Source: Phycisphaeraceae bacterium
Lineage (GTDB): Bacteria; Planctomycetota; Phycisphaerae; Phycisphaerales; Zrk34
Direction of reading: 5' to 3'
Assembly: GCA_028282805.1 (NCBI GenBank)
Contig: JANQHD010000010.1
Coordinates: 186,001 to 250,000 of the forward strand
DNA: 64,000 nucleotides
Position numbers and translations under genes: made by a program. The notes beneath the pieces were generated by a model. That model saw only the letters and a program-made list of their open reading frames with translations, had not been told where the DNA came from and searched no databases. Numbering within the stretch: the first letter of the stretch is position 1; the number at the start of each line of letters is the position of its first letter. Positions 1-64,000 of the stretch are shown piece after piece.

Positions 1-2
1 GG

Positions 3-323
3 GCGAAGCACGTCGTCGAGCTTGGCGCCGGCGAGATCGTGCTGACCAGCATGGACGCCGACGGCACGAAGGACGGCTACGACGTGGAGCTGACGCGCGC
101 GGTGGTCGAGGCGGTGGACGTGCCGGTGGTGGCCAGCGGGGGCTGCGGGTCGCCGGGGCACATGTTTGACGTGTTAAAACCGATGGACCAGGGCGGCGCC
201 GACGCGTCGGCCGCGCTGGCCGCGAGCATCTTTCACTACGGCGAATACACCGTCGCGCAGGCCAAGGCCTACCTGGCCGAGCGCGGCATCCCGGTCAGAA
301 CGACGGAGGAAGTGACGGCATGA
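3..323 (+). CDS. hisF: Imidazole glycerol phosphate synthase subunit HisF, 3' part
   Basis: This is the C-terminal part of the cyclase subunit of imidazole glycerol phosphate synthase (histidine biosynthesis). The open frame runs in from the window edge, so the true start lies outside. Family landmarks are the [13 protein letters not shown] loop, the [13 protein letters not shown] phosphate-binding strand/loop and the final [15 protein letters not shown] helix of the (beta/alpha)8 barrel. Its stop overlaps the start of the PilT-type gene (ATGA), so the two are probably translationally coupled although functionally unrelated. Family assignment is very secure. Confidence 0.95.
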
Positions 324-1474
324 GCTCACACACCCACCCCCACATCGAAGATCAACCGATCAGCGTTGATCTGGAAGCGGACAAGGCGCACCTCGACCGG
401 CTGGAGGGTTGCCGGCTGCGCGTGTTCTTCCAGCAGTGCATCAAGTACAAGGCGTCGGACCTGATCCTCAAGGCCGGCGCGAAGATCCGCCTGCGCCTGC
501 GCAACGAGCTCAAGCCGCTGGACGCCGAGCCGTTCAGCCCCGAGGAGCTGGAGGACGACATCGAGCACATGCTCACCGAGCCCCAGCTCCAGCACTTCGT
601 GAAGCACGGTTCGGTCGACATCGCCTACCAGTTCGACGAGGACAACCGCTTCCGCGTGAACATCTTCCGCGCCAAGGGCAACACCGCGCTGGCCGCGCGC
701 CGCGTCAGCAGCGAGATCCTCAGCTACGAGCAGCTGAACCTGCCGCCGATCATGGCGGAGATCGCCGACGCGCGGCAGGGCCTGGTCCTGCTGTGCGGCG
801 TGACCGGCTCGGGCAAGAGCACGACCATCGCGTCGATGCTCCAGCAGCTCAACGAGGCGCGCCAGGCGCACATCCTCACGCTCGAAGACCCGATCGAATA
901 CATCTTCAAGGACGCGCGTTGCATCGTGAACCAGCGCGAGATCGGCGTGGACCTGCCGAACTTCGCCGAGGGCCTCAAGGCGCTGGTGCGTGAGAACCCG
1001 GACATCGTGCTGATCGGCGAGCTGCGCGACCGCGAGACCTTCGAGGCCGCGGTGCAGGCGGCGGAGACCGGCCACCTGGTGTTCGGCACGATCCACGCGT
1101 CGGGCGCCGCACAGGCGTTCGGCCGCATCTACAACCTCTTCGCCCCCGAGGAGCGCGACCTGATCCGCGACATGTTCTCCACGACCATGCGGGCGATCGT
1201 GTACCAGAAGCTGCTGCCGACGCTGCGGGAGGACGTGCCGCGCGTGCCGGCGCTGGAGATCCTGCTGAACAACCCCGTGGTCACCAAATACATCCAGGAC
1301 GGCCGGGAGGTCGAGCTGAACGACGTGATCCGCGATTCCCACCAGGAAGGCATGCTCGACTTTACCTCGAGTCTTGTTCAACTCACACAGAAAGAGTACA
1401 TTCACCCGAAGGTGGGAGAGGCGAACGCCCACAACCCGGACGAGTTCAAGATGCGTCTGAAGGGCATCGGCTAA
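320..1474 (+). CDS. pilT: PilT-family type IV pilus retraction ATPase
   Basis: A 384-aa hexameric secretion ATPase of the PilT/PilU group, expected in the cytoplasm at the base of a type IV pilus. All motifs are intact: Walker [10 protein letters not shown] (about residues 160-168), Asp box LTLEDPIEY (187-195), Walker [11 protein letters not shown] (228-237) and His box [10 protein letters not shown] (251-260). The N-terminal PAS-like region begins near residue 45 ([10 protein letters not shown]). The start codon overlaps the hisF stop. A degenerate GspE-like protein follows 58 bp downstream on the same strand. The substrate pilus is not encoded in the window; PilT versus PilU cannot be decided from sequence alone. 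Confidence 0.9.
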
Positions 1475-1532
1475 CCCCCCCGCAAGCCTGGCCAACGCCA
1501 CGCAAACCATACCTCATGAGGCGATCGCGCAC

Positions 1533-3167
1533 ATGACCTCCACGCTTGCCACCGAATCCGTCATCCTGATGAGCATCGCCAAGCCGGTCTTCTTCGTCGC
1601 GGTGATGATCGGCTGGGCCAAGTGGGTGACGGTCCTGGACAAGGACGCGGCCTACTTCTTCCTGCCCCGCCGCATGCTCAACGCCGCCAACCTCATCGCC
1701 GGGGCGCTCGGCTTCGTGCTCTGGCTGCTGATCCCCTTCTTCGCGCTGGGGTTGTTGGTGTTCCTGACGCTGGCCGGCGGCGCGGGCTACGCCTACATGT
1801 CGATCCGCAACCCGAAGGTGCCCGAGAAGGAGCGCTGGTCGCTGTCGGCCGAGACCTTCGCCAAGCTCTTCAAGCCCCGCGAGTCCAAGCAGAGCAAGGA
1901 AACCCAGCTCAAGTTCATCCAGATGGCCTCGCAGTCCAGCGCCCACTTCAAGGCCGTGCCCGACGAGGAAGACCCGCACTTCGAGCCGCACCTCAAGCTC
2001 GACGAGCTGCTGAGCAACGCGTTGATGCGTCGGGCCCACCGCCTGGACATCGGTGTCGGCGCCACCGAGTCGGCGGTGCAGATGAGCATCGACGGGGCCG
2101 GCTACCGCGTCGATGCGATGAGCATGGAAGAGGGCAAGCGCATGGTCGACTACCTCAAGCTCGAGTGCGGGCTGGACGTGGACGACTTGCGCCGCAAGCA
2201 GCTGGGCCACATCAAGGCCGAGGTCGGCGACTACGGCGTGCACACGCTGCAAGTGCTGACCGCCGGGTCGACGCGCGGCATCACCTGCACCATCGAGATC
2301 GACTACGAAAAGCAACGCAACATCGCCTTCGACCAGCTGGGCTTGCTCGACAGCCAGGTCGACCAGCTCAAGCCGCTGCTGGCCGAGGCCGAAGGCCTGG
2401 TGATCGTCGCCTCGCCCTCCCGCCAGGGCCGCACCACCACGCTCTACAGCCTGCTCGGTGAGCACGACCCGTACCTGATGGACATCCACGCCGTCGAAGA
2501 CCCCATCGAGGTCGACCTCGAAGGCGTCACCCAGCACGAGCCAGACGAGGAAGGCATGGCCCGCGCGGTCCGCTCGGTTCTGCTCAAGGACCCCGCCGTG
2601 CTCATGATCGCTCAGGTCCCCGACGGCGACACGGCGCAGGAAGTGATCAAGGGCACCAAGGAAGGCAAGCGGGTCTACATCGGGCTCAAGGCCGACGACA
2701 CCTTCTCCGCCCTCAAGCTCTGGGCGGGCGCGATCAAGGACCTCAACACCGTCGCCGACACGCTCCACGCCGTGATCAGCCAGCGCCTGATCCGCAAGCT
2801 CTGCCCGATCTGCCGCCAGAGCTACCAGCCCGACCCAGCGGCGCTGAAGAAGATGAACCTGCCGGCCGACAAGATCAGCCAGCTGTACAAGGCGTCGGGC
2901 AAGATCATCACCGACAAGCGCGAGCAGCCCTGCGAGACCTGCCAGGGCACCGGCTACCTCGGCCGCACCGCCGCGTTCGAGATCATGGTGCTCGACGACG
3001 AGGCCCGCCAGTTCATCCGCGCCGGCGACACCAACGGCCTGCGCAACTCGCTACGCAAGAACCGCATGCTCATGCTCCAGGAAGCCGCGATGGCCAAGGT
3101 CGTCAACGGCGAGGTCGCGATCTCCGAGGTCATGCGCGCGATGGGTGGGGAGGGGAAGAACCAATGA
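1533..3167 (+). CDS. Membrane-anchored GspE/PilB-like protein with degraded ATPase motifs
   Basis: A 544-aa protein whose C-terminal two thirds match the GspE/PilB secretion ATPase fold: VEDPIEVDLEGVTQ (321-334), AVISQRLIRKLCPIC, and the tetracysteine zinc knuckle CPIC (424-427) / CETC (467-470) followed by GTGYLGRTAAFEIM. The catalytic motifs are altered. The P-loop reads SPSRQGRTTT (Lys replaced by Arg), the Walker B segment reads VLMIAQVPDGDT (the usual GEIRD is lost), and the His box reads EGKRVYIGLKADD (no His). Instead of the GspE N-domain it starts with about three hydrophobic segments (14-34, 52-85). It is probably a non-hydrolysing, membrane-tethered partner of the upstream PilT-like ATPase; that role is inference. 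The stop codon lies inside a short tandem repeat. Confidence 0.8.
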   Translation: MTSTLATESVILMSIAKPVFFVAVMIGWAKWVTVLDKDAAYFFLPRRMLNAANLIAGALGFVLWLLIPFFALGLLVFLTLAGGAGYAYMSIRNPKVPEKERWSLSAETFAKLFKPRESKQSKETQLKFIQMASQSSAHFKAVPDEEDPHFEPHLKLDELLSNALMRRAHRLDIGVGATESAVQMSIDGAGYRVDAMSMEEGKRMVDYLKLECGLDVDDLRRKQLGHIKAEVGDYGVHTLQVLTAGSTRGITCTIEIDYEKQRNIAFDQLGLLDSQVDQLKPLLAEAEGLVIVASPSRQGRTTTLYSLLGEHDPYLMDIHAVEDPIEVDLEGVTQHEPDEEGMARAVRSVLLKDPAVLMIAQVPDGDTAQEVIKGTKEGKRVYIGLKADDTFSALKLWAGAIKDLNTVADTLHAVISQRLIRKLCPICRQSYQPDPAALKKMNLPADKISQLYKASGKIITDKREQPCETCQGTGYLGRTAAFEIMVLDDEARQFIRAGDTNGLRNSLRKNRMLMLQEAAMAKVVNGEVAISEVMRAMGGEGKNQ

Positions 3168-3180
3168 CCAATGACCAAAC
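3161..3180 (+). repeat. Short tandem heptamer array at a stop codon
   Basis: Two and a half copies of a CCAATGA-type heptamer span the end of the GspE-like gene and contain its TGA stop. It resembles the other degenerate heptamer arrays found between genes in this window, but it is too short to be significant alone. Confidence 0.5.
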
Positions 3181-3207
3181 CCCAACTTCTGTGAGTGAGG
3201 TGCGGGC

Positions 3208-4878
3208 ATGATCGCGAACATCATCGTCATCGCGTTGATCGTCGGCCTGGCGTTTTGGTGGAGCACGCAGGGGCTGTTCAGCTCGCTGCTGCACATGGTC
3301 AGCACGATCCTCGCCGGCGCCCTAGCCTTCGCGCTGTGGGAGCCGATCGTGTTCGGGTTGCTGCTCGAACGCCAGCCCCAGCTGGCCTGGGGCGTGGGGC
3401 TGCTGGCGCCGTTCATCGTCGCCCTGCTGGTCATCCGCATCCTCGCCGACAAGATCGTCCCCGGCAACCTGGACTTCCACAACCTCGTCAACTCCATCGG
3501 TGGCGGCGCGTTCGGCGCCGTCAGCGGCGTGATCACCGCGGGCCTGGTCATCATCGGCCTGCAGATGATCGGCAACCTCGACCTCAAGTACCACCCCTAC
3601 GAGGTCAGCGAGACCGGCGAGGTCAAGCGGGTCGCCAAGCTGTGGGTCCCCGTCGACCAGATCACCGCCACGCTCTACACCACGCTGTCCGGCGGCTCGC
3701 TCAAGCCGTTCTCCGGCAAAACCCTCGACGCCTACCACCACGACCTGGCCAAGGAAGCGGCGACGTTCAACACCCACACCCGCACCGGCGCCCGCAGCAC
3801 CCTCCGCCCGAGCAAGGTCAAGGTCGACCGCGCGTTCGTGGTCAAGACCGCCGACCTCAAGGGCCTGAAGAAAGGCGACCGGCCCGCCCAGCCCCGCGTC
3901 CACGTCATCGGCCTCAAGTTCCCCGAAGCCAACGCCACCACCGACAAGGACGGCCAGTTCACCGCGTCCAAGGCACAGGTCGCGCTGGTCGTCGAGTCCG
4001 AAGACGGCGAACGACAAACCGTCCACCCCTACGGCTGGACCTGGCGCAAGCGCACCAACACGTTCGGTCGGCTCAACAGCAACACCGAGTTCATCCGCGC
4101 CAAGAGCAACACCAGCGATTTCAAGATCGACCTGCTGTTCGCCCTGCCCGAGCGGGCCGAGCCGCTGTACCTGCGGCTGAAACAGACCCGCCTCGCCCTG
4201 CCGGAGCAGGACACGGTCAAGGCCGACGACGCCAAGCGCTGGATCAACGCCACGAGCTGGAAGGCCGGCGACAAGCCGACCGTCGTGGATGTCGACGACA
4301 ACAACGGCGACATGGAGCTGCCGTCCGGCGGCCCCGGTTCCGAGCTCCACGGCATCCGGGCCCAGGTCTCCGACATCCTGCCCGGCGGGATCTACAGCAA
4401 GAACCGGCTGAACACGCAGTGCTCGAACGTCAGCTTGATGAAGATGGACGACCGCAACGCCCTCGCCTCGGCGACCGGCTCGATCTCCGCCGAGTCGACC
4501 CGCATCGGCAAGACCCTGGCCGTCAAGCACATCTACCACCCCGAGGGCACGAAGATCGTCCTCGTGACGATGGACAAAGCCCAGGCCGGCAGAACCCTCG
4601 GCAAGATCCTCCAGTCCGCCGCCGCCCTGCACACGCCCCTGCTGTACGACAACGAGGGCGACAAATACCAGGCGATCGGCTACATGATCTACGGCAGCAA
4701 GCAGCTGTACCTGGATTTCGACCAGTCGCGCAACTTGCGCAGCGTGAAGAACATCAAGCTGGACCGCATGAACGAGAAAGACCGGCTCATGCTGGTGTTC
4801 CGCGTGCCCAGCGGCATCACGATCAAGCAGTTCAACATCGCCCGCCAGACGCAGCAACTGAACCTGCGGGTGCCGTAG
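3208..4878 (+). CDS. CvpA-like membrane protein with large C-terminal domain
   Basis: A 556-aa protein. Residues 1-125 contain four hydrophobic segments and a glycine-rich GGGAFGAVSGVITAG stretch, the layout of the CvpA (colicin V production) family. The remaining roughly 430 residues are soluble-looking, rich in charged residues and short beta-strand-like segments, and I recognise no domain in them. It lies 40 bp after the GspE-like gene on the same strand and probably shares its transcript. Normal CvpA proteins are near 160-200 aa, so the C-terminal extension is unusual. The function is unknown; a role in the same envelope process as the PilT/GspE-like pair is inference from position only. 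Confidence 0.7.
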   Translation: MIANIIVIALIVGLAFWWSTQGLFSSLLHMVSTILAGALAFALWEPIVFGLLLERQPQLAWGVGLLAPFIVALLVIRILADKIVPGNLDFHNLVNSIGGGAFGAVSGVITAGLVIIGLQMIGNLDLKYHPYEVSETGEVKRVAKLWVPVDQITATLYTTLSGGSLKPFSGKTLDAYHHDLAKEAATFNTHTRTGARSTLRPSKVKVDRAFVVKTADLKGLKKGDRPAQPRVHVIGLKFPEANATTDKDGQFTASKAQVALVVESEDGERQTVHPYGWTWRKRTNTFGRLNSNTEFIRAKSNTSDFKIDLLFALPERAEPLYLRLKQTRLALPEQDTVKADDAKRWINATSWKAGDKPTVVDVDDNNGDMELPSGGPGSELHGIRAQVSDILPGGIYSKNRLNTQCSNVSLMKMDDRNALASATGSISAESTRIGKTLAVKHIYHPEGTKIVLVTMDKAQAGRTLGKILQSAAALHTPLLYDNEGDKYQAIGYMIYGSKQLYLDFDQSRNLRSVKNIKLDRMNEKDRLMLVFRVPSGITIKQFNIARQTQQLNLRVP

Positions 4879-4907
4879 GGCGTGGTCGTATCGCAAATCG
4901 CCAAACG

Positions 4908-4940
4908 AAAACCGGCCCGCGTGTGTGGGCCGGTTTTTTT
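4908..4940. terminator. Bidirectional Rho-independent terminator
   Basis: A GC-rich hairpin with stem AAAACCGGCCCGC / GTGGGCCGGTTTT (one wobble) and a tight loop is followed by seven T on the plus strand; the minus strand also ends in a T-rich tail. It lies between the converging CvpA-like gene and accC and can serve both. Confidence 0.85.
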
Positions 4941-5006
4941 GTTGAGTTAACCCGCGCGGACCACCGCGGCTCGCGTCGCTCGCCGCGGTGCTTGGGGGTT
5001 GGGCGG

Positions 5007-6353
5007 TCAGCCGCCGAGCAGGCGTTCGACGAAGTGGATGTCGGTGTCGTTGTTGACCACGGCCGAGTGGTTGAGCAGCCGGCGGTGCAAGCCGATCGTC
5101 GTGGCGATGGGCCCCACGCGGAACTCCGACAGCGCCCGCTGCATGCGCCAGCGCGCCTTCTCGCGGTCCTCGGCGTGCACGATCAGCTTGGCGATCATCG
5201 AGTCGTAATTCGGCGGGATGCGGTAGCCGGCGTAGGCGTGGGTGTCCATCCGCACACCCAACCCACCGGGCGGCGAGAACACCTCGAGCAGGCCCGGTTG
5301 CGGCGTGAAGTTGCGGTCGGGGTCCTCGGCGTTGATCCGGCACTCGATCGCGTGGCCGGTGAGCTCGATGTCGTCCTGCGCAAACGGCAGCGGCTCGCCG
5401 GCCGAGACCTCGATCATGGTCTTGAGGATGTCCACGCCGGTGATCATCTCGGTGACCGGGTGCTCGACCTGCACGCGGGTGTTGACCTCGAGCAGGTAGA
5501 ACGAATCGGTCTGCGGGTCGAGCAGGAACTCGACCGTGGCTGCGCCGTGGTACTTGGCGGCCTGGATCAGGCGAGCCGCGGCCTCGCAGAGCTGATCGCG
5601 TTCTTCCTGATCGATCACCGGGCAGGGCGCTTCCTCGATGAGCTTTTGGTGGCGGCGCTGCATCGTGCAGTCGCGCTCGTAGAGGTGGACGGCGTTGCCG
5701 TGCTTGTCGCCGATGACCTGCACCTCGACGTGGCGGGCGTGCTCGAGGAACTTCTCGATGTAGACCGAGCCGTCGCCGAACGCGGCCTCGGCCTCGGTCA
5801 TGGCGCTGCGCAAGCCCGAGCGCAGGGCGATGTCGTTGTGGGCCACGCGCATCCCGCGCCCCCCGCCGCCGGCCGACGCCTTGACGATCACCGGGTAGCC
5901 GATCTCCTCGGCGATCTCGACGGCCTTCTCCTCCTTGGTGATCTTGCCCTTGGAGCCGGGGAAGACCGGCACCTTCATCTTGATCGCCAGCTGCTTGCAG
6001 GCGACCTTGTCGCCGAGCAGCTGCATCGCCTCGACCGACGGGCCGATGAACTCGATCTTGCACGAGCGGCAGACCTCGTTGAAGTGCGCGTTCTCGGCGA
6101 GGAACCCGTAGCCCGGGTGGATCGCGTCGACGTTGGCGACCTCCGCGGCGGCGATGATCGCGGCGATGTTCAGGTAGCTCTGCGCCGCCGGGCCCGGGCC
6201 GATGCACACCTTCTCGTCGGCGAAGTCGAGGTAGGCGGCGCCCTTGTCGGCCTCGGAATAGACGGCGACGGTCTCGACGCCCATCTCCTTGGCCGCACGG
6301 ATGATCCGCAGGGCGATCTCGCCACGGTTTGCTATGAGGATGCGTGAAAACAT
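5007..6353 (-). CDS. accC: Acetyl-CoA carboxylase, biotin carboxylase subunit
   Basis: A 448-aa ATP-grasp enzyme that carboxylates the biotin on AccB using ATP and bicarbonate, the first half-reaction of malonyl-CoA synthesis. Length and motifs are canonical: N-terminal ILIANRGEIALRIIRAAKEMG, the ATP-binding loop KASAGGGGRGMRVA, ERDCTMQRRHQKLIEEAP, and the active-site segment LLEVNTRVQVEHPVTE. It follows accB on the same strand. The 95-bp gap between them is filled by an inverted heptamer array rather than a tight operon junction. Confidence 0.96.
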   Translation of the reverse strand: MFSRILIANRGEIALRIIRAAKEMGVETVAVYSEADKGAAYLDFADEKVCIGPGPAAQSYLNIAAIIAAAEVANVDAIHPGYGFLAENAHFNEVCRSCKIEFIGPSVEAMQLLGDKVACKQLAIKMKVPVFPGSKGKITKEEKAVEIAEEIGYPVIVKASAGGGGRGMRVAHNDIALRSGLRSAMTEAEAAFGDGSVYIEKFLEHARHVEVQVIGDKHGNAVHLYERDCTMQRRHQKLIEEAPCPVIDQEERDQLCEAAARLIQAAKYHGAATVEFLLDPQTDSFYLLEVNTRVQVEHPVTEMITGVDILKTMIEVSAGEPLPFAQDDIELTGHAIECRINAEDPDRNFTPQPGLLEVFSPPGGLGVRMDTHAYAGYRIPPNYDSMIAKLIVHAEDREKARWRMQRALSEFRVGPIATTIGLHRRLLNHSAVVNNDTDIHFVERLLGG

Positions 6354-6354
6354 G

Positions 6355-6448
6355 GTCTTGAGTCTTGAGTCCTGAGTCTTGAGTCCTGAGATACGGGTGA
6401 GTCACCTGAGCGGGGGCTCAAGACTCAAGCCTCACCCCTCAAGCCTCA
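6355..6448. repeat. Inverted tandem-heptamer array (TTGAGTC type)
   Basis: About five degenerate copies of a CTTGAGT/CCTGAGT heptamer are followed, after a short spacer, by heptamers of the complementary sense (CTCAAGA, CTCAAGC, CTCACCC). The two halves can pair into a long imperfect hairpin in the accB-accC intergenic RNA. It starts two bases upstream of the accC start codon. Its function is unknown. Confidence 0.75.
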
Positions 6449-6919
6449 TTATGGTTTTAGCAGGTACAACGGCTGGCCGAACTCGACGGCCTGGCCGTCT
6501 TCCACGAGCACCTTGGCGACGGTGCCGGACTTCTCGGCTTTGATCTCGTTGAAAACCTTCATCGCCTCGATGATGCACACGACGCTGTTGGCGTCGACCG
6601 ACGCGCCGACCTTGGTGAACGGCTCGGCGTCGGGGCTCGCGGAGGAGTAGAAGGTGCCGACCATGGGGCTGGTGATCTCGATCAGCCCGTCGTCGGCCGG
6701 GGCCGGGGCGGGTTCGGCGGCGGCGGGCGCTGTGGGAGCCGCAGCAGCCGGGGCCGGAGGAGCCGCGGCCACGGGGGCAGCGGCGAGGGGAACCGCGATC
6801 GGCTCGCTCGTGGGACGTTTGAGCGTGATCTGCTCGTCCTTGTCGCGCAGGTCCAGCTCGCTTAAGTCGTTTTCTTTCATGAGCTTCACGAGCTCACGCA
6901 GCTTTCGCATTTCGATCAT
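6449..6919 (-). CDS. accB: Biotin carboxyl carrier protein of acetyl-CoA carboxylase
   Basis: A 156-aa carrier that shuttles carboxybiotin between AccC and the carboxyltransferase. The C-terminal biotinyl domain contains the biotinylation site EAMKVFNEI (Lys modified) and the closing [10 protein letters not shown]. It is preceded by the usual Ala/Pro-rich flexible linker (about residues 40-75). The N-terminus, [22 protein letters not shown], matches the family and fixes the start. accC follows downstream and the M24 peptidase gene lies upstream; efp, often found next to accB, is not here. Confidence 0.95.
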
Positions 6920-7032
6920 GGGCCTACCTTCGAAATCGGGTGCAAAGGCCTGATGGCAAGAAGGCCAAGCAACCTGGTCCCTCGAGCGGCGTCCGGTGCC
7001 GCGGGGGCCGATGGCTTGGCCCAGTCAACGGT

Positions 7033-8166
7033 CTAAATGATCGCCGATTCACGGCCCAATGGCAAGGCGGTCAGCTTCCGATGGCCTTTTTCGGTCACGA
7101 GGATGTCGTCTTCCAGCCGCACGCCGCCCAGGCCCGGCAGGTAGATGCCCGGCTCGACGGTGACCACCTGCCCGGTCTCCAGCTCGCCGGTGGACTGGGC
7201 GGCGAGGCGTGGGTTCTCGTGGATGTCCAGCCCCAGGCCGTGGCCGAGGCCGTGGCCGAAGCGATCGCCGTAGCCGGCCTCGGCAATGATCTTGCGAGCC
7301 ACGGCGTCGACGTCCGCCAGCTTCACGCCGGGCTTGATCGCGGCGATGGCGGCCCGCTGGGCCTCGAGGACGATGTCGTAGATCTCCGCCATCTTCGGGG
7401 GGAACTCGCCCATGCACAGGGTGCGGGTCACGTCGCCGCGGTAGCCGCCGGTCACCGCGCCGAAGTCGATGAGGACGACCTTGCCGGCGTTGATGCGGGT
7501 GCGGCCGGGCGTGTGGTGACAGATCGACGCGTTGGCCGCGACGGCGATGATGGTCGGGAACGCCGGCCCGTCGGCGCCGATCCAACGCATGTTGTATTCC
7601 AGCAACGCCGCGATCTCACGCTCGGACATCTGCGGGCGGATCTGGTCGACGGTCTGCACGAACGCCTGCTCCATCACCCCGATCGCCCGGCGGATCAGGC
7701 GCAGCTCCACGTCGTCCTTGATCATGCGCTGCGCGTCGAGCCAGCCGGTGGTCGCCTTGAGCTTCGAGGCGCCGGTGACCTTGGCGACCGCCTTGTGCGT
7801 CGCGAAGGCGGTGTGCTCTGACTGGAAACCGACGGCGTCGAGCTTGAGGTCGGCGATCACCTTGCCCGCCGCCTCGGTGACCGCGCCCTTGCGGATCACC
7901 TTCTTCACGTGCGGGCAGGCCTGGTCGACGTGTTCGTCGAAACGGAAGTCCGTGATCGCCCACACCGCGCGGCTGGTCACGAGCACCATGCTGTCTTCCA
8001 GCTCGGCGTCGGTGAGGTAGCGCTGGTCGGTGTCGTAGGTGACGAGGTAGCCGTCGAGCCCCTCGTCGCTCATGCGCTTGCGCAGCTTCTTGACGCGTGC
8101 GGCCAGGTGAGCGGGGACGGAAGATCTGGATGCGGCGGCGGACGTTGGCGGCTTTTTCTTACCCAT
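7033..8166 (-). CDS. M24-family aminopeptidase (Xaa-Pro peptidase type)
   Basis: A 377-aa metallopeptidase with a creatinase-type N-terminal domain and a pita-bread catalytic domain. The expected dinuclear-metal ligands are visible in order: two Asp in LIDFGAVTGGYRGDVTR, His in GHGLGHGLGLDIHENPRL, Glu in VTVEPGIYLPGLGG and Glu in VRLEDDILV. Members cleave X-Pro bonds in peptides in the cytoplasm. It lies upstream of accB, a pairing common in bacteria where efp usually sits between them. Aminopeptidase P versus prolidase cannot be decided from sequence alone. Confidence 0.88.
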   Translation of the reverse strand: MGKKKPPTSAAASRSSVPAHLAARVKKLRKRMSDEGLDGYLVTYDTDQRYLTDAELEDSMVLVTSRAVWAITDFRFDEHVDQACPHVKKVIRKGAVTEAAGKVIADLKLDAVGFQSEHTAFATHKAVAKVTGASKLKATTGWLDAQRMIKDDVELRLIRRAIGVMEQAFVQTVDQIRPQMSEREIAALLEYNMRWIGADGPAFPTIIAVAANASICHHTPGRTRINAGKVVLIDFGAVTGGYRGDVTRTLCMGEFPPKMAEIYDIVLEAQRAAIAAIKPGVKLADVDAVARKIIAEAGYGDRFGHGLGHGLGLDIHENPRLAAQSTGELETGQVVTVEPGIYLPGLGGVRLEDDILVTEKGHRKLTALPLGRESAII

Positions 8167-8234
8167 GGGCGAGGATTATAGCAGCAACCGCCGGCGGATT
8201 AAGCCGTCGATGCTCCCGGGGATGGGAAAGCGTT

Positions 8235-9017
8235 TTAAAAGTGGGTGCCTTGTGATTGGCCCGGCTTGCGCAGGCCGACGGGCTGGCCGAAAACCTCGGT
8301 GAGGATGATGGCGCGTTGCAGGGAGATGTTGCTGGAATCGGCGAGGCGGCGGATCCACTGGTCGTGCTGGGTGTGGCGCTTTTTCTTGGCGGGCGCACGG
8401 ACATCGGCCACGTGGCGCTGCACGGCGCCGGTGTCGTGGCCGGGCATGGCGGAGCGCGGCGACATGCGGTCGGCGCGCTGGGCGTCGCGTTGGGCATCGC
8501 GTTGGGCCAGTTCCGCGGCGAGCCGCTGCTGACGCTCGGCTTCGCGGCGTAGCTCGGCCTCGGCTTCGCGCTGCTCGATGGTCTGCCGCTGCCGGGCGAG
8601 TTCGGCGGCCTGGCGTTGGCGCTGGGCGGCCTGCTCGCGCTGCTGGCGGAGGCGCTCGAGTTGCTCGCGCCGTTGGGTCATGTGCCGGTCGTGATCGGGC
8701 TGCGGCGCCGCGGGCGCGGGCGTGGGCGCTTGCGTTTGCGTGGGCGAACCGCCGGCCCCCTCGCGGCGACGACGCGCCAGTTCCTGCAACTGCTTGCGCC
8801 GGCGCTCGGCCAGGTCCTGCACACGCTGCGAGGCTTCTTTCTGCTCGGGCGACGAGGGGCGGGCCTGTTTCGACGCGCCCGACACCGCTTCCTTGATCGC
8901 CTTGATGATCGTGCCGAGGATCACCACCACGACCACGAAGATCGGCACGATGTTCTCGAGGATGCGGTCGAAGCCGTCGGCCAGGATGTGCGTGAGGTGA
9001 TCTGTCATCGGCGTCAT
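8235..9017 (-). CDS. Single-pass membrane protein with long charged coiled coil
   Basis: About 260 aa, starting with MTPMTDH or the Met three codons later. One transmembrane segment (IVPIFVVVVVILGTIIKAI, about residues 20-38) is followed by a long Arg/Gln/Glu/Ala-rich region of heptad-like repeats (ERLRQQREQAAQRQRQAAEL and similar), strongly predicted coiled coil. A compact C-terminal segment follows (ISLQRAIILTEVFGQPVG). The start codon begins one base after the stop of the BtuD-like ATPase gene, so translation is probably coupled to the transporter operon. No family is recognised; low complexity makes similarity hits unreliable. Confidence 0.65.
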   Translation of the reverse strand: MTPMTDHLTHILADGFDRILENIVPIFVVVVVILGTIIKAIKEAVSGASKQARPSSPEQKEASQRVQDLAERRRKQLQELARRRREGAGGSPTQTQAPTPAPAAPQPDHDRHMTQRREQLERLRQQREQAAQRQRQAAELARQRQTIEQREAEAELRREAERQQRLAAELAQRDAQRDAQRADRMSPRSAMPGHDTGAVQRHVADVRAPAKKKRHTQHDQWIRRLADSSNISLQRAIILTEVFGQPVGLRKPGQSQGTHF

Positions 9018-9018
9018 T

Positions 9019-9825
9019 CTACCGCGTGTCGTGTGCGTGAGGCAATCGTACATCGAAGCGGGGTCGCGGATCTGCCTCGTCCGGGTCGGCCGGTTGCATT
9101 TGCACCAACGACACGCCGTACACGCCTTCGAGCACGTCACGCCGCAACACCTCGGCCCAGTCGCCCGCCGCCGCCAACGCGCCGTCGCGCATCAGCCAGA
9201 CCCGGTCGGCGTAACGCGCCGCGAGGTTCAGGTCGTGCACCACCACCACCACCGCCAGCCCACGCCCGGCCAGGCCGCGCAGCACCGCCATCACCCGGTG
9301 GATGTGCGCCAGGTCCATCGCGCTGGTCGGCTCGTCGAGCAGCACCACCCGCCCCGCCGCCGACACCTGCGCCAGCGCCCGCGCCAGCAGCACGCGCTGC
9401 TGTTGGCCCACGCTCAACTCGGCGAACGGCCGGCGGCGCACGTGGCCCAGGTCACACGTATCGATCGCTTCGTCGACCGCCCGCGCGTCGTCGCCGAGCG
9501 CGTAACGCCCCATGGCCACCACCTGCTCGACGCTGAACGCGAAGCTCACCACCGAGCGCTGCGGCACGTACGCCAGCGCGGCGGCGCGTTTTTTCGAGGC
9601 GATCGTGTGCACGGGTGTGTCGTCGAGCAGCACGCGCCCGCGTTGCGGCCTCAGCTGGCCGAGCATGGCGCGCAGCAGCGTGGTTTTGCCCGCGGCGTTG
9701 GGGCCGATGATCGCCGTGACCTTGCCGGGCGCCACGTCGGCGCTGAGGTCGCGCACGACCGGTTCGCCGCCGTGGTAGGCGAAGGTCACGCCATCGAGCC
9801 GCATGACGGGTGGCGCGGCGTTCAT
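9019..9825 (-). CDS. BtuD/FecE-type ABC transporter ATP-binding protein
   Basis: 268 aa. It supplies ATP hydrolysis for import of a metal-chelate or corrinoid by the adjacent FecCD-type permease. Walker A GPNAAGKTT, signature LSVGQQQR, Walker B VVLLDEPTSAMD and the switch His in VVVHDLNLAARYAD are intact. The start at 9825 forms an ATGA overlap with the permease stop. The reading frame stays open further upstream, but that extension lies inside the permease gene. Substrate (siderophore, heme or cobalamin) cannot be decided. Confidence 0.9.
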   Translation of the reverse strand: MNAAPPVMRLDGVTFAYHGGEPVVRDLSADVAPGKVTAIIGPNAAGKTTLLRAMLGQLRPQRGRVLLDDTPVHTIASKKRAAALAYVPQRSVVSFAFSVEQVVAMGRYALGDDARAVDEAIDTCDLGHVRRRPFAELSVGQQQRVLLARALAQVSAAGRVVLLDEPTSAMDLAHIHRVMAVLRGLAGRGLAVVVVVHDLNLAARYADRVWLMRDGALAAAGDWAEVLRRDVLEGVYGVSLVQMQPADPDEADPRPRFDVRLPHAHDTR

Positions 9826-10829
9826 GTCGCCCTTCCGATCTGCGGCCGAAGCAGCACCAAAAACACCGGCCCGCCGATCACCGCCGTCAGCACGCCCAGC
9901 GGCATCAACCCCTGGCCGACGTCGATCGCCTTGACGGTCGCGTCGGCGGCGACGACCAGCGCCGAGCCGGCCAGCGCCGAGCCGAGCACGACCCAGCGGT
10001 TGGCCGGGCCGACCAGCAGCCGCACGAGGTGTGGGCAGATCAGGCCGACGAACCCGATGGGCCCAGCGAGCACGACCGTGCTGCTGATGCACACCGCCGC
10101 CAGTACAAACAGGCCCAAGCGCAGGCGCGGCAGGTTCACGCCCAGCGACTCGGCCTCGGCGTCGGTGAGCGTGGCGATGTCCATCGCCCGGCCCAGGCAG
10201 GCCGCGACCGCCGTGCACAAGGCGACCACCACCAACACGACGCCGATCATCGGGCGGGGCACGTCGTCGAACAGGTAACCCATCATCCACACGGCGATGT
10301 TCGCCTGGTCGGCTGGCTGAACGAGGTAGGTCATCGCCATGATCGCCGCGCCGTTGATGGCGTTAACGATGACGCCAACCAGCAGCAAACCGATCGGGTC
10401 GACCCAGCCCGACTTCTGGCTGAGCACGTACACGACGGCGAGCGTGCCGAGCGCGCCGCTCAGCGCCATGAGGTGCACGCCGCCGGCTTTTGCGCCCACC
10501 GCGGCGCCGAGCACGCTCGCGCCGACGAGCCACTTGCCGACCACCACGCCGAGCGTCGCGCCGCTGCTGACGCCGATGAGGTACGGCGACGCCAGCGGGT
10601 TGCGCAGCAGCGCCTGCAACACCGCCCCGCTCACCGCCAGGCCCGCGCCGACCGCCAGGCCGTTCAACAGCCGGTCGAGGCGCAGCTGGAGCACTTCGGC
10701 GTCGGGCCAGCCGAACGACTCGCCCACCACCAGCCGCAACACGGCCGCCGCGCCGAGCAGCACGACGAGCAAGCCGGTCATCGCGACCGCCCGCCTGGTG
10801 CTGTGCGTGTGTGAGTTGGGTTCAGCCAT
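9822..10829 (-). CDS. FecCD/BtuC-type ABC transporter permease
   Basis: A 335-aa polytopic inner-membrane protein of the FecCD family with roughly ten hydrophobic segments. Family landmarks are RLNGLAVGAGLAVSGAVLQ near the N-terminus (here LDRLLNGLAVG), NPLASPYLIGVSSGA, and GPIGFVGLICPHLVRLLVG towards the C-terminus. The start is placed at MAEPNSHTH because it overlaps the upstream substrate-binding gene by eight bases; an upstream in-frame start would lie deep inside that gene. It works with the ATPase and binding protein on either side. Confidence 0.9.
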   Translation of the reverse strand: MAEPNSHTHSTRRAVAMTGLLVVLLGAAAVLRLVVGESFGWPDAEVLQLRLDRLLNGLAVGAGLAVSGAVLQALLRNPLASPYLIGVSSGATLGVVVGKWLVGASVLGAAVGAKAGGVHLMALSGALGTLAVVYVLSQKSGWVDPIGLLLVGVIVNAINGAAIMAMTYLVQPADQANIAVWMMGYLFDDVPRPMIGVVLVVVALCTAVAACLGRAMDIATLTDAEAESLGVNLPRLRLGLFVLAAVCISSTVVLAGPIGFVGLICPHLVRLLVGPANRWVVLGSALAGSALVVAADATVKAIDVGQGLMPLGVLTAVIGGPVFLVLLRPQIGRAT

Positions 10830-11739
10830 CGCCCGCCATGATAGCGTCGAGCTCGGCGGCGGCTTGGGGGTGCAGCAGCTTCGCGAGTTTCGCCGCGACA
10901 CGGGGCATGGTCGTGCTGGGCATCTGCGCCATCGGGTCGACCAGCCGCACCAACCGCCCGTCGCGGATCGCCGGCACGTTCAAGCCCGCCAGCGCCGCCG
11001 GCACCGCGGTGTTCGCCGGGTCGCCCTTCAATTCGAGCAGCACGATGACCTGGGGCTTCATCACCAGCACCGCCTCGCGGTCGAGCACGGGGTAGCGCTG
11101 CGTGCCTTTAGGCAACGCGTTCCGCCCGCCGGCGATGGTCAGCAGTTCGTCGACGAACGTGCCGGGCCCCGCGGCGCCGAGGGGTGCGGTCTGTGTCAAC
11201 ACGAGCACGCGTGGGGCGGGGTAACCGGCCGTGACGCCACGGATCGCATCAAGTTGGCCGATCAATCGATCGCGCAAGGCCTTGGCCGCGTCGCGCCGCC
11301 CGACCGCGGCGCCGATGCCGCTGGCCCGCGGGTTCCATATCACCTCGGCGACGTCGGCGACGGTTTCGATCTGGTACGTGTGTAGCGCCCAGCCATGTTC
11401 ATCGGCCTTGTGGCGCAACTTGCGCGGCACGCTGTCGGCCGCCACCTGCAACAACACGACCGTGGGGTCCGCGACAAGCAGTTTCTCGTAATTGATCTCT
11501 TTGTTGTCGCCCATGACCGGGTAGCGGTCGGCCAACGGGTCGAACCGGTGCACGCCCACGACCCGATCGCCCAACCCCAAATCAACCACCACGCGCGTGA
11601 TCGCCGGGCTCATCGACACGATGCGCAGCTCGCTCGGATCGCTCGGCGGCGGGGTCGGCTGATCACCCTCACACGCAGTCAACAGCCCAAGCCACACCGC
11701 GGCGCAAACCACCCACAAATTGTGCAGCGTACGGTTCAC
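10822..11739 (-). CDS. BtuF-like periplasmic substrate-binding lipoprotein
   Basis: 305 aa with a lipoprotein-type signal peptide (hydrophobic segment then LLTAC at about residues 19-23). The mature part is a helical-backbone receptor of the BtuF/FhuD class: IVSMSPAITRVVVDLGLGDRVVGVHRFD, then LLVADPTVVLLQ, and a C-terminal LVDPMAQMPSTTMPRVAAKLAKLLHP. The start is GTG and overlaps the HIT gene stop (GTGA). It captures substrate for the downstream permease/ATPase pair. Substrate is unknown. Confidence 0.87.
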   Translation of the reverse strand: MNRTLHNLWVVCAAVWLGLLTACEGDQPTPPPSDPSELRIVSMSPAITRVVVDLGLGDRVVGVHRFDPLADRYPVMGDNKEINYEKLLVADPTVVLLQVAADSVPRKLRHKADEHGWALHTYQIETVADVAEVIWNPRASGIGAAVGRRDAAKALRDRLIGQLDAIRGVTAGYPAPRVLVLTQTAPLGAAGPGTFVDELLTIAGGRNALPKGTQRYPVLDREAVLVMKPQVIVLLELKGDPANTAVPAALAGLNVPAIRDGRLVRLVDPMAQMPSTTMPRVAAKLAKLLHPQAAAELDAIMAGDG

Positions 11740-12203
11740 AGCGCCGGCGGCGTCGTTTCGTCGGCGAACCCGTCGGCCGTCACCGCGATCGCCTCACGCA
11801 ACGACTCCGCTTTCGACTTGTCCAACTCACCCGCGCTCCAGCGGTAACCCAAACCGTCGCCGGCGCGGCGTGGGATGACGTGAAAATGAACGTGCGGCAC
11901 GACCTGCCCCGCACATTCGCCGTTGTTCTGCAAAACGTTCCACCCCGCGCAGCCGGTCACCTTCGCCACCGATCGGCCCACCCGCTTGACCACCAGCCCG
12001 ATCTCCGCGGCGATCGGCGCGGGCACCTGGTCCAAAGTGGTCCAGTGGCCCTTGGGGATGACCAGCGTGTGCCCCTCGCTCAGCGGCCCGACGTCAAGGA
12101 ACGCCAGCGTGTTGGCGCACTCGTAGACCTTGTACGCCGGGATGTCACCCGCCACGATCTTGCAGAAAATACAGTCCGGGTTCGAGGGGTAAACGTTGCT
12201 CAT
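11736..12203 (-). CDS. HIT-family nucleotide hydrolase/transferase
   Basis: 155 aa. The histidine triad HVHFHVIPRR is intact and the N-terminus CIFCKIVAGDIPAYKVYE is typical of the Hint/HinT branch, with a zinc-type Cys pair (CIFC). These enzymes hydrolyse AMP-lysine or similar nucleoside phosphoramidates. The start at MSNVYPSN matches the family length. It is the first gene of the transporter operon; the overlapping stop/start with the binding protein gene indicates coupling, although no functional link is known. Confidence 0.92.
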   Translation of the reverse strand: MSNVYPSNPDCIFCKIVAGDIPAYKVYECANTLAFLDVGPLSEGHTLVIPKGHWTTLDQVPAPIAAEIGLVVKRVGRSVAKVTGCAGWNVLQNNGECAGQVVPHVHFHVIPRRAGDGLGYRWSAGELDKSKAESLREAIAVTADGFADETTPPAL

Positions 12204-12260
12204 GGCGGCGTCTCCAATGGGCAGGTCAGCATAGCACAGCGGGGGCCCGGCAGAAAAACC

Positions 12261-12289
12261 TTGACGCCCGGCCGCCCCACCGGTTAGGC
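12261..12289 (+). promoter_or_regulatory. Possible promoter for the small ORF / ABC-2 exporter
   Basis: TTGACG is followed after 17 bp by TTAGGC, a reasonable -35 but a weak -10. It stands about 25 bp before the small ORF at 12315 and 200 bp before the exporter ATPase. Prediction by eye only. Confidence 0.4.
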
Positions 12290-12314
12290 TGTGCGCCATC
12301 ACAGGAGTTCGCCG

Positions 12315-12383
12315 ATGCGCATGTTCATCACCATCAGCCCGTACGGGGACGCCCCCCAGGGGAGGTGTGCGCGCACTCCGTGA
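12315..12383 (+). CDS. Possible 22-aa leader peptide or gene remnant
   Basis: A short ORF (MRMFITISPYGDAPQG...) with a good Shine-Dalgarno-like AGGAG 7 bp before its ATG and a possible promoter upstream. It precedes the ABC-2 exporter genes by 105 bp. It might be a leader peptide, an orphan small protein or the remnant of a longer gene. There is no family evidence. Confidence 0.3.
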   Translation: MRMFITISPYGDAPQGRCARTP

Positions 12384-12488
12384 TCGCTTGAAACCATACC
12401 CAAGCATCCGGCCGCGGCCCGCCCCCTAAGCACCGCGGCCGTTGTTGTATTGTGATCGAATCGAAAACCACCACACACGAGTCACACC

Positions 12489-13340
12489 ATGTCACAAGAA
12501 AACGGACACGCCCTGCAACTCGACGGCGTGACCAAAACGTTCCGCCCGAAACGCAAGTGGTTCGGCAAGTCAAAGAACGGCAAGCGCGAACCGATCGTCG
12601 CGCTCGACGCGGTCGACCTGCACATCACGCCCGGTGAGATACTCGGCGTGCTCGGGCCCAACGGCTCGGGCAAGAGCACGCTCATCCGCGTGATCTCCAC
12701 GCTCATGCTCCCCGACCGCGGCGAGATCCGCGTGTTCGGCCACGATGCGCTGCGCGAACCCCTCGCGGTCAAACGCCTGATCAACCGCGTGTCGGTCGAG
12801 GCGGCGTTCTTCAAGCAGCTCTCGCCCATGGAGAACCTGATCTTCAGCGCTCGCCTGCACGGCCTGAGCGGGCGCGAGGGCAGGTCGCGCATCCACACGA
12901 TCCTCGACCGCCTCAAGCTCGAGCGCGAGGCGTTCGGCCGGCCCATGGAAACGCTCAGCCGGGGCATGCAGCAGAAGGCCGCCGTCGCCCGCGCGCTGCT
13001 GACCGAGCCCAAGGTGCTGCTGCTCGACGAGCCGACCACGGGCCTCGACCCGCGCAGCAAGCGCGAGGTGCAACAGTTGGTGCGCGAGCTGCGCGACGAA
13101 CTGGGCACGACCGTGCTGCTGACCACGCACGACATGACCGAGGCCGAGAAGCTGTGCGACCGCATCGCGATCATCGACCGCGGCAAGATCGTCGCCGAGG
13201 ACACCGCCGAGGGCCTCAAGGCGATGGGCCGCACCGACGACCAACCCGACCCGACGCTCGAAGACGCGTTCCTCGCCATCACCGGCCACGGGCTCGACGA
13301 CGAATCGGACGAAGACAAAACCAAACAGGACGCCGCGTAA
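12489..13340 (+). CDS. ABC-2 type exporter, ATP-binding protein
   Basis: 283 aa with Walker A GPNGSGKSTL, signature LSRGMQQKAAVARAL, Walker B VLLLDEPTTGLD and switch LLTTHDMTEAEKLCD. The layout matches DrrA/NodI-type ATPases that drive drug, lipid or polysaccharide export. The permease gene follows 25 bp downstream. The N-terminus carries a basic insertion (RPKRKWFGKSKNGKR) before the first strand, and the C-terminus ends in a short acidic tail. Substrate is unknown. Confidence 0.9.
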   Translation: MSQENGHALQLDGVTKTFRPKRKWFGKSKNGKREPIVALDAVDLHITPGEILGVLGPNGSGKSTLIRVISTLMLPDRGEIRVFGHDALREPLAVKRLINRVSVEAAFFKQLSPMENLIFSARLHGLSGREGRSRIHTILDRLKLEREAFGRPMETLSRGMQQKAAVARALLTEPKVLLLDEPTTGLDPRSKREVQQLVRELRDELGTTVLLTTHDMTEAEKLCDRIAIIDRGKIVAEDTAEGLKAMGRTDDQPDPTLEDAFLAITGHGLDDESDEDKTKQDAA

Positions 13341-13365
13341 CCGGCGAAGAAGGAAACCAGACGCC

Positions 13366-14205
13366 ATGACAACCCTGAACACCCCCGCCCTGCGCAGCGA
13401 AGTCCGTGCCGCGTACGGCTTCGTCGAACGGAACTTCAACATCGTCAAACGCTTCTGGGCGTGGGAGGTGGCGTGGCTGGCGTACTGCCTGGCCAACACG
13501 CTGGCGATCACGTTCATCGGCGCCGGTGCGCAGACGATCACCGGCGCCACGATCGACACCGAGCGGTTCGTTATCTTCCTGCTCACCGGCACGCTCGTGT
13601 GGCACTACCTGTCGATGATCTTCAACCTCATCGGCGAGATGATCCAGTGGGAACGCTGGTTCGGCACCATCGAGTACACGCTCATGGCGCCCATCCACCG
13701 CTTCACCCACCTCGTGGGCGCCTCGCTGTTCTCGCTGGTCTACGGCTTGGTCTTCACGAGCGTCATCCTGCTCGTCGTCACGCTGTTCTTCGACCTCGAC
13801 CTGTCGAAGGCCAACCTGCTCGGTGGGCTGTGCGTCCTCGCCGCGGCGAGCGCGCCGTTGGTCGGCCTGGGCCTGTGCGCCGCCGTGCTGCCGTTGCTCA
13901 GCCCCGAGCGCGGCATCCAGATGGTCTTCGTTGCGCAGTCGCTGCTGCTGCTGGTCAGCGGCGTGTACTACCCCGTCGAGGTTTTGCCCGGCTGGCTGGA
14001 AGCGCTGTCGTACCTGTCGCCGGCCACGTACGCGATCGAGGGCATGCGCTCCGCGCTGCTCGAAGGCGCGGCGCTGGCCGAGCTGTGGCGGCCGATCGTG
14101 ATCCTGATCGGCATGGGCGTGCTGATGCTGCCGATGGGCGTGCTGGTCTTCAGCGGCGCCGAACGCTGGGCCAAACGCACCGGCCGCCTGAAGCGCGAGG
14201 GCTGA
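13366..14205 (+). CDS. ABC-2 type exporter permease
   Basis: A 279-aa integral membrane protein with six hydrophobic segments. The ABC-2 family signature region falls near VYYPVEVLPGWLEALSYLSPATYAIEGMRS. It partners the ATPase encoded immediately upstream. A 30-bp perfect palindrome starts four bases after its stop codon. Confidence 0.88.
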   Translation: MTTLNTPALRSEVRAAYGFVERNFNIVKRFWAWEVAWLAYCLANTLAITFIGAGAQTITGATIDTERFVIFLLTGTLVWHYLSMIFNLIGEMIQWERWFGTIEYTLMAPIHRFTHLVGASLFSLVYGLVFTSVILLVVTLFFDLDLSKANLLGGLCVLAAASAPLVGLGLCAAVLPLLSPERGIQMVFVAQSLLLLVSGVYYPVEVLPGWLEALSYLSPATYAIEGMRSALLEGAALAELWRPIVILIGMGVLMLPMGVLVFSGAERWAKRTGRLKREG

Positions 14206-14208
14206 TCT

Positions 14209-14238
14209 ATTTAGCCCCCGGCATGCCGGGGGCTAAAT
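14209..14238. repeat. 30-bp perfect palindrome, candidate bidirectional terminator
   Basis: A fully self-complementary sequence beginning ATTTAGCCCCCGGC and ending in its reverse complement. The central 24 bp recur exactly at 43987-44010. It stands in the convergent gap between the ABC-2 permease and rplQ. There is no T-tract beyond the arm, so if it terminates transcription it does so by stem strength. Confidence 0.85.
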
Positions 14239-14260
14239 GTGATGCGGCGTGAACTTATGC

Positions 14261-14294
14261 ACAAAGCCCACCCATGGCTATGGGTGGGCTTTGT
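14261..14294. terminator. Hairpin terminator downstream of rplQ
   Basis: A 14-bp perfect stem (ACAAAGCCCACCCA and its complement) closes a 6-nt loop. It lies 27 bp after the rplQ stop on the minus strand and after the exporter operon on the plus strand. A hairpin of the same AAAGCCCAC... type occurs at 33486-33515. Confidence 0.75.
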
Positions 14295-14320
14295 GGTTGC
14301 GTTCGGTGAGAGGCGAAGGA

Positions 14321-14962
14321 TTACCCTTCGGTCTTCTCTTCTTCTTCGGCCGGGGCCTCGTCGGTCGTGGCCTCTTCGGCGGGAGCCTCGTCGGTCACCG
14401 CTTCTTCTGCCGGGGGCTCTTCGGTGGCCACGGCGGCTTCTTCCGCGGCCGGTTCGTCCTTGCCACCCTTCAGGGCCTTGGCGGCGAACGCGGTGCGGGT
14501 GTCGGCGGCCTGGCGGCGGTGCGAGCTGGCGCGCGGCTTGGGGCGCTCCTCGTCCTCACCGACCAGTTGCAGCACGACCTGCTCGCCGCCGTCGCCGATG
14601 CGGTGGGTCGACAGGCGGATGATCCGCGTGTAACCGCCGGGGCGGTCGGCGTAGCGCGGGCCGATCTCGTCGAAGAGCTTCTGGATGAGGCTCTTGTCGT
14701 CGACCTCCTCCGACTGGCCGCCCTTGACCACGGTGATCAGCGGGCGGTCCTGCAGCTTGGCGATGGCCTGCCGGCGCGCGGCGAGGTCGCCCTTCTTGGC
14801 CAGGGTGATCAGCTTCTCCACGAAAGGCTGAACGGCCTTGGCCTTGGGCAGGGTCGTGGTGATCTGGCCGTGCTGGAACAGGCCCGCGGCGAGGTTGCGG
14901 AACAGCGCCGTGCGGTGGGCCGTGTTTCGGCCGAGCTTGTAACCGGATACTCGGTGTCTCAT
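14321..14962 (-). CDS. rplQ: Ribosomal protein L17 with acidic C-terminal tail
   Basis: 213 aa. The first ~115 residues are canonical L17 (MRHRVSGYKLGRNTAHRTALFRNL, then ITTTLPKAKAVQPFVEKLITLAK). The start at MRHR is chosen over the Met five codons upstream because it matches the family. Residues after about 150 form an Ala/Glu-rich, low-complexity tail (AEEA, PAEE and TDEAPAEE units) absent from typical L17. It is the last gene of the S10-spc-alpha super-operon, directly after rpoA. Confidence 0.95.
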   Translation of the reverse strand: MRHRVSGYKLGRNTAHRTALFRNLAAGLFQHGQITTTLPKAKAVQPFVEKLITLAKKGDLAARRQAIAKLQDRPLITVVKGGQSEEVDDKSLIQKLFDEIGPRYADRPGGYTRIIRLSTHRIGDGGEQVVLQLVGEDEERPKPRASSHRRQAADTRTAFAAKALKGGKDEPAAEEAAVATEEPPAEEAVTDEAPAEEATTDEAPAEEEEKTEG

Positions 14963-15007
14963 GGTGTTACCCTCCAACGCGGGTCAGCGCCACGTCGGTC
15001 GTTACTT

Positions 15008-16171
15008 TCATTCCGTCGCTTGATCGGTCTTGTTTTCGTCCAGGTCGGCGTCGGCCTGGATGTCGGCCTCGGGGGCGATCCCGAGCACGTCGTCGTCGTC
15101 GCCGAAATCGTCGTCGTCATCGTCGTCGTACAGGTCTTCGGAGGAGAACGAGTCGAGCCCTTCGCCGATGCCGATCTCCATGCCGCTGCCGGCCGGGGCG
15201 TTCATGCCCAGCGCCAGGCCCATGTCGGCGAGCTTGCGCTTGACCTCGCGGAGCGACGTCTTGCCGAACGCGCGGATCTTCAAAAGCTCGCTCTCGGGCA
15301 GCGAGACCAGCTCGCCGACCGTCTTGATCTCCGCCGACTCCAGGCAGTTGTTCGCACGCACCGACAGGTCGAGGTCGGCGATCCGCATGTCCAGCTTCCG
15401 CACCATCTCCTCGTCGACCGCGGTCGCGGCGGCGGCGGCTTCGCTGACCGTCTCGTCGCCGATCTCGAAGTACTGCACGAACGGGTTGAGGTGCTTGCGG
15501 AGGATCTTGGCCGCCTCGACGACCGCCATCTCCGGCGTCACCGCGCCGTTGGTCCACACCTCGGTGGTGAGCTTGTCGTAGTTCGTCTTCTGGCCCACGC
15601 GGGTGTCTTCGACCTTGTAACGCACACGCTGCACCGGCGAGAAGATCGCGTCGACGTGGATCACGCCCACCTCCTGCTCGGGCTCACGCTCCTGAAGCTC
15701 GCCGGCCGGCACGTAGCCCCGGCCCTTCTCGACCACGAACTCGACGTCGAAGTCGACCTCTTCGGTCAGCGTGCACAGCACCAGGTCCTTGTTGAGGATC
15801 GTGATCGACGTGTCGGCCTCGATCATGTCGGCGGTGACCTCGCCGGGCCCGGTGGCGCCGAGGGTCATCGTCTTCGGCTCGTCGCCCTCGAGCTGAACGA
15901 CCAGGTTCTTCACGTTCAGCACGATGTCGGTGATGTCTTCCTGCACGCCCTTGAGCGAGGTGAACTCGTGCGGGGCGTTGTTGATCTTGATCTTCGTGAC
16001 CGCCGCGCCCTCGATGGTCGACAGCAAAATCCGGCGCAGCGAGTTACCGACGGTGGTGCCCAGGCCGCGCTCGAACGGCTCGACGCTGAACTTGCCGTAC
16101 GTGTCGGTGCTCGATTCCGGTTCGATGCGAACGCGGTTCGGCAGTTCCAAACCTCTCCAGCGGATACGCAT
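15008..16171 (-). CDS. rpoA: RNA polymerase alpha subunit with extra acidic tail
   Basis: 387 aa. The N-terminal dimerisation domain is clear (GRGLGTTVGNSLRRILLSTI-like segment, residues ~25-55), and the alpha-CTD is present (LSVRANNCLESAEIKTVGELV ... LLKIRAFGKTSLREVKRKL). After the alpha-CTD the protein continues for about 60 residues, including runs of seven and four Asp (about residues 345-360), a strongly acidic extension not found in textbook RpoA. The start MRIRWRGLELP is the conserved one; the frame is open upstream but that part is not homologous. rplQ follows 45 bp downstream. Confidence 0.95.
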   Translation of the reverse strand: MRIRWRGLELPNRVRIEPESSTDTYGKFSVEPFERGLGTTVGNSLRRILLSTIEGAAVTKIKINNAPHEFTSLKGVQEDITDIVLNVKNLVVQLEGDEPKTMTLGATGPGEVTADMIEADTSITILNKDLVLCTLTEEVDFDVEFVVEKGRGYVPAGELQEREPEQEVGVIHVDAIFSPVQRVRYKVEDTRVGQKTNYDKLTTEVWTNGAVTPEMAVVEAAKILRKHLNPFVQYFEIGDETVSEAAAAATAVDEEMVRKLDMRIADLDLSVRANNCLESAEIKTVGELVSLPESELLKIRAFGKTSLREVKRKLADMGLALGMNAPAGSGMEIGIGEGLDSFSSEDLYDDDDDDDFGDDDDVLGIAPEADIQADADLDENKTDQATE

Positions 16172-16291
16172 GGTTGCGATCTCCTCGTCGTGTGGCAGCG
16201 GTGCCCGTGTTGGTTGGCGTCGCCCCGCTTCGCGGTGATCGGGCCGAGCTGCCGGTCGGCCGAACCCTTCTGTGCGGGGCGAGATGTTTCT

Positions 16292-16374
16292 AATTCGGAG
16301 TGCGGATTTCGGAGTGCGGAGTGCCCGGACATGGGCGTGACTCCGCAATCCGCGTTCCGCATTCCGCACTTCGT
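16292..16374. repeat. Inverted tandem-heptamer array (CGGAGTG type)
   Basis: Degenerate heptamers CGGAGTG/CGGATTT in tandem are followed by the complementary heptamers ACTCCGC, AATCCGC, GTTCCGC, ATTCCGC, ACTTCGT. The halves can fold into a long hairpin within the rpsK-rpoA intercistronic RNA, abutting the rpsK stop. Same heptamer family as at 29879-29913 and 47880-47900. Confidence 0.75.
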
Positions 16375-16752
16375 TTAGACGCGCCGCTTCTTGCGGGGGC
16401 GGCAGCCGTTGTGGGGGATCGGCGTGGTGTCCTCGATGGCGGTGATCTTCAGGCCGGCGGCCTGCAGGCCGGTGACGGCGGACTCGCGGCCCGGGCCGGG
16501 GCCCTTGAGCTTCACTTCCAGCTCGCTCATGCCGACCTTCTTGGCCTTGCCGGCGACGTTCTCGGCGGCGCGGCTGGCGGCGAAGGGCGTCGACTTGCGG
16601 GCGCCCTTGAAGCCGACGGTGCCGGCCGAGGCCCACGCGATCGTCTCACCGTTCGTGTCGGTGATGGTGATCTGGGTGTTGTTGAACGTCGCCTTGACGT
16701 AGGCCACGCCGCGGACGACGTTGCGGCGAACCTTCTTCGACTTGCGTGCCAT
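16375..16752 (-). CDS. rpsK: Ribosomal protein S11
   Basis: 125 aa, full-length small-subunit platform protein. Landmarks: [20 protein letters not shown], the conserved [13 protein letters not shown] segment, [18 protein letters not shown] and the C-terminal [18 protein letters not shown]. It follows rpsM as in other alpha operons. rpsD, which usually comes next, is missing; an inverted heptamer array and rpoA follow. Confidence 0.97.
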
Positions 16753-16838
16753 GTCTTACCTCGAAGCTGTTGGCGCTACCACCGGGGTAGCTGACTTCCG
16801 TGTGTGGGAACGTACCCACGATGTTGTGTTTCAAAAGC

Positions 16839-16863
16839 ACGGCCCTGCGGGCCGTCGTTAAAC
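16839..16863 (-). promoter_or_regulatory. TTTAACGAC + GC-hairpin intercistronic element (rpsM-rpsK gap)
   Basis: On the transcribed strand GTTTAACGAC leads into a perfect ACGGCCC / GGGCCGT stem with a 3-nt loop, starting just after the rpsM stop. One of at least six related elements in the ribosomal operon (others at 24174, 25599, 26351, 27925, 29829). Confidence 0.55.
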
Positions 16864-16867
16864 GGTG

Positions 16868-17245
16868 TTAACCCTTGACGCCCTTCTTGCCGGCGACGGT
16901 CTTCTTCTTGCCCTTGCGGGTCCGCGCGTTGGTGCGGGTGCGCTGGCCGCGGACGGGCAGGCCCCGGCGGTGGCGGTCGCCGCGGTGCGAGCGGATCGAG
17001 CGCAGGCGCTGGATGTTCTCGCCGACCGAGCGGCGCAGGGCGCCTTCGACGATGTAGCCGTTGTCGATGATGTTGGCGATCTTCGCCAGCTCGTCTTCGC
17101 TGAGCGTGTGCGAGCGGACGTTCGGTTCGATGCCGGCTTCCTTGAGGATGTCGGCGGCGAACTTGGGGCCGATGCCGTAGATGTACTGCAGGGCGTACAG
17201 GATCGGCTTGTTGTCCGGGATGTCGGTACCGGCGATACGAGGCAT
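16868..17245 (-). CDS. rpsM: Ribosomal protein S13
   Basis: 125 aa, canonical: MPRIAGTDIPDNKPILYALQYIYGIG at the start, the helix-hairpin-helix in the middle, and the basic C-terminal tail with LPVRGQRTRTNARTRKGKKK that contacts tRNA and 16S rRNA in the head of the 30S subunit. First protein gene after rpmJ in the alpha-operon part. Confidence 0.97.
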   Translation of the reverse strand: MPRIAGTDIPDNKPILYALQYIYGIGPKFAADILKEAGIEPNVRSHTLSEDELAKIANIIDNGYIVEGALRRSVGENIQRLRSIRSHRGDRHRRGLPVRGQRTRTNARTRKGKKKTVAGKKGVKG

Positions 17246-17264
17246 GTCAGCGCTCCGCTAAATA

Positions 17265-17292
17265 TCGAAGTTCGAAACTCGAAGTTCGAATG
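17265..17292. repeat. Four tandem TCGAAGT-type heptamers
   Basis: Four heptamers in exact register (TCGAAGT, TCGAAAC, TCGAAGT, TCGAATG) fill most of the gap between rpmJ and rpsM. Because TTCGAA is self-complementary, the array can also fold on itself. Same architecture as the other heptamer arrays in the window. Confidence 0.7.
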
Positions 17293-17301
17293 CTCAAGGC
17301 A

Positions 17302-17415
17302 TCAGCCCTGGCGTTGTTTATGCTTGGGGTTCTCGCAGATCACCCGCACGACGCCTTTCCGGCGAACGATCTTGCACTTCTCACAAATCCGCTTGACGCT
17401 CGAGCGTACTTTCAT
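17302..17415 (-). CDS. rpmJ: Ribosomal protein L36 (zinc-binding form)
   Basis: A 37-aa protein found by reading the gap between infA and rps[20 protein letters not shown], then a [18 protein letters not shown] ending. The C-X2-C ... C-X4-H zinc ligands of the C+ form are all present. Length and position after infA match the usual spc/alpha junction. Confidence 0.95.
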
Positions 17416-17429
17416 GATCCACCTCGCCT

Positions 17430-17645
17430 TTAGTGGCGGTAGGTAATTCGGCCACGGGTCAGGTCGTACGGGCTGATCTCGACGGTCACCTTGTCGCCGG
17501 GCACGATCTTGATGTAGTGCATCCGCATCTTGCCCGCGAGGGTGGCCAGCACTTCGTGGTCGTTTTCCAGACGCACCTTGAACATGGCGTTCGGCAGGGC
17601 GTCGAGCACTTCCGCCTCGACCTGGATTTTCGCTTCTTTGGCCAT
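17430..17645 (-). CDS. infA: Translation initiation factor IF-1
   Basis: A 71-aa single S1/OB-fold protein that binds the 30S A site during initiation. [20 protein letters not shown] at the N-terminus, then [24 protein letters not shown] and [14 protein letters not shown] at the C-terminus are the standard sequence. It sits between map and rpmJ as in many spc operons. Confidence 0.97.
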
Positions 17646-17661
17646 TCGACCTCGTTGTTCG

Positions 17662-18432
17662 TTAGCTTCCGTTAGTCAACACGTCGCAGCCTGAGTCGGT
17701 GACGGCGATCGTGTGCTCGTAGTGGGCCGCGGGCAGGCCGTCGACCGTCGCGACCGTCCAGTGGTCGTCGAGCACCCTCACGTTGTCGCCGCCGAGGCAG
17801 CACATCGGCTCGACCGCCAGCACCATGCCGGCCTTGAGCTCGATGTCTCGCCGCCGCAACTCGCGGCTGACGAAGTTGGGCACCTTCGGGTCCTCGTGGA
17901 GGTTCTCGCCGATGCCGTGCCCAACGAACTCCTTGACGATGCCCAGCCTCGCGCGCCGGGCGTAGTTCTCCATGTAACCGGCGATCTTGCTCCACTTCAC
18001 GCCGGGGCGGATGTTCTGGATCGCGATGCCCAGCACGTGCTCGGTCACCTCGCACAGGTGCCGGGTGCGTTCGTCCACCTCGCCGACCAAGATGGTCGTG
18101 GCGCTGTCGCCGCACCAGCCGTCGATCTTCACACCGAAGTCGACGCTGACGATGTCGCCGTCTTCGATCACCCGCTCGCCGGGGATCCCGTGCACCACCT
18201 CCTCGTTGACGGAGATGCACGTGCTGGCCGGGAACGGCGTGACGCCGGGGTAATCCTTGAACAGCGCGATCGCGTCGATCCCGTCGAGCACACGCTCGGC
18301 CGCGGCGTCCACCTCGGCCGTCGTCGCCCCGGGCTTGCAGGCCTCCGCGGCCCTCGCCAAGCCCTCGTGGACCAGCCGGCACGCGACACGCATCTTCTCG
18401 ATCTGCTCAGGGCTCTTGTAGCTGATCGCCAT
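17662..18432 (-). CDS. map: Methionine aminopeptidase type I
   Basis: 256 aa, M24A fold, removes the initiator Met from nascent proteins. The five metal ligands are visible: Asp/Asp in [17 protein letters not shown], His in [14 protein letters not shown], Glu in [12 protein letters not shown] and Glu in [11 protein letters not shown]. The start at [15 protein letters not shown] is the family start; the frame stays open another 35 codons upstream without homology. Between secY and infA, where adk often sits before map; adk is absent. Confidence 0.94.
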
Positions 18433-18563
18433 GGTGTCGATAGTCCGGGCCGGTCCCGTCACTCCTGTCTCGCCGCCCCACCGATCACCGGCTAGGCGCG
18501 AATCGGTCATGTTATCCAGCCCCCGCATCCGTGCCAAGGGGGCAAAGGGCCTTAAATCCCGTT

Positions 18564-20006
18564 TTACCCGCGGGCGCCGCGGATCCGGGGGCCCTTGCCG
18601 CCGCCCGGGCCCTCGCCGAGGAAGCCCTGGTAATTCCGCATCAGCAGGCCCGCCTCGAGCCGCTGGACAAAGTCGAGGATCACGCTCACCGAGATCAGCA
18701 ACGCCGTGCCGCCCAGGAAGCTGGTGACGAACAGGTCGATCCCCAGCGCCCCGCTGATCACGCTGGGCACCACGGCGATGATCGCCAGGAAGCCCGCCCC
18801 GACGTAGGTGATGCGTTCCATCACCCGCTCGAGGTACTCGGCGGTGCGCGGCCCGGGCCGCAGGCCGGGGATGAAGCTGCCGTTGTCACGCAGGTTGATC
18901 GAGATCTCGCGCGGCTGGAACTGGACCGTGGTCCAGAAGTACGCGAAGAAGTAGATCAACAGGATGTAGATGATCTCGTAGAGGTACGCGCCCATCTGGA
19001 AGTTGTCGCTGAACCAGGAGAACGACGAGGTCCACATCTTCGTCCACAGCGGCATCGGGTCCGAGCCTTCGACACCGTACTTCGCGGTCGCGTTCTGCGC
19101 GAAACTCGAGAACCACTTGGAGCCCATGATCGGGATCATCAGCAGCGAGCTGGCGAAAATGATCGGCATCACGCCGCCGTGGTTCACGCGCAGCGGCAGG
19201 TAGCTGCGCTGGCCGCCGTAGACGCGCCGACCGCGGGTGTGCTTGGCCTGCTGCACGGGGATGCGGCGCTGGCCCTGGGTGATCAGCACGCAGCCGCCGG
19301 TGACGAACACGAACGAGCCGATGAGGAACAGCAGCTTGAGGGGGCCGAGCTTGTCGTCGGCGGCGCCGGCGACCATCTCGGTGTTCTTGGCGACCCAGCC
19401 GATGGCGCTGGGGATGCTGCTGAGGATGCCCGCGGTGATGATCAGCGAGGCGCCGTTGCCGATGCCGTACTTGTCGATCTGTTCGCCGAGCCACATCATG
19501 ATGATGGTGCCCGCGGTCAGGCCGACGATCCCGCTGAGCCAGAACAGGGCCGTGCCCCTCAGCTCGGGGTAGACGAGGTTGTCGGGGCTTCCGTGGACGT
19601 AACCGACCCACACGAAAGCCTGGATGATACACAGGCCGACGGTGGCGTAACGGGTGTATTCCTGGATCTTCTGCTGGCCGGCGGCGCCTTCCTTGCGCAG
19701 CCTTTCCAGCGAGGGCAGGACCGTGGCGAGCAGTTGGAAGATGATCGCCGCGGAGATGTAGGGCATGATGCCCAGGCCGAACAGCGTCGACTGCTGGAGG
19801 TTGCCGCCGGTGAAGATGCCGACGAACTTGGCGATCTCGCCGAGCGCGCCGGACTGGGTTTCCATGTGCTTGGTCAGCTCGGCCTGGTTGACGCCGGGCA
19901 GCGGGATCCAGAACCCGATGCGGTAGATCACCAGCATGCCCATGGTGAACAGGAGCTTGTTCCGCAGGTCGGCGATCTTAAAGATGTTGATCAGTGCCCT
20001 GAGCAT
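18564..20006 (-). CDS. secY: Preprotein translocase subunit SecY
   Basis: A 480-aa channel subunit of the Sec translocon with ten hydrophobic segments. Recognisable features: the plug/TM2 region IFTGGNLQQSTLFGLGIMPYISA, YGIGNGASLIITAGI, and RRIPVQQAKHTRGRRVYGGQRSYLPLRVNHGGVMPIIFASSL before TM7. It is slightly longer than the usual ~440 aa owing to extended periplasmic and cytoplasmic loops. Follows rplO as in most spc operons. Confidence 0.96.
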   Translation of the reverse strand: MLRALINIFKIADLRNKLLFTMGMLVIYRIGFWIPLPGVNQAELTKHMETQSGALGEIAKFVGIFTGGNLQQSTLFGLGIMPYISAAIIFQLLATVLPSLERLRKEGAAGQQKIQEYTRYATVGLCIIQAFVWVGYVHGSPDNLVYPELRGTALFWLSGIVGLTAGTIIMMWLGEQIDKYGIGNGASLIITAGILSSIPSAIGWVAKNTEMVAGAADDKLGPLKLLFLIGSFVFVTGGCVLITQGQRRIPVQQAKHTRGRRVYGGQRSYLPLRVNHGGVMPIIFASSLLMIPIMGSKWFSSFAQNATAKYGVEGSDPMPLWTKMWTSSFSWFSDNFQMGAYLYEIIYILLIYFFAYFWTTVQFQPREISINLRDNGSFIPGLRPGPRTAEYLERVMERITYVGAGFLAIIAVVPSVISGALGIDLFVTSFLGGTALLISVSVILDFVQRLEAGLLMRNYQGFLGEGPGGGKGPRIRGARG

Positions 20007-20071
20007 GGTGTCGATCTCAAGTTTGAGATTTCACTTCCCGAAAAGAGAAGTCCGTTTCCCTTGGTAGCACG

Positions 20072-20533
20072 TTAGACGTTCTTGGCCTCGCCGCCGGCGG
20101 CCTCGATCTTCTGCTTGGCCGAGGCGCTGAACTTGGCGGCGGTGACGGTGAGCTTCTTGGTCAGCTCGCCCTCGCCGAGGATCTTGAGCGGGTTCTTGGC
20201 GTGGCTGTGCGAGATCAGGCCCTTGGCCGCGAGGGTTTCGACGTTGACCTCGTCGCCGGCCTCGAAGCGGGCTTCGAGGACCTTGACGTTGACGACGTTG
20301 TAGACCTTGCGGAACAGGGCGTTGGTAAAGCCGCGCTTGGGGATGCGGCGGAAGTACGGGGTCTGTCCGCCCTCGTAGAGCGGGTGGATGGAGCCGCCGA
20401 AGCCGGCGCGGGAGCCGGAGCCCTTGTGGCCGCGGCCGGCGGTCTTGCCGGTGCCGGAGCCGGGGCCGCGCCCGATGCGCTTGCGCGAGCGGTGCTTGCC
20501 AACCTGAGCCGTGATTTCGTGGATCATCGCCAT
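20072..20533 (-). CDS. rplO: Ribosomal protein L15
   Basis: About 153 aa. N-terminal MIHEITAQVGKHRSRKRIGRGPGSGTGKTAGRGHKG is the long basic extension that threads into 23S rRNA; the body contains GFTNALFRKVYNVVNV. The start may be this Met (MAMIHE) or two codons later. It directly follows rpsE with no rpmD (L30) gene in the 43-bp gap. Confidence 0.95.
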   Translation of the reverse strand: MAMIHEITAQVGKHRSRKRIGRGPGSGTGKTAGRGHKGSGSRAGFGGSIHPLYEGGQTPYFRRIPKRGFTNALFRKVYNVVNVKVLEARFEAGDEVNVETLAAKGLISHSHAKNPLKILGEGELTKKLTVTAAKFSASAKQKIEAAGGEAKNV

Positions 20534-20576
20534 GATGCAAACCTTCATACGCGCGACGGGTCGCGCCGGTCAGTGG

Positions 20577-21362
20577 TTACTCGGATTTTTCCTCGGGCGC
20601 AGCTTCGGGGGCCGGGGCCTCGGGGGCGGGCGTTTCAGCCGGGGCGTCGGGGGCGGGGGCCTCAGCGGGAGCCGCGGCTTCCGGCGCCGGCGCATCGCCG
20701 CCACGGCCGCGTCCACCGCCGCCGCCGCGTCCGCCGCGACCGCGGCCGCCCTTGCCGCCCTTCTGCTGGCCGACGACGTTGACCGGGGCCTTGGCCTTCG
20801 ACTCTTCGTCGGCGACCGCCGCGGGGGCGTACTTCTCGCCGAGCTCGATCTTCTCGTCGACGGTGGTCTTGTCGATCGTCACGCCGCGCAAGCCAGCGAT
20901 GGTCTCGCGGCTGCGCAGCTGGTCGAGGCCGTCGATCACGGCCTTGGCCAGGTTCTTCTGGTTGGTCGAACCGAACGCCTTGGTCAGCACGTCCTTGACG
21001 CCCGCCAGTTCCAGCACGGCGCGGACGGTGCCGCCGGCGATCACGCCGGTGCCCGGCGATGCGGGCATGAGGCGGACGCTGGAGGCGAGGAACCGGCCGC
21101 TGACCTCGTGCGGGATGGTGCTGCGGTTGAGCACGATCGGCTTGAGGTTGCGCTTGGCGTTCTTCTGGGCCTTCTCGATCGCGGCGGGCACGCCGGGCGC
21201 CTTGCCGTAGCCGAGGCCGACCCGGCCGTTGCGGTCACCGACCACGACCATGGCGCCGAAGCTGAACCGGCGGCCACCCTTGACGGTGGCGGCGGTCCGG
21301 TAGATGCCGATGGTGGTGGACTCGAGTGCCCCTTGCGCGTTGTCTTCAAGAATCTCTGGCAT
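20577..21362 (-). CDS. rpsE: Ribosomal protein S5 with Gly/Arg- and Ala/Pro-rich C-terminal extension
   Basis: 261 aa against a usual ~165-170. The first ~165 residues are normal S5: dsRNA-binding part with VKGGRRFSFGAMVVVGDRNGRVG, then GTGVIAGGTVRAVLELAGVKDVLTKAFGSTNQ. From about residue 195 comes an RGG-like block (GGKGGRGRGGRGGGGGRGRGG), then about 40 residues of Ala/Pro/Glu repeats. The tail is low-complexity and probably disordered; its role is unknown. Confidence 0.95.
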   Translation of the reverse strand: MPEILEDNAQGALESTTIGIYRTAATVKGGRRFSFGAMVVVGDRNGRVGLGYGKAPGVPAAIEKAQKNAKRNLKPIVLNRSTIPHEVSGRFLASSVRLMPASPGTGVIAGGTVRAVLELAGVKDVLTKAFGSTNQKNLAKAVIDGLDQLRSRETIAGLRGVTIDKTTVDEKIELGEKYAPAAVADEESKAKAPVNVVGQQKGGKGGRGRGGRGGGGGRGRGGDAPAPEAAAPAEAPAPDAPAETPAPEAPAPEAAPEEKSE

Positions 21363-21385
21363 GTTTGTCTTCCTGCCTTTTCAGG

Positions 21386-21736
21386 TCAGAACTTCAGCCC
21401 ACCTTCGCGGGCCGCGTCGGCCAACGCCTTGACGCGGCCGTGGAAACGGAAGCCGTTGCGGTCGAAGCAGACGGCCTCGACCCCGGCGGCCTTGGCCTTC
21501 TCGGCCAGCGCCTTGCCCACCTCGGCGGCGGCGACGGCGTTGTAGCCCTTGTCCAGCGACCGGCTGTTGGCCGAGGCCAGCGTCTTGCCCGCCACGTCGT
21601 CGATCACCTGGGCGTAAATGTGCTTGCCCGAACGGAACACCGTCAACCGGGGTTGGGCGGGTGTGCCGAACAGGCGCTTGCGCAGGCCCCGCTTGCGGCG
21701 GTGCCGTCGGACGCGTTTGAGTGTGGCCATTTCCAT
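21386..21736 (-). CDS. rplR: Ribosomal protein L18
   Basis: 116 aa (114 if the second Met is used). It binds 5S rRNA in the central protuberance. Landmarks: [38 protein letters not shown] and the C-terminal [31 protein letters not shown]. Standard position between rplF and rpsE. Confidence 0.96.
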
Positions 21737-21789
21737 CGTTCGTTTCCTCGATCGATCCGCGACCGGCGGACCGAGTCATCTGCTTAAAG

Positions 21790-22332
21790 TTAACCGCCGC
21801 CCGCGAAGGCCTTGCCTTCCTTGCGCACCACGACCTCGTCGGCGTACTTGATGCCCTTGGCGTTGTACGGCTCGGGCGGCCGGTGGGCACGGATCATCGA
21901 AGCGCACTGGCCGACCTGCTGCTTGTCGATGCCGCTGACGGTGATCCTCGGGCCCTCGATCTTCACGTCGACGCCCATCGGCACCTCGACGGTGCGGGTG
22001 TCGGCGTAACCGACGTTCAGCGCGACGGTGCGGCCCTGGAGCTTGGCCGTCCAACCCACGCCGTTGATCTCCAGCACCTTCGAGTAGCCCTGGCTGACGC
22101 CGGTGACCATGTTCTGGATCAGCGCCCGGGTGGTGCCGTGGTAGGCCTTGGAGGCCTTCGAGTCGTTGCCGCGCTCGACGACGACCGCGTTGTCCTCGAC
22201 CTTGACCGAGACCTCCGGCCGGTGCTCGAAGGTGAGCGTGCCGAGCTTGCCCTGAACGCTGACCACCCGGCCGGACACCGAGGCGGTGACGCCGGCGGGC
22301 AGGGTGATGGGTTGTTTACCGATTCGGCTCAT
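21790..22332 (-). CDS. rplF: Ribosomal protein L6
   Basis: 180 aa, two-domain L6. N-terminal MSRIGKQPITLPAGVTASV and the C-terminal RHRPPEPYNAKGIKY-type motif (here AHRPPEPYNAKGIKYADEVV) are diagnostic. It lies near the GTPase-associated region of the 50S subunit. Standard spc order between rpsH and rplR. Confidence 0.97.
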   Translation of the reverse strand: MSRIGKQPITLPAGVTASVSGRVVSVQGKLGTLTFEHRPEVSVKVEDNAVVVERGNDSKASKAYHGTTRALIQNMVTGVSQGYSKVLEINGVGWTAKLQGRTVALNVGYADTRTVEVPMGVDVKIEGPRITVSGIDKQQVGQCASMIRAHRPPEPYNAKGIKYADEVVVRKEGKAFAGGG

Positions 22333-22393
22333 GTTCGTTTCCTGTTCCGTCTGGCTCCACCCCGAACGCTCGGGGGCTTCCGGTGCTTGCTTG

Positions 22394-22792
22394 TTACTCG
22401 ACGGTGCAGATCAGCTCGCCGCCGACGTTCTTCTCGCGCGCCTGGCGGTCGGACAACACGCCGTGCGAGGTCGAGACGATCGCGATGCCCAGCCCCGCCA
22501 GCGGCCGCGGCAGCTCGTCGACGCCGGTGTAGCGGCGGCAGCCGGGCTTGGAGACGCGCTTGAGCTGGTGGATGATCTGCTCGCCGCGCGGCCCGTACTT
22601 CAGCGCCACGCGCAACAGGCCCTGGCGGCCGTCGTCCACCGCGTCGAAGTCGGTGATGTAGCCTTCCGCCTTGAGCACCTCGGCGATGCCGGTGCAGATC
22701 TTGGAACGCTTGATCATCACGTGGCGCGACTGGTTGCGCACCGCGTTGCGGATGCGGGTCAGCATGTCGGCGATCGGGTCGCTAAGGCTCAT
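22394..22792 (-). CDS. rpsH: Ribosomal protein S8
   Basis: 132 aa: MSLSDPIADMLTRIRNAVRNQ at the N-terminus and the C-terminal GLGIAIVSTSHGVLSDRQAREKNVGGELICTVE are typical of S8, which binds helix 21 of 16S rRNA. Preceded by a 140-bp gap with an octamer array. Confidence 0.97.
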   Translation of the reverse strand: MSLSDPIADMLTRIRNAVRNQSRHVMIKRSKICTGIAEVLKAEGYITDFDAVDDGRQGLLRVALKYGPRGEQIIHQLKRVSKPGCRRYTGVDELPRPLAGLGIAIVSTSHGVLSDRQAREKNVGGELICTVE

Positions 22793-22827
22793 ACGATCGT
22801 TTCTCCGATCTGGCTCGGCCTTAAAGG

Positions 22828-22926
22828 CATCGAGCCATCAAGCCACCGAGCCATCTAGGTCTTCGTTGCGTGGTCAGGTTCATCGAGCCGTCTCGGTGGC
22901 TGGGTGGCTCGATGCCTGGATGGCTT
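22828..22926. repeat. Inverted tandem-octamer array (GAGCCATC type)
   Basis: Left arm of octamers ATCGAGCC/ATCAAGCC/ACCGAGCC, a ~20-bp spacer, then octamers of opposite sense (GGTGGCTG, GGTGGCTC, GATGGCT type). The arms would form a long hairpin in the rpsN-rpsH intercistronic RNA. The same octamer family forms a perfect 31-bp inverted repeat at 37303-37416. Confidence 0.75.
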
Positions 22927-22933
22927 TCCGTTC

Positions 22934-23203
22934 TTACCAACTGGCCTTCTTCATGCCCGGGATCTTGCCCTGCAGCGCGAGCTCGCGGAGCATGATGCGG
23001 CTGATGCCGAGCTTGCGGTACACGCCGCGGGTGCGCCCGGTCAGCTTGCACATCTTGCGGATGCGCGTGGGGCTGGCGTCGCGGGGCAGGCGGGCCAGGC
23101 CGGCGTAGTCGCCTTCCTGCTTCAGCTTCTCGCGGAGCTCGCGGTACTTGTCGACCGTCTTCTCCACGCGCGCCATCCGGGTAAAAGTGCTTCTGCTCGC
23201 CAT
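22934..23203 (-). CDS. rpsN: Ribosomal protein S14 (zinc-independent form)
   Basis: 89 aa. C-terminal [44 protein letters not shown] identifies S14. The zinc-binding C-X2-C...C-X2-C motif of the short form is absent, so this is the C- (zinc-free) variant, in contrast to the zinc form of L36 in the same operon. rplE ends 3 bp upstream of its start. Confidence 0.95.
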
Positions 23204-23206
23204 GGG

Positions 23207-23770
23207 TCAGCTATCCTCTCGCTGGAACGGCCAGCCCAACTCGGCCAGCACGAAACGGCTTTTCTCGGGGTTCGAGTTCTTCAGCACGACGTTGACGTTC
23301 ATGCCGTGGTTGTACTGGGCGTTGGCCATGTCGATCTCGGGGAAGATGCCCTGCTCCTGGATGCCGAAGCTGTAGTTGCCGGCGGCGTCGAAGCTCCTGT
23401 CGGGCAGGCCGCGGAAGTCCTTGACGCGCGGGATCGCGATCGAGATCAGCCGGTCGAGGAACTCCCACATCCGGTCGCCGCGGAGGGTGACCATGGCGTG
23501 GGAGAGGTAGCCTTCACGCACCTTGAAGTTCGACACGCTCTTGCGGGCCTTGATCAGCACGGCCTGCTGGCCGGAGATCGCGGCGAGGTCGGCGAGGACC
23601 TGGTCCTTGACGTGGGCGCGGACCTTGGTGCCGTCGAGCTCCTTGCCCATGCCGACGTTGATCACGATCTTGTCGAGCTTGGGCCGCGCGAGCTTGTTCT
23701 TGATGCCGAACTGGGCATCGACCTTCTCGGTCACGGCGGATTCGAACTTTTCTTTCAGTCGCGGGGTCAT
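23207..23770 (-). CDS. rplE: Ribosomal protein L5
   Basis: 187 aa; binds 5S rRNA. Typical segments: KLDKIVINVGMGKE, ISGQQAVLIKARKSVSNFKVREG, RDFRGLP-type VKDFRGLPDRSFDAAGNYSFGIQEQGIFPEID and a C-terminal short tail. Canonical location after rplX. Confidence 0.96.
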   Translation of the reverse strand: MTPRLKEKFESAVTEKVDAQFGIKNKLARPKLDKIVINVGMGKELDGTKVRAHVKDQVLADLAAISGQQAVLIKARKSVSNFKVREGYLSHAMVTLRGDRMWEFLDRLISIAIPRVKDFRGLPDRSFDAAGNYSFGIQEQGIFPEIDMANAQYNHGMNVNVVLKNSNPEKSRFVLAELGWPFQREDS

Positions 23771-23813
23771 CGTGTTTCACCCAATGTGTGCGGCGGTCGT
23801 CGCCGCGGGTCGT

Positions 23814-24158
23814 TTACTTTTTCTTCTTCGCCTTGCGGACCACGCTCAGCTCGTCGTCGCCGCGGACGGCCACGCGGACCTTCGAGCCGTCGGCCTTGAT
23901 ATCGAAGCGGACGCGGGAGCCCTTGCCCGAGGAGGGCGCGACGGGCAGGACGTTGGAGATGTGGATCGGCATCTCCTTGTCGATGCGGCCGCCCTGGGGG
24001 TTGTTCTGCGAGGGGCGGACGTGCTTGCGACGCACGTTGATGCCCTGGACCACCACCAGGTCCTTGTCGGGCAGGACGCGGAGGACCTTGCCGGTCGAGC
24101 CCTTGTCGTTGCCGGCGATGACCTGGACGAGGTCGCCTGATTTCACGTGTCGAGCCAT
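23814..24158 (-). CDS. rplX: Ribosomal protein L24
   Basis: 114 aa with an N-terminal KOW motif ([39 protein letters not shown]). It is an assembly initiator of the 50S subunit. The C-terminus ends in a lysine run (KAKKKK). Standard order between rplN and rplE. Confidence 0.96.
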
Positions 24159-24173
24159 GGCTTTGCTTCCATT

Positions 24174-24199
24174 ACGCGGCCGGGCCGCGTCGCTAAGTA
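24174..24199 (-). promoter_or_regulatory. CTTAGCGAC + GC-hairpin intercistronic element (rplN-rplX gap)
   Basis: On the transcribed strand CTTAGCGACGCGGC pairs across a 3-nt loop with GCCGCGT, about 15 nt before the rplX start and a few bases after the rplN stop. Member of the recurrent element family of the ribosomal operon. Confidence 0.55.
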
Positions 24200-24209
24200 T
24201 CCCGTTTCG

Positions 24210-24596
24210 TCACACGACCTCGGAGGCGAGGGAGACGATCTTCATGTAGTTCTTCTCACGCAGCTCGCGGGCGACGGCGCCGAAGATGCGGGTGCCGCGG
24301 GGGTTGCCGTTGTCGTCGATGATGACCACGGCGTTGCGGTCGAAGCGGACGGAGCTGCCGTCCTTGCGTTTGACCGGGTAGCTGGTGCGGACGACGACGG
24401 CCTTGCAGAGCTCGTGCTCCTTGACCTCGCCGTTGGGCAGGGCCTTCTTGATCGTCACGACGACGCGGTCGCCGATCGTGGCGGTCTTGCGGGTGAACTT
24501 GCCCGCGCCGGTCGAGCCGCGGAGCACGCGGATGACCTGTGCTTCCTTGGCGCCGGTGTTGTCGGCGACGTCGATGCGTGTTTCGGCTTGGATCAT
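24210..24596 (-). CDS. rplN: Ribosomal protein L14
   Basis: 128 aa. [28 protein letters not shown] at the start and [28 protein letters not shown] at the end are the family signature. L14 contacts 16S rRNA in intersubunit bridges. Order rpsQ-rplN-rplX is conserved. Confidence 0.97.
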
Positions 24597-24651
24597 CGGA
24601 TCGTTACCTCGTGCGCGGCTCGGGCCGCGGCGTGTTCCTTGCTCGGGGCCT

Positions 24652-24930
24652 TCAGCCGGCCGCTTGTTCGAGGACCTTGACCAGCCGCCAGCTCTTGGTC
24701 TTGCTGACCGGCCGGCAGGGCGCGATCTCGACCAGGTCGCCGACCTTGGCGTCGTTCTTGGGGTCGTGCACGTGGAAGCTCATCCGGCGCTTGATGTACT
24801 TGCCGTACTTGGGGTCCTTGGCGCGGTAGTTGACCTCGACCTTGACGGTCTGGTCGCGCGCGTCGGAGACGACGTGCCCGGTCTGGGTGCCCACCAGCGG
24901 TTTGCGTGATGTCGTGGTCGTGTCGCTCAT
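24652..24930 (-). CDS. rpsQ: Ribosomal protein S17
   Basis: 92 aa OB-fold protein. [71 protein letters not shown] covers the S17 core, with the typical V-X-E-I-X-x-C-R-P-x-S-K-T-K motif. It follows rpmC by 8 bp. Confidence 0.96.
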
Positions 24931-24938
24931 CGTTATCC

Positions 24939-25142
24939 TCAGGCCTTGTTGGCCAGCTCACGAGCCCGCTGTTCGGTCAGCAGCCGGGCGATTTCCCGTC
25001 GGGACTTACGCATCAACGTCGGGTCGTCGAGCTTCTCGGTCACCGCCTGACTCTTGAGGTCAAACAGGTGGCGGCGCTGGCGCTCCAGCTCCTCGACGAT
25101 CTCCTCGTTGCTCATTTTTCTGACTTCTTCACCAGTGCTCAT
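24939..25142 (-). CDS. rpmC: Ribosomal protein L29
   Basis: 67 aa, two-helix protein at the polypeptide exit tunnel. Contains EEIVEELERQRRHLFDLKSQAVTEKLDDPTLMRKSRREIARLLTEQRARE, the expected coiled hairpin. Between rplP and rpsQ, as usual. Confidence 0.95.
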   Translation of the reverse strand: MSTGEEVRKMSNEEIVEELERQRRHLFDLKSQAVTEKLDDPTLMRKSRREIARLLTEQRARELANKA

Positions 25143-25161
25143 GGCTTCTTACCTTCCGGCA

Positions 25162-25581
25162 TCAAACGGTGTGACGCCGACCGACCATCCGCACGCGTAC
25201 CGGCATCTTGTGCGCGATACGGCTGAAGGTCTGCTTGGCGATGTCTTCCGGCACGCCCGAGATCTCGTAGAGGATCGTGCCGGGCTTCACGACGGCCGCC
25301 CAATACTCGACGTCCGCCTTACCCTTACCCATGCGTGTTTCCAGCGGCTTCTTGCTGATCGGCTTGTCGGGGAAGATGCGGATGAACACCTTGCCCTGAC
25401 GCCGCAGGTAGTGCATCGCGGCGATGCGGCCGGCCTCGATCTGCCGCGCGGTGATCCACGCGGGCTCGAGGGTCTGCAGCCCGTAGTCGCCGTACGCGAC
25501 GTAGTTGCCGCGGGTGGCGTTGCCGCGGATGCGCCCACGCATCTGCTTGCGGTACTTAACTCGTTTTGGCATCGCCGGCAT
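25162..25581 (-). CDS. rplP: Ribosomal protein L16
   Basis: 139 aa. [50 protein letters not shown] and the C-terminal [35 protein letters not shown] are diagnostic. L16 positions tRNA near the A and P sites of the 50S subunit. Confidence 0.97.
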
Positions 25582-25598
25582 GGCGAACCTCCATCAGC

Positions 25599-25620
25599 GC
25601 GACAAGTCGCGTCGCTAAAT
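25599..25620 (-). promoter_or_regulatory. ATTTAGCGAC + hairpin intercistronic element (rpsC-rplP gap)
   Basis: Transcribed strand: ATTTAGCGAC, then a GCGAC / GTCGC stem with 2-nt loop, a few bases ahead of the GGAGG ribosome binding site of rplP. Almost identical to the copy at 29829-29850. Confidence 0.6.
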
Positions 25621-25628
25621 AACCAGAC

Positions 25629-26333
25629 TCAGTGTCGACCACGTGCACGGGGGCGTGCGCCCGCGGCGCGGCTGAACTCTTCCTCGGCGCCGGGCTCTGA
25701 GAACATGCCCTTGTAGACCCAGACCTTGATGCCGATCGTGCCGTACGTCGTGCGGCTCTCGGCGAAGCCGTAGTCCACGTTGGCCTGCAGCGTCTGCAGC
25801 GGGATCGAGCCCAAACGCTGGGTCTCCTTGCGGCCCATCTCGCTGCCGCCCAACCGGCCGGACAATTGGATCTTCACGCCCAGTGCGCCGGCGTTCATCG
25901 CGCCCTCGCAGCGCATCTTCATGATGCGGCGGAAGCTGGCGCGCTTCTTCAGCTGCTCGGCGAGGCCCTCGGCGATGAGCTGGGCCTCGGTGTCGGGGTT
26001 CTTGACCTCGATGATGTTGATCACGATCTTGCGGCCGGTCAGCTTCTGCAGCTCCTGGGTGAGCAGGTCGACCTCGGCGCCCTTGGGGCCGATGACCAAG
26101 CCCGGCCGGGCGGTGCGGACGATGACCTTGAGCTCCTCGCGGGTGCGCTCGATGAGGATGTCGCTGACGGCGGCGAACGGCGGGGTGCGGTTCAGCCGGT
26201 GGTCGACGAACTTGCGGATCTTCTCGTCCTCGACGAGCAGCTCACCGTAGAGCGCCTTGGGGGCGTACCAGCGGCTCTTGTGAGCCTCGGTGATGCCGAC
26301 GCGGAATCCGAATGGGTGTGTCTTCTGTCCCAT
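25629..26333 (-). CDS. rpsC: Ribosomal protein S3
   Basis: 234 aa. N-terminal MGQKTHPFGFRVGITEAHKSRWYA, the KH domain (VIGPKGAEVDLLTQELQKLTG) and the S3 C-terminal domain (LGVKIQLSGRLGGSEMGRKE) are complete. S3 forms part of the mRNA entry channel. A short basic tail rich in Arg ends the protein. Confidence 0.97.
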   Translation of the reverse strand: MGQKTHPFGFRVGITEAHKSRWYAPKALYGELLVEDEKIRKFVDHRLNRTPPFAAVSDILIERTREELKVIVRTARPGLVIGPKGAEVDLLTQELQKLTGRKIVINIIEVKNPDTEAQLIAEGLAEQLKKRASFRRIMKMRCEGAMNAGALGVKIQLSGRLGGSEMGRKETQRLGSIPLQTLQANVDYGFAESRTTYGTIGIKVWVYKGMFSEPGAEEEFSRAAGARPRARGRH

Positions 26334-26350
26334 GGTGGTCCTTTTTCAAA

Positions 26351-26375
26351 CGCCGCGGTGCGCGGTCGCCTAAAT
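26351..26375 (-). promoter_or_regulatory. ATTTAGGCGAC + hairpin intercistronic element (rplV-rpsC gap)
   Basis: Transcribed strand ATTTAGGCGA followed by a CCGCG / CGCGG stem with a 3-nt loop; starts three bases after the rplV stop. More diverged member of the recurrent element family. Confidence 0.5.
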
Positions 26376-26377
26376 CG

Positions 26378-26725
26378 TTACTCCGCGAGTGCCGGCGCCT
26401 TTTCGTCCACCGCCACGACGATGTGGCAGGTGCGTTTCATGATCGGGTGCGCCCGGCCGCGGTCCTTGGGTTGGAACCGCTTGATGGTCGGGCCCTCGTC
26501 GACGCGCGCCTCGCTGACGACGAGGTTGCGCGTGTCGGCTTCCTGTTCCTCCGCGGCGGCGGTGGCGGCGAGCAGGGTCTTGCGGACCATGACCGCGGCG
26601 CGCTTCTTGGAGAACTCCAGGGCCGTGACGGCGTCTTCGACTTCCATGCCGCGGATCAGGTCTGCGAGCAGACGCGCCTTGCGGGCGCTGATCCGGGCGT
26701 ATCTGAAGGTGCTCTTGAAAGCCAT
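26378..26725 (-). CDS. rplV: Ribosomal protein L22
   Basis: 115 aa from MAFKSTFRYARISARKARLLADLIRG; a TTG start three codons upstream is possible. The C-terminal VDEGPTIKRFQPKDRGRAHPIMKRTCHIVVAV holds the tunnel-loop motif. L22 lines the exit tunnel. Order rpsS-rplV-rpsC is conserved. Confidence 0.96.
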   Translation of the reverse strand: MAFKSTFRYARISARKARLLADLIRGMEVEDAVTALEFSKKRAAVMVRKTLLAATAAAEEQEADTRNLVVSEARVDEGPTIKRFQPKDRGRAHPIMKRTCHIVVAVDEKAPALAE

Positions 26726-26769
26726 GGCTTTCAACTCCTCGCCGCCCGCTCATCGGGGCGGATGCTTGG

Positions 26770-27030
26770 TTACTTCGTGCGGTGGCCCTTGAAGGTCCGC
26801 GTCGGGCTGAACTCGCCGAGCTTGTGCCCGACCATGTCCTCGGTGACGAACACATCGATGAAGTGCCGGCCGTTGTGCACCTGGAAGGTGTGGCCGACGA
26901 ACTCCGGCACGATGGTGCTGGCGCGGGCCCAGGTCTTGATGGGCATCTTGCGGCCGGATTCCTCCTGGCGCATCACCTTCGTGTACAACTTCTCGTTGAC
27001 GAACGGACCTTTTTTCAAGCTGCGTGCCAT
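26770..27030 (-). CDS. rpsS: Ribosomal protein S19
   Basis: 86 aa. [70 protein letters not shown] are the S19 signature. It sits in the 30S head near S13. 15 bp downstream of rplB. Confidence 0.97.
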
Positions 27031-27045
27031 GTCCGGGTCCTACCT

Positions 27046-27906
27046 TTATTTGAACTTGCGGATGCCGTAGCGCTTGCTGCGACGTCCGCGGATGATCCGC
27101 TTGTCCGAGGGCTTTCCGCTCTGCCGTGTCCGGCCGCCTTTCGACAGCACGCCCGAGGCGCTCGACGGGGCGCGGCCGCCCTTGCTGCGACCCTCACCGC
27201 CACCCAGCGGGTGGGCGTGGTGAGACATGGCCACGCCACGCACGCGCGGCCGGCGGCCGAGCCAGCGCTTGCGGCCGGCCTTGCCGAGGCGGACGTGGGT
27301 GTGGTCGGCGTTGCCCACCTGGCCGATGGTGGCCCGGCAGTTGACCGAGACCTGGCGGATCTCGCCGGAGGGCATGACGAGCGTGGCCCACTTGCCCTCC
27401 TTGTTGGTCAGCCGGGCGTACGAGCCGGCCGAGCGGCACATCTGGCCGCCCTTGCCGGGCACGAGTTCGATGTTGTGCAGGTTCAAGCCGGCGGGGATGT
27501 GCTTGATCAGCGTGCTGTTGCCGGCCTGGGGTTCGACGTGGGCGGCGCCCGCGACGACCTTCATCCCGTCGGTCAGGCCGATCGGGGCGAGGATGTAGTT
27601 GCGCTCGCCGCACTCGAACTCGATCAGGGCGATGTTCGACGAGCGGTTGGGGTCGTACTCGATGCCGACCACGGTCGCGGTTTCGTCGAGCCGCCGGGTG
27701 CGTTTGAAGTCGATCACGCGGTAACGGCGCTTGTGGCCGCCGCCGCGGTGCTGGGCGGTGATGATGCCCTTGTGGTTGCGGCCGCCGGTCTTCTTGATCG
27801 GGCGCAGCAACGACTTCTCGGGCGTCTTCTTGGTGACCTCGGAGTAGAGGTTCACGCTCGAGTTGCGCCGCCCGGGGCTGGTGGGTTTGTAGACTCGAAT
27901 CGCCAT
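27046..27906 (-). CDS. rplB: Ribosomal protein L2
   Basis: 286 aa, full length: N-terminal RVYKPTSPGRRNSSVNLYSEV, central KAGNSTLIKHIPAG-type region, and C-terminal WLGRRPRVRGVAMSHHAHPLGGGEGRSKGG. L2 supports subunit joining and the peptidyl-transferase centre. The normally conserved HPHGGGEGR loop reads HPLGGGEGR here (codon CTG), a replacement of a widely conserved histidine. The rest looks fully functional. Confidence 0.96.
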   Translation of the reverse strand: MAIRVYKPTSPGRRNSSVNLYSEVTKKTPEKSLLRPIKKTGGRNHKGIITAQHRGGGHKRRYRVIDFKRTRRLDETATVVGIEYDPNRSSNIALIEFECGERNYILAPIGLTDGMKVVAGAAHVEPQAGNSTLIKHIPAGLNLHNIELVPGKGGQMCRSAGSYARLTNKEGKWATLVMPSGEIRQVSVNCRATIGQVGNADHTHVRLGKAGRKRWLGRRPRVRGVAMSHHAHPLGGGEGRSKGGRAPSSASGVLSKGGRTRQSGKPSDKRIIRGRRSKRYGIRKFK

Positions 27907-27924
27907 CGGTCTAATTCCTTCAAT

Positions 27925-27949
27925 ACGCGGCGGAGCCGCGTCGCTAAAT
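27925..27949 (-). promoter_or_regulatory. ATTTAGCGAC + GC-hairpin intercistronic element (rplW-rplB gap)
   Basis: Transcribed strand ATTTAGCGACGCGGC pairs across a 3-nt loop with GCCGCGT, about 18 nt before the rplB start. The clearest member of the family. Confidence 0.6.
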
Positions 27950-27960
27950 AGTCAATCCGT

Positions 27961-28245
27961 TCAATACAAGTCGATGCGGTCGTCGGTGTGGACGGCGACG
28001 ACGGCCTTTTTCCAACTGCGGGTCTGGAACGTGCCCCAGCGGGTCCGGCGGTACTTGCCGGGCTTGGTCTGGGTCGACACGCCGACCACGCGCACCTTGT
28101 AGATGTCCTGCACGGCCTGGCGGATCATCTGCTTGTTGGCGTCGGGGTGCACCTCGAAGGCGTAGCGGTTGCGCGCCCCCGCTTCCCAGGTGCTCTTCTC
28201 GGTGATCACGGGCTTGAGGATGATCTGCGTAGCGTGCAAGGACAT
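27961..28245 (-). CDS. rplW: Ribosomal protein L23
   Basis: 94 aa. ILKPVITEKSTWEAGARNRYAFEVHPDANKQMIRQAVQDIYKVRVVGVSTQTKPGKYRR is typical of L23, the docking site at the exit tunnel. Its start overlaps the rplD stop by one base (TAATG), indicating coupled translation. Confidence 0.96.
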   Translation of the reverse strand: MSLHATQIILKPVITEKSTWEAGARNRYAFEVHPDANKQMIRQAVQDIYKVRVVGVSTQTKPGKYRRTRWGTFQTRSWKKAVVAVHTDDRIDLY

Positions 28246-28889
28246 TACGCGGCCTCCTTGGTGGTGGGCTTGAGGCCTTCGAGGTAGGCCTCGAGCGCCG
28301 ACTTGCTGACCAGCAGGTAGCGGTGGTTGAGCAGGTCGAAGGCGTTGAGCTGGCTGACCTGGATCGTGGTCACGTCCTTGAGGTTCCGCGCCGAGAGGAT
28401 CGTGTTGTGGTCCTCGGGGTCGACGGCCAGCAGGCAGGTGCGGTCAATCGACAAAGCGCCGAGGACTTTCGCGAAATCGCGGGTCTTCGGCGCTTTAAAG
28501 TTGAAGTCGTCTACCACCTTGATCTCGCCGTCGATGCACTTGCTGAGCAGCGCGTTTCGGTTGGCGAGTTGCCGCATCTTGGCCGGCATCGATTGCCGCC
28601 ACGACTTGGTCGATTTGGCAAACGAGACGCCACCGCCGCGGCGGAGGTTGGTCCGGACGGTGCCCATGCGGGCGCGGCCGGTGCCCTTTTGCTTGTACAG
28701 CTTGCGGGTCGAACCTTCCTTCAGGCCACGGCTTTTGGTCGCGTTGGTGCCCTGACGGCGGTTGGCGTGCATGGCCACGAACGCCTGCTTGAGCAGGACG
28801 GGGCGCACCTCGCCACCGAGCAGCGCCTCATCAACTTTGAGGCTGCCCGAGGCCGAACCATCTGTTTTGTAGACCGGTATCTCGATCAT
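28245..28889 (-). CDS. rplD: Ribosomal protein L4
   Basis: 214 aa. MIEIPVYKTDGSASGSLKV and the conserved basic loop KQKGTGRARMGTVRTNLRRGGGVSFAKS identify L4. In E. coli L4 also represses its own operon through the S10 leader; no equivalent is proven here. A 159-bp gap to rplC holds a CACCCGC/GCGGGTG hairpin. Confidence 0.95.
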   Translation of the reverse strand: MIEIPVYKTDGSASGSLKVDEALLGGEVRPVLLKQAFVAMHANRRQGTNATKSRGLKEGSTRKLYKQKGTGRARMGTVRTNLRRGGGVSFAKSTKSWRQSMPAKMRQLANRNALLSKCIDGEIKVVDDFNFKAPKTRDFAKVLGALSIDRTCLLAVDPEDHNTILSARNLKDVTTIQVSQLNAFDLLNHRYLLVSKSALEAYLEGLKPTTKEAA

Positions 28890-28986
28890 CGCTTAGTCAC
28901 CTGTCTCGAACCGTTCGAGACGCTTCGCCGTCCTGGCCACTGGCCGCTTACTGCTCCAGCCGGGCCGGATCGACTCGGTTTGTTCA

Positions 28987-29005
28987 CACCCGCCACTTGC
29001 GGGTG
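28987..29005. repeat. Small hairpin in the rplC-rplD gap
   Basis: A 7-bp perfect stem (CACCCGC / GCGGGTG) with a 5-nt loop lies about 45 bp downstream of the rplC stop and 98 bp before the rplD start. It might be an RNA-processing or partial-termination site; function unknown. Confidence 0.45.
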
Positions 29006-29048
29006 ATGCGTTAGGTCGTGTCTTGCCGTCGCAGTTTCGAAAACCGAC

Positions 29049-29729
29049 TTACGACGCGTTCGCCAACTCGCCCTTACTCTTGTAAAGACGCTTGGCGGGA
29101 ACGATCTCCACGAGGCCCTGGTTCGGTCCGGGCACGGTGCCCTTGACCAGGATCAGGTTCTTTTCTGCATCGATCCGGATCACATCCAGGCTACGCACGG
29201 TCACCCGCTCGTTGCCCATCTGGCCGGCCATCTTCTTGCCCTTCTTGATGCCGCCCGCACCGCCGGCGTTGTTCGCGTGGCCGCCGATGGAGCCGGGGGA
29301 GCGGTGCTTGCGCTCGACGCCGTGGCTGGCCAATTGGCCCTTGAAGTTGTGGCGTTTCATCACGCCCTGGTAGCCCTTGCCCTTCGAGGTGCCCACGACG
29401 TCGACGAACTTCACGTCGGCCATGGCCTCGACCGTCAACTGTTGGCCGAGCTCGAAGGTCTCCAGCTCGTCCTCGGCGACGCGGAACTCGCGGTGGTGCC
29501 GCTTGGCCGAGGCGCCCGCCTTGGCGTCGTGGCCGATCAGGGCCTGGGTCGAGCGCCGGGGCTTGACGTCTTCGTAGCCGATCTGCACGGCGGTGTAGCC
29601 GTCGGTTTCGGCGGTCTTGATCTGCGTCACCACGCAGGGGCCGACCTCGATCGCGGTCACGGGCACCGAGACGCCCTCGTCCGTGTAGAGCCGGGTCATG
29701 CCGAGTTTTTTGCCGAGAAGGTGAGCCAC
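29049..29729 (-). CDS. rplC: Ribosomal protein L3
   Basis: 226 aa. N-terminal LLGKKLGMTRLYTDEGVSVPVTAIEVGPCVVTQIKT and the central GVMKRHNFKGQLASHGVERKHRSPGSIGG-type W-loop region are diagnostic; GKKMAGQMGNERVTVRSLDVIRID closes the fold. L3 reaches the peptidyl-transferase centre. Confidence 0.96.
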   Translation of the reverse strand: MAHLLGKKLGMTRLYTDEGVSVPVTAIEVGPCVVTQIKTAETDGYTAVQIGYEDVKPRRSTQALIGHDAKAGASAKRHHREFRVAEDELETFELGQQLTVEAMADVKFVDVVGTSKGKGYQGVMKRHNFKGQLASHGVERKHRSPGSIGGHANNAGGAGGIKKGKKMAGQMGNERVTVRSLDVIRIDAEKNLILVKGTVPGPNQGLVEIVPAKRLYKSKGELANAS

Positions 29730-29828
29730 CTTGTAAACCTCCGGGGGCGACGCCGGGTCGGTTCGTGCCTTAAAAAGCAGAGGAACGCTGCCCCTATCGA
29801 TTCAAGTAATGATTCTAACTGCACTCGC

Positions 29829-29850
29829 GCGACAAGTCGCGTCGTTAAAT
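29829..29850 (-). promoter_or_regulatory. ATTTAACGAC + hairpin intercistronic element (rpsJ-rplC gap)
   Basis: Transcribed strand ATTTAACGAC followed by the same GCGAC / GTCGC stem as at 25599-25620. Located mid-gap between rpsJ and rplC next to a single-arm heptamer array. Confidence 0.55.
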
Positions 29851-29878
29851 ATTCCCGTCGTGCCAAGGCGCGGCTTGC

Positions 29879-29913
29879 ATTCCGCACTCCGCAATCCGAG
29901 TTCCGCACTCGAC
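29879..29913. repeat. Single-arm heptamer array (ATTCCGC type)
   Basis: Five heptamers in register (ATTCCGC, ACTCCGC, AATCCGA, GTTCCGC, ACTCGAC) immediately downstream of the rpsJ stop. The unit is the same as in the array at 16292-16374, but no inverted arm is present. Confidence 0.65.
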
Positions 29914-29918
29914 TCGCG

Positions 29919-30233
29919 TTACGCCTTGATCTTCACGAACACGCCGGCCGGGACCACGAGGCGGTTGAGGGCCTCGACGGTGCGGGCGTTCGGCTCGTAG
30001 ATGTCGATGATCCGCTTGTGGGTGCGGATCTCAAACTGCTCACGGCTCTTCTTGTCGATGTGCGGGCCACGGAGCACCGTGTACCGCTCGACGCGGGTCG
30101 GCAACGGGATCGGACCGGAAACCACGACGTTCGTCCGCTTCGCGTGATCCACGATCTCGCGGGCCGAGGCGTCGAGCGCCTGGTGGTCGTAGGCTTCCAT
30201 GCGGATCCGGATCTTGTTTTCAACCTTCGCCAT
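29919..30233 (-). CDS. rpsJ: Ribosomal protein S10
   Basis: 104 aa from [21 protein letters not shown]; the frame is open 28 codons further upstream, but that part would overlap the leader and is not homologous. [42 protein letters not shown] is the S10 core. First gene of the super-operon; S10 also acts as NusE in antitermination. Confidence 0.96.
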
Positions 30234-30326
30234 TGAGCTATCAACCTCTACGTGTTCGTCTTCACTTTCATTCAAACCCAGTCGGAACCGGCAGACCGGC
30301 TGCTCCGGCTGAGTCAAAGACGGAGT

Positions 30327-30354
30327 AGTATAAGCCCCGCCAAATGCCTGTCAA
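30327..30354 (-). promoter_or_regulatory. Strong sigma70-type promoter of the S10 operon
   Basis: On the minus strand a perfect TTGACA (-35) is followed after 16 bp by TATACT (-10). Transcription would start near 30320, giving a leader of roughly 87 nt before rpsJ. The leader contains CCGG-rich inverted segments that could fold. Confidence 0.8.
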
Positions 30355-30406
30355 CGGGCCAAGACACGGAAAAGCCCACCAATTCACCCACCACGAGGTA
30401 CCGCCC

Positions 30407-32449
30407 ATGCGACGTGCCCCAACCATGGCCTTTGTCGCCGCCTTCGCCCTGCTGCTGCCCCTGACCCATGGCGACCTGCTCGCCCAGAACCCGGTTCAGG
30501 TCACCGAGTCCACCATCCTCGAGGCCCACGGGCTCGTCGGCTCGCACATGGTCCTCCAGCGCGGCGTCAAGCTCACCATCCCCGGCAAAACCGCCCCTCA
30601 CGCCACCGTCAAGGCGGATTTTGCCGGCTCCACCGCCACCGCCAAAGCCGACCGGCACGGCCGATTCACCGTGGTCCTGCCCCCGCAAACCGCCGGCGGG
30701 CCACACGACCTGATCTTATCTATTCCCGGCGAACCGCCCATCATTTACGAAGACATCCTCATCGGCGACGTGTGGGTCTGCTCGGGCCAGTCCAACATGC
30801 AGTGGGCCGTGCGCCAGGCCGACCACGCCGCCGCGGAGATCGCCGCCGCCGACCACCCCCGCATCCGGCACTTCACCGTCGCCCGCAACCCCAGCGCCGA
30901 CCGAGTTCAGCCCGATGTGTCCGGCCAATGGCAGCCCGTGCGCCCCGACACCATCGCCGACTTCTCGGCGGTGGGCTATTACTTCGGGCGTGCCGTGCAC
31001 CGGGAAACCGGTGTGCCCATCGGCCTGATCGACAACGCCTGGGGCGGCATGCCCGCCGAGGCTTATTCGAGCCGCGAGAGCCTGCTGGCTAACGCGGACC
31101 TCGCGCACATGATCCACCAATCCGACCAAGCCCTCGCCGACTACCCGCGACAGCTCAAGGCCTACCAGCAAAAGCTCGCCCAGCGCAACGCCAACGCCCT
31201 CAAGCCCGCGCGCAACTTCAACAAAACAAAGAACTGGCAGTCCGCCGACTTCGACGACGCCAAGTGGAAGAAGATGAAGCTGCCCAGCACGTGGGAAGCG
31301 CGCGGCCAACAGTGGGACGGCTCCGTCTGGTTCCGCAAGACCGTCAACGTCCCCGCCGGTTGGGCCGGCAAACCGCTGACGCTCTCGCTCGGGCCCATCG
31401 ACGACTTCGACACCACCTTCTTCAACGGCACCAAGGTCGGCGCGACCGGTGCCGAGACGCCCAACAGCTGGTCCGTCCCCCGCGTGTACACCGTGCCCGG
31501 CGAACTGGTCAAACCCGGCAACAGCACCATCGCCGTGCGCGTCTTCGACGGCGCTTCCGGCGGCGGCATCCACGGCCAACCCGCGCAGATGACCCTGAAA
31601 ATCAAGGGCGAAACTACGACCCAGCCCATCAACCTCGCCGGCCAGTGGTCCTACCGGCCCGAGTCGGTCACCGCCCCGATCAACGCCCGCCCACCGCTGG
31701 GCCCGAAAAACCCGCGCGCCCCCGCGGCGCTGTACCAGGGCATGACCGTGGCGCTGGGCGACCTGCCGATCACCGGCGTGATCTGGTACCAGGGCGAAGC
31801 CAACGCCGGCCGCGCCCACCAGTACCGCACGCTCTTCCCGCTGATGATCAAAGACTGGCGCAAGCTGTGGGGCAACGACCGCATGCCGTTCTTTTTCGTG
31901 CAGCTCGCCAACTTCCGCGCCCCGCAAACCGACCCCAACGAACGCAGCGAATGGCCCGAGCTACGCGAGGCGCAGACCATGACGCTGTCACTACCCAACA
32001 CCGGCCAGGCCGTGATCATCGACGTCGGCGCCGCCCACGACATCCACCCGCGCGACAAGCAGACCGTCGGCCACCGCCTCGCCCTCATCGCCCGCGCCAA
32101 GCACTACGGCGAAAAAATCGTCTACGCCGGCCCGATGTACAAAGCTATGAAACGCCAAGGCAACCGCGTCACGCTCACCTTCGACCACGTCGGTTCGGGC
32201 CTGGTGACCAAGGGCGATGCGCTCAAGGGCTTCGCCGTCGCCGGCGACGACCGGGTGTTCCACTGGGCAAGCGCAAAGATCAACGCCGACCACACGGTGA
32301 CCGTGTGGTCCGACGCGGTGGCGCAACCCGTGGCCGTGCGCTACGGCTGGGCGAACAACCCCGCCGTCACGCTCTACAACAAAGAGGGCCTGCCCGCCTG
32401 CCCCTTCCGCACCGACGACTGGCCCATGGTCACGCGCGGCAACAAGTGA
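30407..32449 (+). CDS. Secreted sialate O-acetylesterase-like SGNH hydrolase
   Basis: 680 aa with a signal peptide (MRRAPTMAFVAAFALLLPLTHGDLLAQ). The layout follows the bacterial sialate O-acetylesterase family: an N-terminal beta-domain (SHMVLQRGVKLTIPGKTAPHATV), the catalytic block GDVWVCSGQSNMQW holding the nucleophile Ser, an inserted galactose-binding-like domain (about residues 300-420), then VIWYQGEANAGRA and a late DIHPRDKQTVGHRLA holding Asp/His. The start is supported by CGAGG 9 bp upstream. It probably removes O-acetyl groups from polysaccharides outside the cytoplasm. Monocistronic, divergent from the S10 operon. Confidence 0.85.
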   Translation: MRRAPTMAFVAAFALLLPLTHGDLLAQNPVQVTESTILEAHGLVGSHMVLQRGVKLTIPGKTAPHATVKADFAGSTATAKADRHGRFTVVLPPQTAGGPHDLILSIPGEPPIIYEDILIGDVWVCSGQSNMQWAVRQADHAAAEIAAADHPRIRHFTVARNPSADRVQPDVSGQWQPVRPDTIADFSAVGYYFGRAVHRETGVPIGLIDNAWGGMPAEAYSSRESLLANADLAHMIHQSDQALADYPRQLKAYQQKLAQRNANALKPARNFNKTKNWQSADFDDAKWKKMKLPSTWEARGQQWDGSVWFRKTVNVPAGWAGKPLTLSLGPIDDFDTTFFNGTKVGATGAETPNSWSVPRVYTVPGELVKPGNSTIAVRVFDGASGGGIHGQPAQMTLKIKGETTTQPINLAGQWSYRPESVTAPINARPPLGPKNPRAPAALYQGMTVALGDLPITGVIWYQGEANAGRAHQYRTLFPLMIKDWRKLWGNDRMPFFFVQLANFRAPQTDPNERSEWPELREAQTMTLSLPNTGQAVIIDVGAAHDIHPRDKQTVGHRLALIARAKHYGEKIVYAGPMYKAMKRQGNRVTLTFDHVGSGLVTKGDALKGFAVAGDDRVFHWASAKINADHTVTVWSDAVAQPVAVRYGWANNPAVTLYNKEGLPACPFRTDDWPMVTRGNK

Positions 32450-32450
32450 G

Positions 32451-32592
32451 GCGGCCAGCCGGTCGACTGGCCAACTGGTCAATCAGTCAACCGGTCAACT
32501 AGATACCGATCGACCGATCGACCGGTCGACCAATTGACTGATTGACTGATTGACTGATTGACTGATTGACTGATTGACTGATTGACTGATTC
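32451..32592. repeat. Octamer array with seven exact ATTGACTG copies
   Basis: The convergent gap between the esterase and the [2Fe-2S] gene consists almost wholly of octamers. A degenerate left part (GACTGGCC, AACTGGTC, AATCAGTC, AACCGGTC, ACCGATCG) is followed by seven perfect ATTGACTG units at 32533-32588. Left and right parts are partly complementary. The exact copies suggest recent expansion and possible length variation. Not CRISPR: no spacers. Confidence 0.85.
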
Positions 32593-32866
32593 ACCCCCTA
32601 TCCTCCCCCCGCCGCCCCGTCTCCCGGTAGGCCGCCCGTTGCCGGGCGTACGCCTCGGGGCTGGTCGACAGGTCCGGCTCGGCCACGCCGTCCATCGACT
32701 GCCGGTGCAGTTCCTTGATGAACGGCACGCACCACCCGCACCCCGTGCCCGCCGACAGGCACTCGCTGATCAGCGACGGCACCGCCGGCTTCTCCCGCCG
32801 GCAGAAGTTCACGATCTTCCGCTTGCTCACGCGGAAACAAAGGCAGACGTGGTCGTCGTCTTTCAT
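32591..32866 (-). CDS. BFD-like [2Fe-2S]-binding protein
   Basis: 91 aa. Four Cys in the arrangement C-X-C (HVCLCFRV) ... C-X2-C (GTGCGWCVP) with the spacing of bacterioferritin-associated ferredoxins and other Fer2_BFD domains. Start at ATG 32866; a GTG two codons upstream is also possible. Probably an electron-transfer or iron-handling protein. Its stop codon lies at the edge of the octamer array. It is divergent from the thiol peroxidase gene. Confidence 0.8.
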   Translation of the reverse strand: MKDDDHVCLCFRVSKRKIVNFCRREKPAVPSLISECLSAGTGCGWCVPFIKELHRQSMDGVAEPDLSTSPEAYARQRAAYRETGRRGEDRG

Positions 32867-32882
32867 CACCACATTCTAACGC

Positions 32883-32910
32883 TTGCCCGCCGCGAGTCGC
32901 GGCCTAGAAT
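32883..32910 (+). promoter_or_regulatory. Promoter of the thiol peroxidase gene
   Basis: TTGCCC (-35), 16-bp spacer, TAGAAT (-10), then an AAGGAGAA ribosome binding site before the ATG at 32946. Predicted by eye. Confidence 0.6.
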
Positions 32911-32945
32911 GCCCGCGTCCGCCCAACCCCACAAGGAGAACCGAT

Positions 32946-33461
32946 ATGAGCGAGCGAGAAGGCGCCATCACCTTCAAAGGCAACCCCATGACCCTCGTCG
33001 GCAACGAACTGCAAGTCGGCCAGCCCGCGCCGGACTTTGCGCTGACCGCCAACGACCTGTCCACGAAGACCAAGGCCGACTACGCCGGCAAGACCGTCGT
33101 GCTGTCGACGGTGCCGTCGCTGGACACGCCGGTCTGCGACGTGCAGACGCGTGCGTTCAACGACCGGGCCGCGGAGCTCAGCGGCGACGTGGTCATCCTC
33201 ACCGTCAGCGTCGACCTGCCGTTTGCGCAGAAGCGTTGGTGCGGCGCGGCCGGCGCCGAGCGCGTCGAGCTGCTGTCCGACTACAAGGACCACGGCTTCA
33301 TGAACGCCTACGGCCTGCGCGTCAAGGAACTCGGCCTGATCGCCCGCTCGGTCAGCGTCATCGACGGCGACGGAACCGTGGTGTACCACGAGCTCGTGCC
33401 CGAGATCGCGCAGGAGCCGAACTACGACGCGGCGCTCGAGGCCGTCGCGGCCACGGTGTGA
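32946..33461 (+). CDS. tpx: Thiol peroxidase (Tpx-type peroxiredoxin)
   Basis: 171 aa, atypical 2-Cys peroxiredoxin that reduces peroxides at the expense of thioredoxin. The peroxidatic Cys lies in PSLDTPVCDVQTR and the resolving Cys in QKRWCGAAG; the N-terminus ITFKGNPMTLVGNELQVGQPAPDF is typical. A strong AAGGAG ribosome binding site precedes the ATG. A hairpin terminator follows. Confidence 0.94.
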   Translation: MSEREGAITFKGNPMTLVGNELQVGQPAPDFALTANDLSTKTKADYAGKTVVLSTVPSLDTPVCDVQTRAFNDRAAELSGDVVILTVSVDLPFAQKRWCGAAGAERVELLSDYKDHGFMNAYGLRVKELGLIARSVSVIDGDGTVVYHELVPEIAQEPNYDAALEAVAATV

Positions 33462-33485
33462 CGCGAACCTATTTGACTAACCCGC

Positions 33486-33515
33486 AAAGCCCACGGATGG
33501 CCATCCGTGGGCTTT
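33486..33515 (+). terminator. Hairpin terminator after tpx
   Basis: A 15-bp perfect inverted repeat (AAAGCCCACGGATGG and its complement) with no loop bases between the arms, 24 bp downstream of tpx and 29 bp before the next gene. Same AAAGCCCA...GGGCTTT type as at 14261-14294. Confidence 0.7.
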
Positions 33516-33544
33516 ATCGTTGAATGCGGTAACATGTCGGTGCG

Positions 33545-34423
33545 ATGACCGACAACCCCAAACGCCGACAGATACGCCGCGCGACCCGTGGGTTGCTGTG
33601 CGCGATGGTGGGCGTGTACCTCTGTTGGTTGATCGGCGGCTGCGCCATGCAACGACACCTCATCTACCCCCGTTACGCGATCCCGCCCGTCGAAGCGCCG
33701 AGCGACAGGCAGCTTGCCGAGTGGCGCGCCGAGCGCATCCCGCTTGCGCTGCCCGACGACGGCGGCGCGATCGACGCCTGGCTGATCCCCGGCGACGGCG
33801 TCAGCGCCGAACGGCCCGGGCCCCTGGTGGTCTTCGCGCACGGCAACGCGGAGCTGATCGACTTCTGGCCGCCGATGCTGTCGCCCTACCGCGCGATGGG
33901 TGTGAGCGTGTTGCTCGTCGAATACCGCGGCTACGGCCGCAGCGCCGGCAAGCCCAGCGAGAAGGGCATCGTCGCCGACTTCGACCGCGCCATCGCCAAA
34001 GCCATCGCCCGCCCGGGCATCGACGGGGCGCGCCTGGTCTACCACGGCCGAAGCCTCGGCGGTGGTGTGCTCGCCTCGCTCTCTCGAAAACGCCCACCCG
34101 CGGCGATGATCATGCAGTCGACGTTCACGAGCATCGACGACTTCGCCAAGAAGATGCTCATCCCGCCGCTGTTCGTGCGCGACCACTACCGCAACACCGA
34201 GGCCCTGGCGATGTTCGAAGGCCCCGTGCTCATCATGCACGGCGAGCACGATTCGATCATCCCCTTCACCCACGCCCAACGCCTGCACGCCGCGGCGCCG
34301 AACAGCACGATCGTGGGTTACCCGTGCGACCACAACGACTTCCCGGTCGATTCACCGAAGTTCTGGGCCGACGTCGAGCGCTTCCTGCGCGAAGCGGACC
34401 TGCTGAACGAACCAACTCCTTAG
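33545..34423 (+). CDS. Alpha/beta hydrolase, probable lipoprotein
   Basis: 292 aa. The N-terminal hydrophobic segment ends in a lipobox-like IGGC (about residue 33). Core features of the BAAT/BEM46-like hydrolases: VVFAHGNAELIDFW (oxyanion region), VLLVEYRGYGRSAGKPSE, nucleophile elbow YHGRSLGGG, Asp in LIMHGEHDSIIPF and His in CDHNDFP. The substrate is unknown. It follows tpx across a terminator. Confidence 0.85.
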   Translation: MTDNPKRRQIRRATRGLLCAMVGVYLCWLIGGCAMQRHLIYPRYAIPPVEAPSDRQLAEWRAERIPLALPDDGGAIDAWLIPGDGVSAERPGPLVVFAHGNAELIDFWPPMLSPYRAMGVSVLLVEYRGYGRSAGKPSEKGIVADFDRAIAKAIARPGIDGARLVYHGRSLGGGVLASLSRKRPPAAMIMQSTFTSIDDFAKKMLIPPLFVRDHYRNTEALAMFEGPVLIMHGEHDSIIPFTHAQRLHAAAPNSTIVGYPCDHNDFPVDSPKFWADVERFLREADLLNEPTP

Positions 34424-34467
34424 CCGAACGCCACCCGCTGTACGCCGTACCCTGCGCGTGTTATTTG

Positions 34468-34496
34468 TTCTAATGTTCTTAAGAACTTTAGAATAA
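34468..34496. repeat. CTTAAG-centred palindrome, copy 1 of the AT-rich type
   Basis: A 26-bp inverted repeat with the core GTTCTTAAGAAC and arms TTCTAA/TTAGAA, one internal mismatch. A 29-bp stretch is identical to 42218-42246. It lies in the convergent gap between the alpha/beta hydrolase and the zinc-ribbon gene and is strikingly AT-rich against the background. Confidence 0.85.
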
Positions 34497-34571
34497 GAGA
34501 CGCCCGCAAATCACGCCAAAACACCCGCTCGTGCGCCGGCATGGGTGATAGAACAAGCCGTATGGCGTGGG

Positions 34572-34898
34572 TCAGCGCCAGCGGTCGTCGGGGGCGATCT
34601 TGCGGTCCCACTCGGTGTCGGGGTCTTTGGCGAAGGCGCGGTCGGCCTGTTGCACGCAGTCGAAGCACACCGCCGCCCCACCGCTGCGCCAGCCGCGATC
34701 GCCGGCTTGCCTTTCCTGTTGGCACAACGTGCACTTAAACACTTCGGGCAGCTCGGCCGCTTCGTCGATCGCGCGGGCCAAACACGCCAAACACAAAATC
34801 GAGCCCCGGTGCCCTTCGATCATGGGCTTGACCTGGTCCCAATCCGTCTCGCAAAAATCGCAGGCGAGTACGACGCCCTCTTTGGTGTGTTTCTGCAT
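34572..34898 (-). CDS. Small double zinc-ribbon protein
   Basis: 108 aa with four Cys pairs: CDFC, CLAC, CTLC and CFDC, enough for two zinc sites. No catalytic motif. Start at MQKHTKEGVVLACDFC, preceded by GAGGG. It begins 10 bp after the stop of the GH113-like gene and so is probably co-transcribed with it. Function unknown. Confidence 0.7.
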   Translation of the reverse strand: MQKHTKEGVVLACDFCETDWDQVKPMIEGHRGSILCLACLARAIDEAAELPEVFKCTLCQQERQAGDRGWRSGGAAVCFDCVQQADRAFAKDPDTEWDRKIAPDDRWR

Positions 34899-34908
34899 GG
34901 CCCTCACG

Positions 34909-36009
34909 TTACTCCGCGCTGCGACGATTCAAAAACGTCTTCAACAGTTCGTAAGTCGGTTTGCCCTTGACGCCGTAACCCGTGTTGCCCGGGCCCGGCG
35001 GGTGGTGGATGTCCCACTCGTAAAAGAACACGCCCTTCAAGTGCGTGCGCGCACCGCTCGGCGGTTGCCCGGTCAGTTGGTCGGCCCAGCACTCCAAGAA
35101 CGCCTCGTAACCGCGCCGCTGCACGTCGGGCGTCGCCTCGGTCCCGCCCTCGGCCACGTAGTTCCACGGGTCTTTCAGGCCCCACGGCAGCGAAGGGTAG
35201 CCGATCTCGGTAAACACCACCGGCTTCCCCTTCTTCCCCGCGAACGCCATCACCTGCTTGCGGATCTCGCGCCAGCGCTTGACCAGGTCCGCGTCGCTCG
35301 CGGCGGCCGCGTCGTCGGTCAGCCGCCAGTACCCGTTGATGCCCACCAGGTCCAGCCGGTCCCAGAACGCCGGCTCGTGGTAGTGGTCCCAGTTGGTCGA
35401 GTAGAGCAACCGCCCGCGGTACGTCGCGCGCACCTTGCCGATCAGCGTGTGCCAGCGTTCGGTTTGGTCCTCGGTGCTGAGCAGTTCGCTGCCGACGCTG
35501 AACATGTCCACGCCGCTGCGCTGCGCGAGGCGCGCGAACCGCAGCATGTGCGTCGTGTAGTTCGACCACCACGCGTCCCAGTCGTCGGGCATGAGCTTGC
35601 CGCGCCACTCGTTGTCGCGCGGCTCGGCGTACAAAACGATCGGCATCAGGTGCACGGCCAGGCCCTTCGCCTTGGCGTGCTTGATGATCGCCTCGAGTTG
35701 GGCGTCGGTCGGGCAGCGTGAGGGGTCGCGCACCAGGTCGGTGGTCCCGCCGTGGGTCTGGTAGATCGGTGTGACGAGCTCAACAGCCCCGCAGCCAAGC
35801 GCGGCGATCTCGTCGATCGCGTCGGTGTAGCGTTTGACATCGCCCACGTAGTGCACGCCCAGCGCAAAACCGATGAAGCGATCCAACTCGCCCCGCGGTT
35901 CGGCGGGCGCGGCCGGCGCGGCGTCCGAGCCGGGCGCGGGCGTGCTCAGCGCCATAACAAACGCCGCGCCCCACAGCACCAGCGCGGCGAGCAGCACGAG
36001 GTTCGACAT
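34909..36009 (-). CDS. GH113-like glycoside hydrolase, membrane-anchored or secreted
   Basis: 366 aa with an N-terminal signal/anchor (MSNLVLLAALVLWGAAFVMAL) and a TIM-barrel glycoside hydrolase domain. Matching points are GAVELVTPIYQTHGG, AKAKGLAVHLMPIVL, the probable acid/base Glu in MFSVGSELLSTE and the nucleophile Glu in VVFTEIGYPSLPWG, as in GH113 beta-mannanases. The substrate is not provable. Co-directional with the zinc-ribbon gene downstream and divergent from the LpxB-like gene. Confidence 0.75.
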   Translation of the reverse strand: MSNLVLLAALVLWGAAFVMALSTPAPGSDAAPAAPAEPRGELDRFIGFALGVHYVGDVKRYTDAIDEIAALGCGAVELVTPIYQTHGGTTDLVRDPSRCPTDAQLEAIIKHAKAKGLAVHLMPIVLYAEPRDNEWRGKLMPDDWDAWWSNYTTHMLRFARLAQRSGVDMFSVGSELLSTEDQTERWHTLIGKVRATYRGRLLYSTNWDHYHEPAFWDRLDLVGINGYWRLTDDAAAASDADLVKRWREIRKQVMAFAGKKGKPVVFTEIGYPSLPWGLKDPWNYVAEGGTEATPDVQRRGYEAFLECWADQLTGQPPSGARTHLKGVFFYEWDIHHPPGPGNTGYGVKGKPTYELLKTFLNRRSAE

Positions 36010-36093
36010 GGTCCGGGCCGACGACACCACGGCTTATGTTACGCGCCAAAACCGTTGGTTGACAGGCGGCGTGGGCGGGGCGACCCTGAGCGC

Positions 36094-37299
36094 ATGTCCA
36101 AGCGGCCCGGCATCCTGTTTACCGCGTTCGAGCGGAGCGGCGACGAGCACGCCGCGCCCGTGATCGCCGAGCTGCGCCGCATGGCCCCCGACACGCCCAT
36201 CTACGCCACCGGCGGCCGGCACATGCAAGAGGCCGGGGCCGAGTTGATCGAGCACACCGACCACATGGGCCTGATGCTCGCCGACTCGGCGGGCGAGATC
36301 CCCGAGCACTTCCGCCGGCTGGGGCGGCTGAAAAAGTGGCTGGCCGAGCACCCGGTCGCGGTGCACGTGCCGACCGATTCGCCCGCGGCCAACTGGGACA
36401 TCTGCAAGCTCATCAAACGCCGCTACGGCAAGCCCACCGCCGACCGGCCCGCGGCCAAGGTCGTGCACCTGGTGGCGCCGCAGATCTGGGCCTGGGCCCA
36501 GTGGCGCGTCCGCAAGCTCCGCCGGTGCAGCGACCTGGTGCTCTGCCTGCTGCCGTTCGAACCCAACTGGTTCGAGAAGCGCGGCATCCGCGCCCGGTAC
36601 ATCGGCCACCCGCTGTTCAACCACCCCATCGACCAGGACGCGTTCAACTGGCAGTCGATCGGTTACCCCGCCGGCGCGCCGAAGGTCGCGCTGATGCCGG
36701 GGTCGCGGCCGAAGGAGCTGGTGCGCAACTGGCCGATCATGTTCGAGGCCTGGCAGAAGCTGTCCGAGCGCTACCCCGACGCGCAGGCGGTGGTGGCGGG
36801 CGTGCACGAGGTCGCGCTCGAGAAGCTGCGCAAGATCACACCCGACATCCCCGAGAACATGAAGCTGGTGCACAGCCAAACCGACACCGTCGTCAACTGG
36901 GCCGACGTGGTGCTCGCGGTCAGCGGCACGGTCTCGCTGCACATCGCCCGGCAGTCCAAGCCGATGGCGCTGCTCTACCGCGTCAACGCGTTCAGCTGGT
37001 ACACGGTCGGCCAGTTCCTGGTGAAGGCGCGCACGTTCACCCTGCCCAACCTCATCGCGGCCGGCCGGGTCGAGGGCGCCAACAAGGACAAGCACGTGGT
37101 GCGCGAGTTCGTGCCCTTCCTCGGCGGCGGCGTGCAGCCGATCGCCGACGAGCTGAGCCGATTGATCGACGACGAAAAAGCCTACGCCGAACAGGTCGCG
37201 GCGCTCAACGGCATCGTCGAGCAGCTCTCGCGCCACGACGCCGGCCGCGAAGCGGCCGAAGCGATCGTCGGCGTGATGCGCGCGGCGCAGGCGGTGTAG
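36094..37299 (+). CDS. lpxB: LpxB-like lipid-A-disaccharide synthase family glycosyltransferase
   Basis: 401 aa GT19-type protein. Segments matching LpxB: SGDEHAAPVIAELRRM, VAPQIWAWAQWRVRKLRRCSDLVLCLLPFEPNWFEKRG, IGHPLFNH, VALMPGSRPKEL and the C-terminal VSGTVSLHIARQSKPMALLYRVN ... TLPNLIA. The usual GEASGD loop reads FERSGD, so a divergent lipid A or related glycolipid substrate is possible. The start at MSKRPGILFTAFERSGD gives the family length; the open frame upstream is non-homologous. Confidence 0.82.
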   Translation: MSKRPGILFTAFERSGDEHAAPVIAELRRMAPDTPIYATGGRHMQEAGAELIEHTDHMGLMLADSAGEIPEHFRRLGRLKKWLAEHPVAVHVPTDSPAANWDICKLIKRRYGKPTADRPAAKVVHLVAPQIWAWAQWRVRKLRRCSDLVLCLLPFEPNWFEKRGIRARYIGHPLFNHPIDQDAFNWQSIGYPAGAPKVALMPGSRPKELVRNWPIMFEAWQKLSERYPDAQAVVAGVHEVALEKLRKITPDIPENMKLVHSQTDTVVNWADVVLAVSGTVSLHIARQSKPMALLYRVNAFSWYTVGQFLVKARTFTLPNLIAAGRVEGANKDKHVVREFVPFLGGGVQPIADELSRLIDDEKAYAEQVAALNGIVEQLSRHDAGREAAEAIVGVMRAAQAV

Positions 37300-37302
37300 G
37301 GG

Positions 37303-37416
37303 ATAGCCACCGAGCCATCGAGCCACCCAGCCATCTAGAAGAACGGGCAACCACCCGAACTTCGCGGATGTCACATTGTTCTCGTTGGCTGGGTGGCTCG
37401 ATGGCTCGGTGGCTAT
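37303..37416. repeat. Perfect 31-bp inverted repeat built of octamers
   Basis: Left arm 37303-37333 and right arm 37386-37416 are exactly complementary over 31 bp and are made of GAGCCATC/GAGCCACC octamers; the loop is 52 bp. It fills the convergent gap between the LpxB-like gene and the universal stress protein gene. The octamer matches the array at 22828-22926. Confidence 0.9.
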
Positions 37417-37420
37417 GGCG

Positions 37421-37846
37421 TTAGATCGTCCCCGCCCAGTCGGGGGGAAACACGAGCACGGGCAGTTCGCTGGAGCGCATGATCTGTTGGGGGATGTCGC
37501 CGGCGAGCAGGCGGGCGACGCGGCCCTTGCCGGATGCGCCGAGCGCGATCATCGTCACGTCGTGGGCGGCGGCGGCGTTGAGGATGGCCCGGCCGATGTC
37601 GTCGCCGAACAGCAGCACGCCCTCGGCGGTGATGTGGGCGTCGGCGAGCTTGCCGGTGAGGGTGGCGAGGGTTTGTTCGCCGCGCTCGCGGGCGTCGGAC
37701 TCGCTGGTGTCCTCGTCCTGGGTCTGGGCCACGTGCGCCACGACCACGGACGCCGACAACCGAGCCGCGAGGTCGCGGATCGATTCGCACAGCTTTTCGC
37801 TCGCCCAAGGCGTGCTCACGGCGACGAGGATGCGGCTGGTGGCCAA
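37421..37846 (-). CDS. Universal stress protein (UspA family)
   Basis: 141 aa. ILVAVSTPW at the N-terminus and the ATP-binding signature GASGKGRVARLLAGDIPQQIMRSSELPVLVF (G-2x-G-9x-G) at the C-terminus. I place the start at TTG 37846, with GGAG upstream, because a promoter-like TTGTGA...TAAAAT lies between it and the upstream ATG at 37942, and because it gives the family length. Confidence 0.82.
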   Translation of the reverse strand: MATSRILVAVSTPWASEKLCESIRDLAARLSASVVVAHVAQTQDEDTSESDARERGEQTLATLTGKLADAHITAEGVLLFGDDIGRAILNAAAAHDVTMIALGASGKGRVARLLAGDIPQQIMRSSELPVLVFPPDWAGTI

Positions 37847-37885
37847 GGTTCGGGCGCTCCGGTCATTGGGGTGCGTAGCGGAAAA

Positions 37886-37915
37886 GAGTATTTTACCGTT
37901 CCTGGCCCGATCACA
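37886..37915 (-). promoter_or_regulatory. Probable promoter of the universal stress protein gene
   Basis: Minus strand TTGTGA, about 15-16 bp spacer, TAAAAT, ending about 40 bp before the TTG start at 37846. Its position argues against the longer ORF starting at 37942. Confidence 0.5.
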
Positions 37916-37941
37916 ACACCTCGGGCCGAATGGCAGGGACA

Positions 37942-37970
37942 TTGCCCGATAACGCGTGTTTCGCCATAAT
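37942..37970 (+). promoter_or_regulatory. Promoter of the transketolase gene
   Basis: TTGCCC, 17-bp spacer, CATAAT, giving a leader of about 65 nt before the ATG at 38043. Predicted by eye. Confidence 0.6.
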
Positions 37971-38042
37971 CTGCCCGACCCACAACGAAGATGCCGACCG
38001 GGGCGGTATCGACCGCATCATCCCCACAGGGAGTTGACAAGG

Positions 38043-40010
38043 ATGAGTTACACCGCCTCGGTGCACGCCAAAGCGATCGACCTGACCAAGCTGACCTACG
38101 CGATGACCACCGCCGCGGGCTCGGGCCACCCGACCAGCGGCGCGTCGCTGGCGCACCTGACGACGGTGCTGATGTACGACCACATGCGCCACGACCCGGC
38201 CGAGCCGGCGCACCCGGCGTCCGACCGGCTGGTGCTCAGCGAGGGCCACGCCGTGCCGGTCGTGTACGCGGCGTGCGCAGACCTGGGGGTGCACGCGGTG
38301 TTCGACGGCCGGGTCCGCGCCATGACGCGCGACGACGCGATGACGCTGCGCCAGTTCGACTCGCCCGTCGACGGCCACCCCAACCCCGTCGAGGGCTTCC
38401 CGTTCTTTGACGCCGCCACCGGCTCGCTCGGCCAGGGCCTGTCGGTCGCCGCCGGCATCGCGCTGGCCGCGCGGCTCGACGGCGGCGACCGGCGCGTGTT
38501 CTGCCTGATCGGCGACGGCGAGAGCCGCGAGGGCCAGGTGTGGGAAGCGGTCGATTTCATCGCCGACCAGCGGCTCGCAGCGGTGTGCCCGATCTTCAAC
38601 TGCAACGCGTTCGCCCAGTCGGACGCGGTCGCCGCGCAACAGACCGCCGAGGTGACCGTCGCGAAGCTGAAGGCGGTGGGTTACGAGGTCGCCGACATCG
38701 ACGGCCACGACCCCGAACAGATCAAGCAAGCCCTCGACGCGCACGCCGCGAACCAGGCGGGCGCGGGCGGACCGTTCGCCATCGTCGCCCGCACCGCCAA
38801 GGGTTGGGGCGCGGCCAGCCAGCAGGGCAACGGGCACCACGGCACGGCGGTCAAAGCCGATGCGCTCGATGCGCTCAGCGCCGAGTTCGACGCCACGGCG
38901 GCGCAGCTCGGCGCGACGTGGACCGAGGGCGACCTGACCATCAAGCCGATCACCCACACCCCGCCCGCGCCGGCCGAACCGCAGCCGATGCCCACGCTCA
39001 GCGGGGCGCTCGAGCAGTTCGGCAAGGCCGATGTGCTCGGTAAGGGCAAGTGGGCCACTCGCCGGGCGTACGGCGTGGCGCTGCGGGCGCTGGGCCTGGC
39101 CAACGGCAACGTCGTCGCGCTCGACGCCGACGTGCAAGGCTCGACCGGCGCCGCCGACTTCGCGCAAGACGACCGGCTCGCCGGGCGTTTCGTCGAGTGC
39201 CGCATCGCCGAGCAGAACATGGTCTCCGTGGCCGCGGGTATGGGTGCGGCCGGCAGGGTCGCCTTCGCCTCGACTTTCGCCAAGTTCTTCACGCGGGCCT
39301 ACGACCAGGTGGAGATGGCGATCAACAGCGGGCTGAACTTCAAGCTGGTCGGCTCGCACGCGGGCGTGACGCTGGGCGCCGACGGGCCGAGCCAGATGGG
39401 CATGCCGGACGTGGCGTGGTTCCGCGCGTTTACCAAGGTGCGGCGCAAGGACGGGCACCCGGCGATGTACGTGCTCAACCCCGCCGACGCGTTCGCCGCG
39501 TACAAGCTGGTCGGCGTGATGGCGGCGCACGACGGGCCGTGTTACATGCGGACGATGCGGCCGGACACCGACGTGCTGTACGACGACAAGACGCCGTTCA
39601 CCCTCGGCGGCCACGAGCTGCTGGCCGAGGGCGGCGACCTGCTGATCTGCGCCAGCGGTTACATGGTGCACCAGGCCCACCGCGCGTTGGACGCGCTGGA
39701 GGACGCGGGCGTCAGCGCGACGTTGGTCGACCTGTACTGCCTGCCGTTCGACCGCGACGCGATCGCGGAGCTGGCGATCAACGCCGGCGGCAACGTGCTG
39801 ACGCTGGAAGACAACTACGTCGGCGGCATCGGTGCGGCGGTGTGCGAGGCGCTGGCCGAGCGCGGGGTGGGGGCGAAGGTCGTGCAGAAGTTCGTCACCA
39901 CCACGCCCAAATCGGCGTTGAAGCCCGACGAGGTGATCGCCGACCAGGGCCTGACCGTCGACGACATCGTCAACACCGCGTCGACCATGTTGCAGTTGGC
40001 CTCGACCTGA
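38043..40010 (+). CDS. tkt: Transketolase
   Basis: 655 aa TPP enzyme transferring two-carbon ketol units in the pentose phosphate pathway. TPP/Mg motif LIGDGESREGQVWEA ... FNCN, the N-terminal GSGHPTSGASLAHL, and the pyrimidine-domain catalytic Glu in CRIAEQNMVSVAAGM are all present. The sequence resembles the animal/archaeal transketolase branch (GDGES, YDHMRHDP). The start at MSYTASVHAKAIDL has AAGG upstream. A second, different transketolase-family gene follows 110 bp downstream. Confidence 0.92.
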   Translation: MSYTASVHAKAIDLTKLTYAMTTAAGSGHPTSGASLAHLTTVLMYDHMRHDPAEPAHPASDRLVLSEGHAVPVVYAACADLGVHAVFDGRVRAMTRDDAMTLRQFDSPVDGHPNPVEGFPFFDAATGSLGQGLSVAAGIALAARLDGGDRRVFCLIGDGESREGQVWEAVDFIADQRLAAVCPIFNCNAFAQSDAVAAQQTAEVTVAKLKAVGYEVADIDGHDPEQIKQALDAHAANQAGAGGPFAIVARTAKGWGAASQQGNGHHGTAVKADALDALSAEFDATAAQLGATWTEGDLTIKPITHTPPAPAEPQPMPTLSGALEQFGKADVLGKGKWATRRAYGVALRALGLANGNVVALDADVQGSTGAADFAQDDRLAGRFVECRIAEQNMVSVAAGMGAAGRVAFASTFAKFFTRAYDQVEMAINSGLNFKLVGSHAGVTLGADGPSQMGMPDVAWFRAFTKVRRKDGHPAMYVLNPADAFAAYKLVGVMAAHDGPCYMRTMRPDTDVLYDDKTPFTLGGHELLAEGGDLLICASGYMVHQAHRALDALEDAGVSATLVDLYCLPFDRDAIAELAINAGGNVLTLEDNYVGGIGAAVCEALAERGVGAKVVQKFVTTTPKSALKPDEVIADQGLTVDDIVNTASTMLQLAST

Positions 40011-40120
40011 CCGAAACGCTTGGTTATGATCCGCCGTCGCGCCCGCGTTAAACGTGGTCGACGCCGCTTTCGTTTCGTGTAGCGATGCACGCACGCCCGT
40101 AAACCCGACAGGATCAGACC

Positions 40121-42034
40121 ATGCCCACCGCCACCGCCGCTTTTCCCATTGACCTGGCCAGCTACCGCCCCGTCGCGATCGACCCGTGGGCGACCGAGAC
40201 GCTGACCGACGAGCAGCGACAGGCCTTGCGGTACAACATCGACCTCTGCCGCGACGCGATCGTGTACTTCACGGCCACCGGCGCGGCCAAGGGCGTGGGC
40301 GGGCACACCGGCGGGCCGTACGACACCGTGCCCGAGGTGATAATCGCCGACGCGCTGTTCCGCGGCGCACCCGACAAGTTCGTGCCGATCTTTTGGGACG
40401 AGGCCGGCCACCGCGTGGCCACGCAGTACCTCATGGCCGCCGTGCACGGCGACCTGCCCGCCGAGCAACTCAACCGCTACCGTGAGGCGCATTCGACGCT
40501 GCCGGGCCACCCGGAACTCGGCCTCACGCCGGGCGTCAAGTTCTCGTCGGGCCGGCTGGGGCACATCTGGCCGTACATCAACGGCGTGGCGCTGGCCAAC
40601 CCGGGCAAAACATTGCTCATGCTCGGCTCCGACGGCTCGCAACAGGAAGGCAACGACGCCGAGGCCGCCCGGCTCGCCGTCTCGCAACAGCTCAACATCA
40701 AGCTGCTCATCGACGACAACGACGTGACCATCGCCGGCCACCCCTCGCAGTACATGCCCGGCTTCGACGTGGCCAAAACCCTCGAAGGCCACGGCCTGCC
40801 CACGCTCGTCGGCGATGGCGAAGACCTCGATGCGCTCTACGAACGCATGCGCACCGCCGTGACCACCGACGGGCCCGTCGCCGTGATCAACAAGCGGCCG
40901 ATGTGCGTCGGCATCGAACCCATCGAAGGCACCACGCACGGCCACGACGTGATCAGCGTCGACCACGCGATCGCACACCTGACTAAGCGCGGCCGCACCG
41001 AGGCCGTCGACGCGCTGCGGTCGATCGACAAGCCCGCCCGCCCCGTCGACTTCCGCGGCTCGGGCGATAAGTGGGACTCGAACCGAAACGTGTTCGGGCA
41101 GACCGTCGCCGAGTTGATGAGCGCGATGACCAAAACCGAGCGCGAGAACGTGCTGTGCATCGACTCGGACCTCGCCGGCTCGTGCGGGCTGAACAAAGTT
41201 CAAGCCGCGCACCCCGAGCGGTTCGTCTCCGCGGGCATCATGGAGCGCGGCAACCTGTCGGCCGCGGCGGGCTTCGGCATGGCCGAGGGCAAGCAGGGCA
41301 TCTTCGGCACGTTCAGCGCCTTCCTCGAGATGTGCGTCAGCGAGGTCACCATGGCCCGGCTGAACTTCTCGAACGTGCTGTGCCACTTCTCGCACGCCGG
41401 CATCGACGACATGGCCGACAACACCTGCCACTTCGGCTTGAACAACCTGTTCGCCGACAACGGCCTCGACGACGGCCACCCCACCAGAGTCTACTTCCCC
41501 GCCGACGCGAACCAGATGCGCGCGGCGGTCGACGCCACGTTCAACGACCCCGGCCTGCGCTTCGTGTTTTCGACGCGCTCGAAGGTGCCCAACATACTCG
41601 ACGAAAACGGCGACGACCTGTACGCCGGCGATTACACGTTCACCCCCGGCGTCGACGAGGTCGTGCGCGACGCCGAGTCGGGCGGCTTCGTCGTCAGCTT
41701 CGGCGAGTGCTTGTACCGCGCCCTCGACGCCGTCGAACGGCTCCGCGCCGACGGTTACGACGTGGGCCTGATCAACAAGCCCACGCTCAACGTGGTTGAC
41801 GAAAAGACGATGGCCCGCCTCGGCGCCGCGCCGTGGGTGATGGTGGTCGAGTCGTTCAACCGCCGCACGGGGTTGGGCAGCCGCATGGGCAGCTGGCTGC
41901 TCGAACGCCGGCTCACGCCGCGTTACGCCTACCTCGGCGTCACCCGCGAGGGCTGCGGCGGCCTGTGGGAACAACACGCCCACCAGGGCATCGACGCCGA
42001 CGGCATCGTCGCCGCCGTCAAAGAAATCGCGTAA
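40121..42034 (+). CDS. Divergent transketolase-family TPP enzyme
   Basis: 637 aa covering all three transketolase domains: GHTGGPYDTVPEV near the N-terminus, TPP/Mg segment LGSDGSQQEGNDAEAARLAV ... LIDDND, and pyrimidine domain GIMERGNLSAAAGFGMAEGKQG with the catalytic Glu. The GDG of the TPP motif reads SDG, with Mg ligands Asp and Asn retained. The usual transketolase substrate-phosphate motifs are not recognisable, so the substrate may differ. Tandem with the canonical transketolase; possibly co-transcribed. Confidence 0.8.
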   Translation: MPTATAAFPIDLASYRPVAIDPWATETLTDEQRQALRYNIDLCRDAIVYFTATGAAKGVGGHTGGPYDTVPEVIIADALFRGAPDKFVPIFWDEAGHRVATQYLMAAVHGDLPAEQLNRYREAHSTLPGHPELGLTPGVKFSSGRLGHIWPYINGVALANPGKTLLMLGSDGSQQEGNDAEAARLAVSQQLNIKLLIDDNDVTIAGHPSQYMPGFDVAKTLEGHGLPTLVGDGEDLDALYERMRTAVTTDGPVAVINKRPMCVGIEPIEGTTHGHDVISVDHAIAHLTKRGRTEAVDALRSIDKPARPVDFRGSGDKWDSNRNVFGQTVAELMSAMTKTERENVLCIDSDLAGSCGLNKVQAAHPERFVSAGIMERGNLSAAAGFGMAEGKQGIFGTFSAFLEMCVSEVTMARLNFSNVLCHFSHAGIDDMADNTCHFGLNNLFADNGLDDGHPTRVYFPADANQMRAAVDATFNDPGLRFVFSTRSKVPNILDENGDDLYAGDYTFTPGVDEVVRDAESGGFVVSFGECLYRALDAVERLRADGYDVGLINKPTLNVVDEKTMARLGAAPWVMVVESFNRRTGLGSRMGSWLLERRLTPRYAYLGVTREGCGGLWEQHAHQGIDADGIVAAVKEIA

Positions 42035-42213
42035 GTCAACCGGCGACCTGCGATCTTCAAGCTTCGATCTCACCCAAGCCCCGGGTTGAGCGCCGAGCCC
42101 GCGAGGCCGAAACCCGGGGGTACGCGCTGAGACCAACAAGCCGTATTAACGAAGCGCAACACGCAACCCTCACACGCAACGCACGGCCACCCCAAACGAT
42201 TGAACCCTGAATT

Positions 42214-42247
42214 ATTATTCTAATGTTCTTAAGAACTTTAGAATAAT
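42214..42247. repeat. CTTAAG-centred palindrome, copy 2 of the AT-rich type
   Basis: A 34-bp inverted repeat (ATTATTCTAA... ) with the core GTTCTTAAGAAC and a single mismatch, at the same position as in the copy at 34468. It lies between the converging transketolase-like gene and fetB. Confidence 0.87.
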
Positions 42248-42300
42248 GAAGCGCACCCTAAACACAATCAAACCCCTTGTTTCATAGTGTGTGCTCAATT

Positions 42301-42398
42301 AATCGCTTCGCGATTTCTGACCGTGTCGCGCGCCGTCGGGTCTAACGGCGCGCAGGGTGATTGCGCACCAGCTCGGCCACACACGGGTGCGCAACCCT
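42301..42398 (-). terminator. Three consecutive stem-loops after fetB
   Basis: Stems AATCGC/GCGATT (42301-42315), GCGCGCCGT/ACGGCGCGC (42328-42353, 9 bp) and TTGCGCACC/GGTGCGCAA (42361-42394, extended by AGGG/CCCT). The last begins 8 bp after the fetB stop and is the likeliest terminator; no clear T-tract. Confidence 0.6.
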
Positions 42399-42401
42399 CG
42401 G

Positions 42402-43226
42402 TTACCGGCGTGACCCGTTGCGTGTGGCGCCCAGCGCCGCGCGGTCGAGTTGCCAGGCGTTCGAGAATAACCGCCGCCCCACCCACGCACCGATCGCCAC
42501 GGCGCACAGCAGGTCGCAGATGAGGATGCCCACGAGGATCAGCAGCTGGTACATCGCCGCGTCAAACGGCGGCGACCCGCCGAGCATCTGGCCGGTCATC
42601 ATGCCCGGCAGCTTCACCACGCCGACAAGCAGCATCGCGTTGATCGTGGGCGTCAGCGCCGCGCCGACCGCGGCGCGGTAAGCCGGCCGCATCGCCTGCC
42701 ACGGGCTGGCGCCGAGCGCGAGCATCGCTTCGACATCGCGCGCATCGCGTGCCGTGTCCGCCGCCACGCGTTCGGCGGCGAGCGTCGCGGCGGTCATCGC
42801 GTTGCCCAGCAGCATGCCGCCGATCGGGATCAGGTATCGCGGGTCCCACCCGTCCACGCCGATCACCAGCTTGCCGAAGAACAGCAGCATCATCGCCGTC
42901 ACGCCCCCGAGCACCAGCGACAGCACGCCGCGCAGCGCCCCGACGTGCCGGCGCAGCTGCGCCGCGCCCGTGAAACCAGCGACCAGGGTCATCGCCACCA
43001 GCAGCGCGACGACCCAGTACCAACGCTCCGCGGCGAACACGTAACCGATCACCAGTCCGACCGCGACCAGTTGCACCACCGCGCGCAGCATCGCCCACGT
43101 GATGCGACCGGCCAAGCCCAGCTTCAAACCGATCGACAAACCGACCGCCACCGCCACGGGGATCGCCAACAGCACCAGCGACAGCCAGCCCAGTTCGATC
43201 ACCGCGATGGTTGTTTCAGGCCTCAT
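42402..43226 (-). CDS. fetB: FetB-type ABC exporter permease (UPF0014 family)
   Basis: About 274 aa with seven hydrophobic segments. GGMLLGNAMTAATLAAERV and LALGASPWQAMRPAYRAAVGAALTPTINAMLLVGVVKLPGMMTGQMLGG are the UPF0014/FetB signatures. In E. coli FetAB exports iron and protects against peroxide. The start (43226, or 43232) overlaps the end of the ATPase gene, so the two are translated together. Confidence 0.87.
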   Translation of the reverse strand: MRPETTIAVIELGWLSLVLLAIPVAVAVGLSIGLKLGLAGRITWAMLRAVVQLVAVGLVIGYVFAAERWYWVVALLVAMTLVAGFTGAAQLRRHVGALRGVLSLVLGGVTAMMLLFFGKLVIGVDGWDPRYLIPIGGMLLGNAMTAATLAAERVAADTARDARDVEAMLALGASPWQAMRPAYRAAVGAALTPTINAMLLVGVVKLPGMMTGQMLGGSPPFDAAMYQLLILVGILICDLLCAVAIGAWVGRRLFSNAWQLDRAALGATRNGSRR

Positions 43227-43968
43227 CGCCACCCCCGTGCAGAAAACGACCGACCGACTTGTTCGGGGGCTCGGCGAACACCGCGCCGACTTCGCCGGTC
43301 GCTTCGATGCGCCCGTCGATCACCACGGCGAGCTGCCCGCCGACCCGCCGCGTCTCTTCGAGCCGGTGCGTGGCGATGACGCACGTGCAACCGGTCACCC
43401 GGCTGAACTGTTCGATATCATCGAGCAGCCGTTCTGCGGTGCGCGGGTCGAGCGCCGCGGTCGGTTCGTCGAGCAGCAACACGTCCGGCTCGGTGATCAA
43501 CGCCCGGGCCAACGTCACGCGCTGCTTCTGCCCCACGCTCAGCTCGTGCTCGCCACGGTCGATCAGCTCGGCGTCCACCCCCGCGCGGCCCATCGCCGCT
43601 TCGATGCGGGAGTCAAGGTCATCCGGCACACCCTCGTGCAACTCGAACGGCAACGCCAGGTTCCCCCGCACCGTTCGCCCCAGCAGCGTCGGCTCCTGGA
43701 ACACCATCGCCACACGCCGTCGCAAGGCGCGCACCGGCCAATCGCCGATCGGCTTGCCTAAAACCTCAACGCTACCGGTGTCCGGCTCGTCGAGGCGATT
43801 GAGCAGACGCAACACGCTGCTCTTGCCCGAGCCGCTGGGCCCGACGATGTGCCACACGTCGCCCGACGTGATCGCCAGGTCCACGCCGCGCAAGATCGGC
43901 CGCTCCCCGTCGCCGTTGCGAACGGATCGGCTGACCCCCGTCAGTAGCGCTGCGTCGTTCGTGCTCAT
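43216..43968 (-). CDS. fetA: FetA-type ABC exporter ATP-binding protein
   Basis: 250 aa. Walker A GPSGSGKSSVL, signature LSVGQKQRVTLARAL, Walker B VLLLDEPTAALDP and switch IATHRLEETRRVGG are intact. It pairs with FetB encoded 3' of it with an overlap of about ten bases. A 24-bp palindrome separates it from the zinc-ribbon gene upstream. Confidence 0.87.
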   Translation of the reverse strand: MSTNDAALLTGVSRSVRNGDGERPILRGVDLAITSGDVWHIVGPSGSGKSSVLRLLNRLDEPDTGSVEVLGKPIGDWPVRALRRRVAMVFQEPTLLGRTVRGNLALPFELHEGVPDDLDSRIEAAMGRAGVDAELIDRGEHELSVGQKQRVTLARALITEPDVLLLDEPTAALDPRTAERLLDDIEQFSRVTGCTCVIATHRLEETRRVGGQLAVVIDGRIEATGEVGAVFAEPPNKSVGRFLHGGGDEA

Positions 43969-43986
43969 GTCACGCCCGCCATCATA

Positions 43987-44010
43987 TAGCCCCCGGCATG
44001 CCGGGGGCTA
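43987..44010. repeat. 24-bp perfect palindrome, second copy
   Basis: TAGCCCCCGGCATG... and its complement, identical to the core of 14209-14238. It overlaps the stop codon of the zinc-ribbon gene (44008-44010), so the TAG stop is contributed by the palindrome itself. It probably separates that gene from fetAB. Confidence 0.85.
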
Positions 44011-44253
44011 AATGCCCACGACCCACACCAACACGATCACCGCCACCAGCGCGGCCACCACCCAGGGCCAGATCGCGTGCCGTGTGCGTCCGAAGCCTTT
44101 GACCTGCCGGTGGCGCATCTGCAACCACACGCCGCACCCGGGGCACTTCTCGGCGTACGCGTAGACCTCCGCCCCACAGTGCGGGCAGTCGATCACGTCC
44201 GCCGCGTCGTCGAACAGGTCCGCATCGTGATCGTCGGGGCCCAGGTCGGTCAT
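44008..44253 (-). CDS. Small zinc-ribbon membrane protein
   Basis: 81 aa. An acidic N-terminus (MTDLGPDDHDADLFDDAADV), a zinc ribbon (CPHCGAEVYAYAEKCPGCG), then a single C-terminal transmembrane segment (WPWVVAALVAVIVLVWVVGI). Tail-anchored small protein of unknown function. Start chosen at this Met as it gives a compact protein; one Met lies seven codons upstream. Confidence 0.7.
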   Translation of the reverse strand: MTDLGPDDHDADLFDDAADVIDCPHCGAEVYAYAEKCPGCGVWLQMRHRQVKGFGRTRHAIWPWVVAALVAVIVLVWVVGI

Positions 44254-44333
44254 CACCAGATGATAACACCTCAAACAGCGGTCCGGGCAGAGCGGTCATG
44301 TACGGCACACGACCCATGAGTTACCCTGTCATC

Positions 44334-44627
44334 ATGATCAAGCCACAGGAGCTGATCGAAACCCTGATGCGTTGCCGGTCCCTCGTGCGACCGAGCGATG
44401 AGTCAGCCTTCACGACCGGTTCGACACCGGTAATCTGTCACACGTTGGACGAGTCGATCGATGCGCTAGCCAACACGGGCCGACTCACAGGAGCGCAACA
44501 GTCAGCATTGAAACTGCTCTTCGCGCCAACCGGAGCATTGCAAGAAACCGCGACCGAAAACGGATGGGGTGAGGATTATCTGCGTTTGTCTGAGCGGTTT
44601 GACGACCTGATTGAATCGACCACGTAA
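44334..44627 (+). CDS. Hypothetical protein
   Basis: 97 aa (MIKPQELIETLMRCRSLVRP...). GC content is somewhat lower than in neighbouring genes. Mostly helical in appearance, no motif recognised. Alternative Met starts lie 6 and 12 codons upstream. Confidence 0.5.
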   Translation: MIKPQELIETLMRCRSLVRPSDESAFTTGSTPVICHTLDESIDALANTGRLTGAQQSALKLLFAPTGALQETATENGWGEDYLRLSERFDDLIESTT

Positions 44628-44654
44628 GCGTCGGGTATCACCACGAGGGACGGC

Positions 44655-44843
44655 ATGAAGCGCTATCTCACAGCCATGGGCCGGTTGTTTGGGGCGATGA
44701 TCAGACACCCGTGGGTCTTTGCGCGGGCGGTGAAGACGGTGCCTTCGGTCTGCGGGGCGCACGTGTTTGCGCGGGGTCATCATCATAGCGCTAAGCCGCG
44801 AGCGGCTTATGGTGGGGACGAGGGCAACCTGCGGGAGGGGTGA
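44655..44843 (+). CDS. Doubtful small ORF
   Basis: 62 aa with a GAGGGA ribosome-binding-like sequence before the ATG. The last third overlaps a TAAGCCGC/GCGGCTTA hairpin (44792-44809) of the type found between genes here, so the coding part may be shorter or absent. No homology suggested. Confidence 0.3.
   Translation: MKRYLTAMGRLFGAMIRHPWVFARAVKTVPSVCGAHVFARGHHHSAKPRAAYGGDEGNLREG
44792..44809. terminator. TAAGCCGC hairpin ahead of converging nuoG
   Basis: An 8-bp stem with a 2-nt loop of the TTAGC/GCTAA style seen elsewhere in the window. It lies 68 bp beyond the nuoG stop on the minus strand. Confidence 0.45.
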
Positions 44844-44876
44844 CGGAGGCGGATGGGGCGAGCGGTCGAGGGTGCG

Positions 44877-46487
44877 TCAGATCTCGACGTACGCCATCTC
44901 GCTGGTGCGGGCCTTGGCGTCGACCGCGGGCTGCGCGGCGTCGGCGAACGGGGCGCCCATCCGCGCGCGGGTGGCCGCGGCGGCGTAGCGGGCCGGGTCG
45001 GCCTTGCCCGCGGCGGCGAGCAGGTCGAGCGCCACCTGCGCCTCGGGGCGCGTGAACTCGACGGGTTGGATCGCCCGCTCGAAGCTTTGCAGCCGGTGGT
45101 GCACGTTCTCGAACGTGCCGGCCTTTTCGACCCAGGCGCTGGCCGGCAGCAGCACGTCGGCGTCGGCGGTCAGGGCGTTGGGCAAAGTATCGCACACGAC
45201 CGTGAACTTGCCCGAGAGGATCGCACGCACCGGCTCGGTGACCCAGTCGCTGGGGTAGTTGCCGGTGACGAGCACGGCGTCCGCGGCGTTGACGTGCTGA
45301 CGCCAGGCGGCCTCGTCGTGCACGTGGCCTTCGCCGAACACGCCCTCGAGCGCCCGGCGGACGCCGCGCGCGTTGGGGGCCTTCTCGGCGTAAACGGTGT
45401 AACCACCGGGGAACGCCTGGTCTTCACCCTCGAACGGCACGGGGCCGACGCCGACGATCACGCCCTCGTCCAGTGTTTGCAGGGCTTGGCCGAGTTCGTG
45501 GGCGTCTTCGCAGGTGAGCATCGGGCTGACGAGCAGCGCGAGCTTCTTGCCGCTCATGCCCTCGAGCGCCCGGGCGAGCGCATCGTTCCAGTTGACCTCG
45601 ACCTGTGCGCCGTCGCGTTTGACCATGGGCTTGCGCAAGCGCGCTTCGCTGTGCACGTGCTTCCACGAGTACCGGATCTCGTCGCTGGTCCACCACTTGT
45701 TGATCTCGAGGTTGGTGCGGGGCTTGAAGCGCCAGACGCGGCCCTCGTTGTGGTCGATCCACAGGTTGTCGCCCGAGGCGGTGTAGCCGTCGATGCCGGG
45801 CGCCGACGAGAGGAACCACACGCGCTGCTCGAAGAGGAAGTCCTTGTCCAGCAGCGCGCCGACGGGGCAGATGTCGACGACGTTGACCGACAGCGGGTTG
45901 TCGAGGGCCTTGCCGGGGAAGGTGTCGATCTCTTCCTTGTGCCCCCGGCCGGACACGCACAGCTCGCCGGTGCCGGTCACCTCGCGGGTGAAACGGACGC
46001 AGCGCGTGCACATGATGCAGCGGTCGGCGTAGAGCAAGACGTTGGTGCCGACGTCCTTCTTGGGGTTCTTCTGCTTGTTCTCTTCGAAGCGGCTGGCGGC
46101 TCGGCCGTATTGGTAGCTGTAGTCCTGCAACTTGCACTCGCCGGCCTGGTCGCAGACCGGGCAGTCCAGCGGGTGGTTGATGAGCAGGTATTCCATCACC
46201 GTCTTCTGGTTGGCGACGGATTTTTCGCTGGTGGTGTACACCTCGGACCCGTCGACGGCGGGCGTCTGGCAGGTGGGCAGCAGCTTGGGGATCAGCGACA
46301 GCTTGCCCTCGTTGCGCGGGTCGGGCTGGGCGACCTCGGCGAGGCAGATGCGGCAGTTGGCCACGATCGACAACCCCGGGTGGTAGCAGTAGTGCGGGAT
46401 CTCGATGCCGTTCTCGAGCGCGACCTGCAAGATGGTCGGCTTACCCTCGAACTCACAACGCTTTCCGTCAATGGTGATGGTGGGCAT
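44877..46487 (-). CDS. nuoG: NADH-quinone oxidoreductase subunit G-like iron-sulfur protein
   Basis: 536 aa. [2Fe-2S] ligands in HYCYHPGLSIVANCRICLAE, the His/Cys [4Fe-4S] motif HPLDCPVCDQAGEC, then CIMCTRCVRF and VDICPVGAL, followed by a shortened molybdopterin-oxidoreductase-like C-terminal domain. Complex I subunit carrying electrons from NADH towards quinone. It is shorter than E. coli NuoG (~900 aa) and stands alone, with no other nuo genes in the window. Confidence 0.9.
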   Translation of the reverse strand: MPTITIDGKRCEFEGKPTILQVALENGIEIPHYCYHPGLSIVANCRICLAEVAQPDPRNEGKLSLIPKLLPTCQTPAVDGSEVYTTSEKSVANQKTVMEYLLINHPLDCPVCDQAGECKLQDYSYQYGRAASRFEENKQKNPKKDVGTNVLLYADRCIMCTRCVRFTREVTGTGELCVSGRGHKEEIDTFPGKALDNPLSVNVVDICPVGALLDKDFLFEQRVWFLSSAPGIDGYTASGDNLWIDHNEGRVWRFKPRTNLEINKWWTSDEIRYSWKHVHSEARLRKPMVKRDGAQVEVNWNDALARALEGMSGKKLALLVSPMLTCEDAHELGQALQTLDEGVIVGVGPVPFEGEDQAFPGGYTVYAEKAPNARGVRRALEGVFGEGHVHDEAAWRQHVNAADAVLVTGNYPSDWVTEPVRAILSGKFTVVCDTLPNALTADADVLLPASAWVEKAGTFENVHHRLQSFERAIQPVEFTRPEAQVALDLLAAAGKADPARYAAAATRARMGAPFADAAQPAVDAKARTSEMAYVEI

Positions 46488-46685
46488 GGCGTTCGGCTAT
46501 TCGTCAAAACGAGCGTCTTCACAGGCGGATGGTGGCCATCCAACGGCGGGTCATCGTAGCCGAATCGCCGAAGCCCATCCACCAGCGTGCAAACAGAAGC
46601 CAAGCATCCGACGACACCCGTGCGAGGGCTTGCGCGTGGCTAAAAGCGAGAACGCACGAGGCATCACACGCGGTCGCCCTTGGGT

Positions 46686-46967
46686 TTAAAAGCAGGATTC
46701 CAACCAGGCCGCCGCTTTTCGCATAGCCCGGCGGTCGAGCTTGCACATGACCCGCCGGCCAACCGGGGAAGTTCGGATCAGCCCCGTCTCGCGGAGGATG
46801 TTCAGGTGCTGGTTGATGTTTTCGGGTGAAAGCCGCAGCGCCTGCCGCAGGTCGAGCACCGACACCGCCCCCGCGGTGAGCATGGCGACGATCTCCCGCC
46901 GGATCGGGTGGGCCAACCCCCGGAACGCGTCGCGCCGCTGCGATTCGGTCATGCGTGGTCTGGACAT
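46686..46967 (-). CDS. ArsR-family transcriptional regulator
   Basis: 93-aa winged-helix protein: RRDAFRGLAHPIRREIVAMLTAGAVSVLDLRQALRLSPENINQHLNILRETGLIRTSPVGRRVMCKL. The recognition helix is SPENINQHLNIL. The metal-binding ELCVCDL motif of classic ArsR proteins is absent (VSVLDL), so it probably senses something else. A perfect 21-bp palindrome 3 bp upstream of its start suggests autoregulation. Confidence 0.85.
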   Translation of the reverse strand: MSRPRMTESQRRDAFRGLAHPIRREIVAMLTAGAVSVLDLRQALRLSPENINQHLNILRETGLIRTSPVGRRVMCKLDRRAMRKAAAWLESCF

Positions 46968-46970
46968 GAA

Positions 46971-46991
46971 CGAAATTTAACTTAAATTTCG
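46971..46991. promoter_or_regulatory. Perfect palindromic operator of the ArsR-type regulator
   Basis: CGAAATTTAA, one central base, then its exact complement TTAAATTTCG. AT-rich in a GC-rich genome and placed 3 bp upstream of the regulator's start codon, also within the upstream region of divergent dapB. Confidence 0.8.
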
Positions 46992-47067
46992 TGTGGCGGC
47001 AATCGAAAAACACGTTGGTGTGCAGGGCCGGTCAGACGAGCCGGGCGCTTGCGTTACAATGACCGCC

Positions 47068-47874
47068 ATGAACGAACAAGCCATCACCCGTATCGCCATC
47101 GCCGGGGCCGCGGGGCGCATGGGCCAGCGGCTGTGCGACCTGTGCCAGCAGCACCCCGCGCTCACGCTCGCCGAGGCGATCGACCTGCCCGCCAGCCCCG
47201 CCCTCGGCCAACCCGCCCCCGGAACCGCCCCCGCCCCCGGGTGTGCCGCGGTCATCACCGACACATATTCCGGGGGCGCCGACGTGATGATCGACTTCAC
47301 GCTGCCCGAGGCGACCGCGGCGAACATCGCGCGCTGCGTCGAAACCCGCACCGCCCTCGTGCTCGGCACCACCGGCCTGACCGACGCCCACCAACACCAA
47401 CTCGACGACGCGGCCCAAACCATCGGCGTCGTGCAGGCGACCAACTTCTCGCTCGTGGTCAACGTGCTCAACAAGCTCGCCGCGCAAGCCGCCCAGCTGC
47501 TCGGCGACGCCTACGACATCGAAATCCACGAAGCCCACCACCGCTTCAAGAAAGACGCCCCCTCCGGCACCGCGCTCACCCTCGCCCGCGCCATCTGCGA
47601 CGCGACCGGCCGCGACTTCGACCGCGACGTGGTGCTCGGCCGAGCCGGCGACGACGCCCAACGCAAGCCCCGCGAGATCGCGGTGCAGGCCCTGCGCCTC
47701 GGCGATGTGGTCGGCGAGCACACCGTGCACTACGCCACCATCGGCGAGCGCATGGAGCTGCGGCACGTCGGCACCAGCCGCGACAGCTATGCGACCGGTG
47801 CGCTGCACGCCGCGCAATGGCTCGCCGCTCAACCCGCGGGCCGGTACGCGATGAACGACGTGCTGGGGCTTTGA
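47068..47874 (+). CDS. dapB: 4-hydroxy-tetrahydrodipicolinate reductase
   Basis: 268 aa; reduces the DapA product in lysine/diaminopimelate synthesis. N-terminal dinucleotide-binding IAIAGAAGRMGQRLCDL, VMIDFTLPEAT, LGTTGL, ATNFSLVVNVLNKL and the catalytic EIHEAHHRFKKDAPSGTAL are all present. An ATG three codons upstream (47059) is possible, but a TTACAAT box covers it and suggests the later Met. It is divergent from the ArsR-type gene. Confidence 0.94.
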   Translation: MNEQAITRIAIAGAAGRMGQRLCDLCQQHPALTLAEAIDLPASPALGQPAPGTAPAPGCAAVITDTYSGGADVMIDFTLPEATAANIARCVETRTALVLGTTGLTDAHQHQLDDAAQTIGVVQATNFSLVVNVLNKLAAQAAQLLGDAYDIEIHEAHHRFKKDAPSGTALTLARAICDATGRDFDRDVVLGRAGDDAQRKPREIAVQALRLGDVVGEHTVHYATIGERMELRHVGTSRDSYATGALHAAQWLAAQPAGRYAMNDVLGL

Positions 47875-47879
47875 CAAAT

Positions 47880-47900
47880 CCGGAATGCGGAATCCGGAAT
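47880..47900. repeat. Three tandem CCGGAAT-type heptamers
   Basis: CCGGAAT, GCGGAAT, CCGGAAT between dapB and the next gene. Same unit (ATTCCGC complement) as the arrays in the ribosomal operon. Confidence 0.6.
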
Positions 47901-47903
47901 CTG

Positions 47904-48356
47904 ATGCTTTACTTCGCCTACGGCTCCAACCTGAACCCGCCGCAGATGGCCGAGCGTTGCCCGGGGCACGCGGTGGTCGCGCGAGCGGTGTTGCGCGATT
48001 ACCGGTTGGTGTTCCCGTGCGCGAGCAGCCGTTGGGTCGGCGGCGTGGCGAGCGTCGAACCGTCGGCGGGCGACGTGGTCGAGGGCGTGTTGTTCGAACT
48101 CACGGCCGAGAACGAAGCGGCGCTCGACCGCTACGAAGGCGTGGCCGAGGGCATGTACCGCAAAACAAGGGTTGAGGTCGTCGACAACCACGGGCGATCG
48201 CACGAGGCGCTGACATACATCGCCAAGCCCCAACCCCCCGGGCGCCACGACCCGTCACCGCGTTACATGAATGCGATCATCGACGGCGCGCTCGCGCACG
48301 GCCTGAGCGGCGACTACCTCGCCGCCCTGCGCGCGATCCCCACCCACCACCGCTGA
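47904..48356 (+). CDS. Gamma-glutamylcyclotransferase-fold protein
   Basis: 150 aa with the family start LYFAYGSNLNPPQM (the YGSNL substrate loop), DYRLVFPCAS, the probable catalytic Glu in VEGVLFELTAENEAALDRYEGV, and a C-terminal SPRYMNAIIDGALAHGL. GGCT/AIG2-like proteins form 5-oxoproline from gamma-glutamyl compounds, but many bacterial members have unknown substrates. 29 bp after dapB. Confidence 0.85.
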   Translation: MLYFAYGSNLNPPQMAERCPGHAVVARAVLRDYRLVFPCASSRWVGGVASVEPSAGDVVEGVLFELTAENEAALDRYEGVAEGMYRKTRVEVVDNHGRSHEALTYIAKPQPPGRHDPSPRYMNAIIDGALAHGLSGDYLAALRAIPTHHR

Positions 48357-48379
48357 CCGCACGTTTGGCGTGGTCGTTT

Positions 48380-48405
48380 GGCGTGGTCACTTAAGTGACC
48401 ACGCC
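48380..48405. repeat. CTTAAG-centred palindrome, copy 1 of the GC-rich type
   Basis: A 26-bp perfect palindrome (GGCGTGGTCAC joined through TTAAG to its complement), identical at 51861-51886. It lies in the 55-bp convergent gap between the cyclotransferase-fold gene and the next gene. A partial copy of the left arm (TTTGGCGTGGTC) precedes it. Confidence 0.9.
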
Positions 48406-48411
48406 GTCCGT

Positions 48412-49002
48412 TCACCGCTTGAGCTTGCCCTGCCAGACGGGGGCGAGGCGCCAACCCCTGGCGTGTCGTGCGTGGCCCTTGGTTGCGACGGTCGGCAGCG
48501 CCGGTGGGTGGTCGGAGGGAAGCAGGTCGGCTCTCCAGTGCTTCGCCTGGCCGCCGTGATCGGCGAGCACGACCCACGAGATGCGCGACAGGTCGCCACG
48601 GTACATGACCGAGAACACCTCGCGTTCGGTCTTGCCCACAAAGTTCGTCTGCTTCAGGTGCGGCACGGCCCAGTGGCCCGCGTAACGTGGCTCGCCCAGC
48701 ACCCACCACGGATCGAAGTGCCACAAACGACACGCCCGCTCGATCGTATCCGGCCTCGCGGGTTCGAACGCTTCGGCGCCCTCGACGTTCAAACAGATCC
48801 GCCGCCACGGCCAGGCGCTCGCCGTCCCCGACTCGCAATCGATGAACACGATCTCGTCGCTGTGCTCGCTGACGAGCATCAGCATCTTCACGTGGCCGGC
48901 CCGGTCAAAAAACGGAAACAGCGACGCGTCGTCGACCGCCGTCTGGCCGATGACGACGCCGCGCTTGAGCAGGCCCTTCGCTCGGACGGGTGGGCGGAAC
49001 AT
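48412..49002 (-). CDS. Hypothetical protein
   Basis: 196 aa, no motif recognised. It contains a segment rich in Trp and His (WHFDPWWVLGEPRYAGHWAVP) and a Pro/His-rich C-terminal part. It lies 3 bp downstream of the slipin gene and is probably the last gene of a GntR-slipin operon. Confidence 0.65.
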   Translation of the reverse strand: MFRPPVRAKGLLKRGVVIGQTAVDDASLFPFFDRAGHVKMLMLVSEHSDEIVFIDCESGTASAWPWRRICLNVEGAEAFEPARPDTIERACRLWHFDPWWVLGEPRYAGHWAVPHLKQTNFVGKTEREVFSVMYRGDLSRISWVVLADHGGQAKHWRADLLPSDHPPALPTVATKGHARHARGWRLAPVWQGKLKR

Positions 49003-49005
49003 GGC

Positions 49006-49890
49006 TTACCCCCGCGGCTCGCTCGGTTCGTCGCCCTCGTACTTGAACCCCATCGACGCCATGCCGACCAGGCCCGGGTCCATCGCGTTGGCCATGCCCG
49101 ACGGCACCACCATCAGCGCCCCCCGCTCCTTGATCGACTCGTAGGTCATGTTCATCGCGCGCAGCCGCATCGCGTGCGAGTTGCGGTCGTACACGTTGGC
49201 CGCCTGTTCCATCTGCTCGGCGACCAACAGCTCGCTCTCCGCGAGGATGATGCGCGCCTCCTTCTCGCGGTCGGCCTGCGCCTTGCGGCTCATCGCGTCC
49301 TCCAACGCCCCCGGGATTTTCACATCACGTATCTCAACAGATTGCACGGTGATGCCCCACTCCGTGGTCTTCGCATCGATCGTTTCCTGCAACTCCGCGT
49401 CCAGCGATTCGCGGTCGGAGATCATGCGCACCAGCTCGCTGCGCCCGATCACGTCGCGCAGCGTGGTCTGCGCCGCCCAGGTGATCGTTTTGAGGTAGCC
49501 CTCGACTTCGAGGATGGCCTTCTCGGCGTCGTTGACGATCCAGAACAACACCGCGTCGACGTTCACGGGCACGGTGTCGCGCGTCAGCGTCTTCTCGGCG
49601 GAGAACGCCGTGGAACGCACGCGCATGTCGACGATCGACGTGATCGCGTCGATCCCCGGGATCACCCACGAGATGCCCGGCTTGACGATGCGCTGGTACT
49701 TGCCCAGCCGCAGCAACACGCCCCGCTCCCACTCGCGGATCAACCGCGGCGAGCCGGCCAAGTAGACGCCCACGACGAAAACGCCGATCGTCAACCACAG
49801 CTTGTCGACCGCGAGATCGAGCACCACCGAGATGATCAACGCGGCTAACAGCATCAACGCGGTCACGATATTAGCGCTACCTCTTAACAC
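49006..49890 (-). CDS. Slipin/stomatin-like SPFH (band 7) membrane protein
   Basis: 294 aa. Two N-terminal hydrophobic segments (9-50) followed by the SPFH domain: EWERGVLLRLGKYQRIVKPGISWVIPGID, VPVNVDAVLFWIV, AAQTTLRDVIGRSEL, then a helical region VEIRDVKIPGALEDAMSRKAQADREKEARIILAESEL. Slipins form membrane microdomain scaffolds. Its start overlaps the end of the GntR gene by 14 bases. Confidence 0.9.
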   Translation of the reverse strand: MLRGSANIVTALMLLAALIISVVLDLAVDKLWLTIGVFVVGVYLAGSPRLIREWERGVLLRLGKYQRIVKPGISWVIPGIDAITSIVDMRVRSTAFSAEKTLTRDTVPVNVDAVLFWIVNDAEKAILEVEGYLKTITWAAQTTLRDVIGRSELVRMISDRESLDAELQETIDAKTTEWGITVQSVEIRDVKIPGALEDAMSRKAQADREKEARIILAESELLVAEQMEQAANVYDRNSHAMRLRAMNMTYESIKERGALMVVPSGMANAMDPGLVGMASMGFKYEGDEPSEPRG

Positions 49891-50275
49891 GGCGTACCTC
49901 CTTCCATCGGGTCTCGATGAATTGGCTCAACTCGAAGGCGTTCATCCCGGCGCCCTGCGCCAGGTCGATGATCCGGTCGGCGGCCCTTTCTATCGCGCGC
50001 AGGTCGGCGCGCTTCATCGGCGCCCCCGCCCCCTCGGCGACGAACGTGCCCACGCCACGCTCGAGGCGCAACAGCCCCTCGGCCTGCAACTCCCGGTACA
50101 CCCGGGCGACCGTGTTGGCGTTGATGCCCAACTCGACGGCCAACCCGCGCACGGTCGGCATCGGGTCGCCGATCTTCAACTCCCCCTCGCGCACGAGCAG
50201 CCGGATGCGCTCGGCCAGCTGCAGGTAAACCGGCAGTCCCGCGGACTTGTCGATCTGGATGGCCGGTGCGTTCAT
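49877..50275 (-). CDS. Short GntR-family regulator (YtrA-like)
   Basis: 132 aa. N-terminal winged helix-turn-helix PVYLQLAERIRLLVREGELKIGDPMPTVRGLAVELGINANTVARVYRELQAEGLLRLERGVGTFVAE, then a short helical tail instead of a ligand-binding domain, as in YtrA-type regulators. Start at MNAPAIQIDKSAG. It overlaps the slipin gene, which it probably controls together with itself. Confidence 0.87.
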   Translation of the reverse strand: MNAPAIQIDKSAGLPVYLQLAERIRLLVREGELKIGDPMPTVRGLAVELGINANTVARVYRELQAEGLLRLERGVGTFVAEGAGAPMKRADLRAIERAADRIIDLAQGAGMNAFELSQFIETRWKEVRRVKR

Positions 50276-50308
50276 GGGGGCGCGTCGCCGAAATCGCAAT
50301 TGAATTAT

Positions 50309-50328
50309 TGTATTAGCATACTAGTACA
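50309..50328. promoter_or_regulatory. Candidate operator of the GntR regulator
   Basis: A 20-bp imperfect palindrome with 8 of 10 position pairs matching: TGTA, TAG, AT, CTA, TACA in order. It overlaps a promoter-like TTGTTT/TAATAC on the minus strand and lies between the divergent GntR and sulfatase genes. Confidence 0.6.
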
Positions 50329-50435
50329 TTAAAACAATGGTGTCAAGCGGCGATCCGGCCCTGAAATGCGGAAAAACGGGTGACTGCGCCCCGCCGGCGG
50401 GTGCGTCCTTTGACACAACAGGCAAGGAGACGAGC

Positions 50436-51836
50436 ATGAATCGGGCTGACGTGGTGGTCGGTTTGGGTCTGTCGTGGGCGCTGTCTGCGTTGGCGTTGGG
50501 TTGTGCCGCGGCGCAAGCAACCGAAGGCCCGTCGAAGCCGAACGTGATCGTGATCTTCACCGACGACCACGGCTTCGCCGACCTCGGCGCCCAAGGTGTG
50601 CGCGACGATGTCAAAACCCCGCACCTGGACCGGCTGGCGGCGGGCGGCGTACGGATGACGCACGGCTACGTCACCGCCCCGCAGTGCGTGCCCTCGCGCG
50701 CGGGGCTGCTGACCGGGCGCTACCAGACGCGCTTCAACCTCGAAACCAACCACGACGGCCCGCTGTTGCACGGCGAGGTCACGATCGCCGAGCGATTGAA
50801 ACGGGCGGGCTACATCACGGGCATGTGCGGCAAGTGGCACCTCAACCCGAACCGGCAGAGCAAGAACACGCCGCCGGGCGCCAAGCCGTTGGATTTCATG
50901 CCCCACCGCCAGGGCTTCGACGAGTACCTGTGCGGCCCGAGGCGGCGCTACCTCGCGTCGCACGACGCCAAGGGCAACAAACTCGACAAGCCCGCCATGG
51001 TCGAGGACCGGCGTTTCCGCATCGACGTGCAATCGGACTGGGCGGTGAACTTCATCGACCGCCACGCGGGCGGCGACGAGCCGTTCTTGTTGTACGTGTC
51101 ATACTTCGCGCCGCACGTGCCGTTGGAGGCGACGGACAGATACCTTGCGCGTTTTCCGGGCGAGATGCCGCATGAGCGCCGGCTGGCGTTGGCGATGCTG
51201 GCCGCGATCGACGACGGTGTCGGCCGGATCACGGAGAAGCTCGAAGAACACGGCGTCGAGCGCAACACGCTCGTCTTTTTCATCAGCGACAACGGCGCGC
51301 CGCTTAAACAGGGCGCGTGGGATGGGTCGCTCAACGAACCGTTGGTGGGCGAAAAGGGCATGCTCACCGACGGCGGCGTGCGGGTGCCGTTCCTCGTGAG
51401 TTGGCCGGGCGTGCTGCCGGCGGGCGAGGTGTACGAGAAACCGGTGATCTCGCTGGACGTCGCGGCGACCGCGAACGCGTTGGCCGGCCTGCCGCACGAC
51501 GAGGCGCTCGACGGGGTGAACCTCGTGCCCCACCTGCGCAGCGAGGCCGAGGTGCCGCCCCACGACCGGCTGTACTGGCGCTGGCGTTCGCAGGCCGCGG
51601 TGCGCCAGGGCCGGTGGAAGCTGATCATGCTCGGCGAGCACCACCGCTTGCTCTTCGACCTCGCGTCGCCGCAGCACGAACACGCCAACGTCATCGCCGA
51701 TCACCCCGAGGTCGCCGCCGAGCTGGAAGCCCACCTCAAACGCTGGGCCGCGGCACAGAACCCCGCGGGCCTGCCCACCGGCAAGCTCCACCCCGAGGGC
51801 TCGAAGTTCTTCCGCGCGCACCTCACTCGCCCCTAA
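50436..51836 (+). CDS. Secreted sulfatase (Cys-type, family S1)
   Basis: 466 aa with a signal peptide (residues 1-28, ends CAAAQA). Sulfatase landmarks: NVIVIFTDDHGFADLG (metal Asp pair), the formylglycine site CVPSRAGLLTGRYQTRF with the Cys to be modified, GKWHLN, VFFISDNGAP and GVRVPFLVSWPG. Predicted to cleave sulfate esters of polysaccharides in the periplasm, typical of marine planctomycetes. An AAGGAGA ribosome binding site fixes the start. No maturase or sulfated-glycan genes are next to it. Confidence 0.92.
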   Translation: MNRADVVVGLGLSWALSALALGCAAAQATEGPSKPNVIVIFTDDHGFADLGAQGVRDDVKTPHLDRLAAGGVRMTHGYVTAPQCVPSRAGLLTGRYQTRFNLETNHDGPLLHGEVTIAERLKRAGYITGMCGKWHLNPNRQSKNTPPGAKPLDFMPHRQGFDEYLCGPRRRYLASHDAKGNKLDKPAMVEDRRFRIDVQSDWAVNFIDRHAGGDEPFLLYVSYFAPHVPLEATDRYLARFPGEMPHERRLALAMLAAIDDGVGRITEKLEEHGVERNTLVFFISDNGAPLKQGAWDGSLNEPLVGEKGMLTDGGVRVPFLVSWPGVLPAGEVYEKPVISLDVAATANALAGLPHDEALDGVNLVPHLRSEAEVPPHDRLYWRWRSQAAVRQGRWKLIMLGEHHRLLFDLASPQHEHANVIADHPEVAAELEAHLKRWAAAQNPAGLPTGKLHPEGSKFFRAHLTRP

Positions 51837-51860
51837 CCGACCGGCGGGTCATGACCGGGC

Positions 51861-51886
51861 GGCGTGGTCACTTAAGTGACCACGCC
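51861..51886. repeat. CTTAAG-centred palindrome, copy 2 of the GC-rich type
   Basis: Identical over 26 bp to 48380-48405, 24 bp downstream of the sulfatase stop in a convergent gap. Confidence 0.9.
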
Positions 51887-52159
51887 AAACACGCGCTGGG
51901 CGATGGTTCGCGGGGACCACAAAACCAAATCAAGCACAGGCACATTGAGAAGCGAGCCGGCTCGTGCCGAGCCGGCCCGTGGCGGTGGGCCTGTTTCGGC
52001 GCGCGCTGTTTCACGACGCGAGGAAGAACCGGGACGGGCCCAACCGCGCTCTCAACACCGACGAACCCGTGCGGATAATCCATAACCAAACATCAATTTT
52101 AACTTAAAAATGGTATCGACCTGTGGCACAAAACGCGGGGCGGGCCGGCTCGCTTGTGC

Positions 52160-52286
52160 CCAGCGCGTAATAGCGGTCGCATCGACAAGCTCACCACGAC
52201 CGTTTGTGCGCACCGTGCGCAAGCCCGCTTTCTAAGGCCGTAATCGGCGATCGGGGCCTTACGATCGGTCCGCTATTACGCGCTGG
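52160..52286. ncRNA. Candidate structured RNA or MITE-like element
   Basis: Perfect 17-bp terminal inverted repeats (CCAGCGCGTAATAGCGG and complement) enclose 93 bp with two further hairpins, TGCGCA/TGCGCA and TAAGGCC/GGCCTTA. The predicted fold is a long closing stem with two arms. No ORF, no transposase nearby and no evident target duplication. Strand not determinable. Confidence 0.4.
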
Positions 52287-52458
52287 AACGACAACCCCGT
52301 GCGCCGCGCTGTTCGGCGATGCGCACCGGCCCGGCACAGCGGGTGGCGAACCTCGATGACGCGTCGGGAACCGGGGTGGGGCATCGGTCACGAAACCCGG
52401 CGCACGGTCTGTGCGCGGGCGCCGCGGTGCGCGGCATGCGGATCGGCCGTGTGCGATG

Positions 52459-52938
52459 TCAATCCCCGGGCATCCAGCGCACGTCGCCGGCGCGGAGCGT
52501 GGTGCCGTTGACCATGTTGTAGAGGTCAACGGTGGCCTGTTCGCTGGTCTGCATGGGCACGCGGGCGCGGACGATGCCGAGGTAGGGGTTGTACCAGAAG
52601 GCGGACCGCCCGTGCTCGGCGGTGACGTAGCGCGGGTTGAAGGCCTTGATGTTGTCGTCGGCGGCGACCTCGATCCAGACGATGGTCGGGCCGGTCAGGG
52701 GGTTGACCGGCAGCTGGTCGAACCACAGCTCGTCGATGACCATGGGGTAGCCGCGGCGTGTGAGGTCGGTTTCGCCGAGGCCGGCGTGGAAGATGGCTTT
52801 GCTCTCGATGGCGTGCATCGCGTGTTGGGTCTGTTCCACGAGGCTGTTCTGCTCGGCCCGCGCGCGCTGCTGGACCATGATCGTGGCGATCACGACCAGG
52901 ACGATCAGCGCGATCATGAAATCAACCAACAAGCGCAC
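52459..52938 (-). CDS. Pilin-like single-pass membrane protein
   Basis: 159 aa from a GTG start (VRLLVDFMIALIVLVVIATIM...). One N-terminal hydrophobic helix followed by an amphipathic helix and a mixed alpha/beta domain, reminiscent of type IV pilins/pseudopilins, but the GFTLIE processing site is missing. The frame is open 24 codons further upstream. Function unknown; it may belong with the PilT/GspE-type genes elsewhere in the genome. Confidence 0.55.
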   Translation of the reverse strand: MRLLVDFMIALIVLVVIATIMVQQRARAEQNSLVEQTQHAMHAIESKAIFHAGLGETDLTRRGYPMVIDELWFDQLPVNPLTGPTIVWIEVAADDNIKAFNPRYVTAEHGRSAFWYNPYLGIVRARVPMQTSEQATVDLYNMVNGTTLRAGDVRWMPGD

Positions 52939-53044
52939 AACAGGGCCTCCAGCGCACAGTCCGCCATCTTTTATGTTCAATTCAGGGCCGGGTGATGCAC
53001 GCGTATTCACCGCAGCGGGTGAGATTCGGGTGGGTCTGCGACGT

Positions 53045-53072
53045 TTGAACCGGTTGCGCGGGCCCGTACAAT
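53045..53072 (+). promoter_or_regulatory. Promoter of the M16 peptidase pair
   Basis: TTGAAC, 16-bp spacer, TACAAT, about 30 bp before the ATG at 53103. Confidence 0.6.
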
Positions 53073-53102
53073 GCGGCCGCCGAACATGGAGACCACAGAC
53101 GG

Positions 53103-54332
53103 ATGATCGAGAAGTTCGATTACGACAACGGGCTGACGCTATTGGTCGAGCCGATCGGGGGCGTGGCGAGCGTGGGCATGACGCTGCTGCTGCCCGGCGG
53201 CACGGCGAGCGAGCCGGCCGACCGGCTGGGCGCGGCGGCGGTGCTGAGCGATTGCGTGTTCCGCGGCGCCGGCGAGCTCGACGCCAAGGCCCACAGCGAT
53301 GCGCTCGACCAGCTCGGCGTGAAGCGCGGCTGCGCGGTGCAGACGTACCACCTGCGGCTGAGCGCCACGTTCATCGGGCACCAGATCGAACAAGCGATGC
53401 CGCTGCTGACGGACATGGTGCGCCGGCCACGGCTCATCGACGAGGGCTTTGAGCCGGCCCGGCAGTTGGCGGTGCAGGCGATCGATGCGCTGGAGGACGA
53501 GCCGCAGGAAAAACTGATGATCGAGTTGAAGGCGGCGCACCTGCCGGGGCCGTTGTCACGGTCGGCGATGGGTGATCGCGATCACCTGCTGGCGATGAAC
53601 AACGCGGACGTGCGGGCGCACCACGCGCGGACGTTCGTGCCGGGCGGCGCGATCATCGCGCTGTCGGGCGACGTGCAGCCGGCCCGGGCGCACGAACTGG
53701 TCGGGCGGCTGCTGGGCGACTGGTCGGGCAAGCTCGACCGCCCCGCCGCCGACGCGGCGCCGACGCCGGCCTACCACCACCACCACAACGATTCGGCACA
53801 ACAGCACATCGGCATCGCCTACGACGCGATGGCGGCGAGCGACGAGCGGGCGCCCCTGCAGCACGTGGCCACGGCGGTGCTGTCGGGCGGCATGAGCGGG
53901 CGTTTGTTCACGGAGGTGCGTGAGAAGCGCGGGCTGTGTTACGCGGTCTACGCCGGTTACAGCTCGCTGCTGGACCGCGGGGCGGTGACGGCCTACGCGG
54001 GCACGACCACCGAGCGTGCGACGGAGACGCTGGACGTGCTGGGCAAGGAGCTGCGCCGGCTGTACGAGGGTGTGGGGCAAGACGAGTTCGAGCGGGCGGT
54101 CGTGGGCCTCAAGTCGCGGATCGTGATGCAGGGCGAATCGACCAGCGCCCGCGCCAGCGCGATCGCGCAGGACGAGTTTCTGCTCGGCCGACCGCGCACG
54201 CTCGACGACTGCGCCGCGGAGGTCGACGCGGTGACGCTGGACAAGCTCAACGCGTTTTTAGCCGAGAACAAGCCGGGCGAGATGACGACCGTGACCATCG
54301 GACCGCAACCGCTGATCGGGCAACAAGCATGA
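53103..54332 (+). CDS. M16-family peptidase homologue lacking the zinc site
   Basis: 409 aa. Two insulinase-like halves are recognisable (DNGLTLLVEPIGGVASVG ... ; GGMSGRLFTEVREKRGLCYAVYAGYSS, the R/Y motif of the second domain). The HXXEH zinc motif is absent, so it is probably the non-catalytic subunit that pairs with the next gene product, as in processing-peptidase-like heterodimers. ATGA overlap with the downstream gene. Confidence 0.87.
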   Translation: MIEKFDYDNGLTLLVEPIGGVASVGMTLLLPGGTASEPADRLGAAAVLSDCVFRGAGELDAKAHSDALDQLGVKRGCAVQTYHLRLSATFIGHQIEQAMPLLTDMVRRPRLIDEGFEPARQLAVQAIDALEDEPQEKLMIELKAAHLPGPLSRSAMGDRDHLLAMNNADVRAHHARTFVPGGAIIALSGDVQPARAHELVGRLLGDWSGKLDRPAADAAPTPAYHHHHNDSAQQHIGIAYDAMAASDERAPLQHVATAVLSGGMSGRLFTEVREKRGLCYAVYAGYSSLLDRGAVTAYAGTTTERATETLDVLGKELRRLYEGVGQDEFERAVVGLKSRIVMQGESTSARASAIAQDEFLLGRPRTLDDCAAEVDAVTLDKLNAFLAENKPGEMTTVTIGPQPLIGQQA

Positions 54333-55573
54333 GCATCGAGTTCAAGAAGACGGTACTGGACAACGGCCTGACCGTGATCGGCGAGGTCAACGGCTCGGCG
54401 CACACCGCGGCGGTGGGTTTCTTCGTCAACGTCGGCACGCGCGACGAGACGCCCGAAGTCATGGGGGTCAGCCATTTTTTGGAGCACATGTGCTTCAAGG
54501 GCACCGACCGGCGCAGCGCCGACGACGTGAACCGCGACTTCGACCGGATCGGCGCTTCGTACAACGCGATGACCGGGCAGGAAGCGACGGTGTACTACGC
54601 GCACGTGCTGCCGGAGCACCTCGACGACGCGGTCGACCTGCTGGCGGACATCATGCGGCCGTCGCTGCGTGACGACGACTTCGAGATGGAAAAGAACGTG
54701 ATCCTCGAGGAGATCGGCATGTACGCCGACCGGCCGTTCTGGGTGGCGTACGAGCAGGCGATGGAATCGTTCTTCGGCCCGCACACGCTGGGTTACCGCA
54801 TACTCGGCACGCACGAGACGATCGGCGGGCTCGACGCCGACGCGATGCGCGGCTACTTCAACCGCCGCTACAGCCCGGACAACATGGTCGTTTCGCTCAG
54901 CGGCAAGGTCGACTTCGACCACACGGTCGCGCAGCTGAACGCGCTGTGCGGGGCGTGGCAACGCACGGGCGCCACGCGCGATTACGCGGGCGGTGAGCCG
55001 GCGCAGCGTGACGAAACACACGTCGACGAAAAGCTGACCAACCACTACGTGGTGGCGATCAGCGGCGGCCCGAGCAAGCAGGACGAGTCGCGCTACCCGG
55101 CGGCCGTGCTCGCGCACCTGCTGGGTGACAGCGACGGCAGCCGGCTGTACTGGAACCTGATCGACCCGGGCCTGGCCGACGAAGCGGAGTTGAGCCACCA
55201 GGGTTTCGACCGCACCGGCACGTTCGTGGCCTACGCGAGCTGCCCGCCCGGCAAGGCGGCGGAGGTGGAGCGTGTGCTGCTGCAAACGCTCGACGCGGCG
55301 ACCGAGGGGCTGACCGACAGCGAGGTCGAGCGCGCCCGCAACAAGATCGCGGTGGACCTGATGCTGCAGAACGAGCGGCCGAGCGGCCGGATGATGGCGC
55401 TGGGCGGCAACTGGCTGGCGACGGGCGAGTACCGGTCGCTGGACGACGAGCTGCGCCGCCTCGGGGCGGTCGACGCCGCGGCGGTCCGCGAGCTGTGCGC
55501 CGCGCACCGGTTCGAGGTGCGGACGGTGGTGCGGTTGACGCCTGGTGATGCGCCGGGTGAAGCGGGCGCATAA
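54329..55573 (+). CDS. M16-family zinc metallopeptidase
   Basis: 414 aa. Inverted zinc motif HFLEHMCFKG (HXXEH) with the downstream Glu in EMEKNVILEEIGMY; second half includes LGDSDGSRLYWNLIDPGLADEAEL. Likely the catalytic subunit partner of the upstream homologue. Starts with ATG overlapping the upstream stop. Substrate unknown; members process or degrade peptides. Confidence 0.9.
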   Translation: MSIEFKKTVLDNGLTVIGEVNGSAHTAAVGFFVNVGTRDETPEVMGVSHFLEHMCFKGTDRRSADDVNRDFDRIGASYNAMTGQEATVYYAHVLPEHLDDAVDLLADIMRPSLRDDDFEMEKNVILEEIGMYADRPFWVAYEQAMESFFGPHTLGYRILGTHETIGGLDADAMRGYFNRRYSPDNMVVSLSGKVDFDHTVAQLNALCGAWQRTGATRDYAGGEPAQRDETHVDEKLTNHYVVAISGGPSKQDESRYPAAVLAHLLGDSDGSRLYWNLIDPGLADEAELSHQGFDRTGTFVAYASCPPGKAAEVERVLLQTLDAATEGLTDSEVERARNKIAVDLMLQNERPSGRMMALGGNWLATGEYRSLDDELRRLGAVDAAAVRELCAAHRFEVRTVVRLTPGDAPGEAGA

Positions 55574-55577
55574 AGAA

Positions 55578-55603
55578 CGCCGAGGTCTGAGCGAACCTCG
55601 GCG
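55578..55603. terminator. Hairpin between converging M16 and HDOD-GGDEF genes
   Basis: 9-bp perfect stem CGCCGAGGT / ACCTCGGCG with an 8-nt loop, 5 bp after the M16 stop. No T-tract. Confidence 0.6.
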
Positions 55604-55636
55604 AACCCACTGCATGAGCAGATCATTGATCGGTGG

Positions 55637-57139
55637 TCACCCCGCCGCGACCTGCGGCGTGCGCGGGGCGAAGACCCGGACACAGTTGCGCCCGGAGTGC
55701 TTGGCGGCGTAGACGGCCTTGTCGGCGGCCTGCACGAGCTGGTCGGGGCGTTGGAAGACGGTCACGCCGTCGAAGCTCGCGACGCCGAGCGAGATGGTCA
55801 CGTGGAGCGTGAGGCACTCGTCGTAGGCGATGGGCGTGGACTCGACGTTCTTGCGGATCTGTTCGGCGAGCTGCGCGGCGCGCTTGCGGTCGTAACCGGG
55901 CAGCACGATGGCGAACTCTTCGCCGCCGTAACGCGCGACGAGCCCTTCGCCGCCGACCGTGTCCTGGAGCGTCTTGCTCAGCGAGATCAACACGGCGTCG
56001 CCCGCGGCGTGGCCGTGCGTGTCGTTGACGGACTTGAACCTGTCGGCGTCGAGGAAGATCACGCCCAGCGCGCTGGTCTGCTTCTTGGCGAACTCGAACT
56101 GCTGCTCGATGTACCCGTTGAACCTGCCGCGGTTGGCGGCGCCGGTCAGCGCGTCGCGGTTCATCTGTTCCTGGAGCTGCTCGTTGGTCTGCTGGAGCTG
56201 GTCGGCGCTCTGTTGCGACTCGAGCGTGAGCTGGAGCAGGGTTTCGTTGGCCTCGGCGAGCAGCGCGCCGGCGTCGCTGACCGAATCGCAGTCGATGTCG
56301 AACAGGCGCGCCATCTCCTTGGTCGCGTCGCCGATGGTTTTCAACAACTCCTCACAGTCGGCATGGTTCAGCTCGAAGCTCTGGCGGAGCTCGGCGAAGA
56401 ACGCGTCGATGTCGGCGTTGGGGCGGTTGAGGAACAGCCCGGCGGACTTGTGGCCGAGGGAGACGGCCCTGACGATCTTCTCGACCGCGGGCGGCGCCTT
56501 ATCCGGGAACTCGTGGTACTGGATCGGCGCGACGAGGATCGGCGGCAGCTTCCACTTCTCGGCCAGCTGGGCGCCGACCTCGGTGTGGGTGGTGCCGAAG
56601 CGCTGGCGCTCGAGCTTGATCAGCAGGTTGTTGTCGTCGCCGGCTTCGCCGATGAGCCCGATGTAGCCGTCGGACTTGCCGATGGTCTGGACCATGGCCA
56701 TCACGCCGAGGTCGGAGAACAACCCGCCGAGGAAGGCTTCTTCGTGCTCGATGAGGCCGGCCTTCTGGGCGATCGTGCGTGCGCCGACGGCGCCGAACAG
56801 CGACCGCTTCCAGAACTCCATCATGTCGAACTCGGAGTCCTTGTCACCCTTGAAGTTGCTGACGAGGCTGAAGCCGAGCGCGAGCGTCTTGACGCTGTTG
56901 AGCCCGAGGATGACCAGGGCGTGGCTGATGGTGCTGACGGACTGGCTCAGGCCGTAGTACGACGAGTTGACGGTTTTGAGGATCTTGCTCGACAGCGCGG
57001 GGTCGTTGCTGATCGTGGTGGCGATCTGCTTGATGTTGATGTCGGAGGTTCGGCAAAGCTCAATCACCTCCACCGCGATCGTCGGCAACGAAGGCAGCCG
57101 AGGGCACTTGAGGACCTTGTCGATAATGACCTGGCTCAT
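55637..57139 (-). CDS. HDOD-GGDEF domain protein, probable diguanylate cyclase
   Basis: 500 aa. N-terminal HDOD domain (LPSLPTIAVEVIELCRTSDINIKQIATTISNDPALSSKILKTVNSSYYG..., residues ~12-215), a coiled-coil linker (SQQSADQLQQTNEQLQEQMNRD) and a C-terminal GGDEF domain with the active-site GGEEF in LVARYGGEEFAIVLPG. The inhibitory I-site RxxD just before it is not present. Predicted to make c-di-GMP. Start at MSQVIIDKVLKCP, the first homologous Met. Confidence 0.9.
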   Translation of the reverse strand: MSQVIIDKVLKCPRLPSLPTIAVEVIELCRTSDINIKQIATTISNDPALSSKILKTVNSSYYGLSQSVSTISHALVILGLNSVKTLALGFSLVSNFKGDKDSEFDMMEFWKRSLFGAVGARTIAQKAGLIEHEEAFLGGLFSDLGVMAMVQTIGKSDGYIGLIGEAGDDNNLLIKLERQRFGTTHTEVGAQLAEKWKLPPILVAPIQYHEFPDKAPPAVEKIVRAVSLGHKSAGLFLNRPNADIDAFFAELRQSFELNHADCEELLKTIGDATKEMARLFDIDCDSVSDAGALLAEANETLLQLTLESQQSADQLQQTNEQLQEQMNRDALTGAANRGRFNGYIEQQFEFAKKQTSALGVIFLDADRFKSVNDTHGHAAGDAVLISLSKTLQDTVGGEGLVARYGGEEFAIVLPGYDRKRAAQLAEQIRKNVESTPIAYDECLTLHVTISLGVASFDGVTVFQRPDQLVQAADKAVYAAKHSGRNCVRVFAPRTPQVAAG

Positions 57140-57348
57140 GAAATACTGCTTTCCCTTACACACCCGCGAGCGCTTCGCGTCCGAGGGAACATCGTGAAGA
57201 CCAATGGAGGGAAGCATCCCCCCCAACCCCTTGTTGAATCACATTGGGTGTATCGACCCCTTCAGCGGCGTACTTAACGGCTCGATTGCGCCGGGTCAGC
57301 GTGATGTCTCGCAATAATGGCGTTAAAGGCAGGCACTTAGAACAGATG

Positions 57349-57385
57349 AAAAAACACGCCCCGCGCGGCAGGCGCGCGGGGCGTG
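57349..57385 (-). terminator. Rho-independent terminator of clpC
   Basis: A 13-bp perfect GC stem (CACGCCCCGCGCG and complement) with a 5-nt loop followed on the minus strand by six T, 37 bp after the clpC stop. Confidence 0.9.
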
Positions 57386-57421
57386 GGTGATTCTCGCAAG
57401 CGAGTCGGGTTATCGGTCCGC

Positions 57422-59971
<2,550 letters not shown>

Positions 59972-60306
59972 GATCTGCTCCCAGCTGAAAATCGCGTTGG
60001 GCTTCCTGCCTAGCGTCTCTGTCGGCATTATAGCCGCCCTATCCGCAGATTAGGGGCAAGGCCGATGCCGCCCGACACACGGTTAGTGACCGAATAATCG
60101 GACGGCGAACTGCCAGTGCGGCGTATCGGATGTCGCGGGCTGCCATTGCGTTACACGCACGCCCACACAGATACCAGATCGGCCATCGGGGGCGTCGGCT
60201 TGGCCGATTCAAACGCTTGGCGCGTGTAAAGATTGCACAAAGCGCCCCGCGCCGCGCATTGCCAGACCGGCGGGTACCGATTCTACGGCGTGGCGGGCCG
60301 GCCCGG
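59972..60306. other. 335-bp intergenic region upstream of clpC
   Basis: Lies between clpC and the GAF gene (both minus strand). It should hold the clpC promoter and the GAF-gene terminator, but I see no convincing -35/-10 pair, CIRCE or CtsR-type operator, and no gene. Confidence 0.5.
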
Positions 60307-60804
60307 TCAGGCCGTCTGGCGCGAACCGAGCAGCGACTCGGTGATCACCGCCAGCCGGCGGAGGTGGGTCAACTGCTCGGTGTTTAACTGCCGGGGCTTG
60401 CGGTCTTTGGCGCAGAGCGCACCGACACGCTCGCCGTTGGGCGCATGCAGCGGCACGCCGATGTAAAAACGGATGCCGTCGTGCGTCACCTGCGGGTTGT
60501 CCTCGAAACGCGAGTCGAGCGCCGTGTCCTCGACGAACAACACCTGATCGTCGAGGATCGTGTGGTTGCAAAACGCGTGCTTGCGATCGCCCTGGCACGC
60601 GGGCGTGCCCACGCGAGCCTTGAACCACTCGCGATCGGTATCGACCAGCGACACCGCGGCGATGGGCACTTCGAGCAACTCGCTGACCAGCTTCACGATC
60701 GCGTCGTACGCCGCCTCGGGTTCGGTGTCGAGGATGTTCAACGCACACAACGCCGCCAGACGTTTCAGGTCGTCCGCATGGTTGATCACGCTTTCGACGG
60801 ACAT
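60307..60804 (-). CDS. GAF domain protein
   Basis: 165 aa, almost entirely a single GAF domain: LCALNILDTEPEAAYDAIVKLVSELLEVPIAAVSLVDTDREWFKARVG, FCNHTILDDQVLFVEDTALDSRF, IRFYIGVPLHAPNGERVGALCAKDR. This subgroup usually occurs fused to histidine kinases or GGDEF domains; here it stands alone. The ligand is unknown. Confidence 0.87.
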   Translation of the reverse strand: MSVESVINHADDLKRLAALCALNILDTEPEAAYDAIVKLVSELLEVPIAAVSLVDTDREWFKARVGTPACQGDRKHAFCNHTILDDQVLFVEDTALDSRFEDNPQVTHDGIRFYIGVPLHAPNGERVGALCAKDRKPRQLNTEQLTHLRRLAVITESLLGSRQTA

Positions 60805-60933
60805 GGGATCACCCCCTATCGCCGACGCGATCCCCCGATTGGAACGCCGGCCACTTCACCATCAAGGTCGGTAAAAGTGGACACCGGATTGAGCTTATTC
60901 TCGGAAACCCACGGCAACCGCGCGCAGCCGCGA

Positions 60934-62364
60934 TCACCCCCCCGACTCGTCCTGCGCTTCGAGCGTGTCCCAGAAGTGTTTCTCGGCCTCGGCGTACTTC
61001 TCGAACGTCTCGTGCAGGTTCTCGAGCATCAAGCGCAGGTTCTTATCGGCCGGGTCGACCCGCCCGTCCATCTTGTCCAGCATCGCCTGCATCGACTCGG
61101 CGGTGCTGTTCAGCGTGCCTGCCGCGAGGGCGAAGCTGCGGGCCGCGTCGTACAGGTTGTCGGTCTCCAACTCCTTGTCCGACGGCGTGTACAGCAGCCG
61201 CCACGGCGAACGGCGGATCTCGATCGCCGCGAGCTTCAACTGGTCGCTGGTCAACCGCATGTTGGCGATCATCCGCTCGAGCACCGGCTTCTGCGTGACC
61301 ACCAGCGTCTTCAACTGCTCGGTGGTGGTCTTGATGTCCTCGATGCCCGCGTCGGCCTTGTCCAGCGCCGCGGTGATCTTGTCGAGCGTCTCGCCTTTCA
61401 GCCGGGCGGTGACCTGCTCGGCGTTGTCCAGCGCGTCCCGGCCCTTGGCGATGCCCTCCCTGATCACCGGCCGGTTCTCTGCGAGGATCGCCTTGGCGCT
61501 GGTCACCGCGTCGTCGGTGTTCGCGGTGATCGAATCGATCCGGTCCCACCATTGCTGCCGCCGCTCGCGCACGCCCGCGGTCACGAGCTTCACGTCGCCG
61601 GTGATCTGCTTGACGTTGGCGATGATCTCCGTCACGTCCTGCTTGTTGGCGGCGACGGTGTCGGTGAACACCTCGAGGTTGGTGATGATGTTGCGCAGCT
61701 GCTGGCGCTGGACCTCGTCGATGCCGATCTCGTGCACGAGGTCGACGATCATCTGGCTCGGCGCGACGCCGCCGCGGAGCGACTGGCTCGGGTCGTAGGC
61801 GTACTCCCAGCTGTCGCCCAGGCGGACGCGGCCGGAGCGGTCGACCGTCTCCCGGCTGCCCTGGGCCATGATGTCCGCCGCGGTGTAGCGGCCGGCCAGG
61901 TCGGCGGGCACCTTGATGATGTTGCCGTCACGATCAAGCCGCACCACACGGACGCCCTGCACCACGATCGCCTCTTCCTGCTCGGCCGACGCGTCGTAAC
62001 CGACGCTGCGGATGTTCAGTTCCGTGCCGCTGCCGAGCGGGGGCACGTCGAGCTCGATCACGGCGTTGTCGTAGAGCTTGTACTTGAAGGGGATCTCGAA
62101 GGTGACGATCTTCGCCACGACGCGCCCGTCTTCGCTCTCGTCTTCGATCCTCGTCACCTGGCCCGCCGGGAAATCGCCGATGGTGACCGAGGCGCCCCGC
62201 TTCAACCCCTTCAGGCCGTCTTTCAGGCTGAAGCGCACCTGCACCGCCTGGGTCTTGGTAAACAGTCCCTCGATGTCGGTCATGAGGAACACGGCGACCA
62301 GCGCCGCGACCAGCCCGACGATCACGAACAGCCCGGCCTTAAAGTTATCGCTCTTCTGACTCAT
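60934..62364 (-). CDS. MCE-domain (MlaD-like) membrane-anchored protein
   Basis: 476 aa. One N-terminal transmembrane helix (LFVIVGLVAALVAVFLMTD), an MCE domain (VQVRFSLKDGLKGLKRGASVTIGDFPAGQVTRI ...) and a long, mostly helical C-terminal region (about residues 190-470) likely to form coiled coil. MCE proteins bind lipids in the periplasm as part of ABC transporters. It follows the MlaF-like ATPase gene by 37 bp; no MlaE permease is present next to it. Confidence 0.85.
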   Translation of the reverse strand: MSQKSDNFKAGLFVIVGLVAALVAVFLMTDIEGLFTKTQAVQVRFSLKDGLKGLKRGASVTIGDFPAGQVTRIEDESEDGRVVAKIVTFEIPFKYKLYDNAVIELDVPPLGSGTELNIRSVGYDASAEQEEAIVVQGVRVVRLDRDGNIIKVPADLAGRYTAADIMAQGSRETVDRSGRVRLGDSWEYAYDPSQSLRGGVAPSQMIVDLVHEIGIDEVQRQQLRNIITNLEVFTDTVAANKQDVTEIIANVKQITGDVKLVTAGVRERRQQWWDRIDSITANTDDAVTSAKAILAENRPVIREGIAKGRDALDNAEQVTARLKGETLDKITAALDKADAGIEDIKTTTEQLKTLVVTQKPVLERMIANMRLTSDQLKLAAIEIRRSPWRLLYTPSDKELETDNLYDAARSFALAAGTLNSTAESMQAMLDKMDGRVDPADKNLRLMLENLHETFEKYAEAEKHFWDTLEAQDESGG

Positions 62365-62401
62365 CGCAGCGTATCCTTCAACCTAGAAGTGTCGCGGTCG
62401 A

Positions 62402-63286
62402 TCAGGCGTTGCGCGTGGGCGCCACCGACGGGCGGGGCGCCATGCGCGGCACGGCCTCTTCACCCAACAGGTCTTCCGCGTAATTCGTGCCAAGCTTGCG
62501 TTCCGTGATCGGCCCGAGCGCATCGCCCCGCAAGAACTGCCGGATCAACGCGTGGTCGTGGTCAAACTCTTCCTCGCTGTCGCGGACCCGCTCGAACCAC
62601 TGCCGGTCTTCCACCGCCAGCACGCGCCCCTTGTCCAGCATCACCATGCGGTCGGCGATGGTGAACGCCGAGTCCATCTCGTGGGTCACCACCACGCTGG
62701 TCACGCCGATCTTCTTCGTCAGGTCGACCATGAGCTGGTCGATCTCGGCGCTGGTCACCGGGTCGAGGCCGGCGCTGGGTTCGTCGTAGAACAAAATCTT
62801 CGGGTCCAGCGCCAACGCCCGCGCGAGGCCCGCCCGCTTCTTCATGCCGCCGGAGATCTGCGCGGGGTACTTGTCGGCGTGCTCGCGCAGGCCCACCAGC
62901 TCCAGCTTGATCTTGACCATGATGTCGATCGTGGCCTGGTCGAGCTGGGTGTGTTCCTGCAGCGGCAGCGCGACGTTCTCGGCGATGGTCATGCTCTGAA
63001 ACAGCGCGCCGGATTGGAAGAGGATGCCGAACTTCAAGCGGACGTGGTTGAGCTCGGCCTCGTCCATCCGGGTCACGTCGTCGCCCCAGAGCCTGATCGC
63101 GCCGCTGTCGGGCCTGAACGAACCGACGATCATGCGCAGCAGCGTGCTCTTGCCGCAGCCCGAGCCGCCCATGACGACCATCGTCTCGCCCGCGTTGACG
63201 TCGAACGTCACGCCGGTGAGCACCGTGCGACCGTCGAAGCTCTTGACCACTTCGTTCAGTGAGATGACCGGGGCGTCCGAGGGCAT
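62402..63286 (-). CDS. MlaF-like ABC transporter ATP-binding protein
   Basis: 294 aa. Walker A GGSGCGKSTLLRMIVG, signature ISGGMKKRAGLARAL, Walker B ILFYDEPSAGLDPVTSAEID and switch VVTHEMDSAFTIADR are those of the Mla/Mkl lipid-transport group. Pairs with the MCE protein downstream. The C-terminal ~30 residues extend past the usual end. Confidence 0.88.
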   Translation of the reverse strand: MPSDAPVISLNEVVKSFDGRTVLTGVTFDVNAGETMVVMGGSGCGKSTLLRMIVGSFRPDSGAIRLWGDDVTRMDEAELNHVRLKFGILFQSGALFQSMTIAENVALPLQEHTQLDQATIDIMVKIKLELVGLREHADKYPAQISGGMKKRAGLARALALDPKILFYDEPSAGLDPVTSAEIDQLMVDLTKKIGVTSVVVTHEMDSAFTIADRMVMLDKGRVLAVEDRQWFERVRDSEEEFDHDHALIRQFLRGDALGPITERKLGTNYAEDLLGEEAVPRMAPRPSVAPTRNA

Positions 63287-63400
63287 GGGCGTACTATAAC
63301 GTTGGCAACCACAAAGCGTAAAGACATAATCTCCGCCTCGGGGACAGTTCTACCGCACCGACCACGTCTTTACCCACACCACCCCCCAACGAGTTGAGCC

Positions 63401-64000
63401 ATGAGCCCCATCAAGCATATTTCTACCCTGATCATCGCCGCGTGCACGATCGCGCTGCCCGGTTTTTCCGCCGTTGCCGACCACAGCGATGCGCTGGCCA
63501 AGTACATCGACGCCCACCCCGGGCTTTCGCGCCAGGGCACGCTCGAAGTGCATTACACCGACCACCACCGGCGGGCCTTCGAGGTGGCCAGCGATGCGTG
63601 CGGCCTTCGGTTCAACCTGCACGGCAATACGATCGGCCTGGCCGAGCTGCGCCCGTCCGGGCAGGCGCAGGGCCTGGTGAAACCGGGCTCGCTGTCGCTG
63701 ACGGTCACCACGCCCGACGGCAAGGTGTACAAGACTCACCAGGCGCGCAAGCCCGCGCGGATCAATATTTTCCGTCACGGGCCGCGCTACTTCGACATAC
63801 ACGTGTACGACCTGACGCCAACCGACCCACAGGGAAACGCGCTGCCGCTCAAGGGTGAGTTGGTCTTCCACGTGTGGCCGCGCCGGCTTTATGTCGAGTG
63901 CCGGTTGCACCCCGAACAAGCGGTGCCTATCAAGTCGGCGACGGTGGACCTGCAGTTGGAACCGAGGCGCATCACGGGGGTCTATGCGGGACATGGCAAC
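63401..64000 (+). CDS. Secreted protein, 5' part only
   Basis: 200 codons open to the window edge. MSPIKHISTLIIAACTIALPGFSAVAD is a signal peptide. The mature part (DHSDALAKYIDAHPGLSRQGTLEV..., later YFDIHVYDLTPTD) has beta-strand-like periodicity and no recognised domain. The opposite-strand ORF here is a shadow. Divergent from the MlaF-like gene. Confidence 0.65.
   Translation, partial: MSPIKHISTLIIAACTIALPGFSAVADHSDALAKYIDAHPGLSRQGTLEVHYTDHHRRAFEVASDACGLRFNLHGNTIGLAELRPSGQAQGLVKPGSLSLTVTTPDGKVYKTHQARKPARINIFRHGPRYFDIHVYDLTPTDPQGNALPLKGELVFHVWPRRLYVECRLHPEQAVPIKSATVDLQLEPRRITGVYAGHGN

Follow-up and report, generated by a model that had tools for sequence, protein, structure and literature searches.

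A membrane-anchored PilB/GspE-like protein, almost certainly a pseudo-ATPase, encoded with PilT and CvpA-domain proteins across Phycisphaerae

Among accessory retraction ATPases, PilU is a soluble second PilT-family protein which supports the main PilT and retains its catalytic motifs; the protein described here differs from that type in being PilB-like, membrane-anchored and, almost certainly, catalytically dead. With the PilB/GspE proteins (PilF, EpsE; PDB 5oiu, 5tsh, 1p9w) it shares the fold of the N2 and C-terminal domains, a zinc tetracysteine and the QRLxR segment, but it has three predicted membrane helices in place of an N1/MshEN domain, its catalytic motifs are degenerate and it scores under the equivalog cut-offs. 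Anchored PilB-like ATPases from other classes of Planctomycetota have the same N-terminal membrane module, with a CvpA gene downstream in most cases and a PilT gene upstream in many; they differ in carrying nine intact catalytic residues and in the length of their CvpA protein, ~190–250 aa against usually 350–750 aa in Phycisphaerae. Our search of openly licensed articles returned no description of a pseudo-ATPase of the PilB/GspE/PilT family, and nothing relevant on Phycisphaerae with PilT or on CvpA with pili. The residue roles used throughout are those of G. metallireducens PilB, in which nine residues are catalytic (T327, K331, E357, E395, R271, R286, T411, H413 and H420); R271 and R286 are arginine fingers acting on the nucleotide of the neighbouring subunit, E357 binds Mg, D398 is a pore acid, and R455 touches the neighbouring subunit at the nucleotide-free interface (PMC5424180).

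The window, i.e. the whole 64,000-nucleotide stretch of DNA that was analysed, lies on contig C47 of a 3.9 Mb genome (G000). Near its start, genes for a PilT-family protein (P0002), the pseudo-ATPase (P0001) and a CvpA-domain protein (P0003) follow each other head to tail, with gaps of 58 and 40 bp (Table 1).

Table 1. Features of the three-gene cluster, in window positions, and FHA-domain ATPases of family f8, in positions of their own loci. Starts of open reading frames were assigned mechanically.
Feature	Position	Strand	Basis
P0002, PilT/PilU-family ATPase, 384 aa, intact motifs, first cluster gene	320..1474	+	NCBIfam TIGR01420
P0001, membrane-anchored PilB/GspE-like pseudo-ATPase (almost certainly), 544 aa	1533..3167	+	Pfam T2SSE and orthologue alignment
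P0001, predicted membrane helix 1, residues 16-41	1578..1655	+	AlphaFold model, pLDDT ~96
P0001, predicted membrane helix 2, residues 46-66	1668..1730	+	AlphaFold model
P0001, predicted membrane helix 3, residues 70-95	1740..1817	+	AlphaFold model
P0001, conserved YxxxRNxxVP	overlaps membrane helix 3 and runs past its end	+	alignment
P0001, N2-type domain, ~residues 150-262; R220 retained, Q240 and E255 in place of the arginine fingers	1980..2318	+	
P0001, degenerate P-loop SPSRQGRTT, residues 294-302; K replaced by R300	2412..2438	+	
P0001, degenerate segment of Walker B/catalytic Glu, AQVPD at residues 360-364, in which the pore acid is retained as D364	2610..2624	+	
P0001, degenerate HIS box, residues 379-386, with Lys at each of the two His positions	2667..2690	+	
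P0001, zinc tetracysteine C424/C427 and C467/C470; each Cys in 95-98% of class	2802..2942	+	
P0003, CvpA (Colicin_V)-domain membrane protein, 4 membrane helices and ~430-residue beta-rich C-terminal region	3208..4878	+	
FHA-PilB/GspE ATPases, family f8	L130:4887-6602; L133:4857-6608; L156:4512-6233		

The reading frame of P0001 is open throughout, without a frameshift. An initial sequence-only reading had taken its product for a GspE/PilB-like protein, and both profile search and structure prediction bear this out. Residues 156–535 match the T2SSE superfamily (PF00437; E 5e-45, 154 bits against a cut-off of 24.9), although the scores against the NCBIfam GspE/PilB models fall far under their equivalog cut-offs (184 vs 630 bits and 167 vs 676 bits). 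An AlphaFold model built with 48 orthologues (pLDDT 93.3) has PilF, PilB and EpsE as its top PDB matches (Foldseek E 5.6e-36, TM-score up to 0.89 by target length). Three membrane-length helices are followed in the model by a linker and N2, and an ATPase-type domain forms the C-terminal part; there is no N1 domain, in keeping with the earlier suggestion that about three hydrophobic segments had replaced the N-domain. The MshEN/N1 domain absent here is present in seven of eight active PilB/GspE paralogues compared from the same genome, and its lack in P0001 is consistent with another mode of control. One T2SSE ATPase of this genome (contig C31, L008:1081-2691), which has the longest branch of the paralogues, carries a helix-turn-helix domain (HTH_17) at its N-terminus in place of MshEN.

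When the nine PilB catalytic residues were mapped onto P0001 by alignment and spacing, their equivalents were, in the order given above, S296, R300, E326, Q361, Q240, E255, E377, K379 and K386, hence one of the nine (E326) is retained. The altered P-loop, Walker B segment and HIS box had all been picked out by the sequence-only reading, and the replacements of the P-loop lysine (R300), the catalytic glutamate of GEIRD (Q361) and the two histidines (K379 and K386) were each found as described. The same erosion extends across the class: among 101 aligned class orthologues the equivalents of T327, K331, E357 and E395 are retained in 1, 0, 20 and 26 sequences, and those of R271, R286, T411, H413 and H420 in 30, 16, 1, 11 and 3, with 0–4 of the nine per orthologue (median 1). 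The Walker A lysine is missing in all 101; L, R, V, T, I, S or another residue is found there instead. Of eight PilB/GspE paralogues compared from the genome of P0001, seven score 9/9 and the remaining one 7/9; as the orthologues lack the lysine while these paralogues are intact or nearly so, the catalytic loss is not a product of chance or sequencing error. P0001 and its class orthologues are, judging from these residues, almost certainly pseudo-ATPases, a status which the initial reading had proposed for P0001 and which an old, class-wide loss with retention of the protein strongly supports.

Erosion is centred on the chemistry. The apo-interface arginine (R455 equivalent, R421 in P0001) is retained in 100 of 101 class orthologues, the pore acid (D398 equivalent, D364) in 85, and each of the zinc cysteines in 96–99, so that the tetracysteine noted earlier as kept in P0001 is also a feature of the family. 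This pattern, in which the chemistry bears most of the losses while residues at the apo interface, in the pore and around the zinc persist, would favour an assembly that is permanently nucleotide-free but still structured. The Asp box, which had likewise been noted as kept, is a mixed case: P0001 does have the equivalent of E357 (E326), but this glutamate is present in only 20 of the 101 class sequences, and retention of the box as a family trait was rejected. Within that segment E322 alone is near-invariant, and by spacing the Mg-binding glutamate maps to 326. Three orthologues of one genus (g9; L144, L146 and L147) have also lost three of the four zinc cysteines while retaining the remainder of the protein.

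Counts were made on 248 genomes sampled across the class, which we take to be Phycisphaerae. An orthologue was found in ~243 of them (242 by the N-terminal part and one by profile). Within the order, 59 of 61 genomes have it, two of these 59 at contig ends. Three genomes >90% complete lack it (G129, G164 and G205); many of the genomes are draft metagenome assemblies, in which absences and contig-edge losses are soft. Outside the class, orthologues spanning both the membrane module and N2 occur in families f49, f56, f70, f90 and f99 of the phylum sample, the remaining PilB/GspE proteins of which match the N2 part alone. Intact homologues in close relatives would have pointed to a sequence error; intact orthologues were found in other classes of the phylum only, where 17 of 20 (L170-L179, L181-L186 and L189) carry all nine catalytic residues and three, from families f90/f99 (L180, L187 and L188), are dead.

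In trees computed without the motif columns, the class sequences form a single clade (SH-aLRT 97–98) and the whole anchored family is separated from PilB/GspE paralogues of the same host (support 98). A tree with a single loss, uniting the class with the dead f90/f99 sequences, was not rejected (p-AU 0.39). Since 17 of the 20 out-of-class orthologues score 9/9, the simplest history would be that an active membrane-anchored PilB/GspE-type ATPase ceased to bind and hydrolyse nucleotide, at the latest in the ancestor of the class, the protein then being kept. The pseudo-ATPase is retained over nearly a whole class while active orthologues occupy the equivalent locus in sister classes, and the dead and active forms together provide a natural before-and-after experiment on roles of pilus motors beyond burning ATP. 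One out-of-class anchored relative (L237:4585-6375 and 3876-4613, family f111) retains the P-loop lysine, lacks GEIRD with the Walker B glutamate and the HIS box, and lies between an upstream PilT and a downstream CvpA gene; it is possibly an intermediate stage of decay.

The upstream neighbour, P0002, belongs to the PilT/PilU family (TIGR01420, 384 bits against a cut-off of 319). Its relatives at these loci form a high-scoring group of cognate PilTs, mostly >480 bits with their own profile compared with at most ~450 for other PilTs of the same genomes, and K166, E234, H252 and H259 are invariant in 34 of them that were aligned. PilT lies directly upstream of the pseudo-ATPase in 84 of 101 class loci (median gap 59 bp), and the CvpA gene directly downstream in 97. 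The latter gene had been passed over by the sequence-only reading, as had an FHA-domain ATPase in family f8. P0003 matches PF02674 marginally (29.9 bits, cut-off 29.3, E 6e-7), the domain being clear in the CvpA proteins of L130 (46.3) and L237 (50.6). It shares the four-helix N-terminal membrane domain of the Colicin_V/CvpA family and differs from it by its large C-terminal region. The AlphaFold model of P0003 has a pLDDT of 88; searching it against PDB folds gave chance matches only. Residues 125–556 form a large beta-rich region which is predicted mostly with confidence and is without a PDB or Pfam match. At three f8 loci an intact T2SSE ATPase with an FHA domain (GPTG[SA]GKT and GEIRD) is encoded between PilT and the dead protein, which suggests phospho-dependent control of a motor.

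A membrane anchor, a dead ATP site and a gene cluster that also encodes an intact motor and another membrane protein together indicate that P0001 is probably a fixed dock and not an engine. Our main reading, to which we assign a probability of about 0.5, is that the pseudo-ATPase is a non-catalytic membrane adaptor between the CvpA protein and active rings of the PilT/PilB type; we infer the physical complex, the direction of coupling, the oligomeric state and the output. Anchored in the inner membrane by the three N-terminal helices, the PilB-like cytoplasmic body would be in a state independent of nucleotide. This body would dock an active hexameric motor, namely the cognate PilT and in f8 also the FHA-PilB, and the docked motor would be coupled via the pseudo-ATPase to the CvpA-domain membrane protein encoded alongside. 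PilT motors would in this way be linked to the poorly understood CvpA family.

The main rival of the adaptor reading would be a CvpA-only role, because the link to CvpA is the tighter of the two. The pseudo-ATPase would then mainly partner the CvpA protein, for example as a cytoplasmic scaffold or gate, with PilT optional or a leftover of an ancestral operon. Adjacency to CvpA exceeds that to PilT, a cognate-clade PilT is located elsewhere in several class genomes, and seven genomes of family f11 (L121, L123, L124, L126, L127, L128 and L204) have lost the cognate PilT (best PilT score 386–402 bits) and retain the pseudo-ATPase and CvpA. Such a role is nevertheless rather unlikely overall, as PilT remains adjacent in most families, the cognate clade persists even in several genomes where PilT has relocated, and the three genomes >90% complete without the pseudo-ATPase are also without a cognate PilT, even if one of them, G129, belongs to f11 and would lack it anyway. 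What the f11 genomes do weaken is PilT as an obligatory partner: as the dead protein is kept there without it, the cognate PilT is not its sole client. The partnership with the upstream PilT proposed by the sequence-only reading therefore stands in part, its adjacency and intact motifs speaking for it and its exclusivity failing in view of f11 and the tighter CvpA association.

Less probable again is that subunits of the pseudo-ATPase and of PilT, or of another motor, share one mixed hexameric ring, within which the pseudo-ATPase would tune the ATPase cycle of the motor. Operon pairing with PilT, the PilB-type fold and the retained R455-equivalent inter-chain contact would suit such a ring. 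However, both arginine fingers (R271 and R286 equivalents) are lost in 70–84% of orthologues, so that most would be unable to complete a neighbour's active site, and PilB- and PilT-type subunits belong to different subfamilies. It is very improbable that nucleotide is still bound or hydrolysed through non-canonical residues (R, L or V at the lysine position, with G299, T301 and T302): G299 is invariant (101/101) and position 302 is S or T in 97 of 101 class orthologues, but the lysine position is variable and the P-loop T, catalytic Glu, Mg-binding Glu, arginine fingers and histidines have eroded together. That the protein is a relic in decay, or that its sequence reflects errors of sequencing or assembly, is hardly credible given full-length open frames in ~100 genomes forming one deep clade, near-invariant non-catalytic residues and conserved synteny, and the lysine missing from every aligned orthologue had led us to reject sequence error or decay in a single genome.

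In favour of the adaptor reading, PilC-type T2SSF proteins were present in all 26 genomes tested, hence these genomes have type IV pilus or secretion machinery at their disposal; against it, no pilin or PilC genes were recognised within the cluster itself. A speculative and fairly unlikely further reading is a membrane machine other than a classical pilus, in which an active motor converted to a fixed dock, as a permanently nucleotide-free PilB-like assembly integrated in the inner membrane, would replace or supplement the usual PilC/PilM platform and transmit the force of PilT-type rings to a CvpA-type membrane protein that has an extracytoplasmic domain. In other classes, members of the cognate PilT clade are also found without an anchored ATPase, making the co-occurrence one-sided. 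A PilT of this clade at L230:6214-7449 has an unusual P-loop, GSFPSGKS, and is encoded beside a PilB-like ATPase that is intact and for which a single membrane segment is predicted.

Follow-up and report, generated by a model that had tools for sequence, protein, structure and literature searches.

Why should four palindromes within a single window (the whole 64-kb stretch of DNA analyzed here) all lie between the 3' ends of converging genes? The preliminary description assigned them to two AT-rich and two GC-rich copies sharing a CTTAAG center, and proposed that they serve as bidirectional terminators, as protein-binding sites or as dispersed mobile repeats. All four palindromes are present at the positions listed in Table 1. 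Over 29 bases the two AT copies are identical, and each is palindromic save for one mismatched pair; the two GC copies are 26-bp palindromes without mismatch. Outside the palindromes CTTAAG occurs once in the window, as first described (5 occurrences in total), at 6861 within the open frame 6449-6919, the putative accB of that description; this count alone is weak evidence, as at least 5 occurrences are reached in 6 of 100 shuffles. The long palindromes are not a product of chance, given that reversed-pattern controls yield 0 matches in this genome.

Table 1. Palindromes of the window, with the genes around them, and the winged-helix gene of the same genome
Feature	Location	Strand	Description	Neighbors
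AT palindrome, copy 1	34468..34496	.	core TTCTAATGTTCTTAAGAACTTTAGAA, one T-T mismatch, plus TAA	33545-34423(+), converging with 34572-34898/34909-36009(-)
AT palindrome, copy 2	42214..42247	.	34 bp, core as in copy 1	transketolase-like gene 40121-42034(+); FetB-like permease gene 42402-43202(-)
GC palindrome, copy 1	48380..48405	.	26 bp, perfect	stop of 47904-48356(+) 23 nt before; 3' end of 48412-49002(-) 6 nt off
GC palindrome, copy 2	51861..51886	.	26 bp, perfect	stop of sulfatase-like gene 50544-51836(+) 24 nt before; on the other side, 3' end of next gene 52459-52917(-) at 572 nt
Own winged-helix gene	G000:C52:203221-203493	minus	single in this genome, outside the window

Results

Genome-wide copies and gene orientation

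Gene orientation in the window was taken from our own codon-based gene calls, and by these calls all four palindromes occupy convergent gaps. A genome-wide count, as first proposed, recovers further copies of both families, namely 30 of the AT palindrome (at most 3 mismatches) and 12 exact 20-mer copies of the GC palindrome, with 2 more GC copies bearing CTTCAG in the portion of the genome retrieved for closer inspection. The strict rule holds in the window (4 of 4) but not beyond it: the AT sites comprise 11 convergent, 10 tandem and 5 divergent positions with 4 outside gaps, and the GC sites 4 convergent, 5 tandem and 1 divergent with 4 outside gaps, mostly overlapping gene ends. The convergent bias is nevertheless clear for the AT family and weak for the GC family. 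In this genome 9 of 21 occupied gaps are convergent versus 23 of 189 background gaps (p 4e-4); in a relative, G007, the share is 12 of 18 versus 3 of 51, and none of the 26 G007 sites lies in a divergent gap. Single gaps carrying 2-5 copies, some with similar flanks, are seen in both genomes.

Pairing of the arms stops 2-3 bp beyond the AT core in this genome and in G007, and this limit resembles what a fixed protein footprint might leave. In Patescibacteria, the arms pair out to position 8 beyond the core with a locus-specific sequence.

A winged-helix protein travels with the AT palindrome

The 26-bp AT core also occurs in 57 stretches of other genomes, of which 35 are titled Patescibacteria. 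Its partner is a winged-helix protein of ~90 residues. Among 41 genomes of the order, strong protein matches (>110 bits) are confined to four (this genome, G005, G007 and G008), and those same four carry a dispersed palindrome family, in three sequence variants. The AT palindrome itself (at most 3 mismatches) is found 30 times in this genome, 23 times in G007 and not at all in the 39 others of the order, while the G005 variant occurs at 7 places in G005, 3 in G008 and 0 in the 7 others of the nine genomes tried. Most genomes of the order therefore lack this palindrome–protein system. Vertical inheritance within the family is tentatively disfavored: a tree does not place the order's four genes together, but its columns are few and its support is weak. 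A viral origin was rejected, since viral contigs gave no exact match to either the AT or the GC palindrome.

The association extends to Patescibacteria. In 188 genomes of one class, the palindrome is present in 8, the protein (1e-25) in 18 and both in 6, with 2 of the 8 carriers lacking a strong protein match (Fisher 8e-6; 2e-4 when three genomes known beforehand are left out). Among 41 genomes picked for the palindrome, 36 encode a protein match of 1.1e-23 or better and 5 have no strong match.

Most family genes carry a palindrome at both ends

A palindrome copy precedes the start codon in 70 of 94 family genes versus 15% of random windows (41 of 50 among matches >100 bits), and a second copy, which constitutes the last codons and stop of the gene, is found in 61 of 94 versus 12%; 53 of the 94 possess both. 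Copies belonging to the same gene match each other (0 of 5000 permutations), and they differ between paralogues. The constraint reaches individual codons: for the arginine of the FLRxLE tail, 32 of 32 genes employ AGA, against six different codons for the NHRR arginines, and the relative-usage product of the tail codons chosen in this genome (66% GC) is 1.2e-11. No 3'-end palindrome is present in the genes of G007 and G008, and the nearest copy in G007 lies ~180 bp ahead of the matched part of the gene.

Pfam HTH_5 scores 29.1 and 27.2 bits in two members (cut-off 22), MarR is near or above its cut-off, and the domains above cut-off are DNA-binding only. The fold is a winged helix with a C-terminal helix, and AspA is among the nearest solved structures.

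The GC palindrome is a separate element

The notion of AT and GC palindromes as one CTTAAG system is not supported, as the two have different arms, context, flanks and distribution. The GC family yielded no partner gene, and its copies have no common flanks. We have thus dropped CTTAAG as a unifying motif, for a 6-bp center in common can arise by chance. The GC palindrome is a repeated extragenic hairpin in its own right, located near gene ends and mostly not convergent.

Discussion

Proposed explanation

The sequences show that gene and palindrome occur together, that upstream and 3'-end copies match, that codons are constrained and that convergent gaps are favored. The AT palindrome is probably the binding site of the winged-helix protein. 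Of the roles first proposed, protein binding is favored for the AT family, given its co-occurring gene and its matching operator and gene-end copies. From sequence we infer binding, dimerization, autorepression and a gene-end roadblock, as follows. A small dimeric winged-helix protein would bind the AT palindrome, occupying both the copy upstream of its own gene and the copy in its own last codons and stop, such that the gene would be regulated at each end by its own product. All other copies, with their preference for convergent gaps, would be bound likewise and serve as insulators or two-sided roadblocks, halting transcription that runs from one gene into the neighbor's opposite strand; the over-representation of convergent gaps makes a two-way stop our best guess. 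The roadblock step taken singly has chances at or slightly short of even, and the explanation as a whole (binding, self-control from both ends and the two-sided roadblock or insulator) we consider an even call. Broader still, and doubtful, is the proposal that a self-bracketed winged-helix family, spread between Patescibacteria and one lineage of larger bacteria and with a separate palindrome for each member, forms a sequence-specific two-way transcription barrier at gene ends; on the same reading, a site located within the 3' coding end and stop would force protein tail and DNA site to co-evolve.

Some observations run against this explanation. Many sites here are tandem and 5 of 30 lie in divergent gaps, few are convergent in Patescibacteria (6 of 62 called sites, with 11 inside genes), and a protein footprint leaves the locus-specific arm pairing of Patescibacteria unexplained. 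The G007 and G008 genes without a 3'-end palindrome, the distance of the nearest G007 copy from its gene and the palindrome carriers with no strong protein match count against it too, and a preference for convergent gaps could also reflect mere tolerance of insertions where no promoter lies.

Alternative explanations

An ordinary regulon, in which the sites are operators of adjacent genes and some lie within coding sequence, would account for the upstream copies of the family genes and for the neighbor and host genes that recur in Patescibacteria (tsaD, murC, rsmI, ychF and trmD, named by eye except TsaD, which was identified by alignment). We nonetheless judge it unlikely, since occupied gaps in this genome and G007 are mostly convergent or tandem rather than divergent, and the proteins beside the sites in the two genomes show mutual family matches that are weak at best, indicating that targets are not conserved.

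Mobile or selfish repeats surviving where they do least harm, with the winged-helix gene as part or regulator of the element, are likewise improbable. Both families are dispersed, as first suggested, several copies may crowd into one gap, and convergent gaps are permissive and may simply tolerate insertions because no promoter lies there; intragenic copies always lie in the one open frame (12 of 12). Against this, no transposase is linked to the copies (the nearest lie about 2.0-4 kb from the five Y1_Tnp (PF01797) matches), and the protein's domains are those of a DNA-binding protein alone. In addition, TsaD from L117 aligns gap-free through its copy to a TsaD of solved structure in the PDB, so that this one copy is length-neutral; simple insertion in tsaD was accordingly rejected.

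Protein-free intrinsic terminators, whose RNA hairpin alone halts RNA polymerase in both directions, have a slim chance. The gene-end position and the convergent bias fit, the hairpins of all four palindromes are far more stable than shuffles (z -3.2 to -7.3 over eight folds; -7.3 on the plus and -4.3 on the minus strand for AT copy 1), and paired arms in Patescibacteria are longer in intergenic than in intragenic copies (3.2 versus 2.0 of 5 pairs). However, a U-tract directly follows none of the four stems, a scan placing 19 terminator-like sites in all and 0 there, and terminators would require neither an exact 26-bp sequence across phyla nor copies before a start codon or inside genes.

Chromosome-organizing or segregation sites like those of AspA, ParB or MatP are quite unlikely, for although AspA is the best structural match and the sites are dispersed and never divergent in G007, the G007 copies spread across the whole chromosome (KS p 0.24; 0.76 with clusters merged), no ParA- or ParB-like gene was recognized by eye among six genes read around this genome's winged-helix gene, and most genomes of the order do without the system.

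Novelty and implications

No title or abstract that we found describes this system, and the core sequences and the peptides SNVLKNIR and LKFLRTLE are all absent from the 5.39 million open-licence papers searched. Palindrome–protein pairs in both the tiny genomes of Patescibacteria and a lineage with larger genomes offer a readable protein-to-site code, in which dozens of paralogues each bear two attached copies of their site. Should protein roadblocks indeed form at the convergent copies, bacteria would possess a dedicated means of separating converging genes, and, if the barrier reading is true, a counterpart of protein roadblock terminators. The pairs also provide candidate regulators and targets (neighbors of murC, rsmI, tsaD and ychF) for Patescibacteria, in which gene regulation is little known.

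Comparison with known systems

Rickettsia palindromic elements and REP elements are short dispersed palindromes, some of them within reading frames, as are the copies described here. They differ in that the present palindrome has a cognate DNA-binding protein whose gene bears the sequence and has no RAYT neighbor; REP/RAYT was rejected, as Y1_Tnp matches exist but the copies do not flank them. MatP/matS combines one small protein with ~20-30 palindromic sites per chromosome, an arrangement resembling ours, but a MatP-like macrodomain was rejected because the G007 sites are not confined to one chromosome region by the KS values above. Palindromic operators with autoregulation are common among ArsR/MarR-type repressors, and single-domain winged-helix members such as Mb0332 and HlyU resemble this protein, for which HTH_5, a winged helix of ArsR type, is above cut-off. 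This genome's protein contains no Cys and on this evidence is not a metal- or thiol-sensing ArsR/SmtB member; it further differs in an extra operator in the 3' coding end and in the bias of its sites to convergent gaps.

Closest is AspA, the centromere-binding protein of plasmid pNOB8 (PDB 4rs8, 5k5q), the best Foldseek match (E 5e-5, TM ~0.7; ranks 1, 3 and 5; phmmer E 0.0013). According to PMC5120986, AspA recognizes a 23-bp palindrome located ahead of the gene that encodes it. Both systems thus pair a winged-helix protein of ~90 residues, dimeric in AspA and presumably here, with a palindrome upstream of its own gene. The AspA gene is followed by parB and parA, neither of which is seen beside this genome's gene, and the sites described here are instead dispersed over the chromosome, with one located in the gene's own end.

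Results

AT sites are AT-rich palindromes centred on CTTAAG. A comparison of every open frame lying no more than 1.5 kb from any of 91 such sites gave, as its largest family, a protein of about 90 residues with 20 loci, including one in G000, the window's own genome. Matches to HTH_5, MarR and HTH_24 identify a winged-helix protein. A model built from 15 members (mean pLDDT 82) displays a winged helix and a C-terminal helix bearing the FLRTLE tail; among solved structures it most resembles AspA (plasmid pNOB8), MarR and ArsR-type repressors. Palindrome-like DNA ends all 20 genes, where it encodes ...FLR(T/S)LE-stop, and most of them have a palindrome no farther than about 60 bp from the start. 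The G000 gene carries one AT copy at its 3' end and another 39 bp upstream. Across 33 genes with the FLR(T/S)LE tail, Arg is encoded by AGA in 32/32, Glu by GAA in 33/33 and Phe by TTC in 32/33, whereas for the NHRR-motif arginines, also conserved, these genes draw on six codons (2.2-2.4 bits). In G000 the tail codons have relative usages of 0.9% (CTA), 1.0% (TTA), 0.5% (AGA) and 1.3% (ACT). The tail is therefore kept as DNA and not merely as protein.

We then read 94 family genes, comprising 90 of the 123 matches in 41 palindrome-bearing genomes (weakest 33 excluded) and four from the order set. Among these 94, which are related and not 94 independent events, 61 have a 3'-end palindrome and 70 an upstream one, compared with 12% and 15%, respectively, of equal-size random windows. 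Of the 50 genes above 100 bits, 38 carry the 3' copy, 41 the upstream copy and 35 both. The palindrome itself varies among paralogues, as in TTCTAACATTTTGCAAAATGTTAGAA (tail FCKTLE), ACATTCTAACATTCTGCAGAATGTTAGAATGT (KFMKTF) and CTATTTTCCTATTCGCGCGAATAGGAAAATAG (ISNSRE). The match between upstream and 3' copies is 17.3/26 for the same gene versus 14.1/26 for different genes, a value reached in 0 of 5000 permutations, and the excess holds inside each of two score classes. Since the centre of the 3' copy falls mostly at -16, -20, -8, -2 or +7 relative to the stop-codon end, depending on the subfamily, it is the gene-end DNA that is conserved, not one reading frame. A distant Patescibacteria branch of the family (L244-L247, L252-L255) has mostly TTCG-centred palindromes 5' of the gene, and in some of these stretches tails like ISNSRE overlap half a palindrome where the gene ends.

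Within the 41-genome order set, strong protein matches occur in four genomes (G000, 152 bits; G005, 131; G007, 120; G008, 117), all others falling below 40 bits, and AT copies occur in G000 (30) and G007 (23) and in none of the other 39. A G005 palindrome variant, searched for in nine family genomes only, is found at seven places in G005, three in G008 and none in the other seven. In 188 genomes of one Patescibacteria class, the palindrome is present in 8, the protein (1e-25) in 18 and both in 6. Of 41 genomes selected for the palindrome, 36 have a protein match at 1.1e-23 or better, four have none and one, titled Planctomycetota (G081), pairs four AT palindromes with a weak match only, perhaps because the genome is incomplete or the partner differs. 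When 84,980 species genomes were scanned with TTCTAAWGTTCTYRAGAACWTTAGAA, 57 stretches were returned, of which 35 are titled as Patescibacteria lineages (Zambryskibacteria, Liptonbacteria, Kaiserbacteria and others) and 22 otherwise (19 'bacterium' only, and one each Geothermocultor, Nanoarchaeota and Planctomycetota); the core is absent from viral contigs.

All four window palindromes of the preliminary description, AT-rich and GC-rich, were recovered, and our codon-based gene finder places each between converging genes. The 64 kb hold five CTTAAG hexamers against 2.1 expected from shuffling; because 6 of 100 shuffles reach at least five, the hexamer alone is not remarkable, whereas the 26-34 bp palindromes stand out. 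Apart from a common centre, the two types differ in sequence. The window also has two occurrences of a third type, AGCCCCCGGCATGCCGGGGGCT, and two of a fourth kind, whose arms resemble AAAGCCCAC...GTGGGCTTT and which has the look of ordinary bidirectional terminators. Directly 5' of GC copy 1, part of the GC arm is repeated in direct orientation (GGCGTGGTCGTTT).

G000 (3.91 Mb, 56 contigs) contains 30 AT copies when as many as 3 mismatches to TTCTAATGTTCTTAAGAACATTAGAA are allowed (28 with an asymmetric query) and 12 exact GC 20-mers; reversed-pattern controls gave no matches. Gene context was read from 40 stretches making up 20% of the genome: 25 surround sites, and the other 15, taken elsewhere, serve as background. 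The 30 AT sites fall in convergent (11), tandem (10) and divergent (5) gaps or outside gaps (4). With each of the 21 occupied gaps counted singly, 9 are convergent, 8 tandem and 4 divergent; the convergent share of 9/21 compares with 23/189 in background (binomial p 4e-4; p 2e-5 judged by gap length). The GC sample of 14 (12 exact, 2 with CTTCAG) divides into 4 convergent, 5 tandem, 1 divergent and 4 outside gaps. The claim that every copy is convergent thus survives genome-wide as a bias for AT copies but fails as a rule for GC copies. A sulfatase-like gene lies near five AT loci (L058, L068, L072, L074, L076); such genes may simply be common in G000. Sulfatases and a prepilin-like protein, recognised by eye, hint that G000 may belong to Planctomycetota. 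Three AT sites (L070, L076, L078) form two pairs with similar flanks of 95-151 bp (77-79% identity), possibly a second repeat element adjoining the palindromes.

In the relative G007, where TTCTTAAGAA at the centre of the listed copies is replaced by sequences such as TTATTAATAA, the 26 sites comprise 18 convergent, 8 tandem and no divergent; 12 of 18 occupied gaps are convergent versus 3 of 51 gaps in a background of only 80 kb (p 6e-8 to 2e-11 by measure). Five AT-type copies with similar flanks, spaced about 350 bp apart, share a single convergent gap. The G007 protein gene has no copy at its 3' end or within 130 bp upstream, the nearest lying about 180 bp upstream of the matched region. 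The proteins adjoining sites in G000 match those in G007 only weakly at the family level, and site positions are therefore not conserved.

The 62 Patescibacteria sites occupy tandem gaps (33), genes (11), convergent gaps (6), divergent gaps (3) and edges (9), as called by a pooled gene finder at 72% coding density that therefore missed some genes. All 12 intragenic copies listed use the same frame, the sole open one, and encode (Y/H)S(N/K)VL(K/E)N(I/V/F)R; the hosts, named by eye except TsaD, are TsaD (four), a YchF-like GTPase (three), a TrmD-like protein (one) and others (four), and the first eight always encode (Y/H)SNVL(K/E)N(I/V)R.

Coordinates of palindromes and associated features
Feature	Location	Strand
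AT palindrome	window 34468-34496	
AT palindrome	window 42214-42247	
GC palindrome, copy 1	window 48380-48405	
GC palindrome, copy 2	window 51861-51886	
Partial GC arm	window 48363-48379	
Third type	window 14209-14238	
Third type	window 43983-44014	
Fourth kind	window 14260-14295	
Fourth kind	window 33486-33515	
G000 winged-helix gene	G000:C52:203221-203493	minus
G000 AT sites with similar flanks	L070 9785, L076 9027, L078 9794	
G007 five-copy gap	L271 3979-5439	
G081 AT palindrome	L150 531	
Copies inside tsaD, ychF-like, trmD-like genes (Patescibacteria)	L117 4140, L094 3098, L097 7734, L123 5607	
Further copies inside such genes	L101 5715, L137 1139, L146 1435, L108 1868	

GC palindromes are perfect over 26 bp and, on either strand, fold into strong hairpins. 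For several copies a predicted stop codon is 6-26 nt away, and several are just as near the next start, in narrow gaps. No T-run or common flanks were found at the copies, no match in viral contigs or 40 order relatives, and no partner gene; we leave the family as a species-specific repeated extragenic palindrome.

Discussion

Gene adjacency, codon constraint, matched paralogue copies and co-occurrence together argue well, and with high probability, that the AT palindrome is the site of the winged-helix protein. When bound, sites at gene ends may act as a two-way roadblock or insulator, a reading that fits the bias towards convergent gaps, the copy within the protein gene's own end and the absence of U-tracts at the window palindromes. 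The palindromes may instead terminate transcription as hairpins. In Patescibacteria, arm pairing extends to position 8 past the core (0.54-0.69 at positions 4-8 versus 0.25-0.38 expected; 0 of 2000 permutations), further in intergenic (3.2/5) than intragenic copies (2.0/5), and is absent in G000 and G007; this extension is unexplained by a protein footprint and fits an added hairpin role there. The palindromes may also be a tolerated mobile repeat, a chromosome-organising site, or the sites of an ordinary regulon. PhoB reportedly has many inert intragenic sites (PMC10294691) and, with that case as a warning, dispersed AT sites may be without effect. Among the top structural matches of the protein, AspA recognises a 23-bp palindrome that lies upstream of the aspA gene and spreads on DNA (PMC5120986).
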